Positions 1 to 64,000 of a stretch of 64,000 bases of DNA are shown here, in pieces. The position numbers and the translations under genes were made by a program. Source of the DNA: Haloferula luteola (lineage in GTDB: Bacteria; Verrucomicrobiota; Verrucomicrobiia; Verrucomicrobiales; Akkermansiaceae); NCBI RefSeq assembly GCF_014201715.1, contig NZ_JACHFD010000016.1, forward strand, positions 1-64,000, read 5' to 3'. The first letter of the stretch is position 1, and each line of letters starts with the position of its first letter. Below the pieces are notes generated by a model. It searched no databases. It was not told the DNA's origin and saw only the letters and a list, made by a program, of their open reading frames with translations.

Positions 1-41
1 GAACAAAGTCCCCGACTTCGTCTGATAGGGGACCTTTGTCC
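1..41. repeat. imperfect inverted repeat at the window edge
   Basis: The first 41 bases form an imperfect inverted repeat. GAACAAAGTCCCC on the left is nearly the complement of GGGGACCTTTGTCC on the right, with a small GAC-TTC-GTC hairpin between them. It lies just upstream of a transposase remnant. It could be the end of a mobile element, or a terminator hairpin of a gene left of the window. The sequence alone does not decide this. Confidence 0.35.
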
Positions 42-374
42 GTCGCTCCTCGAGCTCCTTATTGTCTGTCCAACTCTTCAGGGGGACGCTCCAAGCTGAA
101 CGGATCGGCGACGGATGCCCGCGCGCCAAACGAGCCCATCTGGTTTGGCGTGAGCAGCGCCGCCGACGAAGGCAATTCCGCTCTCTCCGGCATTGGGGGT
201 TAAAAACCACAGGTGGTGCCGCTTACCTCTGGCCGGATCCCATTGACGAATCCACCGGCCTCGCCGATCTGGAGCTGGTCCTGAAAGAGCTGGTAGAAGG
301 CGACCGGACGTTTGCTGGAAAAGAAGTGCTAGCCCTCGTTCTGATGATGGATCCCCAGTGATCCCTAGAGCGAC

Positions 375-479
375 AAAAATACCAATCCGACCGAAGAGAA
401 AGGCGACGACGCAGGGAAGCAAGTTTGCGGCATCAAGCGTCACCTGGCGGTGGAGACACGGGGCCTGAAGTGGATTCGT
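375..479 (+). pseudogene. IS5-family transposase remnant
   Basis: Reading from 375 in this frame gives KNTNPTEEKGDDAGKQVCG followed by IKRHLAVETRGL. This matches the conserved stretch of IS5-type DDE transposases (NTDTAxxKGYDAGKKVxGxKRHxxVDTxGL), just before the second catalytic region. No long open frame carries it and no start codon, N-terminal part or DDE C-terminal half is visible, so it is a decayed fragment of about 35 codons. The rest of 42-374 shows no gene I can support. Open frames there overlap on both strands and look random. The fragment suggests an old insertion beside the DUF2200 gene. Confidence 0.6.
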
Positions 480-561
480 GGAACGAGGCGATCGAAGTCT
501 CTGGTGCGTTGCCCTTGCCTCGAAGAGTTGCTTTGAAGGGGAGTTTGAAGGAGAAAGGGGA

Positions 562-918
562 ATGGCGGGACACCGGATTGAATCCACACCTTTTGCGAGC
601 GTGTATCCTCTCTACCTTGCGAAGGTGGAGAGGAAGGGGAGGAGCAAGCAAGAGCTGGATGAGATTCTTCGATGGCTCACAGGATGGCAACAGGATGAGT
701 TGGAGGAGGAACTCGCCCAAGGAACTCGATTCGACGATTTTTTTGCCCGAGCGCCCCAATTGAATCCTGCTCGGCAGTGGATTCGAGGAGTGGTCTGCGG
801 AGTCCGAGTGGAAGAAGTGGAGGATCCGCTGATGAGGGAGATTCGCTATCTCGATAAATTGGTCGACGAACTCGCCAAGGGGAAGGCGATGGAAAAGATT
901 TTGCGGAAGGAGGCCTGA
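562..918 (+). CDS. DUF2200 family protein
   Basis: This 118-residue protein matches the DUF2200 family almost end to end. It has an N-terminal [15 protein letters not shown] segment, then [18 protein letters not shown], a middle [19 protein letters not shown] stretch and the C-terminal [20 protein letters not shown]. The start at 562 was chosen because family members begin at MxxHRI and a GGAG/AAGGGG ribosome-binding sequence lies just upstream. A longer frame would start at 478 but adds non-conserved residues. The family is small, cytoplasmic and of unknown function, and is scattered among bacteria in a way that suggests transfer. The IS5 remnant directly upstream fits that view. The identity is certain; the function is not known. 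Confidence 0.92.
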
Positions 919-1113
919 ACCGGGGAGTCCGGAAGGCGAATGAGAAAAATGGGAATGGCCATCAAGGGTTTGCGTCCTTTCAAGAATTCTCTGAGTGCCT
1001 GCGCAACTTCTGGTAAAATGAAGGCTTTAAGGGAGGTGATGAATGCAAGCTCCCCCCTCTCCTCCGATTCTCAGTCGCCACGTTCGGTGAACGGGCCGAC
1101 CCCTTATTCGCAT

Positions 1114-2016
1114 GGGATGACCCGGCGTCATGTGCTGGGCATGTCCCTAGTGACGACCATCTCTGCCGTGGGAGGGGGCCTGGAGAGGGTGGGAGGGAGT
1201 TGCCAACAAGTGGCGCAGGAGACGGCGGGTCCCTTTCCGGCCGACGGAAGCAACTCCAGTGGTGGAGCGATCAAGAATGTGCTTACGGATCCCCGGGTGC
1301 TGCGTCGGGACATTCGCTCGGACTTCGATGGGAAGAACCCTCAGGTGGGAGTGCCCTTCGAGTTGAGCCTGAAGGTTCGCAATCTGGATCGGGACTGCGA
1401 GGCATGGGCGGGATGCTTCGTCTACATCTGGCATTGCACGGCGCAGGGCGCCTACAGCCAATACAGTGGGATGATGGCGGGTGGCGATCATGAGGACCAT
1501 CATTTCCTGCGCGGGGTGCAAGCCACCGATGAAGAAGGCGTGGTACGGTTCCAAACGATTTTCCCAGGTCGCTATGATGGCCGAGCGACCCACATCCACT
1601 TTGAGGTGTATGCACCCGATGCGAAGATCGGCACGGTGGACGGGCTCGATGGCAAGCTTTTGGCGACTTCGCAGTTGGCTTTTCCGGAATCGCTGACGGA
1701 CGGAGAGGAAAGTCCCTACCACGATGTCGATGTTTACGGGAAGAGCCTGACTCGCGTGTTGAGCAATGAAAATGACAATGTCTTCAGCGACGGGACCGAG
1801 ACTGAGATGCTGACCATTGTGGGGGATTCTCAAAAGGGATATCAGGCCAGCATTGAGGTGGCGATCTCCGAAACCCCAGCCGCGCCGTCGGGCCCTCCGG
1901 GTGGGGGCCCACCGTCTGGTGGGAGGAGCGGGCATGGAGGGCCGGGTGGGGTTCCGCCCCGTCCAGCTCAAGGCGAGGGCACTCCGCCTCGTCCCTTGCC
2001 CAGCAAGGAGGATTGA
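1114..2016 (+). CDS. exported intradiol-dioxygenase-like protein
   Basis: The protein has the non-haem Fe(III) site of intradiol ring-cleavage dioxygenases (protocatechuate 3,4-dioxygenase type). Counting from this start, Tyr113 follows IWHCTAQGA, Tyr153 lies in FPGRY, and His159 and His161 form the HIH pair. The N-terminus starts MTRRHVLG and is followed by a hydrophobic stretch, which looks like a Tat signal; this decided the start. An upstream ATG at 1018 or 940 stays possible. A glycine/proline-rich tail of about 45 residues follows the catalytic domain. Exported members of this family are common in environmental bacteria and their substrates are mostly unknown, so catechol cleavage is an inference. 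The gene stands alone, before an SGNH hydrolase gene on the same strand. Confidence 0.82.
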   Translation, partial: GMTRRHVLGMSLVTTISAVGGGLERVGGSCQQVAQETAGPFPADGSNSSGGAIKNVLTDPRVLRRDIRSDFDGKNPQVGVPFELSLKVRNLDRDCEAWAGCFVYIWHCTAQGAYSQYSGMMAGGDHEDHHFLRGVQATDEEGVVRFQTIFPGRYDGRATHIHFEVYAPDAKIGTVDGLDGKLLATSQLAFPESLTDGEESPYHDVDVYGKSLTRVLSNENDNVFSDGTETEMLTIVGDSQKGYQASIEVAISETPAAPSGPPGGGPPSGGRSGHGGPGGVPPRPAQGEGTPPRPLPSKED

Positions 2017-2159
2017 GTGTCCACGCCGGCGATTGGGCGTCTCACCGAGCCCAAAGGCCCGCTGGGCTTGGCGAGCCATCCTCGCTGAGAAGCCGGAACG
2101 TTGCGGTTGGTGCCGGAACTTCCGGCTTGTTGTTGCGCCGCCTTCGCGAAGGTTGGGGC

Positions 2160-3083
2160 ATGGTTCGCAAGTTGATCCTTTCCGCTTTGCTGTTCGGCTC
2201 CGTTTTCGGGATGGCTCCGGCGGCGGAGCGGGTCCTCTTTGTGGGGAATTCGTTCACTTTTGGCGCCGGGTCTCCTGCGAAGTTCTACCGGCCCGAGGGA
2301 GTGGTGGATCTCAATGGAAACCATTGGGGAGGGGTGCCGGCGATGGTGAAAGTGCTTTCGCAGGAGGCCGGGCTGGATTGGGAGGTTTTCCATGAGACGA
2401 TTCCCGGGGCGAATCTTGATCGGCATCTACGGGAGAAGTCGGAGTTGTTGGATCAACGTTGGGATGTGGTGTGTGTGCAGAGTCATAGCTTGCTGGATCG
2501 ACAAAATCCCGGGGACGCTACTTTGCTGATTGGTGTCGCAGGGGGGCTGGTGGATCTGTGGGTGAAGCAGAATCCTGAGGTGGATTTGCGGCTCGTAGCG
2601 ACCTGGTCTCGGGCAGATCAGATCTATCGGGGGGAGGGCCGTTGGAAGGGAACGGCTGTGGGCCAAATGGCGATCGATCTGCGTGCTGGCTGTGAGGCGA
2701 TCGCGGCAGGGAACGACCCTTGGGTGAAGGGAGTCATTCCGGTGGGAGAAGCATGGAATCGTGCCTTTGCGGCGGGCGTGGCGGACGACAATCCTTACGA
2801 CGGGATTTCGTTTGGCGAGGTCGGGCTGTGGGCGTGGGACCACTATCATGCGAGCATCTACGGCAGTTATTTGGAAGCTTTGGTGATGTTCGGAGATGTT
2901 TCTGGTCTCGATGTGAGGTCGTTCGGAGGGGCTGAGACCGTGGCCATGGAAATGGGCTTTCCGGCGGATCTCACGAAAACATTTCAACGCTTGGCGTTTG
3001 AGGAACTTCGCGCTCAAAAGCCGGATCGGGAGTTTTCCGCATTCGAAGGGAAGGCACTGAAGAACGAGGTCAATCCTGAGTAG
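2160..3083 (+). CDS. exported SGNH/DUF4886-like hydrolase
   Basis: This 307-residue protein starts with a signal peptide (MVRKLILSALLFGSVFGMAP, cleavage near AAE). It then shows the SGNH block I as FVGNSFTFG, with Ser31 as the likely nucleophile. Near the C-terminus DHYHAS (Asp227, His230) followed by GSYLEA matches the DxxH block V of DUF4886-type SGNH hydrolases. The fold suggests an esterase or deacetylase acting outside the cytoplasm, perhaps on acetylated glycans; the substrate is inferred. The start at 2160 was chosen because the signal peptide begins there; the frame is open back to 2013 without likely coding sequence. The gene runs 144 bases after the dioxygenase-like gene and converges with the beta-helix gene downstream. 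Confidence 0.8.
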   Translation: MVRKLILSALLFGSVFGMAPAAERVLFVGNSFTFGAGSPAKFYRPEGVVDLNGNHWGGVPAMVKVLSQEAGLDWEVFHETIPGANLDRHLREKSELLDQRWDVVCVQSHSLLDRQNPGDATLLIGVAGGLVDLWVKQNPEVDLRLVATWSRADQIYRGEGRWKGTAVGQMAIDLRAGCEAIAAGNDPWVKGVIPVGEAWNRAFAAGVADDNPYDGISFGEVGLWAWDHYHASIYGSYLEALVMFGDVSGLDVRSFGGAETVAMEMGFPADLTKTFQRLAFEELRAQKPDREFSAFEGKALKNEVNPE

Positions 3084-3191
3084 GAGGATGATTTCGGTGC
3101 CAACTGATCCTTGGAACGGGTCTTGAGGTTGGCCTGTGTGGAGGCTAATCCATTGGCACGTTGAATGGGTCCGGCGGCCTGTGCACGGGAT

Positions 3192-4940
3192 TCAGTCGAC
3201 ATGTCGAAGCCGGAAAAACCGGCGAGGAAATGACCCGGAGGCATCGACGGGTGATCCTCGGAAGATGGTGGGTTGATTGGAGTTGGGATAAGGTCCGAGC
3301 GCGTCGAGTTCGTATCCCCATTCGTAGAACACCGGGCGATCGCTATCGAAATAGATGAGAAAGCGATTTCCGACGATCTCGACCTCGGTGATGCGTAGGG
3401 TTCCAGCAGGGGGTGCCGGTTCGAAGGCCCCGGGGTCGGGTCCGTATCCGAGGACGCGGAGGTTCCCGGAAGCGTCGATGTTTTCCCATTCGTCGTTGAG
3501 AAGGTTGGCTTTCCAAAGGGTGGACAGGGCGGAGGGATAGGTGAGATGGGGATCCCCCGCCGTCAGGGGTTCATATCGCGTCTTCCCCTGCACGGTGGTG
3601 GTTTGCAGCGTTGCCGGGAGCACAAATTCGACGGGATGAAAAGGGTCCGATTGGAAGTAGCCGTGATTAGGCAGGTCTGGGTCCGCGTCTTCGAGGATTT
3701 CCTGGGTGACGTGGTTGGCGATGAATTGAGGGACTCGGTGGTTTCCTGTGAGAAGTCCCACCGAGCCATGAAAGGGCTGGAAACCATTTGCGGCGATGTT
3801 TTCGTAGAAGAGGTTTCCTTGGAAAAGGGTGGGTTGGCCTTGGGAGGAGAGCCCCACTGCCGCGCCAAGCGAGGGTGACTGATGGATGTCTCCCCCCGTG
3901 GTGTTGTAGGCGAAAGTATTGTGGGTGAAGCGGGCGGGCCCGTCGCAGCCGAGGTAGATGGCACCACTATGCACATAGGGGAATCCATGTTGGCCGGAAT
4001 GGTTTCCCCAGAAAAGGGAGTTCACGATTTCGAGATCACAGGATCCTTGGAAATAGACCGCAGCTCCTGCATTCTGGGCGTCATTGCCGCGAAATTGGCA
4101 GCGAGCGAGGGTGGTGCGAGGTGGAGAGCCCTCTGACACGTTTCCACGGATGTAGAGTGCGGCTCCGAAAGTACCAAGATTGTCGTAGAATTCACAATCG
4201 ACCAGCCGCACTGAGGGGGTCTCGAAGTAGCCGGCGGTCCCGCTGCCGTAAGGCTGATTGTCGTTGCCATTGCTACTGAAAAGGCAGCGTTCGAAGATGA
4301 CATCTGAGGGGTCGTTTTCCCCCTGGAGGTAGCAGACGACCATCCCGAGGCTGCTACTGCTATGACCTTCGGCACTATGATTGAGGAAGCGACAATCGCG
4401 GACTTCGAGGGCGCCGCCGGATTTGCAACAGATTGCTCCACCCAAGGGGGTGAGGCTGCCGGTGCCGTCGGGGCAGGCTGCGACGAACCAGATGCCGTCG
4501 AGGATGGTGGTTCCGGGAGCGGGCTCCACAGTGACCAGTCGGTCGGTGTAGAATGAGGCACCGCCATAGGGCTTCCCGTCGGGCAATCCGTCGCCATTGT
4601 TGTCAGGAATGGATCCCGAGTAGTCGCCTGAAAAGACGGTTTTGTGCTGTTCGGAATCGCGTGTTCCGCCGCCGGCAGGATAGCCGCCTTCGAGGAGAAT
4701 TTCGCCGGCAAGGAGGAAGGTTTTTTCAGGGGAGGTTCCGGGGAAATAGGTTCCCTCCGCGATGCGGATGGTGTCTCCGGGTACGGTTTCGAGAAGGGCT
4801 TTTTGAAGGTCGGGAAATGCTTCCTTCCAGGTCTTTCCGTTGGGTGAGGCGATGCGATTCGAGGCATCGACGTGCCAAATCGTGGCCAGAGCGGATGAGA
4901 GGGTGCAGGCGGCGGCGATGGAACGAATGAGAACATGCAT
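3192..4940 (-). CDS. exported right-handed beta-helix protein
   Basis: The 582-residue product begins with a signal peptide (MHVLIRSIAAACTLSSALA). It is followed by the start of a parallel beta-helix: WHVDASN, then FPDLQKAL, GDTIRIAEGTYFP and ILLEGGYP, as in polymorphic outer-membrane and choice-of-anchor proteins. Repeated helix rungs follow, such as VRDCRFLNH, FERCLFSSN, LVDCEFYDN and LARCQFRGN. The last 65 residues are a separate C-terminal module ending RRFFRLRHVD, similar to the ends of several other exported proteins in this window. The protein is probably surface-exposed; a role in adhesion or polysaccharide binding is inference. The start at 4940 is the ATG that opens the signal peptide. 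Confidence 0.85.
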   Translation of the reverse strand: MHVLIRSIAAACTLSSALATIWHVDASNRIASPNGKTWKEAFPDLQKALLETVPGDTIRIAEGTYFPGTSPEKTFLLAGEILLEGGYPAGGGTRDSEQHKTVFSGDYSGSIPDNNGDGLPDGKPYGGASFYTDRLVTVEPAPGTTILDGIWFVAACPDGTGSLTPLGGAICCKSGGALEVRDCRFLNHSAEGHSSSSLGMVVCYLQGENDPSDVIFERCLFSSNGNDNQPYGSGTAGYFETPSVRLVDCEFYDNLGTFGAALYIRGNVSEGSPPRTTLARCQFRGNDAQNAGAAVYFQGSCDLEIVNSLFWGNHSGQHGFPYVHSGAIYLGCDGPARFTHNTFAYNTTGGDIHQSPSLGAAVGLSSQGQPTLFQGNLFYENIAANGFQPFHGSVGLLTGNHRVPQFIANHVTQEILEDADPDLPNHGYFQSDPFHPVEFVLPATLQTTTVQGKTRYEPLTAGDPHLTYPSALSTLWKANLLNDEWENIDASGNLRVLGYGPDPGAFEPAPPAGTLRITEVEIVGNRFLIYFDSDRPVFYEWGYELDALGPYPNSNQPTIFRGSPVDASGSFPRRFFRLRHVD

Positions 4941-5164
4941 GGGCCTAGGTGGGGTGAAGCGCACGGCTCGTGCTGGTTCTGGCATGCCTAGGGCAATTTG
5001 GCTTCGGATTCAAGAAAGGGTCCGAATCCGAGGTGAAACTGCGAAATTTCTCCGACCTCTTTGGCGCCTAGGCAGACTGGCAGTGACCGGCCGTTAGGAC
5101 CTCGATGGAGGAAGGTGGCCGGGTCCGCTCAGTGGGCGGATTTAGGGAACGAGACCCACCGATC

Positions 5165-6724
5165 TCACGGGGCCTCGGGGCGCCATGGGGTTGGGGGCAC
5201 GGATTCGGGGTGGTCGTGAGCCCAGGCCGGCTCAGGAAACCAACGGATCGGCGAGTAGCGCGGATAGGTTTCGAAAATGTCTCCCATGCCAAGCACTCGA
5301 GGATCGGAGGTTTCCTTCAGGTAAGTCTCAAGTTGGTGAGCGAGCTGCGTTCTCAGGGCATCGTGGGCCGGCACTCCGGCGAGGTTGTGAAGGCAGCCAG
5401 GATCCGTGACGATATCGTAAAGTTCTTCGGAGGGGCGGTGATCCACGGCGAGATGGAAGAAGGAGGCGACCCCGGGATCGTCGCGGTGGGCGATGAGTTC
5501 GTCGAGTGACGGCGAGGCGTCGATATCGTGGTAGCCCGCGTGGGCCTCGCTGAGGGGGGATTGGGGGCCGGCGGTGAATGTTTGCCCAGGTCCTGCAGGC
5601 CAGCGTTCGGGTTTGAAATTGCGGATATAGAGATGCGTCGGGGTTCGGAGGCAACGCTGCGGGAAGCCAAGCGAGTGAAAGCGGGATGACGAATGGCGCT
5701 CACGACCTGCGAAAATAACGGAAGGACCGGCGGAGGAGTCGATGCCCTGAAGAAGGGGAAGGAAGCTGTGGCCAGAATGCGGAAGATCGGAGGGGGGATG
5801 CATGCCGGTGGCCTCACAAAGGGTGGCGGTGAGATCGATCTGGCTGACAAGTCGATCGGATTTCCTGCCTGCAGGCGCGTGATCCGGCCATGAGATGGCG
5901 AGGGGCATGTGCAGCCCGAACTCGTTGCAATTGGCTTTGGAGTAGGGGAAGGGCATGCCATTGTCGCTGGTGATGATGATGAGGGTGCGATCGTATTCAC
6001 CCGATGCTCGTAGCAACTCGAGGATCTCGCCGCAGTCCCGGTCGAAGCGCTCGATTTCAAAGGCGTAGTCAAGAAGGTCGCTTCGGATTTCCGGGGTGTC
6101 GGGGAGGAAGGGAGGCACTTCGGCCTGGTCGAGAGTTTTTCCGGATCTGAGTCCACTGCCTTTCTCGTAGCTGCGATGAGGGTCGGAAGAACCGAACCAG
6201 AAAACGAATGGGGCGCCTGCGGGACGTTCTTTGAGGAAGCGGGCAAAGGCCTTGGCATAGGGACGCTGATGACCGCCATAACTGGGGCCGGCGGGGTTCT
6301 GAGTACGGCCGTCGGCCTTCCAGTTCCCGGGTCCCCAGCCTTTTCCCACATAGCCAGCGTGGTAGCCGGACTCTTCCAGGAGATCGACGAAGGTGCGGTA
6401 GCGTTTGCCAAAGGATGAGTCGTGGGTGCCGGCGTGCTCGATTTGCCAGATGTGCCGACCGGTGAGAAAGGCGGCGCGGGAGGGACTGCAACCAGGGGAG
6501 GCGCAGAAGGCCTGAGTGAAAAGCATGCCCTCGGCGGAGATGCGATCAAAGTGGGGAGTCGCCACCATTTTGGAGCCATACGCGGAGGTATGAGGAAACG
6601 ACTGATCGTCGCTGATCATCACCAGAATATTGGGGCGATCCGCAGCTGCCGCGAGTCGAGAAGAACCGAAGGCGATGAGAAGGAAGCAGAGACAGGCAGA
6701 AGGGTGAAAGAGGAGCCTTTTCAT
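5165..6724 (-). CDS. exported sulfatase
   Basis: This 519-residue type I sulfatase has a signal peptide (residues 1-28). The metal-binding NILVMISDDQ stretch follows, and Cys79-Ser-Pro-Ser-Arg83 is the C-x-P-x-R site whose cysteine becomes formylglycine. Further sites are GYVGKGW, the SDNG loop after IIIT, and late GRERHSSSR. It would hydrolyse sulfate esters of polysaccharides or glycans in the periplasm or outside the cell. Maturation needs a formylglycine-generating enzyme, which is not in this window. The start is the ATG of the signal peptide. The gene begins 31 bases after the metallophosphoesterase gene on the same strand, so the two are probably co-transcribed. Confidence 0.92.
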   Translation of the reverse strand: MKRLLFHPSACLCFLLIAFGSSRLAAAADRPNILVMISDDQSFPHTSAYGSKMVATPHFDRISAEGMLFTQAFCASPGCSPSRAAFLTGRHIWQIEHAGTHDSSFGKRYRTFVDLLEESGYHAGYVGKGWGPGNWKADGRTQNPAGPSYGGHQRPYAKAFARFLKERPAGAPFVFWFGSSDPHRSYEKGSGLRSGKTLDQAEVPPFLPDTPEIRSDLLDYAFEIERFDRDCGEILELLRASGEYDRTLIIITSDNGMPFPYSKANCNEFGLHMPLAISWPDHAPAGRKSDRLVSQIDLTATLCEATGMHPPSDLPHSGHSFLPLLQGIDSSAGPSVIFAGRERHSSSRFHSLGFPQRCLRTPTHLYIRNFKPERWPAGPGQTFTAGPQSPLSEAHAGYHDIDASPSLDELIAHRDDPGVASFFHLAVDHRPSEELYDIVTDPGCLHNLAGVPAHDALRTQLAHQLETYLKETSDPRVLGMGDIFETYPRYSPIRWFPEPAWAHDHPESVPPTPWRPEAP

Positions 6725-6755
6725 GGCAAGAATTCGTGGAGTTGCGCAGGGAAGC

Positions 6756-7898
6756 TCATGGTGCCGGGGCGAGGGTGAGGGTGAATTCGTGGGCGGCGTC
6801 GTGCTTCCAGGAGAATGCTTCGGTGGTTTGGGAAGCGGCGAAGAGGGGCGAATAGGTCCGGGCTTTGACGGTTTGGCCATCTGGCTGAAACTCCAGCAGG
6901 CGCAGCCACCCATCTCCGCCGTTGCCATTCCAGCCAGAGATGGCCTGAGGATTGAACATCATCAGGTGGACATCCTGGCCGTCGGCGTTGCGTTCGGTGC
7001 GGGAGACCGACATGGTTTGTGGGTCGCCGGAGTGCCCGCAGATCACGAGGCCGATGTTGTGGGACGGGCGCACGAGGCGTTCCCAGACTTGAACTCCCTG
7101 ATTGGCGGGGGCAACGGCATAGGGGGCCGACTCGATGATGGCACCGGACGTGTCGAGGAAAGAGTGGGTGAGGAGGATGACCCGATGATGTTCAAATCGA
7201 TCGGATGAAATCAATCGGGATGCCCAATCGAGCACTTCATCGCGTGGCGCAAATTCCAATGAGACGATCAGAAGACTGCCCCAATTCGGATCGTGAAACT
7301 GGTAGGCAGCGTTCTCGAGGGAGGCCGTCCCCAAGGCATTGGAAGTGGTGGCAACGAGGGTTTCGTTCCAGAGTGCATTCCGGGCAGGGGTGAAGTACTG
7401 GGAAAACCGTGACTGGCGGTTCTCGGCATTTTCGTAACCGTAGTCATGGTTGCCGGTGGCTAAGATGTAGGGATAGACCGCGTCGAGTCGGCAGAAGGCA
7501 CGAGAGACATTCGCCCATTGCTGTTGGCTGGTTTGATTGCCATTACGGCCTCCTTCGTAGAGAGTGCCACCATGGGTGGTGAGCAGGTCATTTTGCTCTA
7601 CTAAGTCGCCGGTACAAAGGACTGTTTTGACTCTGAGCTGATCCTTCTGGGCGGCCGCCCAAGCGGTCATCAACTCGAAGATGGGCTGATTGAGATCGAA
7701 CTTGGTGTAGCTTTGCGGATCACCGAGGACGATGAGGGAAAACGAGTCGGGGTTCTCAAGACGGGGAGGATCCTCAAGCGCGACATCCGGCGGATGAAAG
7801 TGCCGCTGATCGGTGGGTGGATGGCTCTCCCGGGGAGCCGCGACAAGGGAGCAGGTCAGCAAGGCCGGAAGCAAAAATCGAGACAAGGAATGCAGCAT
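6756..7898 (-). CDS. exported metallophosphoesterase
   Basis: The 380-residue product has a signal peptide followed by the calcineurin-like phosphoesterase motifs in order: VLGDPQ, CTGDLVEQND, ATGNHDYG, LLTHSFLD and VICGHSG. These residues bind the two metals. It therefore probably cleaves phosphomonoesters or phosphodiesters outside the cytoplasm. The start at 7898 opens the signal peptide (MLHSLSRFLLPALLTCSLVAA). The longer frame from 7973 adds unlikely residues. The gene is the first of a two-gene unit with the sulfatase. Its upstream region contains BlaI-type dyads, so the repressor encoded divergently may control it (inference). Confidence 0.88.
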   Translation of the reverse strand: MLHSLSRFLLPALLTCSLVAAPRESHPPTDQRHFHPPDVALEDPPRLENPDSFSLIVLGDPQSYTKFDLNQPIFELMTAWAAAQKDQLRVKTVLCTGDLVEQNDLLTTHGGTLYEGGRNGNQTSQQQWANVSRAFCRLDAVYPYILATGNHDYGYENAENRQSRFSQYFTPARNALWNETLVATTSNALGTASLENAAYQFHDPNWGSLLIVSLEFAPRDEVLDWASRLISSDRFEHHRVILLTHSFLDTSGAIIESAPYAVAPANQGVQVWERLVRPSHNIGLVICGHSGDPQTMSVSRTERNADGQDVHLMMFNPQAISGWNGNGGDGWLRLLEFQPDGQTVKARTYSPLFAASQTTEAFSWKHDAAHEFTLTLAPAP

Positions 7899-8003
7899 GG
7901 GTTGAACGGGAATGACTACGTAAAGTGGCTGAAAATCTATCGGTTGAGAGCGATGGAAAGAAGGAGTTCGCAATGGGTGGTGGGGTGAATCGGTTATTCG
8001 TCG

Positions 8004-8015
8004 CTACAAATGTAG
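8004..8015. promoter_or_regulatory. BlaI-type operator dyad
   Basis: CTACAAATGTAG contains TACA-AA-TGTA, which fits the TACA-NN-TGTA core bound by BlaI/MecI repressors. It lies 106 bases upstream of the metallophosphoesterase start and about 290 upstream of the blaI-like gene. The same 18-base context (dyad followed by TGGACAA) recurs at 8254, which argues against chance. No binding data exist; the assignment rests on the motif and the adjacent regulator gene. Confidence 0.6.
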
Positions 8016-8026
8016 TGGACAAATCA

Positions 8027-8038
8027 TTACGTTTGTAG
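8027..8038. promoter_or_regulatory. second BlaI-type half-conserved dyad
   Basis: TTACGTTTGTAG holds TACG-TT-TGTA, one base off the TACA-NN-TGTA dyad. It is centred 23 bases (about two helix turns) from the dyad at 8004. TGTAGTGG is repeated directly at 8011 and 8034. Paired spacing like this is common for BlaI-family sites. Confidence 0.45.
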
Positions 8039-8253
8039 TGGCGTGTTGGAAGCTAAGGAAATCGGTCCATGCTGGCGCAGAAGTCGCGAGGAGATCATGG
8101 AGGTTCCAAGGCCGAAATGATCAAGAACATCCCTGTTATTGGATGAATCGCTAAAGTGATGAAAACGTACCACCCTATCCTGTTGTCCCGCCTCTCGCGA
8201 GGGAGGGAATCGGCGACCCCATCGCGCTCTGCGCTTCATATTGGGCTTGATCC

Positions 8254-8265
8254 CTACGAATGTAG
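8254..8265. promoter_or_regulatory. BlaI-type operator in front of the repressor gene
   Basis: CTACGAATGTAG is a one-mismatch copy of the dyad at 8004 and is followed by the same TGGACAA sequence. It sits 40 bases upstream of the blaI-like start at 8306, where an autoregulatory operator is expected. I could not place a convincing -35/-10 pair over it. Confidence 0.55.
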
Positions 8266-8305
8266 TGGACAAGCGATTCCGCATGAGATGGACTTTTGTC
8301 CAAGT

Positions 8306-8692
8306 ATGGAGGCACCCAAGATATCCGAATCCGAATGGGCCGTGATGGAAGTGCTGTGGGAGGATTCTCCGCGATCGGCACCCGCGGTGGCGAAGCAATT
8401 GAAAAAGCAGACCGACTGGGCCGAGAATACAGTGCGCACCTTGATCACGCGATTGGTTGAAAAGGGGGCATTGAAGGTGGAAGACGAAAGCCAATCGCCG
8501 AAGCTGTATGGTCCTGCCGTGGCCCGCGAGGAGTGCGTGGAAGCGGAAAGTGAATCCTTCATGGAGAGGATTTTCAAGGGTGCGACCCAACCTTTGTTGG
8601 TGCACTTTGCGAGCCAGGCACGACTGAGCCCAGAAGAGGTCGAGGAGTTGAAGAAGCTCCTCGATGAAGCCACCGACTCGAACCTTTCCTAA
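8306..8692 (+). CDS. BlaI/MecI/CopY-type repressor
   Basis: The product is 128 residues and begins MEAPKISESEWAVMEVLW, the standard opening of BlaI-family winged-helix repressors. AENTVRTLITRLVEKGALK forms the recognition helix region. The C-terminal half is the dimerisation and protease-sensitive part (SFMERIFKGATQPLLVHF, then LSPEEVEELKKLLDE). The start at 8306 matches the family; an in-frame ATG at 8288 is also possible. The next gene encodes an M56 peptidase starting nine bases after the stop. This is the usual repressor-sensor pair, in which the peptidase signals loss of repression. The gene has BlaI-like dyads upstream, so it probably represses itself and perhaps the divergent phosphoesterase-sulfatase unit. 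Confidence 0.9.
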   Translation: MEAPKISESEWAVMEVLWEDSPRSAPAVAKQLKKQTDWAENTVRTLITRLVEKGALKVEDESQSPKLYGPAVAREECVEAESESFMERIFKGATQPLLVHFASQARLSPEEVEELKKLLDEATDSNLS

Positions 8693-8701
8693 TTGACGAT
8701 C

Positions 8702-10378
8702 ATGAAATGGCTTGAAGACCTTTCTGAGTGGCTGGTGGCCACTTCGGTACGGGGCACGTTGGTAGCTCTTGCGATCTTCGGGATGCAGTGGCTGTTGCGG
8801 CGCGGTTTGCCGGCAGCTTGGAGACATGCTCTCTGGCTTCCCTTGATGTTGGTTTTGGCCTTGCCCGTCCTGCCCAAGGTTCCATTCGGAGTCCTCCCCG
8901 GCGAAGTGCAGGGGATGACGGGACGGGAGGTTGCAACTCCGTTGGTGGAGAAGGTTGCCGGGGCGGAAGTCGTTTTCACTCCGGAGACGAAGATGAAGTC
9001 GAATTGGCAGTGGAATCCGCTGGCGATGATCTGGCTCGGTGGCTGTGGTGGACTTCTGGGGTTCAGCATTTTGGCGCACCGGAGAGTGCTGGGTCGCATG
9101 CGTGCTGCGAAGGTTCCGACTTGCGAGAGTTTGTCGAGATGGGTGGATGAAGCCGTGAAAGAAGTAGGTCTGGCGAAGGCCCCGGAAGTGATGGTCTCGC
9201 GCGGTGTGGAGAGTCCCGCGGTGACGGGTGTTTTCCGGCCGGTGCTGTTGTTGCCGGCGGGTTTTCCTGGGAGCTTGGGGGAAGGTCAGGCGCGTTTGAT
9301 TCTGCTGCATGAGCTGATGCATCTGAAGCGTTTCGACCTGCCTCTGAATGCGCTCAGTTGGGTGATCCAAGCGATGCACTGGTTCAATCCGGTGGTGTGG
9401 TTGGCGTTTTCCCGGATGCGGGTGGATCGGGAGGCGGCGTGCGACGCACAGGTGCTGGCTCTGAGTGGAGACGATCGTCGATCGGACTATGGGCATGCGT
9501 TGTTGACCTTGCATGCGTCGATGGGTCCCGTGAGACGATGCCCGGGATTGGTGGGAATCTTCGAGAGCCGTTCGGCCCTGAAAGAGCGGATTCGAGAGAT
9601 TGCCTGTCCGCGCAGAAGTCACCCTGCCTGGGCCGCGGTGGGCGTGACCTGCATGGGATGTCTCACGCTGCTGGGGGCCACTCAAACGCGAGAGAGAGGC
9701 CCTCGGGATACTCCACGGACTCCGATGGCGGTTGGAGAGCTGGATCCATCGCAGGTGGCCTTGGAGAAGTGCCTGGATGCGGTGATCCTTCCAGAGTTGC
9801 ACTGGAAGGATTGCGCGCTGGAGGAGGCCGTGGATGATCTGCGAACTGCTCTGCGGAAGGCGGCTGAAATCGCCAAGGCTGAGTTGCCCAAAGAGGTGAG
9901 CTTGATGATCCGAGCTCCTCGAGGATTCCAGCCCAAGCGAGTCACTTTCGAGAGCGATCGTGTTTCCCTGCGGAAAGCGCTGGAAGTGGTGGCGGAATCC
10001 AACGGCTTGCGCATTGAGGTGGGCGACACGGGAATCGTGTTGAGCCCGCGGGAAGCGGAGTCGATGCCGAAGGCGCCGCGGACAGCGGATGCGGAGATGA
10101 TTTCTGCTGCCAAGGCGATCGTCGTTCCCGAGATCGAGCTGGTGGGGGCCGCGCTTGTTGAGGCTGTGAATCAGCTCAATCAGCAAGTTCGCGAGGCCTC
10201 CGCGGGTGAGCCGGCATTCGTCATCCGAATCGATCCTCAGAAAGTCGACGAGCACCAGATGCTTCCGGAACTGCGTTTCAGAAAGATCTCGGTGTTGGAA
10301 GCTCTGAAATACTATGCCGATGCGACCCAGACTCTGCTGACCGCCGGAGAAAAGGAGATCTGGATCACTCGACATTGA
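8702..10378 (+). CDS. M56 family (BlaR1-like) membrane peptidase with STN-like C-terminus
   Basis: The N-terminal part is a polytopic M56 peptidase. Hydrophobic segments lie near residues 15-60 and 100-125, and the zinc motif His203-Glu-Leu-Met-His207 is followed by the conserved MHWFNPVVWLAFSRM and DREAACDAQVL. After a last membrane segment near residue 315 the protein does not have the penicillin-binding sensor domain of BlaR1. It has instead about 220 residues with two repeats of a secretin/TonB-short-N-terminal-like unit, for example VSLRKALEVVAESNGLRIEV and ISVLEALKYYADATQTLL. A TTG at 8693 is an alternative start. It pairs with the BlaI-like repressor upstream and likely senses an envelope signal other than a beta-lactam (inference). 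A terminator follows. Confidence 0.85.
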   Translation: MKWLEDLSEWLVATSVRGTLVALAIFGMQWLLRRGLPAAWRHALWLPLMLVLALPVLPKVPFGVLPGEVQGMTGREVATPLVEKVAGAEVVFTPETKMKSNWQWNPLAMIWLGGCGGLLGFSILAHRRVLGRMRAAKVPTCESLSRWVDEAVKEVGLAKAPEVMVSRGVESPAVTGVFRPVLLLPAGFPGSLGEGQARLILLHELMHLKRFDLPLNALSWVIQAMHWFNPVVWLAFSRMRVDREAACDAQVLALSGDDRRSDYGHALLTLHASMGPVRRCPGLVGIFESRSALKERIREIACPRRSHPAWAAVGVTCMGCLTLLGATQTRERGPRDTPRTPMAVGELDPSQVALEKCLDAVILPELHWKDCALEEAVDDLRTALRKAAEIAKAELPKEVSLMIRAPRGFQPKRVTFESDRVSLRKALEVVAESNGLRIEVGDTGIVLSPREAESMPKAPRTADAEMISAAKAIVVPEIELVGAALVEAVNQLNQQVREASAGEPAFVIRIDPQKVDEHQMLPELRFRKISVLEALKYYADATQTLLTAGEKEIWITRH

Positions 10379-10410
10379 GAGCTTGTCCACGCGCTCTCCG
10401 ACAAACCTTC

Positions 10411-10440
10411 AAAAAGGCGGGCCGAAGCGGCTCGCCTTTT
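10411..10440. terminator. bidirectional intrinsic terminator
   Basis: AAAAAGGCGGGCC-GAAGC-GGCTCGCCTTTT forms a strong hairpin with A- and T-tracts on either side. It lies between the M56 gene (plus strand) and the end of the unknown exported gene (minus strand), so it can terminate both. Confidence 0.85.
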
Positions 10441-10458
10441 ATCGGTTGGGGAGGGACG

Positions 10459-12177
10459 TTAGGGGTTTTCCGTGATTCTGAAGAACCCACGGGTTTCAAA
10501 TCCAGAAGGGACGGGAATGATGATGGGAGAGTTGGCGACATCTTCGAATCCGGGAACGGGTGTGAAGGGAGACATCAGATCGGGGGACGCTGAAATGGAG
10601 TAGGTGGTGGACGGTTGAGGATCAAACTCCAGTGTCGCATGAGTGGTGGATCCGGCACCGTCGCGCTGCAATGCGGTCAGTCTGAAATGCAGATCGGGAA
10701 TGATGGGCATGGGGAGGGCGAATGCCGCGATGCAGCCCGTGCAGAATCCGGGTTTCTGAAAGGTTCGATTTTCCGGATTGGCAGCATATTCCGCGAGGGT
10801 TTGGAAGCCCTCAAGTTGGCCCCCTCCAGAGGCTTGGAAGTAGTTCGCGCCGGCAAGATTGTGTGGCTCCAGTCGATTGCCGGGGGCGTCTTCGCCCCAG
10901 TAGTAGAAGTTCAGGAGGTTGCCCCCGTAGGTCGAGGTGGTGATGGTGGCATTGCTGTTCGTGATGAAGTCGCTGACGGTGGCATACTCGCCGATGTCGC
11001 CATCGATCGTGGCATCCCCTTCGTAGACCACATAGAAGCCGCCGGTATGGGGATCATAGGAGGCCCCGTGAATGGAGTTCGCATCGAAGGCTTCGTAACG
11101 GGGATCGCCCTCCGTCGGAATATCGGCGGCGGTGTTGCTCAACCAATCGGCGACGGTGGGCCAAGTGACCACGTCTCCGTAGAGATTGATGCCGTAAACG
11201 ATGCCAGAGGTGGGGTCGCAGGTGAATGCCTGGTACTCCCGATAGCCGAATTGGCTGGCCTCGTGGAACCCGCCGCGGAAGTTGGCCACATCTGCGACCG
11301 GAACCTCACCGCTTTGAATTCCGCTGAAGCCGTAGATTTCTCCGTCGTCGCCCACGAAATAGAGGAAGCGATCGTCCGTGATCACCGGAGGTTCGGGGGC
11401 GTCTCCGGTGACGGTGACAGAGAGGTTGTCGAAATGGATCGGCCCGGAATTGGGTGCGATGTCGAAGACGAGGTAGCGGGAGGTGAGTGAAATCCCGAAG
11501 TTTCCACTGTCGATGGGAGTCGTTCCGTCATTCAGGTAGATCTCGTAGGTCGACAGTTGCCCGATGGTGGTGTCGACATCTTGAAAAACGAGCCGCAATT
11601 CGACGGGTTCGCCGTAAGGGAGATCGGCGGCGATGGATTGGTTGACATCTCCTCCATTGGGATTCGAACTGGCATCGATGCGTTTGAAGATTTCCGCGCT
11701 GGCTTGATTGGCATTTGCGGCGAGCTGGATTCCGAACGGTACGGCGTCCACCGTTTGCGCAGGTGCCGTGGCAAGCGAGAACGAGCAACGGCGATTGATG
11801 GTGTCGACCGTGTCGTTGTCGATCGTGAGGTTGATCTCGTAGATTTTGCCCCGGAGATCGTCGCCAAAGTCGAAGGCGGTGAAGCCATCGGCGGTGAGGG
11901 TGATGGATCCGATGTTGGGGGCTGGGTCGATGCGGAGCGCATTGTCGTCGATCGAGTAGGCGGTATCGGCTTTCGCCGCTCCGCTGGCGTAGTAGGAGAG
12001 CGAGACGTCTACGCTGGCTTGACCACTGAGGCGCGATTCCAATGAGGAGTTGACCCCGTCGGTTCCGAAGCCTGTGGTGTTGGAGCTTCCTTCGCTGAGG
12101 TCAAAGGTATCGGAAAAGATCAGTTGGGCTTGGGCGGAAAAGGGAATGAGGAAGGCAATCGGAAGGATGGATTTCAT
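10459..12177 (-). CDS. exported protein of unknown function
   Basis: This 572-residue protein has a short signal peptide (MKSILPIAFLIPFSAQAQ). It continues with a beta-rich region up to about residue 265 that reads like a concanavalin-like jelly roll (FSDTFDLSEG near the start, FDNLSVTVTG at its end). The middle part (FLYFVGDDGEIYGF, then FTCDPTSGIVYGINLYGD) looks like a few blades of a beta-propeller. The last 75 residues form the recurrent C-terminal module of this window, ending RGFFRITENP. I do not recognise a specific family. It is probably secreted or surface-attached. No neighbour suggests a function: the MFS gene upstream is separated by 228 bases. Confidence 0.8.
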   Translation of the reverse strand: MKSILPIAFLIPFSAQAQLIFSDTFDLSEGSSNTTGFGTDGVNSSLESRLSGQASVDVSLSYYASGAAKADTAYSIDDNALRIDPAPNIGSITLTADGFTAFDFGDDLRGKIYEINLTIDNDTVDTINRRCSFSLATAPAQTVDAVPFGIQLAANANQASAEIFKRIDASSNPNGGDVNQSIAADLPYGEPVELRLVFQDVDTTIGQLSTYEIYLNDGTTPIDSGNFGISLTSRYLVFDIAPNSGPIHFDNLSVTVTGDAPEPPVITDDRFLYFVGDDGEIYGFSGIQSGEVPVADVANFRGGFHEASQFGYREYQAFTCDPTSGIVYGINLYGDVVTWPTVADWLSNTAADIPTEGDPRYEAFDANSIHGASYDPHTGGFYVVYEGDATIDGDIGEYATVSDFITNSNATITTSTYGGNLLNFYYWGEDAPGNRLEPHNLAGANYFQASGGGQLEGFQTLAEYAANPENRTFQKPGFCTGCIAAFALPMPIIPDLHFRLTALQRDGAGSTTHATLEFDPQPSTTYSISASPDLMSPFTPVPGFEDVANSPIIIPVPSGFETRGFFRITENP

Positions 12178-12260
12178 GGGTTTGGATCATGCTGGCACGC
12201 CTGGGTTTGGGCTGGGTTGGGTGCCTGCCATCGGTTGCATGTCCTGTCGGGGCCAGCCGT

Positions 12261-12283
12261 TCGCAAAAAATGGATTTTTGCGA
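12261..12283. repeat. perfect 9-bp inverted repeat
   Basis: TCGCAAAAA and TTTTTGCGA flank a five-base centre. It lies 84 bases upstream of the start of the exported gene at 12177 and downstream of the MFS stop. It could be a regulator site or part of a transcript hairpin between the two genes. No regulator is obvious nearby. Confidence 0.5.
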
Positions 12284-12302
12284 TTCGAGGGCCGGCGAGA
12301 AC

Positions 12303-12321
12303 CGGTCCCGGAAAGGGACCG
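12303..12321. repeat. hairpin CGGTCCC-GGAAA-GGGACCG
   Basis: A perfect seven-base GC-rich stem with a GGAAA loop lies in the gap between the MFS stop (12406) and the next minus-strand gene. CGATTCGA occurs on both sides of it (12281 and 12320). No T-tract follows on the minus strand, so a classic intrinsic terminator is not shown. Confidence 0.45.
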
Positions 12322-12405
12322 ATTCGAAAAGGCGTCGATCCACGGGGGGATCGGGATGGGCATTGAGATGGGTGTTGGGAGGAGAGCGTGGCCGCCTCGA
12401 GCTTT

Positions 12406-13962
12406 TCAAGGACGCTGGGGTGGACGGTCCTTTTTGAGGTTCATGGCGCGCGCAGCGCGGGACAGGCTCGAGCTGGCGCCGCGGCTGGTTTTCTTGAGCA
12501 TCTCATAGGGAAAGGCCGTCATGCGGCGCATGCCCATGTTGAGGCCGGAACTGGTGAAGATGCTGCTGCGAACCGACGCAAAGACCTGATCGCGGACGGC
12601 GGATTCACTGATGGTGCCTTCTTCGTCGATGAGTGACAGGCGGTGCCAAGCATAGAGGCCAGTGAGGGCAGCGGCAAAAAAGACAAAGTCGATGCCACGG
12701 AAGCTGACAGCGGAAAAATTAAGAGCCGAATCGGTTTGGGAAAAATCGTGCCGGTAAAAGAGGTCGAGGCTGATCTCCTTGGTGGCAAAATAACTGCCCA
12801 AGGCACCACCGACGATGGGCGCGATGGCGGCCGCGAGGCCGGCGCAAAAGGCATTGGTGCCGAGGTAAGAGGTGGCGTTGCCGTGCGGGGCGAGCCGTAA
12901 GGCGATGTTGGCCGAACAAAGATTGAACCCTGCTGTGGAGATGCCGCCGATGAAGTGAATCAAGACCAGGAGGGGAACCGTGAGGGCGTAACGTTCCGGC
13001 ATCGTGGTGAAGGGGTAGAGGATCAGCAAGACGATGAACAGAGGTACAGTCACGGCGAGCACGCTCTTGTTGCTGAAGCGGTCGGCGATGCGGCCCCAAA
13101 CGCGGAAGAAATAGATGTTGGTGACTTGGCTGAGCATGGCGAGGAGGATGACGCCGCTCATGGGGAGCCCGATGCGTTTGAGAATGTAGACGGCGAAAAA
13201 GGCTCCGGACATGATCACGGTGAAACTCCACGACGCGGAAAAGATGAGGAGGCGGCGGAAGTTCGGATCTTGGACTGGAGTGATGAGTCGTGTGAGCCAG
13301 CGAGTGCCGGGTTCGCTGGGAGTCATGCGGGGTTCAGGCATGAAGCCGACGGCGACTGCCGCCACGAGTCCAAAGAGGGAGGCCGCCAAAAAGACGACGG
13401 CATAGGCGGGGGCATCTCCCCCTAGCATTTGGGAGAGAGGGGCGATGCCAAATCCTCCGCCGAGGCTGAGGAGAGCCCCGAGAGCCGTGGCGGCAGAGAG
13501 GCGGGAAGCGAGGATCGAACCGCGGGATTTTTCGGGCAGCAGGTCTTTGATCAGGGAGGCGGTGGAGCACCCGGCAAAAGCCCCCCCGATGAAGAAAAGA
13601 ATCATGAAGGTGGTGAACAAGCCAACCTTGGAACCGTCCGGTGCAAGAAAGGGAACGAGGGCGGCGGCGACCAAAAAGAGTCGGGATGCAAGGGCGGCGA
13701 CAACGCTGACGAGCTTGCGTCGTCGGACTTTCTCGATCAGCAAGATGGCGGGAATCTGTGCCATTTGAGCGATCGGCGCGAAGCTGGCGAGGAGGCCGAT
13801 GATGAAGTTGTTCGCCTGAAGGGCGAGAGCCATGCCGGGAAGAAAAGCACCGGTCACGAGAATGGTCATGGCGTGGGAACCGAGGCATTCCCAGGTGAAG
13901 ACTTTGAGGCCTTTTTCGCGATCGTCATCCGTCAGTTGTTCTGTTGGCAGAAACCCAAACAT
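12406..13962 (-). CDS. MFS transporter
   Basis: The 518-residue protein has about 11-12 hydrophobic membrane segments arranged as in the major facilitator superfamily. Examples are MTILVTGAFLPGMALAL near residue 32, LFTTFMILFFIGGAFAG, AYAVVFLAASLFGLVAAVA, and LLIFSASWSFTVIMSGAFF opening the second half. A charged loop with KVRRRKLVS follows the second helix, as in MFS motif A. No substrate can be read from the sequence. The start at 13962 was chosen because MFGFLPTEQL leads directly into conserved sequence; the frame runs back to 14103 with unlikely residues. No ribosome-binding site is clear at either start. The gene is monocistronic as far as can be seen. Confidence 0.85.
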   Translation of the reverse strand: MFGFLPTEQLTDDDREKGLKVFTWECLGSHAMTILVTGAFLPGMALALQANNFIIGLLASFAPIAQMAQIPAILLIEKVRRRKLVSVVAALASRLFLVAAALVPFLAPDGSKVGLFTTFMILFFIGGAFAGCSTASLIKDLLPEKSRGSILASRLSAATALGALLSLGGGFGIAPLSQMLGGDAPAYAVVFLAASLFGLVAAVAVGFMPEPRMTPSEPGTRWLTRLITPVQDPNFRRLLIFSASWSFTVIMSGAFFAVYILKRIGLPMSGVILLAMLSQVTNIYFFRVWGRIADRFSNKSVLAVTVPLFIVLLILYPFTTMPERYALTVPLLVLIHFIGGISTAGFNLCSANIALRLAPHGNATSYLGTNAFCAGLAAAIAPIVGGALGSYFATKEISLDLFYRHDFSQTDSALNFSAVSFRGIDFVFFAAALTGLYAWHRLSLIDEEGTISESAVRDQVFASVRSSIFTSSGLNMGMRRMTAFPYEMLKKTSRGASSSLSRAARAMNLKKDRPPQRP

Positions 13963-14313
13963 CGTCGTCGCGCCTGCAGGTACGATGCCAGAGGGTGCAG
14001 CATCGAGACCGCGGGTGGTGGCTGATTGAGTGATAGCGCGTTTTTCCGGAGGCTGGAAGGTTCGGGAAATCCTGCGAGCCCTAGGGGCGGTGCCAAGCTG
14101 CATGGGAAAGCGTGCAAGATGCGAGGTGCCTAAGGGGCAACGGATCCGTTGTTAGAGGCATTGGTGCTTGCCCGAAGTTGGAGGAGTCCCCTAGGGGTAG
14201 GGTCTCCATCTCTTTTGCATGCCTTGAATGATCCTGTTCGAGGAGGTCATGGTTGATGGGGGATTCACGAATTCGCCCGATTTCAAGGAAGCCTGAAACC
14301 CTGCTTGGTTCGC
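13963..14313. other. divergent intergenic region
   Basis: This 351-base gap separates the divergently read MFS and FG-GAP genes and holds no gene I can support. It contains the perfect 14-base palindrome CAACGGATCCGTTG at 14138-14151 and CCCCTAGGGG near 14189. CCCTAGGGG also recurs near 14080. These could be regulator sites, but no regulator gene is adjacent. Confidence 0.5.
14138..14151. repeat. perfect 14-bp palindrome
   Basis: CAACGGATCCGTTG lies in the divergent gap between the MFS transporter gene and the FG-GAP protein gene, about 175 bases from each start. It is a candidate operator for either, on position alone. Confidence 0.4.
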
Positions 14314-16938
14314 ATGTTGACTGCTCATTTGACACCCCTGACGTGTGCTTCGCATCCGTTGTCTTTATGCCTGATTTTATTGTCGGTCGGCTTTGTGCCG
14401 CGAGAATTGCGGGCGGCGGATTTCGAGCCGATTTGGGAGATTCCCTATGATGGCACGACAGGGCAAGGAGCTGCCTTAGGGGATGTGGATGGCGATGGGG
14501 ACGTGGATGCGATTCTGACTGCGGATACCGATGGATCGATTCTGCTGCTCAACAATGGGAACGGCGTGTTGACTCAAGCGGAAGGGGCAGAAGCGTTGCC
14601 GAGTGCGGCGGAAGCCGCGTTTGGAGATGTGGATGACGATGGGGACCTTGATGTGTTCTTTGCGCGCTATCTGAACTCCTGCGAGGTTTGGTTGAATGAC
14701 GGGAATGGCGTCTTTTCAAACAGCGGACAGAGCATCGGCAGCGTCGCGGAATGGAGCGACGTGAAGTTGGTGGATGTCGATGGGGACGAGGATTTGGATG
14801 CGGTGGTGCCGACGGACAGTTCGACGAGCGCGAATCGGATTTTCCTGAATGATGGCGACGGGGTCTTCACCGACAGTGGTCAGAGTCTGGGGATGTTGTT
14901 CACGCGGCAGGTGGATGCTGGCGACGTGGATGGGGATGAGGATCTGGATTTGGTGTTCGCAAGCAATGGAACGAATGCCGTTTGGCTGAACGATGGAAAT
15001 GGAGCGTTCACCGAAAGTTCCAATGCCTTTGGGTATGCTGGGACTTTCGGGGTGGAGTTGGGCGATCTGGACGGAGATGAAGATTTGGACATCTGGTTTG
15101 CCAATGGCCAGAATGCGGTCCCGTCGGAGGGGGCGGAGGTCTGGCTGAATGATGGTCACGGAGTTTTTACGGACAGTGGCCAGAGGATTGGGACGGAGTA
15201 TTCCTTCGACGTCGAATTGGTGGATTTGGATGGTGATGGGGACCTTGACGCGGTGGAGGGCACCAATAGCACCCAGCCGAACAAGGTGTGGATCAATGAC
15301 GGATCCGGCCAGTTCAGCGACAGTGGTCGTGCTCTGGGGTACGGGAGAATTATCAGTTTGGTGAGCGGTTCGCTGAATGGGGACGCCCGGCCGGATTTGC
15401 TGTTGAGTGGGAACCTGGATCCTTCTGAGGTGTGGCTGGGCGCAGCGGCGCCGATCTACATCGGGGATAGTGGCCAGAGATTGGGTGGGGGAGCGATCAC
15501 CAGCGTGGCCTACGCGGATGTGGACGGCGACGGAGATCTCGACGCGGCGATGGGAGCGGTGGGTGGCAATGTGCGGATTCTCTTCAATGATGGAACCGGG
15601 GAGCTGACGGAATGGGGGGCGGCGCTACCCAACGGCTTTGGTAACAGCGTCGGATCTCTGGCGTTTGGAGATTTCGACGGCGATGACGATCCGGATCTGG
15701 TGGTTGGAACGATTGAGTATTCTGCCTTGGCCGATTGTCAGACCCGGCTTTGGAGAAATGACGGTGCGGGGGGATTCCAGCAGGTGGCGGTCTTGGAGTC
15801 GAGCGGGCCCACCGAGGCGCTTGTCACGGCCGATGTCGATGGGGACCTGGATCTCGATATTGTGGCTGCCACCCAAATGTATGGGATTTATAGTGGACAG
15901 AATCACGTCTACCTCAATGGCGGGGGAGGGTCCTTTACCCGGATGGATGAATTGGGGAGCAGTTATTGCTTTGATCTGGTGCTGGTGGACGTCGATGACG
16001 ATGGGGATTTGGATGCAGCCCTGGCGGTCAACAATGCACCGAATGAGGTTTGGTTGAATGACGGATCCGGGGGCTTTGTGACGTCGGGTCAAGCGTTGGG
16101 GGCGTCACGGACGACGGCACTGCTTGCGGGTGATGTGGACGACGATGGGGATCCGGATTTGGTGTGTGGAAACCGTGGTGCTGCGAGTGTGATCTACCTC
16201 AACGACGGTGATGGAGTTTTCTCGGCCAGCGGCGCCTCGATTGGCAATGGGCAGACTCAGGCTCTGGCATGGGTTGATGCGAATGGGGACGACGCGCCGG
16301 ACCTTTGGATCGGCAATGGCCTCAATGGCAAGGCCGTCGATTGGATCTATCAGAACGATGGAAGTGGACAGTTTGTTTTGACTCAAAGTCTTCCGGCGCG
16401 GTCGACATGGGGTTTGGCGGCGGCCGATTTCACGGGGGATGGAGCGGTGGACGTGTTGCTTGCGAGCCGCGATGGTGAGCATGGGCTGTGGAGTTTGCCG
16501 CAGGCGGGAGTGGACGCTGAGTCGTATGCGGGGTTGTTTGGTCTAACCGGGGAGGACCAAGGTGCGGACCGCGATCCGGATGGGGATGGGTTGCCGAATT
16601 CATTGGAGATGGCGTTCAATTTGAATCCGGCTGTGGCGGATGCTCATCTGAGATCGGGCACGGTGCATTCGACTCAGGGATTGCCGGTGTTGCGTGTGGA
16701 GAAGGTGGGGGAGCGACTGGCCTTGCAGGCAAGAGTCATTCGCCGGAAGAATGCGCCCAATCTCGACTATGCGTTGCTTGCGAGTCCTCGCTTGTCATCG
16801 TTTGTTGAGCCGAATGGGGTGGAGGTAACGACGCAGGGAGTCGATGACGACTATGAGTTGGCGACTTACACTTATTGGGTTCCTGAGGGAAGCGAGGCGT
16901 ATTTTGGGACGGTGTCTGTGGATTACACGGAGCCTTAA
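14314..16938 (+). CDS. exported FG-GAP/VCBS repeat protein
   Basis: After a signal peptide (cleavage near RELRAADF) the 874-residue protein carries about twelve FG-GAP/VCBS repeats. Each has a calcium-binding DxDxDGDxDL loop (for example DVDGDGDVDA, DVDDDGDLDV, DVDGDEDLDA) and then VWLNDGNGVF. These build an integrin-alpha-like beta-propeller. Near residue 755 a DPDGDGLPNSLEMAF segment is a calcium-binding linker of thrombospondin type 3 kind. The last 85 residues resemble the recurring C-terminal module (NLDYALLASPRL, then AYFGTVSV). The start is the ATG at 14314; a TTG at 14305 is also possible. It is probably a secreted or surface calcium-binding adhesion-type protein (inference). Confidence 0.88.
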   Translation: MLTAHLTPLTCASHPLSLCLILLSVGFVPRELRAADFEPIWEIPYDGTTGQGAALGDVDGDGDVDAILTADTDGSILLLNNGNGVLTQAEGAEALPSAAEAAFGDVDDDGDLDVFFARYLNSCEVWLNDGNGVFSNSGQSIGSVAEWSDVKLVDVDGDEDLDAVVPTDSSTSANRIFLNDGDGVFTDSGQSLGMLFTRQVDAGDVDGDEDLDLVFASNGTNAVWLNDGNGAFTESSNAFGYAGTFGVELGDLDGDEDLDIWFANGQNAVPSEGAEVWLNDGHGVFTDSGQRIGTEYSFDVELVDLDGDGDLDAVEGTNSTQPNKVWINDGSGQFSDSGRALGYGRIISLVSGSLNGDARPDLLLSGNLDPSEVWLGAAAPIYIGDSGQRLGGGAITSVAYADVDGDGDLDAAMGAVGGNVRILFNDGTGELTEWGAALPNGFGNSVGSLAFGDFDGDDDPDLVVGTIEYSALADCQTRLWRNDGAGGFQQVAVLESSGPTEALVTADVDGDLDLDIVAATQMYGIYSGQNHVYLNGGGGSFTRMDELGSSYCFDLVLVDVDDDGDLDAALAVNNAPNEVWLNDGSGGFVTSGQALGASRTTALLAGDVDDDGDPDLVCGNRGAASVIYLNDGDGVFSASGASIGNGQTQALAWVDANGDDAPDLWIGNGLNGKAVDWIYQNDGSGQFVLTQSLPARSTWGLAAADFTGDGAVDVLLASRDGEHGLWSLPQAGVDAESYAGLFGLTGEDQGADRDPDGDGLPNSLEMAFNLNPAVADAHLRSGTVHSTQGLPVLRVEKVGERLALQARVIRRKNAPNLDYALLASPRLSSFVEPNGVEVTTQGVDDDYELATYTYWVPEGSEAYFGTVSVDYTEP

Positions 16939-17042
16939 GGAAGCAGGATGGGAGGGGGAAGACGGCTTAGGTTCCATCGGGTGAAATTGACGGGAGTGGG
17001 GCTGGCCTCCAGGGGCGTCTCGGGTTTTGCTCCGGGCACTGC

Positions 17043-18974
17043 ATGAGAGCGCGTTCGTGGATGGTCCTGATTTTGGCAGCTGGGGTGGGGCTCGGTGAGC
17101 TGCAGGCCCGTGCGGGTGGCGGAGGGGGCTTTGGCGGTGGAGGGGGCGGAGGCTTTGGTGGAGGAGGATTCAGCGGAGGGGGCGGTGGCAGTGGCGGCGA
17201 CGGAGATCTCGGATGGTTGATCTTTTGGTTGCTACGGTTGTGCATCGAAAAGCCCTGGTTTGGGGTGCCTTTGTTGGGGATTGTTGTTTGGCTATTTTAT
17301 ACCTCGGGTTGGAAAGGGGTTCAGAAAGGAGAGGCCTACCGGCAGGGGCAAGTGATCCGCAAGGGTGCGGCGATCCAATCGCATCGGCGTCGTCAGGAGG
17401 CCTTGGCGCAGTTGGAACAACGCGATCCTGGCTTTGATGAGGGGGCATTTCTGGAACGGGTGAATCGGGCTTTCTTGAAGATCCAGACCGCTTGGTGTGG
17501 GCAGGATTTGGGTGATGTCCAGGCGTTCATTTCCGATGGAGTGGACGAGCGATTCTCACTTCAGATTGCGGAGCAGAAAGAGGATGGATGGCGGGATCAC
17601 ATGGAGAATCTGCAGGTTCGACGGATGCAATTGGTTCAGGTTGAGTCTGATCAGGTTTACGATGAGGTGACGGTGAGAGTGGACGCTTCGGCGAGAGATT
17701 TTCGGGTCGATTTGCGCACAGGGAGGCGCTTGTCGGGATCGTCGATGGAGGAGGCATTCTCGGAATACTGGTCGTTCATTCGGCGCCCGAATGCGAAAAC
17801 CTTGAAGGGTGGAGGGCTGATCGAAGGACGATGCCCCAATTGCGGAAGTCCGCTGGTGCTGAATGAGTCCGCGCAGTGTGAAAGTTGCGAATCGCGGGTG
17901 AAGAGTGGTGCCTACGACTGGGTCTTGTCGGAGATTACTCAAGCTTCGGAGTGGCAAATCCGGGATGGAGGGCAAGTTCCGGGTCAGCGGGCGCTGTTGA
18001 AAAAGGATCCTGGTTTTTCGGTGCAAGCTTTGGAGGATAAGGCGAGTGTGGTGTTTTGGCGGATGATGGCCGCGTATCGGGCGGGAAAGAGTGGCCCTAT
18101 CCGGAAGATGGCGTCGGATGACTTCGTGAGCAAACTGGAGAAGACCTTTGCGGTGTCTGATTCGAAAGGGAGGGCCTATCCTGGGGAGGTGGCGGTGGGT
18201 GCTGTGGAGACGGTGGGGTTGTATCCGGGGGATGCGTGGGATCGTGCTCTTGTGAAGGTTCGGTGGAGCGGTGCCCGATTTTATCAGAAGCCCTCAGGTC
18301 AACGCGTCCGGGACGGTGAAAAGTGGATTCAGACGGAGATTCTGGTCCTGACGAGAAAGGGGGATGTGAGGACTCCTTTGGAGCAGGGTTTGCTCTCGAG
18401 CCATTGTCCGAGCTGTGGCGGGAGTGTCTCGAGCAGTGCCGCGGAGGCATGCGAGTATTGCGGTCAAGTGATCCAGGACGGCAGTTGGGACTGGGTGTTG
18501 GAATATCGTGGGGGACTCTATGACCCTTGGATTCAATCTTTGGTGGAACAGTCCAAGGTTTTGACTCCCAGCCACCGCGGGGGACTCGCGTTAGCGGCAT
18601 GGCTGGTGGAAGTGATGCTGGCGGATGGTGAGATCGATGCGAAGGAAATGAAGATTCTTGAGGCCTATGCGAAGCGGGCCGGACTTTCGACGCGTGAGGT
18701 GGAATCGTTGATTGAGGCAGGAAAAAGTCGGTCGCTGCAATTGGAAGGACCGAAAGAGCCGGGCGAAGCACGAGAGTGGCTCATGGAAATGGCCGAGATG
18801 GCTTTGGCGGATGGGCGGATTTCGGCAGAGGAAACCCAGGCGCTGCAGCTCCTTGGGAAGCGCCTCCAATTCTCCTCGTATGACATTCAGATGTTGATCC
18901 GTCAGGCGAGAGCGAAGCTGTATCAGGAAAGCAGAAGTCAAATTCGGGATCGCGCGTCTTCCCGTCGAGGATGA
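17043..18974 (+). CDS. Tim44-like / zinc ribbon / TerB membrane protein
   Basis: The 643-residue protein opens with a signal-like segment, then a glycine-rich stretch (residues 25-53) and a hydrophobic region near 58-92. Two copies of one unit follow. Each is a Tim44-like domain (near 120-265 and 325-450) ending in a zinc ribbon: CPNCGSP...CESCESR in the first, CPSCGGS...CEYCGQ in the second. Each ribbon is followed by a YDWVLSE or WDWVLEY motif. The C-terminus (about 510-625) is a TerB-like domain with LADGEIDAKEMKIL and LADGRISAEETQAL, typical metal-binding helices. Tim44-TerB proteins are known in bacteria, but function is unknown. The duplication is clear from the sequence. A hairpin follows the stop. 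Confidence 0.82.
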   Translation: MRARSWMVLILAAGVGLGELQARAGGGGGFGGGGGGGFGGGGFSGGGGGSGGDGDLGWLIFWLLRLCIEKPWFGVPLLGIVVWLFYTSGWKGVQKGEAYRQGQVIRKGAAIQSHRRRQEALAQLEQRDPGFDEGAFLERVNRAFLKIQTAWCGQDLGDVQAFISDGVDERFSLQIAEQKEDGWRDHMENLQVRRMQLVQVESDQVYDEVTVRVDASARDFRVDLRTGRRLSGSSMEEAFSEYWSFIRRPNAKTLKGGGLIEGRCPNCGSPLVLNESAQCESCESRVKSGAYDWVLSEITQASEWQIRDGGQVPGQRALLKKDPGFSVQALEDKASVVFWRMMAAYRAGKSGPIRKMASDDFVSKLEKTFAVSDSKGRAYPGEVAVGAVETVGLYPGDAWDRALVKVRWSGARFYQKPSGQRVRDGEKWIQTEILVLTRKGDVRTPLEQGLLSSHCPSCGGSVSSSAAEACEYCGQVIQDGSWDWVLEYRGGLYDPWIQSLVEQSKVLTPSHRGGLALAAWLVEVMLADGEIDAKEMKILEAYAKRAGLSTREVESLIEAGKSRSLQLEGPKEPGEAREWLMEMAEMALADGRISAEETQALQLLGKRLQFSSYDIQMLIRQARAKLYQESRSQIRDRASSRRG

Positions 18975-18982
18975 CGAGAGAA

Positions 18983-19011
18983 GAGGGACGGAAGCCAGGC
19001 GACCGTCCCTC
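18983..19011. terminator. hairpin between convergent genes
   Basis: GAGGGACGG pairs perfectly with CCGTCCCTC across an 11-base loop, just after the Tim44/TerB gene and before the end of the convergent minus-strand gene. There is no T-tract, so termination is likely but not certain. Confidence 0.55.
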
Positions 19012-19052
19012 GTGGTGGGGCTCGCTTGAAGGGACGTCCTTTGAGTCGCGGA

Positions 19053-19487
19053 TCAGGTCGATGGAAACACGACACCCTGACGGCCGTGGCGGGCGCAGCG
19101 TCCCCCATGCCATTGGGCAAAGGCCTGCGCTTCCTCAAAAGTGGCGAACCAAGAATTGAGAGAGCTCATGCCTGGCGCGAGGAGGTCGAAATGATCGTCG
19201 CCCGCCGTGTGGTGGCATTCGAGAACCTTGCGATAGTCCGTCCAGTGGGAGTGACCCGCTTCCAGGGCGAGCATTTCGAGGAGGTGCTTGCGGCGGACCA
19301 GAGTCCGTTGATGGAAAAATTCCGGCAAACTGAGGTGACGGATGACACCGGATTGCAGAAGCCGTCGCAACACGGGAAGGGCTGCCGCGGGGGGGCCGTG
19401 GAGAGCCTCTCGGTGGAGCCGTTTGGCGAGTGCGAGAATCGAGCGACGAGGCGATGCCGAAGACTCGGCCGAGGAATCAGATTTCAT
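19053..19487 (-). CDS. small cytoplasmic protein, unknown
   Basis: This 144-residue frame reads like a real protein. It has no signal peptide and has a basic N-terminal helix (ILALAKRLHREALHG). The conserved-looking core is HLLEMLALEAGHSHWTDYR, followed by GDDHFDLLAPGM, LNSWFATFEEAQAFAQWHGG and a final GRQGVVF. Small proteins with the LALEAGxxxWxxY and HGGRxxxxGRQxVV pattern are familiar from proteobacteria, but I cannot name a function. The start at 19487 has AGGT upstream; ATG at 19493 is two codons earlier. It lies opposite an open frame on the plus strand that looks like its shadow. Confidence 0.6.
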   Translation of the reverse strand: MKSDSSAESSASPRRSILALAKRLHREALHGPPAAALPVLRRLLQSGVIRHLSLPEFFHQRTLVRRKHLLEMLALEAGHSHWTDYRKVLECHHTAGDDHFDLLAPGMSSLNSWFATFEEAQAFAQWHGGRCARHGRQGVVFPST

Positions 19488-19767
19488 ATGCATACCTTGG
19501 AAACCGGCCTGCTCGCTCAAGGCTAGGGTGGGAGGTATGCAAGCACGGGGCCTGCGGTTGGATAGCGGATGCAAAGTGCTTTCGCGAGAGGGCCGTCCGT
19601 CGACCCGAACGCGAGGTTGCATGGAATCCGGAGGGGAGAAAAGACCAAATTCCTGGCGCGTGCGATGGGACGATGGGAGGAAGGAGAGCTTCGGGGGCGA
19701 TCTCAGGTTCTTGACGTGCTCGACGGGTCCCGCTAGTTTTCAGGTTTCACCCAACCTGACCTCTACG

Positions 19768-20331
19768 ATGAAACGGCCCTCGTCCCTCTCTGGCTCGCTT
19801 GCTCTGGTCGCGCCAACGGTGCTTCTCATGGGAAGCTCTTCGCAAGCGGCGATTGATGCCTACATGAAGATCGATGGCGTGGAGGGAGAGGCGACGGACT
19901 CAGAGCACCAGAAGTGGGTGGAGCTGAGCAGCGTCTCTTTTGCGGTGGCCCGGCCGGTGACTTTCACGAGCACGGGACTGACTTCGGATGGGAGACCTTC
20001 TCAGAGTAGTTTGGTGATTTCGAAGGTCGTCGATAAGGCGTCTCCACCCTTGTTCCTGAAGTGCCTGCAGGGGGATCGCATTGGACAGATTGCGTTCGAT
20101 TTTGTGCCGGCCAACTTGTCCTCGCGAAAGGCGTATTACCGAATCGTATTGGAGGATGTTTTGATTTCTTCGGTCTCCCAGGGGCAGTCGGAAGATGCCG
20201 TGCCCACTGAGGAGGTCAGTCTGAATTACGCGAAGATTGAGGTGACTTACTACGCCATCGATCTCAAGACAGGCGAGGTTTCTGCGTCTCCGACGTCGGA
20301 AGCGACCTTCGACTTCACCGCTGTGAAATAA
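19768..20331 (+). CDS. exported Hcp-like (type VI tube-type) protein
   Basis: After a signal peptide (MKRPSSLSGSLALVAPTVLL, cleavage near SQA) the 187-residue protein shows the Hcp fold signature. AIDAYMKIDGVEGEATDSEH is followed by KWVELSSVSFAVARPV, then a KVVDKASPPLFLKCLQGDRI strand and YYRIVLEDVLISSVS with LNYAKIEVTY. In a type VI secretion system Hcp has no signal peptide and forms the tube. Here the protein is predicted to be exported, and no tss genes are present in this window. It is therefore an Hcp-domain protein with another role. The next gene, four bases on, encodes a second Hcp-like protein. The start was chosen at the signal-peptide ATG. Confidence 0.85.
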   Translation: MKRPSSLSGSLALVAPTVLLMGSSSQAAIDAYMKIDGVEGEATDSEHQKWVELSSVSFAVARPVTFTSTGLTSDGRPSQSSLVISKVVDKASPPLFLKCLQGDRIGQIAFDFVPANLSSRKAYYRIVLEDVLISSVSQGQSEDAVPTEEVSLNYAKIEVTYYAIDLKTGEVSASPTSEATFDFTAVK

Positions 20332-20335
20332 GATC

Positions 20336-21178
20336 GTGAGCCGGATCGGCGTCATTGCCCCGTTGATTGGGTGGATGGTTTCCGCGGGATTCGCGGAGGC
20401 TCAGTATTTGCAGTTGGCGGAGGATCTTCCTGGGGAAGCCACGGATGTGGGGCACGAGGATTGGATCGAGATCACGGGATATGTTTTGAAAGGGCCGGAT
20501 GGCGGAGGAAAAGAGACTTCCTTTTCCCTTCAAAAGGCGATCGATCGCAGCTCTCCCTTGCTGCTCGAGGCTTGCTTGACGGGTCGGCGATTTGATGGCG
20601 CTGTGCTGGAGTGGATGCTTCCCGACGATGAGAAGAGTGTTTTCTGTCGCTTGGAGATGGATGGCGTTTTTGTTACGGCGGTGAGACCTTCCGCGATGGG
20701 CGACGATGCCTTTTCGGAAGAAGTGGCGTTTGCGGTGACCCGTCTCACTTATCGATATCGGGCCGATTCGAAGGATGAAGTGGAGGTCTCTCTGGATGGG
20801 ATTTCTCAAGATGGAGACGACGACGGGATGGCGGATGCCTGGGAATTGGAATACGGTTTGGACCTGGAGAGTGATGATGGCGCTCTGGATCTCGACCATG
20901 ATGGCCAATCCAATTTGAGTGAATTTTTGGCCGGCACCGACCCCACATCCGGGAGTTCCTTTTTCAAGGTGGAGATTGAGATCGATCCGGAAGCGCCGGA
21001 GCAGTGGCGGCTGCGCTGGAACAGCCAGGAGGGAGTGAGCTATCGCATTTTGTGGTCGCCCGATTTGCTGACTCCGTTTGTGGAGTTGCAACAAGTTGTT
21101 GGCGAGGCGGAGTCGACTCAAAAGGAAGTGATGCGTCAGGCGAGCCTTGGATTTTTCAAGGTGGAGCGGCTGCCATGA
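20336..21178 (+). CDS. second exported Hcp-like protein with calcium-loop and C-terminal module
   Basis: This 280-residue protein uses a GTG start, four bases after the previous stop; no ATG gives a full signal peptide. The signal ends near AEAQ. An Hcp-like domain follows (YLQLAEDLPGEATDVGHEDW, IEITGYVLKGPD, then FSLQKAIDRSSPLLLEACL and VAFAVTRLTYRY). Next is a DGDDDGMADAWELEYGLD calcium-binding segment of thrombospondin type 3 kind, with DLDHDGQSNLSEFLAGTDP. The last 70 residues match the recurrent C-terminal module (YRILWSPDLLTPF, ending FFKVERLP). It is thus an Hcp paralogue fused to parts usual in surface proteins. It overlaps the methyltransferase gene by ATGA. Confidence 0.8.
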   Translation: MSRIGVIAPLIGWMVSAGFAEAQYLQLAEDLPGEATDVGHEDWIEITGYVLKGPDGGGKETSFSLQKAIDRSSPLLLEACLTGRRFDGAVLEWMLPDDEKSVFCRLEMDGVFVTAVRPSAMGDDAFSEEVAFAVTRLTYRYRADSKDEVEVSLDGISQDGDDDGMADAWELEYGLDLESDDGALDLDHDGQSNLSEFLAGTDPTSGSSFFKVEIEIDPEAPEQWRLRWNSQEGVSYRILWSPDLLTPFVELQQVVGEAESTQKEVMRQASLGFFKVERLP

Positions 21179-22674
21179 GAGGCGAGATGGACGAGCGAGT
21201 CTTCGGCGATCTGGATGGGTGGGACCCGCGGCCCTTGCGGCAGTCTCTGGCGAAGGCTGGTTTCATGGCGTCGCATCTCGAAGCATTGGGGTTTGGCTCG
21301 GTGGCATCGATTCAGAGCGACGCTGGACTGGTGGAGCACGAGTTTGAGGACGGGGACCCCCTCGGCACGGCGATCCGTTTGTTTCTGCTGGCTCAGGAGG
21401 TGGAGGTGGACCCAGCCTTGCGTTTGTTGGGTGTGGAGCTGAGTTCGTTATGTGAACTGGGCTTGTTGGAAGCGAAGGGCGGGAAAGTTGCGGCGCGGTT
21501 TCAGTTGTCCCCTCAAGCGGAGGGGTGGGTGGTGAGCGATTTTCTTTCGCGTCAGCACCATGGGGAGGGCGACTATGTGATGGGTGTAGGCCCTTCAAGT
21601 CGGCTGCTGGCAGCCTTGATTTCGGGCAGAGGCCGAGGGCGCTTTCTTGAATTGGGATGTGGCGTTGGTTGGCTTTCGGGGAGGTTTTGCCATGAGGGAT
21701 GGCAGGTTACCGCGAGTGATCTCAATGCCCGTGCTTTGGACCTCGCGAAGTTCAATGCCAGGCTGGCAGGCGTCGATGGCATCGAATGGGTGAAGAGCGA
21801 TCTTTTCGCCGGTTTGAAGGGGCGGAAGTATGACCGCATTGCCGCCAATTTGCCCTATGTGCAATCGCCGGGCGGTAGCCTGATGTTCCGAGAGGCGCCT
21901 GAGGGAGAGGAAGGGATCTGTCTGCGGGCGCTGCGGTCCTTGAACGATCATTTGGAAACCGGGGGGCTGGCTGTGGCTTTGATCCACTGGTGTCACTCGA
22001 ACGATGACGATTGGCGGGAGAGGCCTCTTCAAGTGATCCCAGAGGACGGAGTGAGGCGATGGCTGTTCCAAAGCGACTGTGCCGGACCTGGCGAGTATGC
22101 AAGGCGGTGGCTGCGCGGGGATCCTCGGTTTCGCGGTGCGGCATTGGGTGTGGAGTTTGAGCGCTGGATGAAATTCTATCGGGAGCGCGGCATTCATCGC
22201 ATCAGCAGTGGATTCGTCGTGCTCCAAGCGTGCGAGCAGGGAGAAGAATGGAGCGAGACGGATTCAAGAGCCGCCGGGGGGATTCAGATGGGCGCAGGTG
22301 AGGAGTTGAGGCGAATCTTCGACAATCGAAGTTGGCTACGTCAGGTATCGGAGAACCTGCTCGATTTGGCATTTCGTCCAGCGGCAGGAATCCATGCTGA
22401 AATGCAGATGCAGCTGCAGGGAGCGCATTGGCAACGCAGGACGATCCGCCTCACCAGCCCGGGGAAGCTGGCGTATGATGGTCAAATCGATGAAAATTTG
22501 ATGCGTCTGCTGGAGCTTTTTGGTCAGGGGCGAACGGGTGGAGAGATGGTGGCTGAGCTCCGGCAGAGAGCTGATTTTGCCCGTCAACCGGGGCTTGAAG
22601 AGGAAGTTTCGGAGTTGGTTCGCCAGTTGTTGAGGTATGGTTTGTTGGAGGTGCCCACCGAGAAAAGTCGGTGA
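21175..22674 (+). CDS. HemK-like class I methyltransferase
   Basis: The 499-residue protein has a helical N-terminal part of about 150 residues. A Rossmann methyltransferase core follows with motif I LELGCGVGWLSG (near 157), the acidic TASDLNARAL, and NLPYVQSPGG at residue 225. NLPY is a variant of the NPPY motif found in enzymes that methylate glutamine or adenine amides. The last 120 residues (DENLMRLLELFGQGRTGGEM...) look like a winged-helix or PqqD-like tail. The ATG overlaps the stop of the second Hcp-like gene, so the two are translationally coupled. The substrate is unknown; a modification of the neighbouring exported proteins is possible but not shown. Confidence 0.8.
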   Translation: MRGEMDERVFGDLDGWDPRPLRQSLAKAGFMASHLEALGFGSVASIQSDAGLVEHEFEDGDPLGTAIRLFLLAQEVEVDPALRLLGVELSSLCELGLLEAKGGKVAARFQLSPQAEGWVVSDFLSRQHHGEGDYVMGVGPSSRLLAALISGRGRGRFLELGCGVGWLSGRFCHEGWQVTASDLNARALDLAKFNARLAGVDGIEWVKSDLFAGLKGRKYDRIAANLPYVQSPGGSLMFREAPEGEEGICLRALRSLNDHLETGGLAVALIHWCHSNDDDWRERPLQVIPEDGVRRWLFQSDCAGPGEYARRWLRGDPRFRGAALGVEFERWMKFYRERGIHRISSGFVVLQACEQGEEWSETDSRAAGGIQMGAGEELRRIFDNRSWLRQVSENLLDLAFRPAAGIHAEMQMQLQGAHWQRRTIRLTSPGKLAYDGQIDENLMRLLELFGQGRTGGEMVAELRQRADFARQPGLEEEVSELVRQLLRYGLLEVPTEKSR

Positions 22675-22826
22675 AGTACTACGAAGACTAGGTTCCCACT
22701 TGCCGGATTTGAATGGGGGTGTCTAGAAGACGCATGCGCACTGGGGAAAGGGCCATTTCCGGGTATCCCCACCTGGGAATGGGCGAGTTCTCCATTCTCG
22801 CAGTGCCGATCAAATCCACCCCAAAC

Positions 22827-23669
22827 ATGAAGTCCCCAGTCCCCTATATTGTCGGTATCTCGCTCAGCCTTATGTCGCTATCGGCGATGGCTCAAGAGGA
22901 GCCTCCTGCGGCCTATCAAGAAGTCTCCCGAGGCGAAGCCGGTGGGTGGACGATCACCACTTTCTCGCAGGATGGGAAGACCGTCCACGCGATGATGGAG
23001 CGAAGCAACGATGATGGAACGCTTTTCCGATATTTCCTTGGAGACAAGGTTTCGACGTTCATGTTCTTCGACAACAAGGTTTTTCCTGCATTCCCCGAAA
23101 ATGCTTCGAGTGCGCTGGCCAGCTACTCCTTCTCAGGTGTCGGAGGCGGCGACACGCCTGCCTTGCCTGCGGCGGCGAGTCTGCATGACGGCCTCACCAA
23201 TGGCCAGGATGCGATGGTTCGGATCGACGTGGATGAGAACACAGATTTCCTTGCCACCTTGGTGGAAGCCAAGGCTTTGCATGTGACGATCCGTGACTAC
23301 AGCCGCACCTTTGATTTGAAGGGCTCCAAGCAAGCAGCCGATGCCCTGCTGAAGTGGGTAGGCGGCGATGCCGTTGAGGGGGAAATCATTGCGCTGACGG
23401 CGGACAGTCCTTCGGTGGTGTGGGATTTGCACCTCAACGGCGGGGAATCCAAGGTCTATCAGATTCAGGGAAAGAAGGGTCAGAAGATGAAGCTGAGCTT
23501 CATTGAGGACACGCGCGACGGCATGATCGATGTCGGCAAGGCTTCGGTAGAAGAGGGCTTGGACAAGGCCATGACGTTGACGTTCGATCGCGACGACCTG
23601 CAGCGGGTGGATGTGACGAATCCCTCCACCGAAGCGATGGATTTCCGCATCTATTTGTCTGTCGAGTAG
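22827..23669 (+). CDS. exported protein of unknown function
   Basis: The 280-residue product has a clear signal peptide (MKSPVPYIVGISLSLMSLSA, cleavage at AMAQ). The mature part is beta-rich and acidic, with no motif I can assign. The C-terminal half is DLHLNGGESKVYQIQGKKGQ, then KMKLSFIEDTRDGMIDVG, and the end FRIYLSVE. That half could be a small jelly-roll or PPC-like domain. The gene stands alone, followed by a strong terminator. The start is the signal-peptide ATG; the frame is open further upstream without likely coding content. Confidence 0.75.
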   Translation: MKSPVPYIVGISLSLMSLSAMAQEEPPAAYQEVSRGEAGGWTITTFSQDGKTVHAMMERSNDDGTLFRYFLGDKVSTFMFFDNKVFPAFPENASSALASYSFSGVGGGDTPALPAAASLHDGLTNGQDAMVRIDVDENTDFLATLVEAKALHVTIRDYSRTFDLKGSKQAADALLKWVGGDAVEGEIIALTADSPSVVWDLHLNGGESKVYQIQGKKGQKMKLSFIEDTRDGMIDVGKASVEEGLDKAMTLTFDRDDLQRVDVTNPSTEAMDFRIYLSVE

Positions 23670-23680
23670 GGTGATTTATT

Positions 23681-23723
23681 CGCCGACCCCTCTTGCCTCA
23701 GCATGGCCGGGGTCGGCGTTTTT
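23681..23723 (+). terminator. intrinsic terminator
   Basis: CGCCGACCCC and GGGGTCGGCG form a ten-base stem followed by TTTTT, directly after the exported protein gene that ends at 23669. Confidence 0.88.
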
Positions 23724-23900
23724 GTGGGGCAGAGGGGGGTTTTCGAGGAGCCGAAGGCGCTTTGTGATCTCGAGCTGAGTCAGGGGATGGTTTGGAGGCA
23801 TTCTTGTAGGATGTTTCAGCAAGTGCGGGAGATGGGAGTGAGGAGATTTTGTCGAGGATTGTGAGATCTTCGCGCTCCGGGGCGTATGGCGGAGATTGCC

Positions 23901-24926
23901 ATGAAAATGCCCACCTTTCTGTTTTCACTTCTTTGGTCGCTGCCATTGGCAGCCGCGGAGGCACCTGCGACCGCTGGGATGCAGTCAGCCGCCGAGGCCT
24001 TGATGAAGTTATTGACGGAGGCTCAGCGGAAGGATGCGGTATTTCCCTTCCAAAGTGATGCACGTGAAGACTTCCGGTACACGCCACGGGAGCGAAGCGG
24101 ATTGCCATTGGATCGGATGGAGCCTGAGCAGCGGGAAGCCGCGATGGCTCTGCTGGATACGGCATTGAGTGAAGAAGGGAGACTGAAGGCCGATCAAGTG
24201 AGGGTTCTTGAAGGGGTGCTCCGTGATTTGGAGGGTCGACCCGAATACCGCGATCCCGGGAAATACTACCTTTCTCTGTTTGGAGACCCCGGAGCTGCGA
24301 GCGGATGGGGGTGGAAGTTTGAGGGGCATCACCTTTCGTTAAACTACACCATCGTCGGGGGAGAAACCCTCGTGGTGACGCCTTCGTTCATCGGTTCGAA
24401 CCCCGGGGAGGTCCGTCTGGGTGAGCATCAGGGATTGAAGGTCCTGCGAGCGGAGGAGGAGCGGGCGAAGGCTTTGGTCACTCTGTTGCTGAAGGAAGGT
24501 CGGGATGAAGTGGTTTTCAGCACGGAAGCCCCTGCGGAGATTCTCACCGGCGAGCAGCGCAAGGCGGACGCCACGAAGCTCGTGGGTATTGCCGTTGAGG
24601 ACATGAGCCCGGCAGCAAAGGAGGCGTTGATCGCGTTGATTCAGGTTTATACCGGACGTCACCGAGCAATCTGGGCAGAGGCGGATTGGAAGAAGATCGA
24701 GGCGGCGGGTGTCGAGAAGATCCACTTTGGATGGGCGGGTGGAACTGAAGACGGGAAGCCCTGGTATTATCGGGTGCAGGGACCGACGTTCATCATGGAA
24801 GCGGCGAACACCCAGAATGATGCCAACCATGTGCACACGGTCTGGCGAAGCTTTGATGGGGATTTTGGGCGCGACATGCTGCGCGATCATTATCGGCAGC
24901 ATGAGGTCGACCACGGAAATCATTGA
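23901..24926 (+). CDS. DUF3500 family exported protein
   Basis: This 341-residue protein has a signal peptide (MKMPTFLFSLLWSLPLAAA). The DUF3500 pattern follows: PFQSDAREDFRYTPRERSGL near the start, then YYLSLFG, WGWKFEGHHLSLNYTIV, TPSFIGSNPGEVR and late HFGWAGG with YYRVQGPTFIMEAANTQND, ending in a histidine-rich HVHTVWRSF...HYRQHEVDHGNH. The family is exported and of unknown function; the conserved histidines suggest metal binding. The start at 23901 has GGAG upstream; an in-frame ATG lies at 23886. The last bases overlap the end of the convergent giant beta-helix gene by seven. Confidence 0.9.
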   Translation: MKMPTFLFSLLWSLPLAAAEAPATAGMQSAAEALMKLLTEAQRKDAVFPFQSDAREDFRYTPRERSGLPLDRMEPEQREAAMALLDTALSEEGRLKADQVRVLEGVLRDLEGRPEYRDPGKYYLSLFGDPGAASGWGWKFEGHHLSLNYTIVGGETLVVTPSFIGSNPGEVRLGEHQGLKVLRAEEERAKALVTLLLKEGRDEVVFSTEAPAEILTGEQRKADATKLVGIAVEDMSPAAKEALIALIQVYTGRHRAIWAEADWKKIEAAGVEKIHFGWAGGTEDGKPWYYRVQGPTFIMEAANTQNDANHVHTVWRSFDGDFGRDMLRDHYRQHEVDHGNH

Positions 24927-27900
24927 GATCCCCGTGGCCCATTGGCGAGGATGATCCGATAAAAGCGGCGAGAGGGCAGGGGCCCGAAATCGGAGAACTG
25001 GAGAGTCTGTCCGGGAAGGCTCAACCGGGCTTCGCCCACCCGACTCCAAGAGCTTGGAGCGAGGTCGTCGCTGCTTTCCAGTTGATAGAATTGAAAGGGC
25101 GCAGCCGCAACGGAGAGCGTGGCGGATTGCGAGTTGCGGGTCAGGCTGGACGTGGGATTCGGAGGGGGCTGGGCACCCGGTGAGACGAGGAGGCTTGCCG
25201 TGTATTCCCGGACTCCATCCGTGAATACAAAAGTGAGGGTTTCCCCGGTCGACTGGCCTGGTGCCGGCTGGTAGATAAGATAGCCATCAACGAGAAAAAT
25301 CGTACTTCTTGAATCGGAAGGATCGGACACAGAGACCAAGGAAAGTGGGCTGCCTGATCCACCCGTGACGCCTGCGAAAAGGGCCTCAAGGGAGATGCCG
25401 GTTGCGAACCCGGCTGCGAAGTCCATTTCGGGGGAAGGAGAAACAAGGTCGGGAAAGTACTCGGTGGCACCGATATCCGGCTGGGATCCGTGAATGCGGG
25501 GATAACCTCGCTGATCGAGGATCAGTGGGCTGCTCGCCCAGAGGTCCCCTGCATCGATCGCAGGGCTATCGGCCAAGAGGATGCGACTTGGGGTGGGGCC
25601 CCCGTGCATGCCCACCGGGCCCAGTCGTGCATCGGTAAGAGTGAGATCGGTGGTGAAGATACGGTAGAGCGAGGAATCGTCGCAAAGGTTGAAGCCAGAG
25701 GAAATGAGATCGGTGGTGTCGCTGTATTCGAGATTGGCGCCACCTACCGGGAGGGCAACGATCGAACGACTGAGGGTCACCGTTCCAAGATAGGTGAGGA
25801 GGTTCGCGCCAGTGGTGGCGGAGTTTTGCGTGAGGGTCACGTGGGTGAGGTTCACGGTTCCACTGTCATTTTGAATGCCGCCCCCCCATTGGGTTCCGAA
25901 GCTCTGAATGCTGTTGCCGTCGATGAGGGTGTTTTCGATCTTCAAATAGCCGTCATGATTGCTGATGCCGCCCCCTGCGAAGGCTGAGACATTGTTGAGG
26001 ATGGCCGATTGGGTGATTGTGAGATGGCCCTGATTGAAGATACCGCCGCCATAGCTCAGCGCGAGCCCGTTGGAGCGGTTGGCATTGCCTGCGATGGTGC
26101 ATTGATCGACCCGCAGGGTGCCAGCGTTGGCGATGCCTCCGCCGTTGGCACGGGGATTTCCGTTGGAAAGGGTGAGGCCACGGAGGTGAACGTTTGCAGT
26201 GGTGCCCACGTCAAGGATACGGAAACCGGAGCTGCTGTCGCGAGTGATCTCCAGTTGGTCGGCGCCGGGTCCGACGATGTCCACCTTTCCGGTGAGAGAC
26301 GGCAGCGCGGAGGTGATGGGAAGAGTGCCATCGAGGTCGAAATCGATGATGCTGAGGCCCGGTTGGGCGTTGGCGGCGGTGATGGCTTCGCGCAAGCTCC
26401 ATCCATTTCCATCGCTGGGATGGGCATCATTTTCATCGTTGGCGGTGGTGACGGTGAGATACTGAGGGGAAAGTTCGAAGGCGCCGAGATCGCGCCCGCG
26501 GCCTTGGTCGCGAGCTTGTCCTCGTTGATCGAATTCCCACGCGGTTCCTTGTGTTGCGGAGTCGACGGCCGGGCTTTCGGGTAGAAGAGCATGAGTGGGC
26601 GCAGGGCCGCCGAGATCGGCGATCACCGGGTCGAGAAGGTCACTCAGGCTGGAAGAGGTCGACTCAAAGCTAAGCAGCGTTGCGGAGGTCTCCTGTCCAC
26701 AATCGGAGGCGTCTCCAAGGAAGTTGGTGCCAAAGAACTGGATAGGGTTGGTTCCGGCTTTGAGGTCGTGGACGATGTCGTCAACGGGCACGATGACGCC
26801 GCCTACTTCCTGCTGGGTAGACGAAGCCGTATTGCCAGCGATGATGCTGTTGCGGAGGGTGATTTGTGTTGCCTGTGAGGTCGAAACCCCTCCTTCCGTG
26901 GCTTCAAGGTGGAGATAGAAGGGGAACAGGGTGCCGTCGGGATGGAGCGTGCCGCGGTGGGCGGAGTTTCCGGTGATGGTGGTTTGGTCGAGGTGGAGTT
27001 TCTGGGAAGCCACAACACCGCCTCCAAAGACCCAGGAGGTGAAGACGATTCCTCCATGGGCCGAGTTGCCGGAAATGGTCGATTGGATGAGCTCTAGCTC
27101 CTGAGCAAAGATGCCTCCCCCGGCGATGGATTCGCTGCCGCTTTCTTCCGAGTGGGCATGGACAGCATTGTCGCGAACGGTGCTGTCGACGAGACGGAGG
27201 ACGTCGGCTTCAATCGCTCCGCCATAGACATGGCCGCCGCTCATCAAACCAGCGGTGGCGGAATTATTGGCGAAATCGGAGCGCTCGATGATGACCGAAT
27301 CGCGATGGGTGAAGCAACAGGCACCACTGCCTGCGTAGGCACCACCATCGGTCTTGAGGTGAATGGATCCGTCTCCTCCTTGAGCGATGTTTTCAGAGAA
27401 GACGGAGTCGGTGATATGAGCCGGCCCAGTCGCGACTAATGCACCGCCCCATGCTGAGCGGCCGAGGGTGGTGGAGTTGGTCGAGCCGGTGCCGCCTCTC
27501 GCGGCATTGTTCGTGAATCGGCAATGAGACAATTGGAGGGATCCATCGTAGATGGCGAGAGCTCCGCCATGGGCATCCCCACCTACGGAGGTGAGGGATG
27601 AGCCTCCCCAGGCGCGGTTCCCAGAGAATTCGCAGTTTTCGGCGTAGAACGAACCACCCCGGCACGCGATGGCTCCTCCGTGAACATCCCCTCCGTATTT
27701 CCGCACGGCGGCATCGCTCACGCCGATGGAGAGATGGTCTGCGATGCGGCAATTGAAGAGGGCGAGGGCTTCCGCGGTACTGTCGATGGCGGCGCCAGAC
27801 GAGAGATCACGAGTGGTGGCTGCCGAGAGTCCCTGGACGATGGCAAGATCATGAAGGGAAACCTGGGTGGCGGAGCCGGAAATTTTCAACACCCGGTGCT

Positions 27901-29872
27901 CGCCCGGATGAGGGGTTAGGTCGCCATTGGAATTTCCTGTGAGGAGCGTGCGATCGGCTCCCTCGCCTTGAAGCGTCACGCTGCGACAGATGGTCATTTC
28001 CGCCCCTTCATCGTAGGTGCCCTCCGCGAGGAGGATGGTGCCTCCGAGGGCGACAGAATCGATCGCGTCCTGGAGCGATGAGAAGGCGTTGGTGCCGAAA
28101 ACGAGATGAGGGACCGTGGCCGTGGCTGAAGCCCAGACGACGGAGGAGCCTGGAGCCGGGTGGGGGGGGAGAAAGTCGCTGGCAGGAGCGACATAGACGG
28201 TGGTCGGCGAAAAGGTGAAGACTGGAGCGCCAGCACCCGTGGCCGAAAAGGATTGCCCGAGTGAGTTGATGACGATGCCGGCAGGAATCTCCAATCGGAA
28301 GGTGGTGCCGGGATCGATCTGAGGGAAAAAGGTCCATACCGGGCCATCTTGTCGGATCTGGCTGGCGGGGATGGTGTCGAGCAGGGCTCCAGAGTGGACA
28401 TCATGAATCCTTAGGGAGCCGCTGCCAGGTGAGATATCCTGATTGAAGGCGATGGAGAGGGAGCCGTTGGCGGCTGTGCCAAGAGAGGGGGGCAGCTGAT
28501 GGGGATAAGCGAATTCGATGACGGGGGCGCCGGATTCGATGGCTCCGAGGTCGATCGCGCTTTCGAGGGAGCGTGGGTATCCAGAGCCTCGTTGGTCCGT
28601 GCTGATCAGGGATGGTGGTACGACAGTGTTCGTACCGGCATTGCGGGCGCGACTATGGGACGCGAGGGCAACGGTGAGTGTGGGGCCGCCGTGATTGGCG
28701 AGGAGGGGTTGTCCTTCCCCGTCGGTTTCGAGCAGATCGGCAAGGGATTCTCCCGGCTCAAAGGTGAGGAGTCCCGGAATTTCAGGGGTGAGACCACTGC
28801 CTTCCAGATCGCCTATGAAGTTGGTGCCTTGGAAGATGAGGGCTTCTTCCTGGGCGAGGTCGGGGCTTTCCGTGGCGGCGGAGTTTCCCGCGACAATGGA
28901 GTTTCGCAGGGTGAGAGAGGGAGCGGTATGATAGACTTGGGTTTTTGATTGATACGGAGCTGCCTGGCGTGGCGAGGCGATGCCGCCCCCATAGAGGCTG
29001 CCCAGAACGATGGTGGAGGTGACTGAGTTGCCGGTGATGGTGGACTCTAGGACTTCGACGGGACCGTAACCGGTGTAGATGCCGGCACCCAGGGATTGGG
29101 CTCGGTTGCCGTGAACCGTCGAGCGGCTGATGCAGAGGGCTCCCGACTCATTGTAGATGCCACCTCCGCGAACGCCGGAGTTGCCATGGAGGGTCGAGCG
29201 GTCGACGGTGAGGGAGCCTCCGAGATCGAGGTAAATCCCACCGCCGTAGTCGCCATGAGCAAGGTTGTCGGAGATGCTGGAAGCGATGACGGTAAGGTGC
29301 CCGCGGCGAATGTGAAGACCGCCGCCTCCATGCGTGGTGACATTGTTACGGATGACGCAGTGGTGGAGGACCAGTTCGGCGTCATCGAGGAGGATACCAC
29401 CACCGCCCGCTCCGCTGGATTGATTGCTGGCGGGATCCGTGCCGTGGTGGAGGGTGAGACCGTGGAGTTCAATGTGATGGGTTTTTCCCTGGATTCGCAG
29501 CAGTCGGTGTTCTCCGCTTTGCCAGATGGAGTCTCCGTTGCTGCTTCCGGTGAGGAGGGTTTCTGAAGCACCGGATCCGATGACGGACAGGCTTTTCTCG
29601 ATGAGGATCTCCGCCCCTTCGGCGTATTCACCGGCTGCAAGGTAAACGAGGCCACCTGGATCGGTGGCATCTACGGCATGTTGGATCGAAGTGAATGCCT
29701 GAGTGCCCAGGCTCAATCCGGACACTTCATTCGGTTGACCCTGATTCCACACAACGGCAGAGGGCGAGGAGGGATCGGGGGTGAACGTCTTGGCGACGTA
29801 GGTGACCGGAACGGCATGCAGGGTGGCCGTGATGAGGAAGGGGACGAGCAGCTGGGCAGTGGGTGCGGGCAT
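24920..29872 (-). CDS. giant exported beta-helix protein (choice-of-anchor Q type)
   Basis: This 1650-residue protein starts with a signal peptide (MPAPTAQLLVPFLITATLHA). It contains three successive parallel beta-helix modules. The first two open alike: FTSIQHAVDATDPGGLVYLA and FSSLQDAIDSVALGGTILLA, each followed by a YxEGAE motif and LLTGxSNGD. The third opens SLREAITAANAQPG. Each is rich in GGGI...NN and SxISGNSAHGG rungs and closes with a DQRG...G-DxGAxE motif of the choice-of-anchor Q family. The C-terminal 75 residues are the recurring module, ending RRFYRIILANGPRGSQ. It is probably a surface or secreted protein. A LytTR-type repeat lies about 140-170 bases upstream, so the neighbouring LytTR regulator probably controls it. 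Confidence 0.9.
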   Translation of the reverse strand: MPAPTAQLLVPFLITATLHAVPVTYVAKTFTPDPSSPSAVVWNQGQPNEVSGLSLGTQAFTSIQHAVDATDPGGLVYLAAGEYAEGAEILIEKSLSVIGSGASETLLTGSSNGDSIWQSGEHRLLRIQGKTHHIELHGLTLHHGTDPASNQSSGAGGGGILLDDAELVLHHCVIRNNVTTHGGGGLHIRRGHLTVIASSISDNLAHGDYGGGIYLDLGGSLTVDRSTLHGNSGVRGGGIYNESGALCISRSTVHGNRAQSLGAGIYTGYGPVEVLESTITGNSVTSTIVLGSLYGGGIASPRQAAPYQSKTQVYHTAPSLTLRNSIVAGNSAATESPDLAQEEALIFQGTNFIGDLEGSGLTPEIPGLLTFEPGESLADLLETDGEGQPLLANHGGPTLTVALASHSRARNAGTNTVVPPSLISTDQRGSGYPRSLESAIDLGAIESGAPVIEFAYPHQLPPSLGTAANGSLSIAFNQDISPGSGSLRIHDVHSGALLDTIPASQIRQDGPVWTFFPQIDPGTTFRLEIPAGIVINSLGQSFSATGAGAPVFTFSPTTVYVAPASDFLPPHPAPGSSVVWASATATVPHLVFGTNAFSSLQDAIDSVALGGTILLAEGTYDEGAEMTICRSVTLQGEGADRTLLTGNSNGDLTPHPGEHRVLKISGSATQVSLHDLAIVQGLSAATTRDLSSGAAIDSTAEALALFNCRIADHLSIGVSDAAVRKYGGDVHGGAIACRGGSFYAENCEFSGNRAWGGSSLTSVGGDAHGGALAIYDGSLQLSHCRFTNNAARGGTGSTNSTTLGRSAWGGALVATGPAHITDSVFSENIAQGGDGSIHLKTDGGAYAGSGACCFTHRDSVIIERSDFANNSATAGLMSGGHVYGGAIEADVLRLVDSTVRDNAVHAHSEESGSESIAGGGIFAQELELIQSTISGNSAHGGIVFTSWVFGGGVVASQKLHLDQTTITGNSAHRGTLHPDGTLFPFYLHLEATEGGVSTSQATQITLRNSIIAGNTASSTQQEVGGVIVPVDDIVHDLKAGTNPIQFFGTNFLGDASDCGQETSATLLSFESTSSSLSDLLDPVIADLGGPAPTHALLPESPAVDSATQGTAWEFDQRGQARDQGRGRDLGAFELSPQYLTVTTANDENDAHPSDGNGWSLREAITAANAQPGLSIIDFDLDGTLPITSALPSLTGKVDIVGPGADQLEITRDSSSGFRILDVGTTANVHLRGLTLSNGNPRANGGGIANAGTLRVDQCTIAGNANRSNGLALSYGGGIFNQGHLTITQSAILNNVSAFAGGGISNHDGYLKIENTLIDGNSIQSFGTQWGGGIQNDSGTVNLTHVTLTQNSATTGANLLTYLGTVTLSRSIVALPVGGANLEYSDTTDLISSGFNLCDDSSLYRIFTTDLTLTDARLGPVGMHGGPTPSRILLADSPAIDAGDLWASSPLILDQRGYPRIHGSQPDIGATEYFPDLVSPSPEMDFAAGFATGISLEALFAGVTGGSGSPLSLVSVSDPSDSRSTIFLVDGYLIYQPAPGQSTGETLTFVFTDGVREYTASLLVSPGAQPPPNPTSSLTRNSQSATLSVAAAPFQFYQLESSDDLAPSSWSRVGEARLSLPGQTLQFSDFGPLPSRRFYRIILANGPRGSQ

Positions 29873-29968
29873 GTTGGGGCAATCGGGTGCACACCGTCCA
29901 TTTCGAATGACTCTGAGGGATGCGGTGAAAGAGGCATCGAGTCGGAGGCCGATGGTGTCGGTGGGCAG

Positions 29969-29998
29969 CGATTAGATGTCGGGCAGAGCCGGGGACAA
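29969..29998 (-). promoter_or_regulatory. candidate promoter of the giant beta-helix gene
   Basis: On the minus strand TTGTCC (complement of 29993-29998) and TAATCG (complement of 29969-29974) are spaced by 18 bases. They lie about 95-125 bases upstream of the start at 29872, just downstream of the LytTR-like direct repeat. The hexamers are only partly like the sigma-70 consensus, as expected for an activator-dependent promoter. Confidence 0.4.
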
Positions 29999-30005
29999 TC
30001 GGGTG

Positions 30006-30039
30006 CCGATGAACGACATGATTATCCGATGAGCGACAT
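30006..30039 (-). promoter_or_regulatory. direct repeat, candidate LytTR binding site
   Basis: On the minus strand ATGTCGCTCATCGG and ATGTCGTTCATCGG are repeated with a 20-base period. LytTR regulators bind two imperfect direct repeats about two helix turns apart, for instance ACC-[GA]-CT-[CT]-A for BtsR/YehT, which resembles GTCG-[CT]-TCA here. The site lies directly between the LytTR gene (stop 30059) and the giant beta-helix gene. The proximal repeat ends seven bases before the TTGTCC hexamer, the usual place for a LytTR activator. Confidence 0.55.
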
Positions 30040-30058
30040 TTGCCCGTTGGATGCGGCG

Positions 30059-30922
30059 CTAGAAGTCGAGGCGCTGCCGAAGGGCAGCCCGAAAGGGGCG
30101 GCCGACAGAGAGGGAGGAGGCAAGGCCGCGGAGGGAGAGTTTCCACGCGCCGCCTTTGCGGTCGAGGGATTCCAGGCAAAGGAGGTTGACGATGGTGGAC
30201 CGATTGATTCTCAGAAAGCGCACCGGTGTGAGCTCTGATTCCCACTGTCTCAGGCTGCGCGCATCGGAGAGGTCTCGACCATCGAGAAAATGGACTCGGC
30301 TGTAGTCGCCGAGGGCGGTGATGTGGGTGATCTCCTCAAGAGGCAGGGAGTGGTGGCGCGAGGCTTGATGAAGATGGACCTGAGACACTGGAGGGGCCGG
30401 GTCGGCATCGCGGGTAGGATCGGAAAGCAATAGCAATGCGAGCAGTCGTCCGACTTGGCGGAGTTGATCGATCTCGGGATCGCTCCAACTTTCAGACCTT
30501 TGAGTGGCGTCGTAGCCGATCTGAAATGCCAGACGGCCGCGGTGGAAGATAGGAACCGAAAGTAGAGAGGTAATGCCCTGGCGCCGAAATTCAGCCTGGA
30601 GAGCGCGAGCTCGGCGGGGCATCTGAGCGACGTCGGAAATTTGGACAGGTTGGTCGAGCAGGAGTCTCTCATGCAGCCAGGCTGCCATCTCGACGGGAAT
30701 GCCCTGCAGTTCTTCCACGTGGGCAGTGGCATCACCACGGGTCCATTCGTAGGCGTTCCAAAAATGGGTGAAGCCTCGATTGTAGCGAAGTAGCCACGCT
30801 CGATCCGCGCGGTGGGCTCGGCCCAAGGATCTGAGAATTCTCGGAATCGCTTGATCCGGAGGGAGCCGCATGAGGAGGTGGGCACAACGGTACCAGAATC
30901 GTTTGTCATCTCGATTTCCCAT
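30059..30922 (-). CDS. GAF-LytTR transcriptional regulator
   Basis: The 287-residue protein has an N-terminal GAF-like sensor domain (about residues 25-175; RADRAWLLRYN, WxxERLLLDQPVQI, then SLLSVPIFHRGRLAFQIGYD). A LytTR DNA-binding domain follows (about 190-285; HSLPLEEITHITALGDYSRV, then FLRINRSTIVN and WKLSLRG). There is no receiver domain, so it is not a standard response regulator; a ligand or the RsbU-like pathway next door may act on the GAF domain. The start at 30922 was chosen because conserved sequence begins there. It is divergent from the phosphatase gene (112 bases) and lies just upstream, in the direction of reading, of the giant beta-helix gene. Confidence 0.88.
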   Translation of the reverse strand: MGNRDDKRFWYRCAHLLMRLPPDQAIPRILRSLGRAHRADRAWLLRYNRGFTHFWNAYEWTRGDATAHVEELQGIPVEMAAWLHERLLLDQPVQISDVAQMPRRARALQAEFRRQGITSLLSVPIFHRGRLAFQIGYDATQRSESWSDPEIDQLRQVGRLLALLLLSDPTRDADPAPPVSQVHLHQASRHHSLPLEEITHITALGDYSRVHFLDGRDLSDARSLRQWESELTPVRFLRINRSTIVNLLCLESLDRKGGAWKLSLRGLASSLSVGRPFRAALRQRLDF

Positions 30923-31034
30923 GGTTCGGGACCCCAAGTGTGGTCGGAGAGGGGTTTGAGGGAAGGCGGGAGGAAGGTCAACGCGCGAGCTCAACGCTTG
31001 AGTTCCCAAGGGCCTTTCCCGTAAGCTGCCTACG

Positions 31035-31874
31035 ATGGAGTCAGGACATCTGGATCTGGAGAGCATTCCTCCTGGGTTGCGGCGCGAGTTGGAGTGGTCG
31101 AAGCTGGTTCAGGAGGCGAGCCATCCGCGCAAGATCCCCAAAGTGCCAGGATTTGAGGTGGCGGGGCAGACGGCGCCAGCGTCGTGGAATAACGGGGACT
31201 TCTTTGATGCGATCCCCGTGGAACCGCGGGTCGTGACGCCCGGATATCGGATTTGTCCCGCTGAGGAGGTGAATCATCTGGTGCTCCTCCTAGGGGATGC
31301 GATGGGGCATGGGATGGCCCCTGCTCTGATCGCGACCGAGCTGCGCGCAATTTTAAGAGCATCGATTCGTCTGGGAGTCCATCACAGGGTGTTGGTCGAG
31401 TCGATGAATGAACAGCTATGCGACGATTTGCCGGACGGTCATTTTATGACTTTGTTGATGGGGAGATTGGATCGTCAAAGGTGTTTGTTTCGTTGGATTA
31501 GTTTTGGGCAGGCACCACTGCTGTTATGGCGGGAAAAGAGCAAGAAAGTTGAAGTCATGCATGCACAGCGTCCCCCATTGGGGTTGATGCGCATGCCTGC
31601 GGATTACGTTCCGGAAGTGACCTTGTTTGATGAAGGCGACGTGTTTCTGGCGCTGTCGGATGGATTTTTTGAGGCGCGAAATGGCGAGGGCTCTTGTTGG
31701 GGATTAGAAGGGGCCAAGAATCTCCTCAGAAAAGAGATGGAATCGGCTCAGGCACTTGCAACTGCTTGTGTCCGCTGTGTTGAGGAATTTTCAGAGAATG
31801 CACCCGCTCAAGATGACCGAACCGTCCTTGTCATCCGCCGGTGTCGAGGTGAAGCTGAGGTCGGCGGGAGGTGA
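31035..31874 (+). CDS. RsbU/SpoIIE-type PP2C phosphatase
   Basis: The 279-residue protein is a stand-alone PPM-type serine phosphatase. The metal-binding motifs are intact: NNGDFFDAI, LLGDAMGHGMAPAL, LMRMPADY region, LALSDGFFEARN and QDDRTVLVIRR. It has no sensor domain of its own. Such enzymes dephosphorylate anti-sigma-factor antagonists in partner-switching pathways. No antagonist or anti-sigma gene is present within the window, so its partner is encoded elsewhere. It is divergent from the GAF-LytTR gene, which suggests a signalling pair, though this is inference. Confidence 0.9.
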   Translation: MESGHLDLESIPPGLRRELEWSKLVQEASHPRKIPKVPGFEVAGQTAPASWNNGDFFDAIPVEPRVVTPGYRICPAEEVNHLVLLLGDAMGHGMAPALIATELRAILRASIRLGVHHRVLVESMNEQLCDDLPDGHFMTLLMGRLDRQRCLFRWISFGQAPLLLWREKSKKVEVMHAQRPPLGLMRMPADYVPEVTLFDEGDVFLALSDGFFEARNGEGSCWGLEGAKNLLRKEMESAQALATACVRCVEEFSENAPAQDDRTVLVIRRCRGEAEVGGR

Positions 31875-31953
31875 AAGGGACGTTCGAGGACTCGGTTTTG
31901 ATGCGTCCTCGCCTCGTTCCGATTCTTCTGAGAGAGATCCAGGAGAGGCCAAG

Positions 31954-32940
31954 ATGACAGGCAAAAGGCCTTGGCGAATGGGGCGATGGCGGGATGATCT
32001 CGATATGAGAATTTCTGGTCATGTCCTGGGAGCGACGTTGGCGATGGTTGGCTTCTCGACCTTATGGGCAAACGACCAAATGCGCACATGGACTTTGGCG
32101 TCGGGCACGGAAGTGGAGGCTGAGATTGTGGCGTATGATGAAGCGAATCAGGAGGTGACGCTGCGTCGACCGAATCGCGAGGAGTTTGAGCTCAAGAATC
32201 GCGATCTCTCGACCCTCGACCGCGCCTGGGTTTTGCAATGGGTGGAGAAGGATGAAGAGGCCCGCGCGCTGCTCGCGGAAGTAGGGGGAACGGTGACGGA
32301 GCATGAAACTCACGGTGACTATCCCACCGTTTATGCTGTCTATCAGCCGGAGGATGCAGAGGCCGCGGAAGCCCGCCCCCTATTGATGCTCTTTCATCCA
32401 GGGGGCGATGGACGTCGTTCGATCTATCGCTATTTGGAGGCCGCGGCGAAATTGGAGATCACTTTGGTGTCTTTCGAAAGCTTTCAAAATACGGATGATG
32501 ATCCGGAGGAAGAAGCGGCCCTTTTGGCGCGATTCCGTGAGGTGCTTCCACAGGTCGAGAGTGCGGTGGCGCATGATCCTCAGCAGGTTTACATGGGCGG
32601 GATGTCAGGAGGAGCATGGAGAGCGTATCACTATGCGGCTCAGGTGGATCGGCCTTGGGCAGGGATTCTGGCGGCTGGGGGATGGCTGGGAGGACCGAAA
32701 TATCGAGGCCTGCCCTATCCATCGATGCGCGTGGCGATGATGAATGGCGATAAAGATGTGGGGGCGAAGCAGTGGCTCGATGACGATGCGGATCGATTGC
32801 AGTCCGTAGGGTGCGAAATCAGCGTGCATGCCTTCGAGGGGGGGCATCAGCTGGCTCCGCCGTCCGTTCAGGAGAAGGCTCTGCGGTGGTTGCTCAAAAG
32901 GGAGTTACCTCGTGAGGATGCGATCACCGAGGACCTTTGA
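31954..32940 (+). CDS. exported SHD1-domain alpha/beta hydrolase
   Basis: After a long N-terminal region and a signal segment (ISGHVLGATLAMVGFSTLWA) the protein has an SHD1 domain (WTLASGTEVEAEIVAYDE, then EVTLRRPNREEFEL and LSTLDRAWVLQWV). This domain type is frequent in Verrucomicrobia and Planctomycetes. An alpha/beta hydrolase domain follows, with the nucleophile elbow MGGMSGGAW, then AAGGWLG, MNGDKDVG for the acid and EGGHQLAPP for the histidine. It is probably an envelope esterase; the substrate is unknown. The start at 31954 has GGAGAGG at good spacing. An ATG at 32005 starts directly at the signal segment and is also plausible. Confidence 0.8.
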   Translation: MTGKRPWRMGRWRDDLDMRISGHVLGATLAMVGFSTLWANDQMRTWTLASGTEVEAEIVAYDEANQEVTLRRPNREEFELKNRDLSTLDRAWVLQWVEKDEEARALLAEVGGTVTEHETHGDYPTVYAVYQPEDAEAAEARPLLMLFHPGGDGRRSIYRYLEAAAKLEITLVSFESFQNTDDDPEEEAALLARFREVLPQVESAVAHDPQQVYMGGMSGGAWRAYHYAAQVDRPWAGILAAGGWLGGPKYRGLPYPSMRVAMMNGDKDVGAKQWLDDDADRLQSVGCEISVHAFEGGHQLAPPSVQEKALRWLLKRELPREDAITEDL

Positions 32941-32976
32941 GGACATCGGCCCAGGAATCCGACTTCGATGTGGAGG

Positions 32977-34059
32977 TCAGGGCTGAAGAGGGGCTGCCTG
33001 CACGCCTTTGAAAGTGAGGGTGACGGGGAGGATGTGGCCCTCCTCGTCGAAATGCATTTCATCGATGCAGGTGACTCGGTGATTGCCGTCGGTCTCGCCG
33101 AGGGGACGGCGGTGATAGACGATGAAATATCGATCGGAATTCGGCGAGTGGATCACGGAATGGTGACCGGCCCCAGTGGCCACCGAGGCATCCTGTTGGA
33201 GAATGGTGTCCAGCCGGGTCCACGGACCGGTGATGGCATCGGATATGGCGTAGGCGACCCGATAGTTGGGTCCGGTCCAGCCTCCTTCTGACCACATGAA
33301 ATAGTATTTTCCGCCGCGGCGGAACATGAAGGGACCCTCGACATAGCCTTCAGGAGTGATGGAGACAAAGGTTTCTCCGCCTTCTTCCATCGGCAGCACT
33401 CTTTTGAAGTCATCGGAAAGACGTGTGATGTTGCAGTGTCCCCAACCTCCATAGATGAGGTAGTGGCTGCCGTCCTCATCCCTGAAGACGAACGCGTCGA
33501 TGGGTTGAGCGCCATGGTGAAATTGATCCACGAGTGGACGACCGATGAGGTCTTGGAAGGGACCTTCGGGGCAATCGGCGACGGCGACACCGATGCCGCC
33601 CAATTGGGCATCGTTCTGAATGTCGTTTGCACTGAAGATGAGGTAGTAGCGTTGATCCTTTTCAATGATGGAGGGTGCCCATAGGGCGCGATGGGCCCAC
33701 GAGATGTGTTTCGTCTCGAGGACACGCGGATGTGGGGTCCAAGTGACAAGGTCGGAGGAGGAGTAGGCGTCGAAGTGAAGCTGCTCTTCGTAGGGTGCAG
33801 AGTAAGTCGGGTAGATCCAGTAGCGGTCTCCGAAGATGATCCCCTCGGGATCGGCAGTCCAACCGGGAAGGATGGGATTGCCGGAGAACGCAGAGTCGGC
33901 CGATGGTCCGGGAGCGAGGGTTCCATGAACGGTGAGGGTGCCATCAATGGACCCATTTCCGGCCAACGTTGCTCCTTCGCTGACATCGACATGGGAGGAG
34001 GGGGTGGCGTGGCTGGACAGCGTCATGGCGAGGATCAGAAGGGTTGTGCGTCGCTTCAT
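32977..34059 (-). CDS. glycoside hydrolase family 43 with autotransporter-like N-terminal motif
   Basis: The 360-residue enzyme has a signal peptide and then GATLAGNGSIDGTLTVHG plus TLAPG (residues 29-51), which is the repeat motif of autotransporter-associated beta-strand proteins. The GH43 five-bladed propeller follows. Catalytic residues fit the family: Asp70 (ADPEG), Asp188 (PIDAF, pKa modulator) and Glu241 (YVEGPF). GH43 enzymes cleave arabinans, xylans or related side chains; the exact linkage cannot be read. The gene begins 36 bases after the stop of the 695-residue autotransporter-like gene upstream and is probably co-transcribed. It converges with the SHD1 hydrolase gene. Confidence 0.88.
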   Translation of the reverse strand: MKRRTTLLILAMTLSSHATPSSHVDVSEGATLAGNGSIDGTLTVHGTLAPGPSADSAFSGNPILPGWTADPEGIIFGDRYWIYPTYSAPYEEQLHFDAYSSSDLVTWTPHPRVLETKHISWAHRALWAPSIIEKDQRYYLIFSANDIQNDAQLGGIGVAVADCPEGPFQDLIGRPLVDQFHHGAQPIDAFVFRDEDGSHYLIYGGWGHCNITRLSDDFKRVLPMEEGGETFVSITPEGYVEGPFMFRRGGKYYFMWSEGGWTGPNYRVAYAISDAITGPWTRLDTILQQDASVATGAGHHSVIHSPNSDRYFIVYHRRPLGETDGNHRVTCIDEMHFDEEGHILPVTLTFKGVQAAPLQP

Positions 34060-34095
34060 CTTGTCGATTTCGGAAAGGGGAGGCGATGATGCCTT

Positions 34096-36183
34096 TCAGG
34101 AGGTGGCGATTTCTGTGCGGATGCGAAGGAATCCGCGGGAAGGTGGGTGCTCTGGGTCTCCGAGGCGGAAGGATCGGTAGATCCAACCCTCGGGAAGTTC
34201 GGGGAGAAAGTCGGACAATGGCTGGGAAACTTCCGTCACCTCCAGATCCGGTGGGCCCCCGGGAAGTGAGGATCCCTCGATTTGATACATGAAGCCATCA
34301 ACGACTTCGGAAACCAAGGGAGTCCCGCCCGTGAAGAGGATGTTTCCCCGGACGGGAAGCGTGATATGATAGGCCTGCTCGACGGTGTCGAAGCGGCTCG
34401 TGAGGGTGGTGGATTCGGTGGATTGCGGATCCTGGCAGAGGGCGAACTCCAAGAGATTTTCAAGGCCATCGCCATCGGGATCGTCAAGGGGATCGCGGCG
34501 AGTGATGTCGGGGAGATGAGAGGCGGCCCACTCGGCATACTGGAGACCTAGTTCTCCAGCAGGAATGGTAAGGGTAAGACTTCGAGAGTTGTGGTAGCGA
34601 ATCAGGAAGGCATGGCCATCGACTTCGATGCGGCTTCCGCTGGAGGCGTTGGCGAGGTCGCCCTGAATGAAGTGAGTGGCCTCAAGTAGGGTGAATTGTG
34701 AGCCAGGGAGAAAGGGGCCCGCTTGAAGAAGGTGAAGTGAAAGTCGTGCTCCTCCGAGATCGGCAGCGCCATCGACCTGGATGAGGTCGGAGGTCCCGCT
34801 GATCGGATCGAGGTCGATCGCTAATTCGGCGGAAGAGGCAAGGGTGAGCGGACCGCAGGTGAGAGTGCCGATGGAGGGGTGGAGAAGGGGAGGGGGTGGC
34901 GGAGCCTCACCGAGAGTTCCCGACAAGACGAGGGATCCTTCTTTCACAAGTGTGGGGCCGTGGTAGTGATGGGATCCACGAAGAATCAGTGCTCCGTCGC
35001 CGAGTTTGGTGAGACCGCCATCGATGGACCCTGGCGGGGTGGATAAGGGGGCCTCCACGGTGATGTCATGCCCTGCGGAATCGATGAGGGCTCCCGCGGG
35101 GCCTATCGGCACGGAAGAGAGACTTGCAGGCAGAAAGTTGGGGTCATTTTCCAAAGCAACCAATCGCCCGCCATTGAGGTGAAGAGTGGATTGGGCAGGG
35201 CTTGCAGGGTCCGACAAGGCACCATCGAAGTGGATCACCTCCAGCGTGCCGCCATCAAGGACGAGCGTCCCCGTGGAGCGTGCTCCTTGAGATAGGTAGA
35301 TCTTTCCGACGGTGGCGTGGGCCTCGTCTGAAAGGCGCCAGGAGCCCGTGCCTCCTTTCTCGCCGAACCAGACCGGACTGTTCAAACTGGTGAGGGAACC
35401 GCCGGATTGTTCGAGGGAGCCGAATCCGGTTTCTCCGATTCCGAGGATCAAAGCGGTGGTGGTTCCGGTTTTGGTCAGGCTGCCGCCGGTCATCGACAGG
35501 TGTCCTGTCGCACCGTTGCGGCCAATGACCCACCAGTCGGTTGCTTTCACCACACCGTCCCCGGCCAATCGATACTCGGCAGCCAGGGTGCCTGCTCCGG
35601 CACTGCCGTTTCCGAGGTAGAATTCGCCATTCGCCTCCAAGGTGCCGCCGGAGTGTTCGATGCGGCCAAAACCATGGGCGGAGGCAGAGTCGGTGTGTGA
35701 GCCAACGGTGAATGCATCTCCGCGATGGGAGAAGGAGCCTCCAGTTAGAGTGAGGAAGCCATGGCCAGCTTGGGATTGGGATGCTTCGCGGCCACCGATG
35801 GTGACGCGATCGTATTGGGTGATGGAGCCACCATCGATCAGAAAATGACCGGTGGCGTTGGCTCCGCAGCCCAGGCGCAATTCACCGAGTGAGGAGATGC
35901 GGCCTCCAGAGAGGTGAAAGGTCCCTAGGGTTTGGGCGGCATCTCCTGCGCGGAGGTCAGAAAGCGTCCACGAAGAGGGAGTGCCCGTGATGAGTACGGT
36001 GCCGCCGTTGTTGACGATGGCGGCATCATTTCGACCGGGAAGGGTTCCATCGCCGGTCCAACGTGCAGCCTCGGCAAATTCCGCGGATTCGACGTTCCAG
36101 TAATGATCCGTGGCCGTGGCGAAAGAGGCATGAAACAGGCCAATGAGAAGGGTGCCAAAGCCGACGGGGCGAGTCCAAAGCAT
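34096..36183 (-). CDS. exported autotransporter-associated beta-strand repeat protein
   Basis: After a signal peptide (MLWTRPVGFGTLLIGLFHA) the 695-residue protein has many beta-solenoid repeats: FHLSGGRISSLGELRLG, FLIDGGSITQYDRVTIGG and LSMTGGSLTKTGT. A canonical PATR unit follows (GGLTKLGDGALILRGS, then GPTLVKEGSLVLSG). There is no C-terminal beta-barrel, so it is not a type V autotransporter. A DPDGDGLENLLEFALCQDP calcium segment follows near residue 580. The end is the recurrent C-terminal module (FMYQIEGSSL..., RGFLRIRTEIATS). The next gene, 36 bases on, encodes the GH43 enzyme, so both may act on the same polysaccharide. Confidence 0.85.
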   Translation of the reverse strand: MLWTRPVGFGTLLIGLFHASFATATDHYWNVESAEFAEAARWTGDGTLPGRNDAAIVNNGGTVLITGTPSSWTLSDLRAGDAAQTLGTFHLSGGRISSLGELRLGCGANATGHFLIDGGSITQYDRVTIGGREASQSQAGHGFLTLTGGSFSHRGDAFTVGSHTDSASAHGFGRIEHSGGTLEANGEFYLGNGSAGAGTLAAEYRLAGDGVVKATDWWVIGRNGATGHLSMTGGSLTKTGTTTALILGIGETGFGSLEQSGGSLTSLNSPVWFGEKGGTGSWRLSDEAHATVGKIYLSQGARSTGTLVLDGGTLEVIHFDGALSDPASPAQSTLHLNGGRLVALENDPNFLPASLSSVPIGPAGALIDSAGHDITVEAPLSTPPGSIDGGLTKLGDGALILRGSHHYHGPTLVKEGSLVLSGTLGEAPPPPPLLHPSIGTLTCGPLTLASSAELAIDLDPISGTSDLIQVDGAADLGGARLSLHLLQAGPFLPGSQFTLLEATHFIQGDLANASSGSRIEVDGHAFLIRYHNSRSLTLTIPAGELGLQYAEWAASHLPDITRRDPLDDPDGDGLENLLEFALCQDPQSTESTTLTSRFDTVEQAYHITLPVRGNILFTGGTPLVSEVVDGFMYQIEGSSLPGGPPDLEVTEVSQPLSDFLPELPEGWIYRSFRLGDPEHPPSRGFLRIRTEIATS

Positions 36184-36511
36184 CCGCGCCGCAAGCAGGT
36201 GCCAAGCCGACCCTCCATGGGAACAGCACGGGAATCTGCGTGGATGGCATCGCCATCATCCAAGAGAGGGCCGAGAAACGATTCTTCCCAGGCGCGTGGG
36301 AGAGGCATGGCGCCGTTCCTTTTCTGCGAAACTTCGAAATCAGAGCGAAAGAAAGAGCGAGTTGGGGAAAAAATCGGTTTTCGGCGAACGGATGCCCGAG
36401 AGGGGACATGCAGTGATGATGCGTCGCTTCTCCCTTCGGTGGGCCTTTGTCGACGTCGTCGAAAACCGGGAAACCCGGAAACCCAGCCTCAAAACCCAGA
36501 CCCCTTTTTTC
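36184..36511. other. divergent intergenic region
   Basis: This 328-base region lies between the autotransporter-like gene and the large sulfatase gene, which are read away from each other. It must hold both promoters. I see no confident promoter hexamers, operator or RNA motif, and no ribosome-binding site before the sulfatase ATG (a C/T tract precedes it). Confidence 0.5.
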
Positions 36512-39500
36512 ATGACCTATCGTCACCGATCTTTTGGTGCCGCCTTGGCGTGCAGTTTCGTCCTTTGTCCAGCCGATGCAGAAATTCTTGTGCGTTCGAC
36601 TGGCACGGGAAGCGGGGATTCTGAGGTGGGGATCTTGGCGGAGATCGATGCTTCGGGAAATGGAGCCAGTGGCACGACTTTGTGGGAGGTGACGGGGCAG
36701 CTCAGTGAAGCGGCTGCTTTTGGGTCTGGCGTGAGGTGGAAGTTTGACGCGATGAAGAATGTGAGCATCGACCCCTCCACGTGGGGCGATGAGCTGAAGG
36801 ACGGGGCGATCGACCGCGACGGCAATGGCTTGATCGGCGTTCAAGGCAATCCGAATGGGGGAGGCATCGGCGCGGATGCGGAGAACCGGGAAGGCATCGC
36901 GATTCGTGTCGACGAGTTTCAGGGGCTGCCGGAAGGAATGGCGGTTCGTATTACCCGATTGAACATTCGCAATGTCGGGCGAAGTGGTACGGATCCCGTC
37001 GGCACGGAGGCGTTCACGATCGTCAATTTGCAGACCCGGCAGGCAATGGAGGTGGTTCCGACGGAGGGAAGCGAAGGAGATTTCGATGTGAGTGGTCTTG
37101 ATTTGGTGCGTGGAGTCGGCGATCCGGGACCGGTGGCTGCCCTCATTTCGGGCGAGACAGGAGGGTTTCGAATCGATGGCCTTAATTTCATTGTTCAGGA
37201 AGGGCTGGGCGATTTGCCGCCGGTGATCGGTTCGTTTGTGGCGAACGATCGGGCACTTTCCCAAGGGCAGTCGGTGCGTTTGTCGTGGGATGTGTTCGGG
37301 GCCGATTCCGTGACGTTGGAGCCGGGTGGGGTGGTGGTGGATGCCACGGGAATGCTGATGCTGTCTCCAACCGAGACCACCACCTATTCCTTGGTGGCGA
37401 CGAATGAGCAGGGATCTCGATCGGCAGAATTGAAAGTTTGGGTGGACGACGAGCCAGCTACTCCGAGTGGCCCCGTAGGAAGGGATGGCATCCGTTATGC
37501 CACGGGCGATGTTGCCATTCTGAACGAGCCTCCGGTTTCCGTGCAGAGTGGAGATTCAGAAAGCCTCAGTCACCTGCAGTTGATCCCGGAGCGACTGGGA
37601 GTGGTATTGGAAAGTGGCATGGAGGTGGATCATCGAGTCCATGGTGCGGCGACGGTGGTGGGAACTGAGGAAGATTCCGGCTCGCTGCCTGTGGGCACGG
37701 CTCTGAACAGCTATCTCTTCCACGCAGACCTTCCGGGAGAGGCGCCCGATACGGTGGTCAGTGCCACGGTGACTTTCGATGCGCCGATCCTTGGGCTTGT
37801 CCATCGGACGGGCAGTGAGCCTGTGGCGGGATTCGCCAACCGATTCGCTCAGTCAGATGCGACCTTTGGTTTGGAAGGCATGCAGTTTGAGTCGACCGAT
37901 CTCGCACGCCGGAGTGCCGAGGATGAATCGGTGGATGAGTTTACGATCAGCCCCGATGGCTTCACCCTCGCCGTGACCTTCCACCTTTCGGGTGACGGCG
38001 ATCCTCTGGATGAACTCCGTGTGATCACCCGGGGAGATTCTTCAATTCCGGCGGCGAGTGCACCGAATATCATTGTGTTTCTGGCGGATGACATGGGCAT
38101 GGGTGACACCAGTGTTTATCAGGATTGGTCAGGACTGCCGGACTCAGGGCAGGTTTCGACGCCAGCTATGGAGCGATTGGCGGACCTAGGAGTGCGGTTC
38201 ACGGATGCTCATGCCCAGAACCGCTGCACTCCGACTCGCTATGCTCTGATGACCGGCCGTTACGCCTGGCGGGCGGGGCTTCTGAACGGGGTGCTTATGG
38301 GATCGGTGAAGCCGCCGCTGATTGAGATGGAGCGCCCCACTTTACCGGGCTTTTTGCGGAGCCAAGGTTATGCGACGGCGATGGTCGGAAAGTGGCACCT
38401 TGGCTTGGAGTACCGCCAGGACGGGGGCGCGCCAGCGGAGGGCTGGGCGGATGCGAGTTTTGGTGTGCCGATGCGTGATACCCCCGTGGACCATGGCTTC
38501 GACGATTTCTTCGGGTTTTCGCGTTCTCACCTCACCTCCGGACCCGATGGTCAGGACGGCAATGGTCCGGCCCAAGATGTGGGGCCGGGGTGGATCGAAA
38601 ATCGTCGTCCGGTGGGCGCCACCGGGCGCGGCAAGGAACTGGATGGATCTTATGATTGGGATCACATGGGGCAGGTGATGTGGGATCGGGCGCGGGATTT
38701 CATGCAAACGCACGTTGGTCATCAGGCGGCGCGTGAGCGTCCCTTCTTTCTCTACTATGCCTCACATTCGAACCATCAGGTGTATACACCCGATGTGGCG
38801 GTGGATGGCATTCCGGTGCAGGGGGAGAGTCGCTGGAAAGATGGGAGCACGACGGGGGATGTGCGACGTGACTTCGTGTATCTCAACGATGTGCTGCTCG
38901 GACGATTGATGGACTATTTGGAGTCGACCGAAGATCCTCGCAATCCCGGGCATCCGTTGTTGGACAATACCCTGCTGATCTTTGCCAGCGACAATGGTGC
39001 AGAAATCAATGACAACCGGGCCGTTGGAAACTTGCGTGCGTTTAAAGCGAGGATCTATGAGGGCGGGCATCGCGTGCCCATGATGGCCTATTGGAAGAAT
39101 GGCGGTGTCGGCGATGGCTTGGAAGGGAATGGTGGCCTCACCCGAGATGATTTGATCGGTTTGCAGGATGTGTTTCCGTCCGTGGCGGAGATCCTCGGTT
39201 CTCCATTGCCAGCACCTCAGGATGGCGGAGACGCAGCGGTGGATGGCTTTTCCCGGGCCGATGTGATTCTCAATCGGGAAGCCAAGCCCCGCCCGCCCAT
39301 CTTTACCAATGAGCAGGAAGGCAAGAACTGGCTGGCTCTTCAATTTCACGGGACGCTCCCACTCGACCCTCCGGCGGAAGGTTACTGGAAGATTCTGTTT
39401 GGGCCGCCATTGTTGAATCAGGCAAATGCGGGTACGGGAAGTGCCGTGCCTCTGGAGCTCTACAATCTGGAAACCGATCGACTGGAGGAGCACAATCTCC

Positions 39501-39802
39501 TGGAAGAACGAGGAAGCGAGGCTCTGGTGGAGTGGCTTTCCCGGTGGGCGGAGCGTCTGGTGAATGGAGGGAAGTCACGCGAGGAAACTCCGTCTCCTGA
39601 GTCGTCATTCCACCAAGAAGGGAACGGAGGTCGCCTGCGTCTGCAGTCCGAGCCGTTTCTGTTCTACGAACTGTGGGATTCCGAAGACCTCTCAGATTGG
39701 ACCTACCTTTCCACGGTGCAGTCGTCGGAGGGTGGTGACATTGAGGTTCCGGTGTCGATGACCCAGCCCCAGCGATTCTATCAGGTGAGAGTGAGACAGT
39801 AG
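36512..39802 (+). CDS. large multidomain exported sulfatase
   Basis: This 1096-residue protein has a signal peptide. A first domain (about 24-235) is closely similar in order and sequence to the PEP-CTERM protein encoded just downstream. An Ig-like domain follows (about 240-315; SVRLSWDVFGADSV and TTYSLVATN), then a further beta domain (about 330-510). The sulfatase domain starts at NIIVFLADDMGMGDTS and has Cys572 in CTPTR as the formylglycine site, then VGKWHLG and ASDNGAEIND. The last 60 residues are the recurrent module (FYELWDSEDLSDW, ending RFYQVRVRQ). It should desulfate an extracellular polysaccharide. It is more than twice the usual sulfatase length because of the added domains. Confidence 0.9.
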   Translation: MTYRHRSFGAALACSFVLCPADAEILVRSTGTGSGDSEVGILAEIDASGNGASGTTLWEVTGQLSEAAAFGSGVRWKFDAMKNVSIDPSTWGDELKDGAIDRDGNGLIGVQGNPNGGGIGADAENREGIAIRVDEFQGLPEGMAVRITRLNIRNVGRSGTDPVGTEAFTIVNLQTRQAMEVVPTEGSEGDFDVSGLDLVRGVGDPGPVAALISGETGGFRIDGLNFIVQEGLGDLPPVIGSFVANDRALSQGQSVRLSWDVFGADSVTLEPGGVVVDATGMLMLSPTETTTYSLVATNEQGSRSAELKVWVDDEPATPSGPVGRDGIRYATGDVAILNEPPVSVQSGDSESLSHLQLIPERLGVVLESGMEVDHRVHGAATVVGTEEDSGSLPVGTALNSYLFHADLPGEAPDTVVSATVTFDAPILGLVHRTGSEPVAGFANRFAQSDATFGLEGMQFESTDLARRSAEDESVDEFTISPDGFTLAVTFHLSGDGDPLDELRVITRGDSSIPAASAPNIIVFLADDMGMGDTSVYQDWSGLPDSGQVSTPAMERLADLGVRFTDAHAQNRCTPTRYALMTGRYAWRAGLLNGVLMGSVKPPLIEMERPTLPGFLRSQGYATAMVGKWHLGLEYRQDGGAPAEGWADASFGVPMRDTPVDHGFDDFFGFSRSHLTSGPDGQDGNGPAQDVGPGWIENRRPVGATGRGKELDGSYDWDHMGQVMWDRARDFMQTHVGHQAARERPFFLYYASHSNHQVYTPDVAVDGIPVQGESRWKDGSTTGDVRRDFVYLNDVLLGRLMDYLESTEDPRNPGHPLLDNTLLIFASDNGAEINDNRAVGNLRAFKARIYEGGHRVPMMAYWKNGGVGDGLEGNGGLTRDDLIGLQDVFPSVAEILGSPLPAPQDGGDAAVDGFSRADVILNREAKPRPPIFTNEQEGKNWLALQFHGTLPLDPPAEGYWKILFGPPLLNQANAGTGSAVPLELYNLETDRLEEHNLLEERGSEALVEWLSRWAERLVNGGKSREETPSPESSFHQEGNGGRLRLQSEPFLFYELWDSEDLSDWTYLSTVQSSEGGDIEVPVSMTQPQRFYQVRVRQ

Positions 39803-39902
39803 CCCTCAGATTATTGGAACGTTTGCTGACGGGCGGACATGCACCCGAAGTGACTCTGCTTGTGATGCAGAATCCCCTGCAATTGACCCCAAAATCCAAC
39901 CC

Positions 39903-40667
39903 ATGAAAAACCCACTGACTCCCCTTGTTCCCGTCCTTGTCCCGGCGCTGCTGGTATCAGCCGCATCGGGCGCGGTAGTGATCGATTCGATCAATAACGG
40001 CGACGGCATGTCGGAAATCTCTTTGAATATCAATATCGACGGTTCCGGAGCGGTGACCACCGGGAGTCCGTGGTTTGCGCTTTCGGGATCCATCACCGAA
40101 GCCGGTGCGTTTGGTGGAACGATTGGAGTGACCTTTGATGCCGCGAAAAATCTCAGCACGCTGACCTCGACTCTTGGCGACGAGTTGGAGGAAGGGTACT
40201 TTGACCGAGACGACAATGGCTACATGGGGGTGCAAGTTGACCCTAACAGTGGAGGAATCGGAGCGAATGCGAGCAATCATGAAGGCGTCACGATCGCTTT
40301 GGATGAGCTGACCGGCATCGATCCCAGTGTGGGGGTGCGAATCTTGAGCATCAATATTCAGAATGTCGGCCGGGTGGGGACGGATCCTGTGAACGAGAGT
40401 TTCACGGTGGTGAATCTGCTGACTCGCGATTCGTTGACATTCATACCGGTGGAGCAGTCGCTCTCGGCAGGCAGCTTCGACGTCTCCAGCCTGAATCTTT
40501 ATCTAACCGGTGGTGGATCTGGGGCCCTGGCCGCGATCGTTTCCGGTGATGTCGGTGGATTTCGCATCGACGGTCTGACTTTGGAAACTTTTGCCGTTCC
40601 TGAACCGTCAGTGACTCTCTTGGGAGGATTGGGATTCTTTGGGCTCCTCCGGCGACGGAGGGCTTGA
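39903..40667 (+). CDS. PEP-CTERM sorting-domain protein
   Basis: This 254-residue protein has a signal peptide and a beta-rich body. Its C-terminus is a PEP-CTERM signal: VPEPS, a hydrophobic stretch VTLLGGLGFFGLL and RRRRA. PEP-CTERM proteins are processed by an exosortase, which is not in this window. The body has the same blocks in the same order as residues 24-235 of the sulfatase just upstream: GDELEEGYFDRDDNG, GGIGANASNHEGV, NIQNVGRVGTDPV, then TVVNLLTR and SGDVGGFRIDGL. The two genes are 100 bases apart on the same strand and may share a transcript or derive from one another by duplication. A strong terminator follows. Confidence 0.9.
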   Translation: MKNPLTPLVPVLVPALLVSAASGAVVIDSINNGDGMSEISLNINIDGSGAVTTGSPWFALSGSITEAGAFGGTIGVTFDAAKNLSTLTSTLGDELEEGYFDRDDNGYMGVQVDPNSGGIGANASNHEGVTIALDELTGIDPSVGVRILSINIQNVGRVGTDPVNESFTVVNLLTRDSLTFIPVEQSLSAGSFDVSSLNLYLTGGGSGALAAIVSGDVGGFRIDGLTLETFAVPEPSVTLLGGLGFFGLLRRRRA

Positions 40668-40676
40668 GGTTGATAC

Positions 40677-40711
40677 AAAAAAGCGGGTGAACCTTTGGGT
40701 TCACCCGCTTT
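40677..40711. terminator. bidirectional intrinsic terminator
   Basis: AAAGCGGGTGAACC-TTTG-GGTTCACCCGCTTT forms a 14-base stem with A- and T-ends. It lies between the PEP-CTERM gene (plus) and the double-GH43 gene (minus), which converge here. Confidence 0.9.
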
Positions 40712-40727
40712 CTCCTTGGTGGAGATC

Positions 40728-42722
40728 TCAGTGGGTGCGGTCGACGCCTTCGGTGGTCTGCGTCACGATTTGCATGGAACCATCCGCGTTGTAGTGGAGT
40801 TCATCGACACAGACCGATCGATGGAAGCTGCCGCCGCCATTGTGGCCTTTTCCGGCTCCTTGGTCGAATTGGAGCATGCCACTATGGTAGAAGAAGTAAT
40901 CCTTCCCTTTGAAGGTGATGATGCCTTGGTGGATGGTGTTGCTGTTTTGCGCTCCTTCTGCCACGAGGCCCTTGGGAACCCAAGGACCAGTGATGCTTTT
41001 GGCGACGGAATAGGCCGTTTTTTCCGGGAACCCGGTCGCATAGCTGAGGTAGTAGATGCCGTTGCGTTTGTGGACCCAAGGAGCTTCGGTGAAGCGGCCT
41101 CCCACTTCCGAATCGGGGACGACATGAATTTCCCCGTCGAGCTCAGTCATGTTGGATTTCAGCTTGGCGTAGTAGCATTTCTGGTTTCCCCAGAAGAGCC
41201 ATGCCTGGCCGTCGTCGTCGATGAATGCAGCAGGATCGATGTCATCCCAGCTGATCCCCGTGGCTTTCGTCATGTCGTTGGTGATGAGAGCCGTGCCACG
41301 AGCGTCTTTGAACGGGCCGGTCGGAGAATCGGCGACGGCGACACCGATGGCTTTGCCGTGCACGTCGCGGTGGTCGACCGTGATGTACCAATAGAATTTT
41401 CCGTCCTTTTCGATGGTGTGGCCAGCCCACGAGGTGGGCCCACCAGTGGACCAGGAAAAGTCCGAAGGTTGCAGAGGTGAGCCTTCGTCTTTCCATTCGA
41501 CCATGTTGTCGGTGGAATAGACGCGCCATCGAGGCATGTGGTAGCCTCGTCCGTCTCCATCGTCCTGGCCGACGTAAAGATACACTCGATCTTGGAAGAC
41601 CATGGGTGCGGGATCGGCCGTGAAGACTTCCGTGATGATCGGGTTGGCGGCCTTTTCGGAGCTGGTGGCCGAAGCGGTCAGGTCCGATGGAATGGTGTAG
41701 GGGCCGTCGGCCACTGGAGGCCCGAAGATGGGCTGGCCTTCAGGGGTCCAGCGAATGGCCTGAGCGCGCGTGGCACGGTCCGGGTTGTGAAGGGGATCGC
41801 CCTGGATCACCTCGTAGTTCCGGGAGTGGTAGACGAGGATGTCGGTTTGACCATCGGGTGTCGTGGTGAAGCTGTTGTGTCCGGTTCCGAATTGTTTGGT
41901 TCCGGGATCGCTCTCTAGCACGGGTTGGCGCGATTTGGTCCAAGATTTGGGATCGAGGAGGTCGGCGTCCTCGTCGGCGGTCAACATACCCAGGCAGTAG
42001 TTGGCATCGGTGGCACTTGCCGAGTAGGTGAGAAATACCTTGCCGTGGCGGATCAGAACAGCAGGAGCCTCGTTGACACGGTGGCCTCGAGTTTCCCACG
42101 CGTAGTCGGGGTAGGTCAGCATGACCGGGTCACCGGCGAGACGCGTTGGGCTTTCCATCAAGGAGATGTAGATATTGGTGCCGTCGTAGGGTTTTTCCCC
42201 GCGTTGCGTCCAAACGAAGTAGCGCTTTCCGTGGTGAGCAAAGGTGGTGGCATCGAGAGCGAAGGATTCCCATTTGAGGGGGATGCGGCCTTTTTCCTTC
42301 CAAGCTCCGGTGAGCGGATTGGCGCTGTCGCATTCCAAGACCCATGGGCGGATTTCCCAGATGTTCTCGGCGGGTGCTGAGGTGAAGTAAATGTACCAGT
42401 GGTCGCCGATGGCATGGATCTCTGGTGCCCAGATGTGGGCGCCCATGTCTCCCTTGGAGTGCTTCCGCCAAATGACCTTGGCATCGGCTTTGGAAAGGCC
42501 ATCGAGGGTCTTTGCGCGGCGCAATTCGATGCGGTCATATTCCGGCACGGTGGCGACCATGTAGTAGTAGCCATCGGAGTGGAGAAAGACGTGTGGATCC
42601 GCTCTTTGTTCGACGAGTGGATTGGTCCAGCTGCGGGCGTCCTCGGCGATCGAGGGGTGGATCAGCGATGCGATCAAGGAGAGCAGCAGGGTAGGGCGAT
42701 GCAGGGTAACAGGTCCTTTCAT
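40728..42722 (-). CDS. two-domain GH43 glycoside hydrolase
   Basis: The 664-residue protein has a signal peptide and two GH43 propeller domains in one chain. Domain 1 (about 32-345) has Asp42 in RADPHVF, a WAPEIH loop, FALDATTF and VNEAPAVL. Domain 2 (about 375-650) has TADPAPMVF, DDIDPAAF as pKa-modulating aspartate region and RFTEAPWVH as proton donor. Both sets of three catalytic carboxylates appear intact. Double GH43 chains are known, but less common than single ones. Substrate could be arabinoxylan or arabinan; the sequence does not settle it. The gene is followed on the same strand, 196 bases upstream, by the GH32 gene. Confidence 0.9.
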   Translation of the reverse strand: MKGPVTLHRPTLLLSLIASLIHPSIAEDARSWTNPLVEQRADPHVFLHSDGYYYMVATVPEYDRIELRRAKTLDGLSKADAKVIWRKHSKGDMGAHIWAPEIHAIGDHWYIYFTSAPAENIWEIRPWVLECDSANPLTGAWKEKGRIPLKWESFALDATTFAHHGKRYFVWTQRGEKPYDGTNIYISLMESPTRLAGDPVMLTYPDYAWETRGHRVNEAPAVLIRHGKVFLTYSASATDANYCLGMLTADEDADLLDPKSWTKSRQPVLESDPGTKQFGTGHNSFTTTPDGQTDILVYHSRNYEVIQGDPLHNPDRATRAQAIRWTPEGQPIFGPPVADGPYTIPSDLTASATSSEKAANPIITEVFTADPAPMVFQDRVYLYVGQDDGDGRGYHMPRWRVYSTDNMVEWKDEGSPLQPSDFSWSTGGPTSWAGHTIEKDGKFYWYITVDHRDVHGKAIGVAVADSPTGPFKDARGTALITNDMTKATGISWDDIDPAAFIDDDGQAWLFWGNQKCYYAKLKSNMTELDGEIHVVPDSEVGGRFTEAPWVHKRNGIYYLSYATGFPEKTAYSVAKSITGPWVPKGLVAEGAQNSNTIHQGIITFKGKDYFFYHSGMLQFDQGAGKGHNGGGSFHRSVCVDELHYNADGSMQIVTQTTEGVDRTH

Positions 42723-42918
42723 GGTTGGGGATAGGTTTTAAGAGCCAACCGGTTCGACCGTTGAAAAAGGGCGGAATGCCCCCCTTCATCACCCGCGGGC
42801 GGCGATGGCCAGTGGCTCAGAGATTGTCGGTGTTTGGCGAAATCTCTACGTGCGGGCCAGACCAAAATCTGTCGCTTACCCCATGAGGGGGATCGTTTCT
42901 TGTGAAATCCTCTGCGGA

Positions 42919-44871
42919 TCAAAATCCGGGAGCTGAATCCACGGGCTCGGCGGAGTTTTTCGCAGGCATGGGCGATGGCCAAATCGATTTCAGTGGCGAT
43001 AGCCGCACAGAATCGAGCATGGATGGCGCGCCTTCGACCCGAATTTGGAGGGAGGCTTCGGTGGGAATGAAGTTGCGGGTGCAGGAGAGAGCGCCGTCGT
43101 TCACAAAGACTTCAATTGATCGCCGATCGAGAAGGATCTCCAACGTCTGGGCTTCGTCCAACAACTCCGCCTCGACGGGCGGCTGCAATCCGAGAGGGTC
43201 GGAGATCTTCACCGTGTGTGGAGTGATACGCACCGAGGCCCCTCGAATGCGGAAATCCAGACAGGCCTTTTCCGGAAGTCGCTCCCATCGTGCTTGCAGC
43301 CGATAGGCTTCGCCTGAGTCGGCGAGAGGAAGAATTTCATGAATCCGGAGTGGACGCTTGGACCAAGTTTTCGGGGTTCCTTCCAGATGGGCGATTTCGG
43401 CGATGGGGCGGCGGAACAACCTTAATCCATCTTGAGTGCTTCGCAGGCTGAGCTCGCAGGGGAAGCTGATCTGCTGCTGAAAGGGCATTTCGGGGAATAA
43501 CTTGGGTTCGTGAACCCAGCGCATCCACGCCATTTGAATGCGGCGTCCGTCATTCGAGTCGGGGTTTTCAAATGTCTGAGTCGCATAAAACGACTCTCCG
43601 CCAAGGTCACTCAAGCGGCGGGGAGTTTCTTCGATGAAACGTGTCCCGTCGAATTGGCCGACCGAATAACGCCCGTCCGCATGGATCAGCACCCACTTTT
43701 CCTCGTCGCGATCATCGACCTGGAGTGGGAAGAAGTCGGGACACTCAAAGGCATCGGGAATCGGATGGTTTTCGTTTTTCCAATGAAGGAGATCCGGGGA
43801 GGTAAAGAGATGATACTGGCCAGAGCCGTACATCACCATCACCCAATGGCCGGAGGCTTCGTGCCAGAAGACCTTTGGATCTCGTTCCGGAAACTCGAGG
43901 ATCGGATTGCCGGGGTAGTCTTGCCAGCTTCTTCCACGATCAAGACTGTAACTGATTCCGTGGCGTAGGTTGTCGGCGTGGGTCCAGAATGCCACCATCG
44001 GAGGTTCTCCTCCGGGTTTGCCAAGTCCCGAAGTATTAGCTTGGTCGATGACGCAATGTCCGGATTGACGGCCCGCATCGAGGATCTTTTCACCAAACGC
44101 GGGTTCGAGCTCACGCCAGTGGACCCCATCCGTGCTGATAGCGTGGAGCCAGCATTTGTGCCAGCGTTGGGCGAAGAGGTGATACTCCCCCTGATAGTGG
44201 ATCATGCCGTTCAGGTCATTGATCCAACCTTCCTGCCGCATCCCTGGTTCGAGGCGGTCCATGGTCCATTGCCGCGCTGTGAAATGAAACAAAGGCCGGA
44301 GCGATTCCTGATAGACGGGGACGGTCACGACGGGGACGGCCTCGGGGTGATCGGTTTGCACGACTTGGTCGATCAACAGGTGTCCCCAACTCCCACTGGC
44401 TTCGTCGACGATCTCAAGGCGGGCGTGCTTGCCCGACCAGGCGGAGACATCCCAACTCTCAGCGCGCAGTTCGTCGGAGTTTCGCCCCGTGGCACTTTTG
44501 ACGACTTTGCCGTCCACGAGCAGATTGAAGCAACAATGCCGTTCATAATCTCCCCCCGCGATCCGAAAGGCAATGTAGGAGCGTTCGATTAGAAACTCGG
44601 GAGAGGTCAATCGACCTTGGGGGGCATCGGTTCCAGTGCCCGTGGGAGCCCCAGCATTTTCGCTGCAGGCAATTCCATGGCCTACAGCTCCGACGATTTC
44701 CAAACGGGACCACTCGGTGCTGTTGGCAGGTCCGGCCGAAAAAGCTTCGCCTTGAGGCGTCCAGGGAGCGTAAGATGGGAGCTCGAAGTCTCCGAGGAGG
44801 AGATCCTCTCCCTGAACGGGTAAGAGGACGGCGAGAAAGCCGGAGATGAGGGCGAGCCGAGTTGCGTGCAT
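42919..44871 (-). CDS. GH32 beta-fructosidase/levanase-type enzyme
   Basis: The 650-residue exported protein has a signal peptide. An N-terminal beta-sandwich (about 24-175; LLLGDFELPSY, HLLIDQV) is frequent in bacterial GH32 enzymes. The GH32 catalytic propeller follows, with WINDLNG (Asp219 nucleophile; the usual proline is leucine), RDP at 330-332 as transition-state stabiliser, and ECPDFF with Glu376 as acid/base. The C-terminal beta-sandwich contains ILLDRRSIEVFVNDG. It should cleave fructans or sucrose-type bonds. The start was chosen at the signal-peptide ATG; a longer frame to 45246 would overlap the divergent gene. With the GH43 enzymes and sulfatases it forms a loose polysaccharide-degradation region. 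Confidence 0.92.
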   Translation of the reverse strand: MHATRLALISGFLAVLLPVQGEDLLLGDFELPSYAPWTPQGEAFSAGPANSTEWSRLEIVGAVGHGIACSENAGAPTGTGTDAPQGRLTSPEFLIERSYIAFRIAGGDYERHCCFNLLVDGKVVKSATGRNSDELRAESWDVSAWSGKHARLEIVDEASGSWGHLLIDQVVQTDHPEAVPVVTVPVYQESLRPLFHFTARQWTMDRLEPGMRQEGWINDLNGMIHYQGEYHLFAQRWHKCWLHAISTDGVHWRELEPAFGEKILDAGRQSGHCVIDQANTSGLGKPGGEPPMVAFWTHADNLRHGISYSLDRGRSWQDYPGNPILEFPERDPKVFWHEASGHWVMVMYGSGQYHLFTSPDLLHWKNENHPIPDAFECPDFFPLQVDDRDEEKWVLIHADGRYSVGQFDGTRFIEETPRRLSDLGGESFYATQTFENPDSNDGRRIQMAWMRWVHEPKLFPEMPFQQQISFPCELSLRSTQDGLRLFRRPIAEIAHLEGTPKTWSKRPLRIHEILPLADSGEAYRLQARWERLPEKACLDFRIRGASVRITPHTVKISDPLGLQPPVEAELLDEAQTLEILLDRRSIEVFVNDGALSCTRNFIPTEASLQIRVEGAPSMLDSVRLSPLKSIWPSPMPAKNSAEPVDSAPGF

Positions 44872-45079
44872 CCCGGCGGCTACGTGAGGGTGACTAGGGA
44901 TGTTGCAGGGATCTTTCCGAGCTGCGGACCGCTGCCGCGAGGCGGGGATATGCCAGTGCCCGCGATCGATCGGGGTACTCAAAACCATCTCGCACCCGCG
45001 GGGGAGATCGAGATGTCTAGCGAGTCGACAGGGTGAGGCGTGTTTGACCCATTTGGATCGGGTCGGGTAGTTTCGATGG

Positions 45080-45955
45080 ATGTTTGCGTTGGTGGATTGC
45101 TCCCGAGCTCGGTGGGTTGCGATATTGGCTGCTTTTCTGGTGGGAAATGGGCCGGTGTCGCTTTGTTGGGGAGAGAATCTTTTCGAGCAGGCGCTTTCTC
45201 CGGAGCCGAGCCCCATCTTGATCGATTGCAAGGTTGAGGGAGCCACGCGGCAGTTGCTCCTCGATACGGGTGCGAGTTTGATCGCTTTGGAGAAGGCCTA
45301 TGAACGGGAAAAGAGTGATGTCGAGGGACGAGGTCGGGCCCCTGGAGGAGCCTCCTTCGCGGTAGCGACGGGCCGGGGGCCGACGATAGAAATCGATCGG
45401 TTGACGATCGCTCGGCCTCTGTGTGCATTCGTCGACTTGCCTCAAGGGGCTCTCGGTGACGATGTGATCGGACTGCTTGGGATGGATGCGCAATTGGCGC
45501 AGGCGAAGCTGGTGTTCGATCCGGAGAAGAAGAGTTTGCGTGCGCATTCAGGGGATTGGGAGCTCGCTGACAGCTCGGAGGAGCTGGAACTGTTGAGGGA
45601 TCGGGACACCCCGGTGTTTCAGACGGTGATTCTGGGGAGGGGGTTGGAGATGATCGTCGATTCTGGAAGCAACTTGAGTCTCACGCTCCCCGATGAAGTT
45701 TTCGAACAGTGGGTCAAAGAGGGGGTGATCCATCCTTTAGAGACGGCGATCGAATCTCACACCGTCGGTGGGAAAGTGTCATTGAAGGTCGGAGTGTTTC
45801 TCAAGGGGCGGCTGATGGACCGGGATTTGCGAGGTACGGAAGTGGTGGTAGGAAGGGAATTGGGATCGGTGGGGCTGCCATGGTTGAGAAAGTTTCACTG
45901 GGAACTCGCATTCTCCGAGAGGAAGATGCGCTACCTTCCGGTCAAGGAGGAGTGA
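45080..45955 (+). CDS. retropepsin-like two-lobed aspartic protease-type protein
   Basis: The 291-residue protein has a signal or anchor segment (VAILAAFLVGNGPVSLCWG) and two aspartic-protease-like half-sites: LLLDTGASLIAL (Asp62) and MIVDSGSNLSLTL (Asp194). The hydrophobic LLGMDAQLAQA follows the first, and VGRELGSVGLPWL the second. Retropepsin-type proteins usually carry one such motif and dimerise. Here two lobes are in one chain, like pepsin. Both sites keep D-[TS]-G, so activity is plausible but unproven. The protein probably acts in the envelope. The gene lies between the divergent GH32 gene and the large exported protein gene. Confidence 0.8.
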   Translation: MFALVDCSRARWVAILAAFLVGNGPVSLCWGENLFEQALSPEPSPILIDCKVEGATRQLLLDTGASLIALEKAYEREKSDVEGRGRAPGGASFAVATGRGPTIEIDRLTIARPLCAFVDLPQGALGDDVIGLLGMDAQLAQAKLVFDPEKKSLRAHSGDWELADSSEELELLRDRDTPVFQTVILGRGLEMIVDSGSNLSLTLPDEVFEQWVKEGVIHPLETAIESHTVGGKVSLKVGVFLKGRLMDRDLRGTEVVVGRELGSVGLPWLRKFHWELAFSERKMRYLPVKEE

Positions 45956-46114
45956 AGGTGCGTCGATCGATCCGTCCGTTATGCTGGCCCTGACTCATGG
46001 CGAGTAGGAGGGAGGCGGTGCGGGATGATTCGGGTTCGGTATCGGAATGTTGCGCGAAGACAGGGCCGGTTTTGATTGAACCTCCAAGCGTTTCCCTGCG
46101 TGTTTCACAGGGTC

Positions 46115-49100
46115 ATGTCTTTGATTGCCGGCTTCATCTCTCAATTGGGTTGTATCGGTCGATGGCGCCATTTGCTGGTTGGCGCTGTCGTAGCGAGTGT
46201 TCCGCAGATCAGTTGGGGGGAGGTGACTCCAACGGATTTTCATGCTTATGCCGATCTGGAGGCGGTGTTTTCGGCGAGCACCGGAGAGGTGGTCGAAGAT
46301 GCGAAAGATGAGATGGGGGAGTGGCAGGCTGGCGTGCGGGACCTTGCTCTCTCACTGGATTCTCTGGAGATGTGGAAGATCTCGGGCGCTTCGGAGGCGA
46401 GACAGTTTCCAGTGCGCGACGAGGGGGATTTTCTGCGCTACGTGGCTTCGACTGTCATCGATTTCGAGCGCCAAGCCTTGGCGAACTCAGTATCCGGAAC
46501 GGTGACCACGACGGCGACGGCGGGATTGAGTTTTCAATTTGAGGTCATGGACGAGGCGATGCCGGTTCAGTTGTTGTTCGAGGCGACCTTGGAAGCGGAC
46601 TTCTTGATGACTTTGCGGAGCCTGAGTGGCGGAGGTGAGATTTACTCCGAGTCGTCGCCGCATGGATCTGGTTTTACCGGAACCCTCGTGCCGGGGATCT
46701 ACAAGTTGGAATTGAACCTCGGGGAGTCCACAACGCGATCCGAGGTGGGGGAGCACGTGTTTGTGGAGTTGGCGGTGGGAAATGAGTCGGAGGAGGCCCC
46801 GTTGCCCGTGGAAGGTCGATATTCGCATCCTGATATGCATACGAGCCACTCTGGCGAAGGACTTCTCGATCTGAAGGGGATTCAGGTGCTCAGTGAAACT
46901 TCTCGTGGGGATGGTTCGACTGCATTGGTGATCTCTGCCGAAGTAGAGAATCGGGGAAACACGTCGTGGCCTGAGATCCGCTTGGAGGTGGTGGAGGCCC
47001 CTTCTCCCGAGGTGGAGACGGAGGTTTCGTTCGGTGTTTTTGCTCTCGATGCTGGGGAGACCGGGAGCCCAGAGGTGGGGAACGAAGCGGTGGTGATCGT
47101 GGCCGACGAAGATCTGGAGACGTTTCGTTCGCAGCTCCTTGATGGGACCCGTTTGCAGGTCTCCGGGGAGGAGTCGGCGGTGTTTCGATTTCCGGTGCGA
47201 CCACTCGTCGAGGCGGATTTGCCAAAACATGCTTTGGCGGAGCCTGAGGACTTCACGAGTTCCGGAGATGTCCTATCGTTTGCCCCCCTCTTCGGCTCAG
47301 GGACCGCGGTGGTGGAGTGGGAACCCTTCTTCAAAGCGCCTTTGCAGGTGTCGATCGAGAAGCAGTTATTAGAAGATGATATCATTCAATGGGTGCAAAA
47401 TGTGGATCGGATTCTCCCCGTGTTGGTGAAGGACGTCCGACTCGAGCCGACTGGATTTCGGGTGGAGTTTTTCACAGAGGTGCTGCCCTACCGGTTTTCC
47501 CTTTTGGATCTGATGATCGATGGTCGAATGGTGTGCCCGAATGTGCCTGAGGCACATCCCGCAGGCATCGCTGTGACCGAGGTTCCGGAGACGAGGCAAG
47601 GCGCCCATGAGGGGGCGCTTGGTAAATTTCCATCGCCTGTGCCCTTTCATTTCAATGATATCCGTCTCGGGGAGGGGATTCGGGTTTCTGGTTCGTTTGG
47701 ATTTCGTCCGCAGAGCATCGATCTCACTTTGGACATGCGCGATGCGGTGGTTCATGAGCTTTCTGTTCGGACGCGCTATCAGGCGGATTGCAATCTCTTG
47801 TTAGAAACGGAGGAAGGTGCGAGCAACGAGTCGGAACCATGGGTTTCCAAGACGGCGACCTTACTGGATCTTCCGTTGTTCTCGATCACACTGCCGGCGG
47901 GCTTTCGTTTCGAGCCACGATTGACTCTGGAGGCGGGGGCAGAGATTTCGGCGCCCACTAGTTTGTCGGTTCCATTGACGGCGGGGCTCGATATTGATCT
48001 GACGGCTGGGTACCGGGATGGAGAGGCTTTTTATGAAAACGAGTTTGAGCCGATTCCTCTGCATGTTTCGGATCCAGGCCTTTACGAGGCACTGGGGGCG
48101 GAGGCTTCGGCATGGATCGATTGCGAGATTGCAGGGTTGATGGGTGCCGGTGGAGGTGGGGTGATGACAGGCCCTACCTTGGGCATCCGGGCACAGGGGG
48201 ATTTCCGAGTGGCGCCGTTGGACGATCCATGGTGGTCGGCAGAGGCTCACTTGACGGCGTTTGCCGGGATCGAGCTGAACTTGGCAGGGTGGGTGGATTT
48301 GGTGGATGCGGAGCATGATCTGGCGAGCTGGCCATTGTTTGACGTGGGGTCAGGAGGCCCTTTGGTGTCGAATGCGGGGGCAAAGTCGCTGAATTCCCAG
48401 CCAGGCTTTCGGCCATTGGGGAACCCGAAGACGCGGTGGATGAGAAGCTTGCTGCCGGATTCCAATGGGGTGCCCTTGAGTCGCTGTTTCGCCCAGCCCT
48501 TGCATGGGACGGACGACTGGCTGGTGGGGGGAGGTTCCCCGGTTGAAAGCATTTTGGCGCGCCTCTCGCCCGAAGGAGAATTGAAATGGGCTGTGAATGC
48601 CGGGGGAACGTTTCTTCCCTATGATGCGGTGGCGGATGCGGACGGCGGATTCACGGCGGTGACTTCTTCATCCGGTGCTTTCAGGCTCGTTCACTTCGAT
48701 GGCACGGGGGAAGTGATTTGGAAGAAGGAGGTGGGGGTTCCCAGTGGGATTTTGTGGTTTCGGACCGTAGGGATCGCTACGCGTGAGGGCGCGGAAGGAG
48801 CGGAGTACTTTGTGGCGGGGCAGGTTTACGGACCGCCGGATTTGACCCTTCAGACGGCGGTGGTGAAGTTGAATGCAAGCGGGGAACCTCTGTGGAGCCG
48901 GACTTATGCGCTTGAGACAGATACGGCTGGGGCGATGGGAATGACGAAGGATGGAGACGTTCTGGTGGCCGCCTCTTCGACCATGGATCTCGGAGCCACG
49001 AACTTCCTGACCAATATCACTTCGAATGGTTGGGTGATGAAGATTGATGGGGATTCGGGCGATTATCTTTGGGGCAATCTGCAAGGGTTCCGATATGGTG

Positions 49101-50269
49101 TCGGCTATGCGTCGATTTCTGAGGGGCCCGATGGCTGCGTTTATGTGGGAGGAAACTCGATGCGCGGTGTGGGATCGGAGAGTCCGTCGCTGGTTCTTAC
49201 CAAGCTGACACCGGACGGAGAGTGGGTGGATTCGGTGCTGGTGGGCTGCAATGAGGCGTCGGGTGAGCTATTCCACCGCGGGGAGACTCCCTACGATACA
49301 GTACGGGGGATGACGTGGATCGATGGGAACTTGTGGATTTGTGGAAACGTGGGTCTTTACAACAGTGGCGGAATTTCGGGCGCCGAGGCCGATGGTGAAT
49401 CGGGCTTTACCGCGATGGTGAGCGAGAATCTGGATGTGTCCCGGTTTGTGATTCACGCGGGACCCTCGACGGATCGGTTTCATGAAATCGAAGTCACAAC
49501 CGATGGGTTGCTTGTGGTCGGATCGAGCCGTTCGTTTCACCCTTGGCCGAGCGGTGCTGGCGGGGAGGATTCGGTGACTCCCACGGCTTTGATGGTTGCG
49601 ATGTTGCCGTGGGAGGGTCGCACCCGATTCCATCTGGCGTCAGCTGGTTCATCGGGAGACGACGCAGGAACGGTATTTGTGTTTCCGCGCATTCGGGCCG
49701 TCAGCCAGTACACGATGGCGACGAATCAAGGTCACTTTGCAGGCTTGGGGTTGCTCAATATCACGGAGTCGACTTCATCGCGGCCCGTGATCACTCCTGG
49801 GGCGTATGCCGCGACCCATCAGGACTTTAGCATGTGGCCGAATGCGATCGAACCCTTCGAATTCAAGTCTTTGGAATTCTTACCCCGTTCGCTCATCACG
49901 GATCGGGCTTCATTCATGGAGTGGTATCAGATGGATGGCAGCTTCAATGGGGATGGCGACGCGTTCCCGGCGGGTACGGAGTTCTTTCTTGGGACGGACC
50001 CTGGGAAGCCGGATTTCGAGGTGATCGGTTTTGAGCGTTTCCTGGACGATATCACCGGTGATCCATGGGTTCGCTATCGGCTGCCTCGATCGTTGATGTC
50101 CGGCGATGAAGTTCCCGGGGTCGGTTCATCCCATCTGTTGGAGGCGTGGGAGGACCGGGACGATGTGTCGGTTTTCACGGAACCCCGTGATTCCAAAACG
50201 GAAACCCTGCGGTTGGAACTCCCCGCTCCGGAACCGAAGGCGTTCTATCGGTTGTCTCTTCCTGAATAG
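46115..50269 (+). CDS. very large exported multidomain protein
   Basis: This 1384-residue protein has a signal peptide (cleavage near ISWGEV). The N-terminal half holds beta-sandwich domains: a likely PPC-type domain (IYKLELNLGEST), a CARDB-like domain (LVISAEVENRGNTSWPEIRL), and long beta regions. The second half (about 780-1260) is a beta-propeller-like region with repeats such as LKWAVNAGGTFLPYDAVADA, VVKLNASGEPLWSRTYAL and LTKLTPDGEWVDSVLVG, similar to delta-60 or SBBP repeats. FNGDGDAFPAGTEFFLGTDP is a calcium-type segment. The end is the recurrent C-terminal module (HLLEAWEDRDDVSVF, ending AFYRLSLPE). No known function. The start is the ATG at 46115 after an AGGG. Confidence 0.82.
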   Translation: MSLIAGFISQLGCIGRWRHLLVGAVVASVPQISWGEVTPTDFHAYADLEAVFSASTGEVVEDAKDEMGEWQAGVRDLALSLDSLEMWKISGASEARQFPVRDEGDFLRYVASTVIDFERQALANSVSGTVTTTATAGLSFQFEVMDEAMPVQLLFEATLEADFLMTLRSLSGGGEIYSESSPHGSGFTGTLVPGIYKLELNLGESTTRSEVGEHVFVELAVGNESEEAPLPVEGRYSHPDMHTSHSGEGLLDLKGIQVLSETSRGDGSTALVISAEVENRGNTSWPEIRLEVVEAPSPEVETEVSFGVFALDAGETGSPEVGNEAVVIVADEDLETFRSQLLDGTRLQVSGEESAVFRFPVRPLVEADLPKHALAEPEDFTSSGDVLSFAPLFGSGTAVVEWEPFFKAPLQVSIEKQLLEDDIIQWVQNVDRILPVLVKDVRLEPTGFRVEFFTEVLPYRFSLLDLMIDGRMVCPNVPEAHPAGIAVTEVPETRQGAHEGALGKFPSPVPFHFNDIRLGEGIRVSGSFGFRPQSIDLTLDMRDAVVHELSVRTRYQADCNLLLETEEGASNESEPWVSKTATLLDLPLFSITLPAGFRFEPRLTLEAGAEISAPTSLSVPLTAGLDIDLTAGYRDGEAFYENEFEPIPLHVSDPGLYEALGAEASAWIDCEIAGLMGAGGGGVMTGPTLGIRAQGDFRVAPLDDPWWSAEAHLTAFAGIELNLAGWVDLVDAEHDLASWPLFDVGSGGPLVSNAGAKSLNSQPGFRPLGNPKTRWMRSLLPDSNGVPLSRCFAQPLHGTDDWLVGGGSPVESILARLSPEGELKWAVNAGGTFLPYDAVADADGGFTAVTSSSGAFRLVHFDGTGEVIWKKEVGVPSGILWFRTVGIATREGAEGAEYFVAGQVYGPPDLTLQTAVVKLNASGEPLWSRTYALETDTAGAMGMTKDGDVLVAASSTMDLGATNFLTNITSNGWVMKIDGDSGDYLWGNLQGFRYGVGYASISEGPDGCVYVGGNSMRGVGSESPSLVLTKLTPDGEWVDSVLVGCNEASGELFHRGETPYDTVRGMTWIDGNLWICGNVGLYNSGGISGAEADGESGFTAMVSENLDVSRFVIHAGPSTDRFHEIEVTTDGLLVVGSSRSFHPWPSGAGGEDSVTPTALMVAMLPWEGRTRFHLASAGSSGDDAGTVFVFPRIRAVSQYTMATNQGHFAGLGLLNITESTSSRPVITPGAYAATHQDFSMWPNAIEPFEFKSLEFLPRSLITDRASFMEWYQMDGSFNGDGDAFPAGTEFFLGTDPGKPDFEVIGFERFLDDITGDPWVRYRLPRSLMSGDEVPGVGSSHLLEAWEDRDDVSVFTEPRDSKTETLRLELPAPEPKAFYRLSLPE

Positions 50270-50279
50270 TTGAGGCAGT

Positions 50280-51020
50280 TCAGCGAAGGGCTTCGGTGAA
50301 GAAACGGAGCAGAAGGGCTTGGGCCACTCGAGCAAGAGCTGGATTGTAGCGCGGACCTTCGTCGCGCAGGAAGGCGTGCGCCGCATTGAACTCATGCCAT
50401 TCGAAATCGGCCTCCATCTCGTTCAAGCGATCACGGAGCAGATCTCGACCCGCGAGAGGAATGTGGGGGTCTTGTCGCCCAAAGACAAAGAGGAGGGGCA
50501 CTTTCAATTCCTGGAGGCGAGCGAGGGTGTCGTCGGACTTTCCCGCTCCGAGGGTAGCGGTATGCACATCGGTGGGATAGAACGATGCGACGGCTTGCAC
50601 TTGTGGGTGGTAGCCAGCTCGCAGGGCGAGATGCCCGCCGAGGCAGACTCCGAAACTGCCGATGGCTCCCGTGCATTCGGGATCCTGGGATAGGTGTTCG
50701 GCGAGGACGGCGACGTCTTCGTCGTAGGAGGCGATCTCCTTGGTGTATTTGAGTTCATTGCCGCGGTCCGAGCCGGCTTGGTCGTAGGCGAGCACGGTGC
50801 CGGGTTTCTCAAATTCGTGATAAACCTCGGGGACGACGACCAGGTAGCCTTCTCCGGAGAGGGCGGTGGCCATGCGCTGGATCGGCCCGGTCATTTGAAA
50901 GATCTCCGAAAAGAAGATGATGGCGGGCCAGGGGCCAGCTGTGGTGGGGGCAAAACGATGGACTCGCATGTCACCCCGGAGGGTGGGGAGATCGAGAGTG
51001 GATTGCTGGACGGTGGCCAT
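50280..51020 (-). CDS. dienelactone hydrolase family protein
   Basis: The 246-residue cytoplasmic alpha/beta hydrolase has the Cys-Asp-His triad of the dienelactone hydrolase family: Cys126 in GSFGVCLGGHLA, Asp184 in FGRQDPHIP and His215 in AAHAFLRDE. FFSEIFQMTGP near residue 37 supplies the glutamate that restrains the cysteine in the family. It likely hydrolyses a lactone or ester; the natural substrate is unknown, and no chlorocatechol genes are adjacent. No signal peptide is present. It ends 11 bases from the stop of the convergent large exported gene. Confidence 0.9.
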   Translation of the reverse strand: MATVQQSTLDLPTLRGDMRVHRFAPTTAGPWPAIIFFSEIFQMTGPIQRMATALSGEGYLVVVPEVYHEFEKPGTVLAYDQAGSDRGNELKYTKEIASYDEDVAVLAEHLSQDPECTGAIGSFGVCLGGHLALRAGYHPQVQAVASFYPTDVHTATLGAGKSDDTLARLQELKVPLLFVFGRQDPHIPLAGRDLLRDRLNEMEADFEWHEFNAAHAFLRDEGPRYNPALARVAQALLLRFFTEALR

Positions 51021-51139
51021 GCCGGGAGCCTAGCGATCCCCAGCGGGGCTGCAATGCGGCGATGGATGGGGAGGAAGCCATCGCTTCGTCTCGAAGTTGC
51101 GGAGTGTTTCGGAACCGATCACCCGCTCGCGTTCACGGA

Positions 51140-51400
51140 TCACCAAGGATCCTTGGGTTTCGAAGAATGGGGGGGCTTGTTTGAAGCCTCCACGAACCAT
51201 CGCGGAAGTCCGGAGGCTCCTGCGAGGATTTTGGCATGTCTCACCAAGGCCGCCATGATTGCCTGCCGTTGAGGATCTGGGTCCACCTCCAGGAATCCCG
51301 CGATGGCATCGTCGATGATGGCGACCCACGGTTGTTTGCGACGGCATGGTTCTTCCCAGTGTTCGGGAGGGGGGGGAGCTTCGCGGACGACGCCCAACAT
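51140..51400 (-). CDS. possible small protein, unknown
   Basis: This 86-residue frame has a plausible composition, with high third-position GC and an ordered core, WVAIIDDAIAGFLEVD, then QAIMAALVRHAKILAG. No ribosome-binding site precedes the ATG, and the C-terminus is low-complexity (SNKPPHSSKPKDPW). An overlapping minus-strand frame from 51594 is less convincing. I do not recognise a family. It could also be a remnant of a longer gene, as about 190 bases upstream carry no gene I can support. Confidence 0.35.
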   Translation of the reverse strand: MLGVVREAPPPPEHWEEPCRRKQPWVAIIDDAIAGFLEVDPDPQRQAIMAALVRHAKILAGASGLPRWFVEASNKPPHSSKPKDPW

Positions 51401-51590
51401 GGCTCGGGAAGTTCATCGCGACAGGCGATCTTTTGCGCCGCGCGGGTGAAGGAAGACGCAGTGGAGTGGGCGCCGGTGTGGTGAGGCTTTCGAGAGTGGA
51501 AGTGCCCCGAACCCGTCGGGAATGAATGAGAGGATGACTTTGTGAGGGCTCGCCCGACTTTTCGGTGGATTCTGCGAAGTCTTGGGAAAG

Positions 51591-52220
51591 TCACTCAGGC
51601 GTGATCCGCACGATCCGGGCACCTTGGCAGCGCGGATGGGTTGGGATGATCTGCTGCAGCCGTGAGGTCATTGCCTCGGCATGGTTGCCGTAAAAATAGA
51701 GTGCGGTCTGGGTGTCCCCCCGCCAATGGCCTTGGAGTTCGCCGTGACCTGCGAGGGATTCTGCGAGTTGATCGATCACATCGGAGAGAGGATATTTTTG
51801 ATAGACCCTGCCGCTGAGCTTGAGGTCGTCGAGGTAGAGTCCGATGCCTTCGATGTGGCCGAAGGGGAATTCTTGGAGAGAGGTCTTGTCCTGAAAATGC
51901 AAGATTGAGCCTTTGGGTGCGCCTTGCCTTTCGAGGGTCGAAATCAGAACTGGGATCCCGTGGGTCAGGTCGTGGATTTCGATCTCCAAATCGACCGACT
52001 CGATTTCTCCGGTGATGGATCGCGAAGTGCCGCCTCCGGCCGTTTTGCCGAGGTGCTGCTGGGAGAGGGCTTCGTCGATGGGCGTCACATAGCGAGAGCG
52101 GAGTTGCGACGGGTTGAGTCGATGGGGGAGATGGGCCGTCAGTCGGTAAGGCTTCGGCTCGGGGGAAGGAGGCGTTTCAGGCTGCAGATCGCGAGCCCAA
52201 CGACCAGGGGGGAGGTCCAT
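51591..52220 (-). CDS. hypothetical cytoplasmic protein
   Basis: The 209-residue product has no signal peptide or membrane segment. The N-terminal 60 residues are proline-rich and basic and may be partly non-structured. The core reads GKTAGGGTS, then EIESVDLEIEIHDLTHGIPV, LISTLERQGAPKGSILHF and later LDDLKLSGRVYQKYPLSDVI. Proteins with a GGGT turn, an acidic strand and APKGT are found in several phyla, but I cannot assign a function. The gene is divergent from the spermidine-synthase-like gene by 189 bases. The start could lie further inside, since the first residues are weakly supported. Confidence 0.6.
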   Translation of the reverse strand: MDLPPGRWARDLQPETPPSPEPKPYRLTAHLPHRLNPSQLRSRYVTPIDEALSQQHLGKTAGGGTSRSITGEIESVDLEIEIHDLTHGIPVLISTLERQGAPKGSILHFQDKTSLQEFPFGHIEGIGLYLDDLKLSGRVYQKYPLSDVIDQLAESLAGHGELQGHWRGDTQTALYFYGNHAEAMTSRLQQIIPTHPRCQGARIVRITPE

Positions 52221-52409
52221 GGGGGAGAGGGGAGAGGGGAGAGGATGTGTGAGGATTCCGCTGGTTCGGGGGTCCTGTGGGAAGGCGAAGTAAGTCGTTC
52301 AGACGGAAACGGATGCTGGTTTGCAACTCTCTGTTTGGCAAGGGCATAAGAGGTTGGGCGGTGAAGGGCCGTGAGCCGGGGCGCCGAGGCATGAGGGGGA
52401 TTGGCGGCA

Positions 52410-53144
52410 ATGTCCGGTCTTGCTCCTCGCCGGAATCCGGGGATGGTCGCGGTCGTGAAGCCCTACATCAATCTCGCTGAGGCAAGGCTTGCCGATGGAA
52501 CGGTGTTTTCCCTGCATCAGCATGATGGCATGTACTACCTCAAGAACGACGGTCGGGAGTTGATGAGCACGCGAATGACGTATTCCGAGCAGCTGTTAGC
52601 CGATTGGGGATGCGAGGGATTGGCGGAGGGGCATCCGAGACGCCCAGCGCATCCGAAGGTGCTGATTGGGGGGCTGGGGATGGGATTCACCTTGAAGCGG
52701 GCCCTGGAGGTGGTGGGTCACCCCGCGACGGTGGAGGTCGCCGAGTTGATGCCGGAAATCATTGCTTGGAATCGAACGTTTTTGGCGGAGCACAACGGGC
52801 CGATCCTTGAGGATGGCCGCACTCGCATTCACCAGGGCGACCTCTTCGAGTGCCTTGGGAAGTATGGCAAAGGTTCTCTGGATGCGCTGCTCGTGGATAT
52901 CGATGACGGGCCGGACATGTTGATCACTGAGGGGAATTCCCGACTCTATTCGCCTTCTTTTTTTGCCAAGGTCCGGGAGGTTTTGAAAGCGAACGCGTGT
53001 GCGGCGTATTGGATGGCGCATCCGACGCCGGAGTTCGAACGGAAGCTGGTTCGGGCAGGATTTCAGGTGGAGGCGATCCCGGTGAAGGCTCACGAAAAGG
53101 CCAAGAAGCCGCGACATTGCATTTACGTGGCCCGCAATCGATGA
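52410..53144 (+). CDS. spermidine-synthase-like methyltransferase-fold protein
   Basis: The 244-residue protein has the polyamine-synthase-type Rossmann fold: a short N-terminal beta domain with YYLKNDGRELMSTRMTYSEQ, then VLIGGLGMGFTLKRAL as the cofactor glycine loop, VEVAELMPEIIAWN for the acidic ribose-binding residue, and ALLVDIDDGPDMLI. The catalytic DAY/DST motif of true spermidine synthases is not clear; VDIDDG occupies that place. It may therefore be a spermidine-synthase-related protein with another role. The start at 52410 follows a G-rich tract at poor spacing; ATG at 52443 is an alternative. It converges with the membrane-anchored unknown gene. Confidence 0.75.
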   Translation: MSGLAPRRNPGMVAVVKPYINLAEARLADGTVFSLHQHDGMYYLKNDGRELMSTRMTYSEQLLADWGCEGLAEGHPRRPAHPKVLIGGLGMGFTLKRALEVVGHPATVEVAELMPEIIAWNRTFLAEHNGPILEDGRTRIHQGDLFECLGKYGKGSLDALLVDIDDGPDMLITEGNSRLYSPSFFAKVREVLKANACAAYWMAHPTPEFERKLVRAGFQVEAIPVKAHEKAKKPRHCIYVARNR

Positions 53145-53160
53145 GGGTGGGAGCGAAACT

Positions 53161-53943
53161 CTAATCCTCGGAATACAGATCGGCATTGGAGGCCTGAAAC
53201 TCGGGCTTGAGTCGCAGGGTGATGGTGGAGAGGTCGATGATCTTGGCTTTCCCAAAGGTCCATGAGCCGTCTTGGCCGTCGTGAGGAATCCCGGCGAGGA
53301 GATGGACGGCGTCTTCGGTGATCTTAAGAGTTCCCCCGGTGGGCTCGAAGTAAAAGGTGCGAAGGGTGCTGGACCATGAGCCCTGTTCGACCAGCTTGGG
53401 ATCGAGGTAGAAAACGGTGTGCGACGGCAGGTGTTCGATGCGGAGATCCGGGTAGCCGCTCCGTTGGTGCCGACCCTCTGTGGTGGGAGGGATGCCGACG
53501 CTGAGTTCCGGTTGGGCATCGAGGGTTTCCAGCAGGAGGTTTTCGAAGTAGCGCGAGGCTTCGTTGATTCGGCGGAGACCGCGGACCGGCGAGTCCGGTT
53601 GGCTGAGCACTTCAGAGGCGTGATCGAGGGCCTTACGAAGGGCATCGCAGACTTGGTCGTGGACGGGATTGCCAGGGCGGAGAGGGAGGACTTTTTTGCC
53701 GGAGGCGGCTTCCATCACGACTCCGAAGCGGAAGCGGCGATCGCCGAGGTGTTCTGCGGCCAGTTGGCGCACCAAGTCGGCGTCGAGTCGATCTCGGGAA
53801 TGGGATTCGATCTTGGCAATTTCGGCATCGACTTTTTTGAGCCTCTGGGTGGCGGGTCGTTTGGGCTCCCGGGTGAAGCTCCAGGCAAAGATTCCGAGAA
53901 AGCCGGCGAGGATGGCAAATCCGATGATTTTTCCGGGCTTCAT
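53161..53943 (-). CDS. membrane-anchored protein of unknown function
   Basis: This 260-residue protein begins with one hydrophobic segment (IIGFAILAGFLGIFAWSF) that should anchor it in the inner membrane. A helical charged linker follows (LKKVDAEIAKIESHSRDRLD), and then a mixed alpha/beta domain with no motif I can name (HLPSHTVFYLDPKLV, YFEPTGGTLKITEDAVHLL, TLRLKPEF). Its ATG overlaps the stop of the thymidine phosphorylase gene (TCAT on the plus strand), so the two are translationally coupled. That coupling is the only hint at a function. Confidence 0.75.
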   Translation of the reverse strand: MKPGKIIGFAILAGFLGIFAWSFTREPKRPATQRLKKVDAEIAKIESHSRDRLDADLVRQLAAEHLGDRRFRFGVVMEAASGKKVLPLRPGNPVHDQVCDALRKALDHASEVLSQPDSPVRGLRRINEASRYFENLLLETLDAQPELSVGIPPTTEGRHQRSGYPDLRIEHLPSHTVFYLDPKLVEQGSWSSTLRTFYFEPTGGTLKITEDAVHLLAGIPHDGQDGSWTFGKAKIIDLSTITLRLKPEFQASNADLYSED

Positions 53944-55172
53944 GGAGCGATGCGAAGGGCTTGGAGGACGAGGGCTTCGGCCATGTCGAAGTCGGAAGGG
54001 TGGCGGGCGTGAATGCGGCACACGGGATCGCCTTGGTGAAGTCGCTCGCCAGTTTTGACGAGCTGGTCGAAGCCGACGGCGAAATCGACACCATCTTCGG
54101 CCCGGGTGCGTCCGGCCCCGAGTTGTAGGGCGGCTTGGCCGATGAACCCGGCGTCGAGTCCGACGACGGTGCCGGTATCCGGCGCAGGAACCTCCCGAAT
54201 GATCGGGGCGAGGTGGATTTCCGCGAGCCTCGGGAGGGTCGCGGGATCGCCTCCTTGGGCGGCGACGAGGTCGTCGAATTTGGCGCGGGCGCTGCCGTTG
54301 TCGAGGAGTTGGGCCAGTTCTTCTCGAGAGATGGGGGCGATGGCTTCGGCAAGATCGAGTACGAGGTCGCGCAGATCGCTCGGCCCACCGCCTTCGAGGC
54401 AAGCGAGAGACTCGATGACTTCGAGGGCGTTTCCGACGGCTCGGCCCAGTGGCTCGGCCATGGGGTTGAGGAGGGCCTTCACTTCGACATTCATCTCCGC
54501 GCCGACGGCGATCATGGCATCGGCCAGGATGCGGGCGTCCGCTTCCGTTTTCATGAAGGCTCCCGAGCCAAATTTCACGTCGAGGACGAGCCGGTCGAGC
54601 GATTCGGCAAGCTTCTTTGACATGATGGATGCGGTGATCAAAGGGATCGAGGGGACGGTGCCGGTGACATCACGAAGGGCGTAGAGCTTGCGATCGGCGG
54701 GACAAAAGCGATCGGTTTGACCCATCATGACGACGCCGAGGGTGGCGAGTTGGCGCTGGGCTTCGTCCAGAGTGAGCCCGGTGCGGAAGCCGGGCATCGA
54801 TTCCAATTTGTCGAGGGTGCCGCCGGTGATGCCGAGGCCTCGACCCGAAACCATCGGGACGCGGGTGCCGGCACAAGCGAGGAGGGGAGCCAAGGGGAGG
54901 GAAACTTTGTCGCCAATTCCGCCGGTCGAGTGCTTGTCGACGACGGGCAATCCGGCGGGGTGTTCGAAGCGATCTCCACTTTCCCGCATCGCCTGGGTGA
55001 GGGCTGCGGTCTCCACAGGATTCATGCCACGGAAGAAAACCGCCATCGCCCATGCGGACATTTGGTAGTCCGCCACTTCGCCGCGAACGTAGCCATCGAT
55101 CAGGTGCCGAATTTCATCCGCGGACAACTCTCCGCCATCGCGCTTCCGCGAGATCAAGGTGGGAATGTGCAT
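53940..55172 (-). CDS. deoA: thymidine/pyrimidine nucleoside phosphorylase
   Basis: The 410-residue enzyme carries the full family signature: KHSTGGIGDKVSLPLAPLLA (residues 80-99), SGRGLGITGGTLDKLES and LDVKFGSGAFMKTEADA. The C-terminal alpha/beta domain is present (GLDAGFIGQAALQLGAGR, then VGFDQLVKTGERL). The reaction is phosphorolysis of thymidine (and perhaps uridine) to base and deoxyribose 1-phosphate in nucleotide salvage. Thymidine versus broad pyrimidine specificity cannot be read safely. The start at 55172 is the standard MHIPTLISRKRDG; the much longer open frame to 56003 is antisense to DUF3450 and rejected. It is coupled to the anchored unknown gene downstream. Confidence 0.93.
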   Translation of the reverse strand: MHIPTLISRKRDGGELSADEIRHLIDGYVRGEVADYQMSAWAMAVFFRGMNPVETAALTQAMRESGDRFEHPAGLPVVDKHSTGGIGDKVSLPLAPLLACAGTRVPMVSGRGLGITGGTLDKLESMPGFRTGLTLDEAQRQLATLGVVMMGQTDRFCPADRKLYALRDVTGTVPSIPLITASIMSKKLAESLDRLVLDVKFGSGAFMKTEADARILADAMIAVGAEMNVEVKALLNPMAEPLGRAVGNALEVIESLACLEGGGPSDLRDLVLDLAEAIAPISREELAQLLDNGSARAKFDDLVAAQGGDPATLPRLAEIHLAPIIREVPAPDTGTVVGLDAGFIGQAALQLGAGRTRAEDGVDFAVGFDQLVKTGERLHQGDPVCRIHARHPSDFDMAEALVLQALRIAP

Positions 55173-55409
55173 GTGACTTGAACTCTGAGGTGGCGGGAGG
55201 ATCGGCACAAGTACCAGGACCGCCGTCTTGGGAGTCCCATGGAGTTCAGAGTTGACCCGGGGCGGTCGATCGGACAAGACGGCGCCCCCTAAATGAGACG
55301 CATTCGCAACAGAAACGCAGGGAAATCTCCGTGGAGACGGGGAGGAGGGAAGGAGAGTGATCCGGGATCCGGCGTTGTGCTGAGGGCGGGGAGGGCTTAC
55401 CAAGCCGCC

Positions 55410-56147
55410 ATGCGAAGCTGGATCGCCCTTTCGGTGGGAGTTCTTCCCTTGTTGGCGCAGGAGAAAGTGCCGGATGCCCAGGTGGTGGAGCTGCGGGAAA
55501 CGATCGCCAAGGTGGTGGATGTGAAGACCCAGGCATCTGCTGAGCGGAGCGGTTGGGAGACGCAGAAGGCGGAGATGAGTGAGCTGTTGGGCTTGCATCG
55601 CCGGGAATTGGAACTGCTGAACGAGGAGTTGGAGAAGTCGGGGACCTCGGCCGGTGGAGATGACGAGCTCAAGACGGAGGCGGAGGAGGGGATTTCCCGC
55701 CTGAAGGCGGCTCGTCGCGAGGCGGGAGAGGCGGTGGCTCGCAATCGGGAGCGCGCATTGGCTTTGGCGGCACGGTTTCCGAAACCTCTGGCAGAGGACG
55801 CGATGCTGGAGTTGGCCGCATTGAAAGAGTGGCAACCCGGGGATGAACCCCGTGATGGGATTCAGGCCATCTTGGGATTGGTGACGAAGGCAGAGCAATT
55901 CAATCGCCGCATCACCCGAGGTCAGGAGGTGCGCGATGGGCGTGAAGTCGAGGTGCTTTATCTTGGATTGGCGAGGGCTTACTACGCGGACCGTAGTGGT
56001 CATGCAGGGATTGGGATTCCGGCAAATGGGGGATGGAAATGGGAGAGCCGGCCGGAGATTGCCAAGGAAGTTTTGAAGGCCTTCGACGAGTTGGACCGCA
56101 AGCGGCCGCCGGAGTTGGTGGAACTGCCGGTGAAAATCGAATCGTGA
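55410..56147 (+). CDS. DUF3450 protein of a TonB2-type operon
   Basis: This 245-residue protein has a signal peptide (MRSWIALSVGVLPLLAQ), then a long coiled coil (about 20-105; VVELRETIAKVVDVKTQ, ELLNEELEKSG). The DUF3450 C-terminal part follows, with YLGLARAYYADRSGHAGIG. In Vibrio and related bacteria a DUF3450 gene opens the ttpC-exbB2-exbD2-tonB2 operon; the same order is seen here, with the next ATG two bases after this stop. The role is probably periplasmic support of the TonB complex. The start at 55410 is the signal-peptide ATG. Confidence 0.88.
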   Translation: MRSWIALSVGVLPLLAQEKVPDAQVVELRETIAKVVDVKTQASAERSGWETQKAEMSELLGLHRRELELLNEELEKSGTSAGGDDELKTEAEEGISRLKAARREAGEAVARNRERALALAARFPKPLAEDAMLELAALKEWQPGDEPRDGIQAILGLVTKAEQFNRRITRGQEVRDGREVEVLYLGLARAYYADRSGHAGIGIPANGGWKWESRPEIAKEVLKAFDELDRKRPPELVELPVKIES

Positions 56148-56149
56148 GC

Positions 56150-57499
56150 ATGGCGATGAATTTCATGAAATGGATGAGCTGGGCGGCTCTGCTGGTGATG
56201 CCGGCGATGGCGCAGGTGACGGTGCCCGATGCTCTGGCGACGGCGAAAAAGGATCTGGCGACGGCTCTGGAGCAGTTGGAAACGGTGCGCTCGGAGATCT
56301 CGAAGGAAAAGCCGGCCTTGGCGGGCGAGTTCGAAACGGTCGAGCAGGAGTTGGCGGAAAAGCGTCGCTTGGTGCGCATTGCGCGGACGGCGGTCGAGGA
56401 TCGGGAGCGAGCCATGCGGCAACTGGAGCGGGAGCGCACGGTGCGCGGGCAGGATGCTGGATTTTTGGCGGGCTTGTTGAAGGATCAGGCGTTGAAGGTG
56501 GCGACTTTGTCGGGACCGGGAGAACCGAGTTTGGCGGTCGATGCCGAATTGCTGGCGCGGGATGCGGAGGATGTTTCGATGGCATTGACGGAACGGCTCG
56601 GAGTGCTGGATGCCTCGTTGGATCGGCTTGAGGCTCTCATGGGAGGTTCCACGGCAGCGGGTCGTGCGGCGACTGCGGAGGGTGAAGTGTTGGAAGGCAC
56701 TTTTGCCGCTGCAGGTCCGTTGGCTTGGTTTGAAGGGGGCGGCCAGGGTGGGCCCGTTCTTTGGGAGCGTGGAGAAAGTCTTCCCAAGCTTTCAGGCAGG
56801 GACGAGGTGGGTCCGTTGTTCCGTGGCGCCGAGGCCGAGTTGGGGCTGGACGTGACGGGTGGCAAAGCCCGTGCTTTGGAGGAAGTCGGAGGTGGGCCGG
56901 TGGATTTGGTGCGCAAGGGGGGATTGTGGGTGTGGCCGATTTTGATTTTGGCGCTGATCAGCCTGGTGCTGGGAATTCTGAAGGTGGTGCAGTTTTCGGC
57001 CTACCGAGAGCCCGGGGAGGCTTGGGTCACGGCGATTCTCGCTGCCTTGAGGGTGGGAGATCGCGGCAAGGCGGCCGAGTTGGCGGGCAAGCCGAAGCAT
57101 CCTGCAGCTGCGGTGATGGCTCGCCTGGTGGAGCTTTCCGGGAATACGGCCGATGTCGTGGAAGAGACTCTCTATGAGCAGTTGATGGGAGTGCAGAGCA
57201 AGGCAACGGCGTTGTTGCCGGTGATCGCCGTGACGGCGGCCACGGCCCCCTTGCTGGGATTGCTGGGCACGGTTTCCGGGATGATCCGGACTTTCAATTT
57301 GATCACGGTGTTTGGTTCGGGAGATCCGAAACCTTTGGCAGGCGGGATTTCTGAGGCGTTGATCACCACGCTGTTCGGGCTGGTGGTGGCGATTCCAGCG
57401 CTGATTTTGCACGCTTTTCTGTCGCGGCGAAGCCAAGGGATCGTGCAATCGACTGAGCGGCTGGGGCTGACGTTTGTGAACGCGCAACGGGCCAAATGA
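56150..57499 (+). CDS. TtpC-like extended ExbB/TolQ proton-channel protein
   Basis: The 449-residue protein has a signal peptide, then about 240 periplasmic residues with a coiled coil (ALATAKKDLATALEQLETV, ELAEKRRLVRIARTAVEDRE). A MotA/TolQ/ExbB channel domain follows: WVWPILILALISLVLGILKVV, TAATAPLLGLLGTVSGMI, and ITTLFGLVVAIPALILHAFL. The conserved threonine-rich TVSGMI and TTLFGL segments fit the proton path. A long N-terminal extension on ExbB is the mark of TtpC in the Vibrio TonB2 system. The gene overlaps the next exbB by ATGA. Confidence 0.9.
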   Translation: MAMNFMKWMSWAALLVMPAMAQVTVPDALATAKKDLATALEQLETVRSEISKEKPALAGEFETVEQELAEKRRLVRIARTAVEDRERAMRQLERERTVRGQDAGFLAGLLKDQALKVATLSGPGEPSLAVDAELLARDAEDVSMALTERLGVLDASLDRLEALMGGSTAAGRAATAEGEVLEGTFAAAGPLAWFEGGGQGGPVLWERGESLPKLSGRDEVGPLFRGAEAELGLDVTGGKARALEEVGGGPVDLVRKGGLWVWPILILALISLVLGILKVVQFSAYREPGEAWVTAILAALRVGDRGKAAELAGKPKHPAAAVMARLVELSGNTADVVEETLYEQLMGVQSKATALLPVIAVTAATAPLLGLLGTVSGMIRTFNLITVFGSGDPKPLAGGISEALITTLFGLVVAIPALILHAFLSRRSQGIVQSTERLGLTFVNAQRAK

Positions 57500-58050
57500 A
57501 GAACGCAATCCTCACGACTCTGAATGAAGGCGGGCTCACTCTGTGGGCGCTGCTCGGATTGGCGGTGATGATTTACTCGTTGGTCTACGTCGTTTGGCGG
57601 CACGGTCGGAAGCTACGGCTTCGAGTGGATGCCGGGGCGTGGAAGAAGCCGATGGCGGTGGCGGGGGATTTGCCGTGGACGACGGAGCGTCCGGGTCCGC
57701 GCGAGTGGACGCGACGTTTTGCCAGTTTTGAGTTGGAGGAGATCGCATGGGTAGAACGGCGTCTGCCGTTTCTCGGAGTGCTGATTGCTGCGGCACCCTT
57801 GCTGGGTTTGCTGGGCACGGTGGCAGGCATGTTGGTGAGTTTTGCGGGCATGGCTTCGGGTGGGTCCTCTCCCCCGATCGATACCATCTCCGCTGGAATT
57901 TCCCGTGCCTTGGTGACGACCCAGGCAGGATTGGTGATTGCGATTCCCGCCGCCTTCCTGCTGGCCTTGTTGAAGCGACAATCCGAGTCGACCCATCTTG
58001 AGCTGCAGCGTCAGCTCCACGAAGAACTTCAAGGAGGCCAGATCGCATGA
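57496..58050 (+). CDS. exbB: ExbB/TolQ-type proton channel subunit
   Basis: The 184-residue inner-membrane protein is a short ExbB of the TonB2 type: one segment near residues 15-33 (LWALLGLAVMIYSLVYVVW), then LGVLIAAAPLLGLLGTVAGM and TTQAGLVIAIPAAFLLALL. With ExbD it forms the proton channel that energises TonB. It overlaps its neighbours by ATGA on both sides, which suggests translational coupling and fixed stoichiometry. Confidence 0.92.
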   Translation: MKNAILTTLNEGGLTLWALLGLAVMIYSLVYVVWRHGRKLRLRVDAGAWKKPMAVAGDLPWTTERPGPREWTRRFASFELEEIAWVERRLPFLGVLIAAAPLLGLLGTVAGMLVSFAGMASGGSSPPIDTISAGISRALVTTQAGLVIAIPAAFLLALLKRQSESTHLELQRQLHEELQGGQIA

Positions 58051-58451
58051 GACGTTTTCGCCATAGTACGACAGACGACACGGTGAGCACGGTGGACATT
58101 TCGCCCCTCATCGACGTGGTGTTCCTGTTGCTGATTTTCTTCATTGTTACCACGGTGTTTGTGAAAGAGACCGGGGTGGAGGTGTCGAAGCCGCGGGCTG
58201 CGAGTTCTCAAGATCTCGAGAAGCAGGCGATCCTGATTGCGGTGACATCGGAGGGCCGAGTTTGGCATGGGGGGCGGGAGATTGGCATGGATGGGGTGCG
58301 TGCTGTGGTCGCGGCCTTGCTGGAAGAAGATGGCCAGATGCCCGTGATCATCCGGGCGGATGCCGCGGCACCCACGGAATCGACGGTGCGGGTGCTCGAT
58401 GCCGCGAAGTTGGCCGGAGCAGAATCCGTCTCATTGGCGACTGAGAAATGA
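58047..58451 (+). CDS. exbD: ExbD/TolR-type protein
   Basis: The 134-residue protein has the N-terminal membrane segment with the essential aspartate, VDISPLIDVVFLLLIFFIVT (Asp near residue 23). The periplasmic ExbD domain follows (AILIAVTSEGRVWHG, then MPVIIRADAAAPTESTVRVL). It partners the ExbB proteins and TonB. It overlaps both neighbours by ATGA. Confidence 0.94.
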   Translation: MRRFRHSTTDDTVSTVDISPLIDVVFLLLIFFIVTTVFVKETGVEVSKPRAASSQDLEKQAILIAVTSEGRVWHGGREIGMDGVRAVVAALLEEDGQMPVIIRADAAAPTESTVRVLDAAKLAGAESVSLATEK

Positions 58452-59164
58452 AGATTTCGGGCATGGTGGTGGGAGTGGCGATGGCCGCGTTATTATTGGC
58501 GCTGCTTGCGCTGACGCGTCTGCTGACGCCGCCCTCGAAGGTGCCGGACATCGAATTGAGGGAAATTGAAATCACCTCGTTGCCGGAACCTCCACCGCCG
58601 CCACCGGAGGACGAGCCACCGCCCGATGCTCCGCCACCGCCCCCGGCGCTGACGGAGGTCGCTGAGGTTCCCGATCCGTCGATGGTACCGATTCCTAAGG
58701 CGGATGTGCCGATGGATGTGACCATGCCGGTGGATCCCTTTTTTACGGATATCGCTCCTTCGCCCTTGCCGCAGCCGGTGGTGGAAGCGAAGCCGCGGCC
58801 GCGGCCGGTTGAGCGCCTGTCGCGCCCCGCCCCGCCTGCCAAGCCACGACCTGTGCCCAAACCGGCGATGAAGTCGAGCTATGCGGTGAGTGAGTTGGAC
58901 GGCAAGCCGCGCCTGCTGCGTCATGGACGAGCTTCATTCCCACCAGCCTTGTCGCGGCGGGGGGTGAATCAGGGGACGGTGACTCTGCGGGTGGAGTTGA
59001 GCACTAGTGGCGGCGTGACGGTGTTGGGGGTGATTTCTTCCACTCACGCTGAATTGGTGGCGGCAGCCAAACGGGTGGCTTCGGGTTCGAGATTCACGGC
59101 GCCCACGAAGAATGGTCAGCGGGTCAAGGCGGTGATGTCCTGGCCGATCGTGATTCGAAAGTAG
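58448..59164 (+). CDS. tonB: TonB protein (TonB2-type)
   Basis: The 238-residue protein has one N-terminal membrane anchor (VVGVAMAALLLALLALTRLL) and a proline-rich periplasmic linker (PEPPPPPPEDEPPP and later AKPRPRPVERLSRP). The C-terminal TonB domain (about 160-238) has FPPALSRRGVNQGTVTLRVE, GGVTVLGVISSTH and VMSWPIVI. It transmits proton-motive force to outer-membrane receptors. The gene closes the ATGA-overlapping exbB-exbD-tonB run; the next gene is 209 bases on. Confidence 0.92.
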   Translation: MKISGMVVGVAMAALLLALLALTRLLTPPSKVPDIELREIEITSLPEPPPPPPEDEPPPDAPPPPPALTEVAEVPDPSMVPIPKADVPMDVTMPVDPFFTDIAPSPLPQPVVEAKPRPRPVERLSRPAPPAKPRPVPKPAMKSSYAVSELDGKPRLLRHGRASFPPALSRRGVNQGTVTLRVELSTSGGVTVLGVISSTHAELVAAAKRVASGSRFTAPTKNGQRVKAVMSWPIVIRK

Positions 59165-59373
59165 GAGCCGCCTTGGAACCTTCATTTATCAGCTCGAAAT
59201 CCACCATGTCCGCGCAACGATACGACGATGTGACCGAACGACGATTCGGAGACCCGAGAGGAGGGATCCGTACTGGCGAGGGAGTCGCCCGGCGGGATTT
59301 CAGGGCCACCGTCGGATTGCAACGAGATGCTCACCCTTTTCTTTTTCGGCTTCGGAGCCGCACGGAACGACAG

Positions 59374-60738
59374 ATGCCTATGAAAACGCTTCCTTGGATC
59401 ATTGGATACGCCTTGTTGGGGATGGGATCGAGCCTGCATGCGGCGGAAGCGCTCCCGCTTTCTCCGTCGTTCTGGCGAGACCCGGCGTTTGTGAAATCGT
59501 TCAATGGAAGCTATCGGATTGAGGCACGGATTGAGCCGGTGGTTTCGACGGAGGAACGAGGATTGCTGGTGCAGGTGCAGGAGTTGATGGAAGCGGGAAA
59601 TCGCCGATCCGCGCTGGCAAAGCTCAAGGAGAGTTCTTTAACCTCAAAGTCTGCGGCGCTGACCTTCAATTTGGGCAATTTGGAGTTCGAAGAAGGGAAC
59701 ATGGAGGCGGCGGAGAAGGCTTATGAGGGTGCGATTGAAAGCTATCCGTCCTTTCGCCGGGCTCATCGCAATCTCGGCGTGGTGCTGGTGAGGGCGGACA
59801 AGCATGAAGCGGCGCTGAAACACCTGATCGAAGCCGTGAAGCTGGGAGATTCGGATGGATCGACCTACGGATTGCTGGCCTATTGTCGGCTGCAACAGGG
59901 CGAGTGGGCGAGTGCCCTGCAAGCCTACCGGATGGCGCAGGTGAGCGAGCCGGATGCCGTGGAGTGGAAAGCGGGCGTGGCCCAGTGCCTGCAGCAACTT
60001 GAAGCGCAGGATGAGGCCGTTGCCTTGCTCGATGAAGTGATTCGCGAGCGTCCGGAAGAGGCCAGCTATGCGGTGCTTCAGGCGAGCCTGTTGATCGAAC
60101 TGGGGCGAATTTCCGATGCGGTCAAGACGCTTGAGTTGCCGCGGCGCTTGGAACGTCTTGATGGCGATGGGTTGGTTCTTTTGGCAGAGTTGAATCTGCG
60201 GGAGCAACGGCCTGAGGAAGCGATGAGTCGATTGGAAGGGGCATTCTCTGGGAAGTCGGCGCCCTCCGAGGCGCGAGCGATGGGCACCTTGGGGTTTGCC
60301 TGCTCGGTGCGCGAGTGGGAGGTGGCTCGACTGCTCCTTGCCAAGGTCAAGGCGATGGTGACCGGGGAGGCTCCGCGTGCCTTGCGGTTGGCAGAGGCGA
60401 AACTGGAGATCGATGCCGGAGAATCTCCGGAAAAGGGGGCGAGCTTGCTGAAGGCACTCATTGATGAGGATCCCACCGACGGCGTGGCTCTGCTGGAACT
60501 CGGGAAATACGAGATTTCTGGTGGAAAGAACGGCGAAGGTGAATTGCTGTTGGAGCGGGCCACCGCCGTGGAGGGATCGGCGGCGGATGCTTGGGTGGAA
60601 ATCGCCAAACTGCGGGTGGCAGAATCGCGATTCGGAGCGGCGTTGAAAGCCGTGGACGAAGCGCTGAAGCTGCGACCGGGTGGGTCCTTGGAGACCTATC
60701 GGGAAAGCCTGGCGAAGTTGGCGGATGCAGCGAGTTGA
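59374..60738 (+). CDS. TPR protein of the TonB2 operon
   Basis: The 454-residue protein has a signal peptide (LPWIIGYALLGMGSSLHA) and many tetratricopeptide repeats, for example LTFNLGNLEFEEGNMEAAEK, AHRNLGVVLVRADKHEAALK and ALLELGKYEISGGKNGEGEL. A TPR protein encoded after tonB2 is part of the same cluster in Vibrio-type systems. It is probably periplasmic and may organise the complex. The start at 59374 has GGA upstream; ATG at 59380 is two codons later. The following TPR gene starts five bases after this stop. Confidence 0.85.
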   Translation: MPMKTLPWIIGYALLGMGSSLHAAEALPLSPSFWRDPAFVKSFNGSYRIEARIEPVVSTEERGLLVQVQELMEAGNRRSALAKLKESSLTSKSAALTFNLGNLEFEEGNMEAAEKAYEGAIESYPSFRRAHRNLGVVLVRADKHEAALKHLIEAVKLGDSDGSTYGLLAYCRLQQGEWASALQAYRMAQVSEPDAVEWKAGVAQCLQQLEAQDEAVALLDEVIRERPEEASYAVLQASLLIELGRISDAVKTLELPRRLERLDGDGLVLLAELNLREQRPEEAMSRLEGAFSGKSAPSEARAMGTLGFACSVREWEVARLLLAKVKAMVTGEAPRALRLAEAKLEIDAGESPEKGASLLKALIDEDPTDGVALLELGKYEISGGKNGEGELLLERATAVEGSAADAWVEIAKLRVAESRFGAALKAVDEALKLRPGGSLETYRESLAKLADAAS

Positions 60739-60743
60739 CGATC

Positions 60744-61988
60744 ATGGCTGAGGTATTTCGTTTCCGCGATTCTCGGGTTTCCTCGCTGGAGGAGGCGTTC
60801 TCAGTGCTGGAGAAATGGCGCCATATGGCTCCTCCAGGTGAGGGGGACGAAGCGGTTGAGGAATTGGAGGCCGCGCTGCGATTTCTCAAGGGAGCAGGAG
60901 GTCCAGTGTGTGCTGCCTTGCAATTGGGTCTCGCGATGACCTTGGGAAATCTTTGGCGCGAACGGGGCCAGAAAGCTCCCGCGATGACGGCCTATTTGAG
61001 AGGGTTGGAGGTGCGCTCGGAATTGGATTTGAAAACCGACGCAACCCGCAATGAGTTGGCAAATCTGCTGACCCAGCGGGCGATCCTCCTGCTTGAAGAA
61101 AAGGACGGAGGAGCCGCCTTGTTGGACCTGGACGAGGCCATTCGACTTCGCGAAACTCTGCCGCTTGAGAGCGAGCCAGTGTATCGGTGGGGACTTGCCG
61201 CCGGGTGGATCAATCGTGGCGATGCGTTGCGCTTGGAGTCACGGGCGCGCGAGGCGGTAGCTTCGTACGATCATGGTTTGGAAGAATTGGAATCTTTGGA
61301 GCCGACGGAATGGGTCCGCTGGCGCCGGGCAGTGGCATGGAACAATCGTGGACTCGCCTGGAAAGATGCAGGCTGCTCCGACGAGGCTCACGAGTCATTT
61401 GAGCAAGCCGTCGTGGCGTTGGCGGAATGCGAGGAAGTGCGTTCCATCGTGACCCGTGAGGCGGCCCGGTTGCAACGAGGAGATGACCCGCGCAAAGTCT
61501 TGGAGGTGGTATCTCCTTGGGAACGGACGACGCCGGAGGCGGCGAAAGTTTCGCTGCAGGCACGGCATGCGATTGCGTGCGGCTTGTGCGAACGTCCGGG
61601 AGTGACGCAGGAAGGAGGCGATTGGATTGCCGAGACCACCGACTGGATCGAAGAAGGCTTAGAGGTGGCGAGGGCGTGGGAAACTGTTGGCGACCATACG
61701 ATGCGTCCGGTGGCGCTGGATTTGTTCCGGGTAGGTCTGCGTGTGTATCGGGTGTGCCAGCCGCAGTTTCTGGCTGAGTTTGTCTTGGAGTCCTTGGACC
61801 CGGAGGTGTCCGAAGGGGCATGGCGGGATGATCCGGATTTTCAGGCGTCAGCGGTCGAAGCCTTGGCTTTGGCTTTGAAGGAATCGTTGGAGCGGGGAGT
61901 GACCGAGGGTCGTTCGGAGAAAGAGCTCGCGATTTCAGCATCGCTGCGGGCGGCGGACGAACGTCTGGCGGGTTTGCAGCAGTTTTAG
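60744..61988 (+). CDS. TPR protein, cytoplasmic
   Basis: This 414-residue protein has no signal peptide. It contains TPR-like helical repeats: ALQLGLAMTLGNLWRERGQK, NELANLLTQRAILLLEE, GWINRGDALRLESRAREAVA and AWNNRGLAWKDAGCSDEAHE. The C-terminal part is helical with no further family sign. It follows the exported TPR gene by five bases, so it belongs to the same operon but is not part of the classic TonB2 gene set. Its last four bases overlap the end of the convergent PepSY gene. The function is unknown. Confidence 0.78.
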   Translation: MAEVFRFRDSRVSSLEEAFSVLEKWRHMAPPGEGDEAVEELEAALRFLKGAGGPVCAALQLGLAMTLGNLWRERGQKAPAMTAYLRGLEVRSELDLKTDATRNELANLLTQRAILLLEEKDGGAALLDLDEAIRLRETLPLESEPVYRWGLAAGWINRGDALRLESRAREAVASYDHGLEELESLEPTEWVRWRRAVAWNNRGLAWKDAGCSDEAHESFEQAVVALAECEEVRSIVTREAARLQRGDDPRKVLEVVSPWERTTPEAAKVSLQARHAIACGLCERPGVTQEGGDWIAETTDWIEEGLEVARAWETVGDHTMRPVALDLFRVGLRVYRVCQPQFLAEFVLESLDPEVSEGAWRDDPDFQASAVEALALALKESLERGVTEGRSEKELAISASLRAADERLAGLQQF

Positions 61989-63178
61989 GCGATCTTCCGT
62001 TTGCGGAAGAATCGGCGGTAGCTGAGTGCGAATCCCGTTCCGATGAGGATCAGGGTGGCGAGAGTCGAAAGGGCGGCGAGAGTTTGCCCCATCCAGCCTC
62101 CGGCCTCGCCGGTGTGGACCCAGCGAACCCAGGTTCTTAGCCTGCGCCCGGGAGTTTGACTTTGGAAATCCTGGATGGATTCGACCTCTTGCTTCTTGAG
62201 ATGAATGGTGACTTCCCGGCGTAAGTCGGGTCGACCACGATGGGAATCCGAGACGAAGAAGCGTGCTTGGTGGCCAGCCGGGAAGGAGAACTGAACCTGA
62301 CTCCACTCTGGGAAGTCTTCGACCGCCTTGGCCAGGGCTGAATCCAGGCCGCTGGGCAGGACTTCGGGTGGAGGAGCCGTGGCACCGCGGCCTCGACCTT
62401 GAGCAGGTCCGCGACCTTGAGCCTGACCGGCCCCTGAACCAATGGGTCCCCGTCCTTCACCCCGGGCGGGTCCAGGAGGTCCTTTGCGCTCGGGAGCTTT
62501 TTCGCCAACGGCCTGGAACAGCAGTTGGTTGGCCCATGGGTAGGCGATGACCAGTCCGCAGGAGACGATGACGATCAGGGGCAGTGCGAACCAGATCCCA
62601 AGGGCATTGTGCCAGTTCCAATCACGAGCCCGGCCCTTCAGGCGAGGTTGCAGGGTGGTGATGGCTTTGAGCCCTTTGCGAGTCCAACGTTTTGGGATCC
62701 ACAGAAAGAGCCCGCTGATCAAGATGAAGAGGAAGACCAATGCGGCGGCCGCCTGGACTGAGCGGGCGGTGTCACGGGCTGCCCCTTGCAAGGCCAGCCA
62801 GCGATGGATTTCGGTCACCGTGTGGAAAAAGGCGCGAGTACGGGTCGCGCCTTCTCCGAGAACGGCGCCGGTATAGGGATTGACGAAGACCGAGCGCTCA
62901 CGGCCGAATTGGAACACTGCAGGAGCCGTTGGCGAGGCGTTGAGGAGAAATCCGGTGGGACGGGTCTCCGGAATGGCCTCGTGGAGGCGGGCATGGAGTT
63001 CGCTCAGTGGGAGTCTCTCGCCGGTGGCTTCGACTCGGTAACCATCGGCGGCTTCGGTGATTTGGCGTTCAAACGAAAGCAGGAGTCCGGTGGTGGCCAT
63101 GATGAGGATCATCAAGCCTGCGGCGAGTCCGGCACCGAGGTGCAACCAAAACAGGGTCTTGCGAAGGAGGGGCGGCAT
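61985..63178 (-). CDS. PepSY-associated membrane protein
   Basis: The 397-residue protein has four membrane segments in the order usual for PepSY_TM proteins: WLHLGAGLAAGLMILIMATT with LLLSFE, AAALVFLFILISGLFLWIP followed by KRW, ALGIWFALPLIVIVSCGLVI, and TLAALSTLATLILIGTGFAL. PepSY-like parts lie between (VFVNPYTGAVLGEG). An odd glycine/arginine/proline-rich insertion (near residues 228-266, GRGPAQGRGRGATAPPP) lies in the second soluble part. Such proteins are common beside siderophore receptors and may act as ferric-siderophore reductases (inference). It is downstream of the PiuC-type gene on the same strand. Confidence 0.88.
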   Translation of the reverse strand: MPPLLRKTLFWLHLGAGLAAGLMILIMATTGLLLSFERQITEAADGYRVEATGERLPLSELHARLHEAIPETRPTGFLLNASPTAPAVFQFGRERSVFVNPYTGAVLGEGATRTRAFFHTVTEIHRWLALQGAARDTARSVQAAAALVFLFILISGLFLWIPKRWTRKGLKAITTLQPRLKGRARDWNWHNALGIWFALPLIVIVSCGLVIAYPWANQLLFQAVGEKAPERKGPPGPARGEGRGPIGSGAGQAQGRGPAQGRGRGATAPPPEVLPSGLDSALAKAVEDFPEWSQVQFSFPAGHQARFFVSDSHRGRPDLRREVTIHLKKQEVESIQDFQSQTPGRRLRTWVRWVHTGEAGGWMGQTLAALSTLATLILIGTGFALSYRRFFRKRKIA

Positions 63179-63241
63179 GGCAGGAAAAGAAAGCGGGGTG
63201 GGCTCGCATGAAGCCCACCCCGTGGAAACCAATCGAAGTGC

Positions 63242-63934
63242 TTAAAGTTCCGCCCACTGACGGAGAAGATTGTGATAGACTCCGGTGAGTTGGACGGCGC
63301 TTTGGTCGGCCGCCGATTGCCCGCCGAGTTCTCCTCGGATCCGCTGGATGGCGAGATCGAGATCGAACAGCAACGTGCGTTGTTCATCGGAGCGGATCAT
63401 GCTCTGGATCCAAAAGAAGGAGCTGACCCGGGCACCACGGGTGACGGGAGTCACATGGTGGAGGCTGGTCGAGGGGTAGAGCACCATATGGCCCGCCGGG
63501 AGCTTCACTTTCTGCACCCCGTAGGTGTCCTCCACACAAAGTTCACCTCCGTCATATTCTTCGGGTTCAGCAAAGAACAAGGTGGCCGAGACATCGGTGC
63601 GAATCGAATGACCCTGACCGTGAATTTGCCGAATGGCGTTGTCGACGTGGGTGCCGAATGATTGGCCTCCCGCATAGCGGTTGAACATCGGCGGCATCAC
63701 GGTTTTCGGCAAAGCCGCGGAGAGGAACAAGGGATTCTGGCCCAGCGCCTCGAGGATCATCCCGCCGACCTTGCGAGCGGCGGGAGATTCCTGGGGCAGC
63801 TGTTGGTTGTCCTTGGCCTGTGCCGCCTGGCTTCCGGCGGTGAGTTTGCCGTCGACCCATTCCGCCGAGTCGAGGAGGGCACGAGCCTCCCGGACTTGGT
63901 CGGGGGTGAGGACGTCAGGGATGCGAAGCAGCAT
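63242..63934 (-). CDS. PKHD-type Fe(II)/2-oxoglutarate dioxygenase (PiuC/YbiX)
   Basis: The 230-residue protein is a PiuC/YbiX-type hydroxylase. Iron ligands are His96 and Asp98 in GTHVDNAI and His159 in [17 protein letters not shown], with Arg166 or Arg169 for 2-oxoglutarate. The N-terminus ([20 protein letters not shown]) and the C-terminal helices are full length. The family is encoded next to TonB-dependent siderophore receptors and is iron-regulated; the substrate is unknown. Here it lies between the receptor gene end (63941) and the PepSY gene, so the three are probably one operon. Confidence 0.94.
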
Positions 63935-63940
63935 GGCCGG

Positions 63941-64000
63941 TTAGAACGAGAATCGAGTGCTCAACATGGCGGTTCTCCCACTTCCCGGAATGGCGTGGCC
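63941..64000 (-). CDS. TonB-dependent receptor, C-terminal end (partial)
   Basis: The last 19 codons of a minus-strand gene enter from the right window edge: GHAIPGSGRTAMLSTRFSF, then TAA. The pattern G-x-P-x-x-x-R-T-x-x-L-S-x-x-[FY]-x-F is the last beta-strand of TonB-dependent siderophore receptors, ending in the aromatic residue needed for barrel assembly. The gene is seven bases upstream of the PiuC-type start, so it should lead this iron-uptake operon. The rest lies outside the window. Confidence 0.8.
   Translation of the reverse strand, partial: GHAIPGSGRTAMLSTRFSF

Follow-up and report, generated by a model that had tools for sequence, protein, structure and literature searches.

Many exported proteins of the verrucomicrobial bacterium Haloferula luteola, and of its phylum, end in a domain of about 75 residues with predicted fibronectin-III-like strands A-F, whose chain stops where strand G would start. 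Judged by sequence comparison, the copies form one domain family, whose members and PEP-CTERM interchange where tandem genes encode homologous bodies, and we suspect, with a probability of roughly 0.55, that the domain is a determinant of sorting, secretion or surface attachment for exported proteins of the phylum. We regard it as a probable destination tag because it is placed where PEP-CTERM sits in neighbouring sister genes.

C-terminal modules in the window

The initial annotation had placed one module at the ends of seven open reading frames in the window, the whole 64,000-nucleotide stretch of DNA that was analysed, and a weaker version on an FG-GAP protein. All seven frames stop where it said, and the C-terminal strings it quoted are present. 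Its grouping stands in part: given their profile E-values and tail ranks, the genes ending at 10459, 24920, 21178 and 39802 are clear members of the family and the gene ending at 50269 is a likely one, while those ending at 34096 and 3192 and the FG-GAP protein (ending at 16938) are only possible members. The modules and their neighbours are as follows.

3195..3401, minus strand: possible divergent module of the beta-helix protein 3192-4985, which ends RFFRLRHVD (E 0.36)
10462..10692, minus strand: C-terminal module of the exported protein 10459-12177 (572 aa), which ends GFFRITENP (E 3.8e-10; 1 residue from the end)
16525..16629, plus strand: TSP3-like segment (DPDGDGLPN) preceding the 16666..16935 module (from sequence)
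16666..16935, plus strand: possible divergent module of the FG-GAP protein 14305-16938, which ends SVDYTEP (E 0.19)
20807..20947, plus strand: TSP3-like acidic segment preceding the 20960..21175 module (from sequence; an NCBIfam Amuc_1099 match starts inside it)
20960..21175, plus strand: C-terminal module of the Hcp-like exported protein 20336-21178, which ends GFFKVERLP (E 8.7e-8; structure model)
24923..25156, minus strand: C-terminal module of the choice-of-anchor Q protein 24920-29872 (1650 aa; body by NCBIfam), which ends RFYRIILANGPRGSQ (E 4.9e-10)
34099..34398, minus strand: possible divergent module of the autotransporter-repeat protein 34096-36183, which ends GFLRIRTEIATS (E 0.33)
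34426..34539, minus strand: TSP3-like segment (Y-x-x-W ... DPDGDG..N..E) preceding the 34099..34398 module (from sequence)
39599..39799, plus strand: C-terminal module of the sulfatase protein 36143-39802 (body PF00884), which ends RFYQVRVRQ (E 4.8e-9)
39903..40664, plus strand: PEP-CTERM protein adjoining the module-bearing sulfatase gene (PF07589 match at 40593-40661)
49910..50011, plus strand: TSP3-like segment preceding the 50012..50266 module (from sequence)
50012..50266, plus strand: probable divergent (long-loop) module of a 1397-aa protein, which ends AFYRLSLPE (profile and tail ranks)

Against a profile of 53 own-genome copies from outside the window, which is not a blind set because window seeds, including 3192, were used to find its rows, the four clear members score E 7e-11 to 5e-9 (8.7e-8 in the entry for the module 20960..21175), with matches that stop 1-8 residues before the stop codon. 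Three shuffles of the 926 window frames reached only E 0.2 at best, so chance likeness of the ends was rejected. The same profile gives only a weak score to the gene ending at 50269, with E 0.008 over the whole protein and 0.03 over its C-terminal stretch, and the FG-GAP protein and the genes ending at 34096 and 3192 are weaker still. Counting against these last three, internal stretches of two glycosidase-like frames score better (E 0.059 at 42922-45297 and E 0.075 at 32980-34095). In favour of all four weak ends (50269, 14305-16938, 34096 and 3192), they hold ranks 1 to 4 in that order by the own-genome profile among 190 C-terminal tails without a clear module, a set that includes these ends themselves with identical scores; the phylum profile ranks them 1, 13, 8 and 2 among the same tails. 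The Amuc_1099 identity suggested by NCBIfam for the Hcp-like protein was rejected, and the match is attributed to its TSP3-like segment because an own-genome Amuc_1099 homologue (C9:84440) has such a segment and no module.

Sequence and predicted fold

The module carries near-invariant Gly, Tyr, Leu, Trp, Phe and Arg residues and a conserved F-[YF]-R-[VIL] strand. The chain ends 2-10 residues past this last strand, often with a Pro or an acidic residue there; a terminal Pro is present in 23 of 42 own-genome modules versus 14 of 81 controls, and in 31 of 70 modules from other genomes versus 10 of 109 controls. The median distance from the strand F motif to the chain end is 5 residues in 46 of 50 own-genome tails, the remaining four being without the searched motif, and the 58 own-genome rows (E <= 0.06) behind this count include one glycosidase-like false positive by eye (C6:220276). 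No Pfam or NCBIfam match seen over the module reached its cut-off, a tblastn search of plasmids with one module gave no match, and no description of the module was found in the literature as far as titles and abstract openings go. By these sequence comparisons the domain is uncatalogued.

Structure models and profiles both point to a domain that resembles Fn3 strands A-F without strand G. AlphaFold2 models of the modules of 10459-12177 and 20336-21178 (mean pLDDT 77 and 66) have 5 and 6 strands of at least 3 residues, and the first, like the second, aligns to fibronectin-III-type domains. Strands A-F follow in Fn3 order, with VIA Z scores of up to 6.8 and 7.3 among the matches listed, values that are moderate (below 8). 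Both models align onto Fn3 residues 1-76 of 93, the last residue of the second falling on residue 76. With Foldseek, neither model found a PDB match at E <= 0.001. An 83-row module profile aligns with Fn3 over 65 columns (P 3e-5), scoring 27.4 versus at most 17.4 in 100 column shuffles, and a 32-row profile aligns over 34 columns only. The last aligned Fn3 column is 72 of 90, so that strand G is not present. The Fn3-like protein 3mpc matches module positions 9-70 at E 0.0012. The gathering score of the Pfam fn3 family (PF00041) was not reached, with one of 48 members matched (E 0.054), and this family is absent among the Pfam matches of 32 members.

Two other identities were weighed for the domain, and both appear much less probable. 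It might be a shortened form of the F5/8 type C carbohydrate-binding domain (discoidin, CBM32), since there are weak Pfam matches to PF22633 in 13 of 48 members (best E 0.0011) and to PF00754 in 6 of 48, true F5/8 type C domains were caught as false positives, and the best PDB sequence matches are to the discoidin chains 2rv9 and 4zxe (one profile matches them over module positions 11-70 at E 1.3e-4, the other over positions 10-51 at E 8.5e-4). The match is confined, however, to residues 57-117 of a discoidin chain of 136 residues, rather than taking in both halves of it, and the profile match to own-genome F5/8 type C domains covers 20 columns (P 0.004) versus the 65 columns for Fn3; over the module, moreover, both structure models align to Fn3-type domains. 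Despite the best PDB sequence match, we therefore rejected F5/8 type C as the parent family on the profile comparison with Fn3 and consider this origin very unlikely. Less probable still is that the module is a type IX secretion (T9SS) C-terminal domain, signalling a system so far unnoticed in the phylum. The outline architecture is alike (exported cargo, a C-terminal beta-sandwich, one near-invariant basic residue), but the NCBIfam matches of 32 members at E <= 1 belong to five families, none of them T9SS, in a library that presumably contains the T9SS models TIGR04183 and TIGR04131. SprA exceeded its cut-off neither in the own genome nor in any of 288 genomes, with one sub-threshold match of 51 positions, in searches that had no matching genome as positive control. 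With no T9SS family match and no SprA over cut-off we rejected this identity, and by sequence the module is not a recognisable type IX domain.

Distribution, PEP-CTERM pairing and possible role

A profile search beyond the window found the module in 149 of 288 sampled Verrucomicrobiota genomes and in 84 of 151 genera, with 45 matches at E <= 1e-3 in the own genome. Its copy number is graded rather than all-or-none, 15 genomes having one match and 36 at least 20 in counts that rest on the best 20 scored candidates per genome. The proposal that it is C-terminal is borne out, internal copies being less frequent than terminal ones: in 112 of 127 module proteins no more than 10 residues separate its end from the C-terminus (42 of 49 in the own genome and 70 of 78 elsewhere, leaving aside frames cut 3' by a locus end and 2 of 68 own-genome hits), and at the best locus per genome 26 of 29 modules end within 4 residues of it. 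Copies more than 45 residues from the end (5 of 49 and 4 of 78) argue against a strict C-terminal signal. Near-N-terminal copies, two in the own genome and one elsewhere, lie in proteins with peptidase-like or effector-like C-termini. A crude signal-peptide test, in which frames cut 5' by a locus end come out negative, was positive for 30 of 42 module proteins of the own genome and 29 of 70 from other genomes, and for 38 of 81 own and 33 of 109 other controls, the controls here and for the terminal Pro being the longest non-overlapping frames of at least 200 aa rather than called genes.

The bodies that carry the module are as different as had been supposed, including fucosidase, rhamnosidase, GH31, sulfatase, legume lectin, BNR, LRR, nuclease and Hcp-like proteins. 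In one genome of a genus of the host's own family (g2, genomes of 2.2-3.5 Mb, probably Akkermansia), four proteins share a C-terminal unit with 54-62% identity over about 128 aa on bodies with PMP repeats, GLUG, a sulfatase-like domain with PA14, and GH18; these bodies are not wholly unrelated, because three of the four also have a BACON domain in common, upstream of that unit.

Support for a role in sorting or attachment comes from the pairing of module genes with PEP-CTERM genes of homologous body. Ten of 62 module genes adjoin a same-strand PEP-CTERM gene versus 0.47 expected, and none of 5000 random placements had as many, in a test that used 56 of 60 PEP-CTERM and 62 of 68 module places, with stop-to-stop frames as gene extents and guessed sizes for contigs C14 and C52. 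Bodies are homologous (E <= 1e-4) in 7 of these 10 pairs and the C-terminal ends differ; one of two further pairs outside the placement count (on C17 and C9) also has a homologous body, and a thirteenth own-genome locus (C20:60141) has no PEP-CTERM frame. In four pairs the alignment stops where the two C-termini diverge. In the window, 39903..40664 matches the N-terminal part of the sulfatase protein 36143-39802 with 100 of 218 residues (46%) identical (BLASTP E 1e-56). The pairing may partly reflect a general clustering of genes for secreted proteins. The module itself is distinct from PEP-CTERM, as first proposed: read directly, none of the seven ends combines a PEP motif with a hydrophobic transmembrane helix and a basic cluster.

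It is quite possible, though we rather doubt it, that the module is a passive accessory domain of large extracellular proteins (a stability cap, a glycan or matrix binder, or a partner packing on the TSP3 segment) added by happenstance at gene 3' ends. Internal copies, the graded copy number, carriers rich in lectin-like and sugar-acting domains and a fold of the common Fn3 kind would all suit such a domain. The predominantly terminal position, the conserved last strand with its terminal-residue bias, the exchange of module for PEP-CTERM between tandem sister genes and the closely similar ends of the four g2 proteins argue against it. Alternatively, the module could be an export signal of the phylum's type II secretion system, a reading we consider improbable. 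Each of the 83 genomes that carry 7 or more modules has a GspD-like secretin (E 1e-60 or better), and among the 47 listed genomes in which GspD is absent or weak none reaches that number. Genome size and relatedness confound this association, however, and type II and pilus secretins are not told apart by the GspD search. Furthermore, five g2 genomes without a GspD match at 1e-30 retain the module: of 22 matches read among their 28, five are F5/8 type C by eye and all 17 others end 2-9 residues before the stop. We thus rejected type II secretion as a necessary partner.

If the module is a sorting or attachment determinant, its cargo would cross the inner membrane by Sec, and the folded terminal domain, with its open edge at strand F and the conserved Arg on that strand, would be recognised at the outer membrane or before it, in the periplasm, a partner strand possibly filling the place of strand G. 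The cargo would subsequently be released or held at the surface, and exosortase would process the sister protein that ends in PEP-CTERM. A bolder version, which we put forward as speculative and on balance unlikely, is that Verrucomicrobiota have an undescribed pathway of export or attachment, common to the phylum, in which an incomplete C-terminal Fn3 domain is recognised, with a donor strand of an envelope partner replacing G and tandem genes yielding paired anchored and delivered forms. Cargo would then be captured by beta-strand complementation, and the same body domain would come under both the module pathway and exosortase. Members of the phylum export many sugar-acting enzymes and sulfatases, and to our knowledge the route of such enzymes to and at the surface is poorly known. 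An uncatalogued, terminal, abundant and PEP-CTERM-interchangeable module may mark the cargo of one route and offer a handle on its machine, and if genus g2 is Akkermansia, the finding may bear on the surface proteins of a gut bacterium.

Comparison with known systems

With Fn3 (PF00041) the module shares collinear strands A-F, by model and by profile, and differs in being without strand G; its near-invariant G..Y....S.DL....W...F-Y-R pattern is not known to be typical of Fn3. A Y-x-I-x-x-S-x-D-x-x-x-W stretch is shared with F5/8 type C, only about half of which aligns. The best Pfam likeness is to DUF3999 (PF13163), a family of unknown function whose model spans 424 positions. It is seen in 7 of 48 members (E 5.3e-6 at best) and is limited to one stretch at about profile positions 123-193, the matches shown scoring 20.2 and 22.4 bits, below the 30-bit cut-off.

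The module resembles PEP-CTERM, the substrate tag of exosortase, in standing at the C-termini of exported proteins. Both occur within one genome and, in some neighbouring genes, on bodies homologous to each other, but the module is predicted to be a folded domain. Chaperone-usher pilins also have an Ig-like domain without strand G, completed by a donor strand; the carriers of the module, in contrast, are enzymes. The T9SS type A domain of Bacteroidota is described as a C-terminal Ig-like beta-sandwich on Sec-exported cargoes with a conserved chain end (PMC11285876) and the T9SS domain as having one highly conserved basic residue (PMC10994853), and to that extent the predicted terminal sandwich, exported cargo, chain end and basic residue are shared. 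The type A domain is seven-stranded, however, whereas strands A-F are predicted for the module, and in 9 of 127 cases the module is more than 45 residues away from the C-terminus.

Membership and position of the module

Direct reading of the seven window frames confirmed stops at 3192, 10459, 21178, 24920, 34096, 39802 and 50269, together with the C-terminal strings quoted for them in the initial annotation. A first profile, built from five of these ends including 3192, gave 25 matches at E ≤ 10 in the bacterium's own genome (4.9 Mb, 84 contigs, with the window as the opening 64 kb of contig 16), five being the seeds, and an 18-row profile gave 68 at E ≤ 1, 45 of which reach E ≤ 1e-3. The proposal that all seven ends share one module was examined with a profile of 53 copies, all from other contigs. 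It held for four of the seven (E 7e-11 to 5e-9), but the other three were weaker: the end at 50269 scored E 0.008, and those at 34096 and 3192, like the FG-GAP protein (14305-16938), fell at E 0.19-0.36. Against the same profile, a pair of glycosidase-like frames reached E 0.059 and 0.075 through internal stretches. These four weak ends top 190 tails by the own-genome profile, a ranking that is less clear-cut with the phylum profile; they look like divergent members, for which we do not claim membership.

The initial annotation put the module at the extreme C-terminus. It mostly lies there, but internal copies exist. Of the own-genome matches, 45 reach E ≤ 1e-3: 36 of these end no more than 8 residues before the stop codon, 2 end 9-45 residues before it and 7 are farther in or open. 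Counted per protein with another profile, the module lies within 10 residues of the end in 42/49 own and 70/78 other-genome proteins, so internal placement is not as frequent as terminal; 5/49 and 4/78 carry it more than 45 residues from the end. The best loci per genome (n = 29) comprise 26 ending within 4 residues of the C-terminus, one at 23, one more than 500 residues from the end and one that runs off the end of its stretch. Three proteins, at loci L250:1193-3994 (own contig C4), L251:1384-4428 (own contig C5) and L253:1256-5839 (genome G268), carry the module near the N-terminus and differ in their C-termini, an architecture that resembles polymorphic effector proteins. Two of them have TSP3-like segments flanking the module, two have HELGH/HEIGH peptidase-like motifs, and none of their C-terminal domains is named by Pfam.

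In a phylum sample of 288 genomes, the own-genome profile matches 145 and a 48-row phylum profile 149, spread over 84 of 151 genera and 46 families, with from 1 (15 genomes) to at least 20 (36 genomes) matches per genome. Beyond the phylum, a tblastn search of plasmids with one module as query gave no match. Bodies named by Pfam on the carriers include sulfatase, alpha-L-fucosidase, alpha-L-rhamnosidase, GH31, BNR, legume lectin, LRR, nuclease and Hcp-like domains, and a reprolysin-like peptidase below cut-off. In the window protein at 20336-21178, what looks like a signal peptide precedes an Hcp-type domain (PF05638, 57.7 bits), after which come a TSP3-like segment and, last, the module.

Fold and chain end

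The consensus reads roughly ..VTLTWPSVPGRTYQVERSTDLGSWTPVG...TTLTDPAPP...RRFYRVEVEEP-stop, with Gly (96%), Tyr (90%), Leu (96%), Trp (94%), Phe (94%) and Arg (90%) conserved across 48 aligned copies. We saw no Pfam or NCBIfam match reach its cut-off over the module; the nearest Pfam family, DUF3999, is hit by 7 of the 48 members, at best with E 5.3e-6, which, judged from the E-value, is probably under the 30-bit cut-off.

Two AlphaFold2 models, predicted from nothing but the window sequences (mean pLDDT 77 and 66), both align to fibronectin-III-type (Fn3) domains with moderate scores (VIA; Z ≤ 7.3). Foldseek by itself returned nothing at E ≤ 0.001 for either. The last model residue falls at about residue 76 of 93-residue Fn3 chains (VIA), so that strand G would be missing. 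An 83-row profile, compared with five canonical Fn3 domains from the own genome, aligned over nearly its full length and through its last columns (score 27.4, P 3e-5; maximum of 17.4 in 100 column-shuffled controls), stopping at Fn3 column 72 of 90; an earlier 32-row profile had aligned only 34 columns. The alternative is a discoidin (F5/8 type C) fold: discoidin chains were best in a PDB sequence search (E 1.3e-4 over positions 11-70; 8.5e-4 over 10-51 with the other profile), and the Fn3-like 3mpc ranked third (E 0.0012 over 9-70). Own-genome F5/8 type C domains aligned over 20 columns. Because of strand order in the models and the full-length profile alignment we prefer the Fn3 type, although the assignment is not settled.

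The strand F motif searched for is present in 46/50 own tails, and in these the chain stops 2-10 residues later (median 5). Terminal Pro occurs in 23/42 own module proteins versus 14/81 controls (Fisher P 3e-5) and in 31/70 from other genomes versus 10/109 (P 1e-7); terminal Ala or Val occurs in 0/112. A TSP3-like segment directly precedes the module in 13/42 own and 22/70 other-genome proteins, versus 2/81 and 0/109 control tails over a comparable stretch.

Interchange with PEP-CTERM

The module is not a PEP-CTERM (PF07589), a signal first met in Verrucomicrobium spinosum by the account of its discovery paper (PMC1569441). In the window, the gene after the module sulfatase at 36143-39802 lies on the same strand and encodes a PEP-CTERM protein; over 218 residues, the body of this protein shares 46% identity with the N-terminal region of the sulfatase protein. 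Ten of 62 own module genes have a same-strand PEP-CTERM neighbour within 400 bases, whereas 5000 random placements averaged 0.47 and never exceeded 5; general clustering of secreted-protein genes may account for part of the excess. Seven of the ten pairs have homologous bodies at E ≤ 1e-4; two further pairs bring the own-genome total to 8/12 (28-74% identity), with homology at C9 and none at that threshold in the pairs at C7, C21, C10 and C17. At C4:132934, C20:52463, C1:181197 and C8:197518 (second copy) the alignment stops near the point of divergence, past which one protein has PEP-CTERM and the other the module, with or without a TSP3-like segment. Four more adjacent pairs from other genomes gave one match of 39% over 98 residues, one of only 32 aligned residues and two without any. 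Since homologous bodies end in either PEP-CTERM or the module, the module stands where a known sorting signal would be, and this interchange is the strongest argument for a sorting role. The own genome has 60 PF07589 places, 46 over cut-off, some clustered (three at C8:82030-84135).

Candidate machinery and type IX analogy

All 83 genomes with at least seven modules have a strong GspD-like secretin, and the 47 listed with a weak or no GspD match have at most six modules each. The link is not strict, because in genus g2, of the same family, proteins still end in the module although no such match is present. In 17/17 g2 module loci read, the match stops 2-9 residues before the stop, and 11/17 end in RRFLRLKVTRE. 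In one g2 genome four proteins share their last ~128 residues (54-62% identity) behind bodies of PMP repeats, GLUG, a sulfatase-like domain (below cut-off) with PA14, and GH18; a BACON domain lies upstream of the common unit in three. Across g2 loci L256-L282, whose bodies differ, the unit reads Y-x-x-W...GDG..NLMKYATGL...KPCG[ST]VT...RRFLRLKV, with one conserved Cys. Two further weak-GspD genomes gave 6 C-terminal (≤10 residues) and 2 internal copies in 8 loci read.

A T2SS has been proposed for alginate lyases of a verrucomicrobium, in a report whose main text does not use the term 'C-terminal' (PMC13274419). The secretin Amuc_1098 is the most abundant outer-membrane protein in the Akkermansia muciniphila outer-membrane proteome (PMC4960237), and the own Amuc_1099 homologue (C9:84440-85456; full-length family match, 390 bits; 0/14 controls) carries a TSP3-like segment. 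For these two reasons the pilus-like Amuc_1098/Amuc_1099 system is a candidate place to look for the module's machine. The full-length Amuc_1099 match also fits the phylum named in the initial annotation, Verrucomicrobiota. By eye, a frame beside this homologue has repeat-like helices resembling the start of an Amuc_1098-type secretin.

By the tests run, the module is not a member of the type IX system itself: none of the NCBIfam families matched by 32 members at E ≤ 1 belongs to that system. The translocon SprA did not pass the cut-off in any of the 288 genomes, in a search without a positive control. In its proposed way of working, the module comes closest to the type IX C-terminal domain, which is likewise a small Ig-like domain that ends exported cargo with a conserved chain end (PMC11285876) and likewise has one conserved basic residue (PMC10994853).
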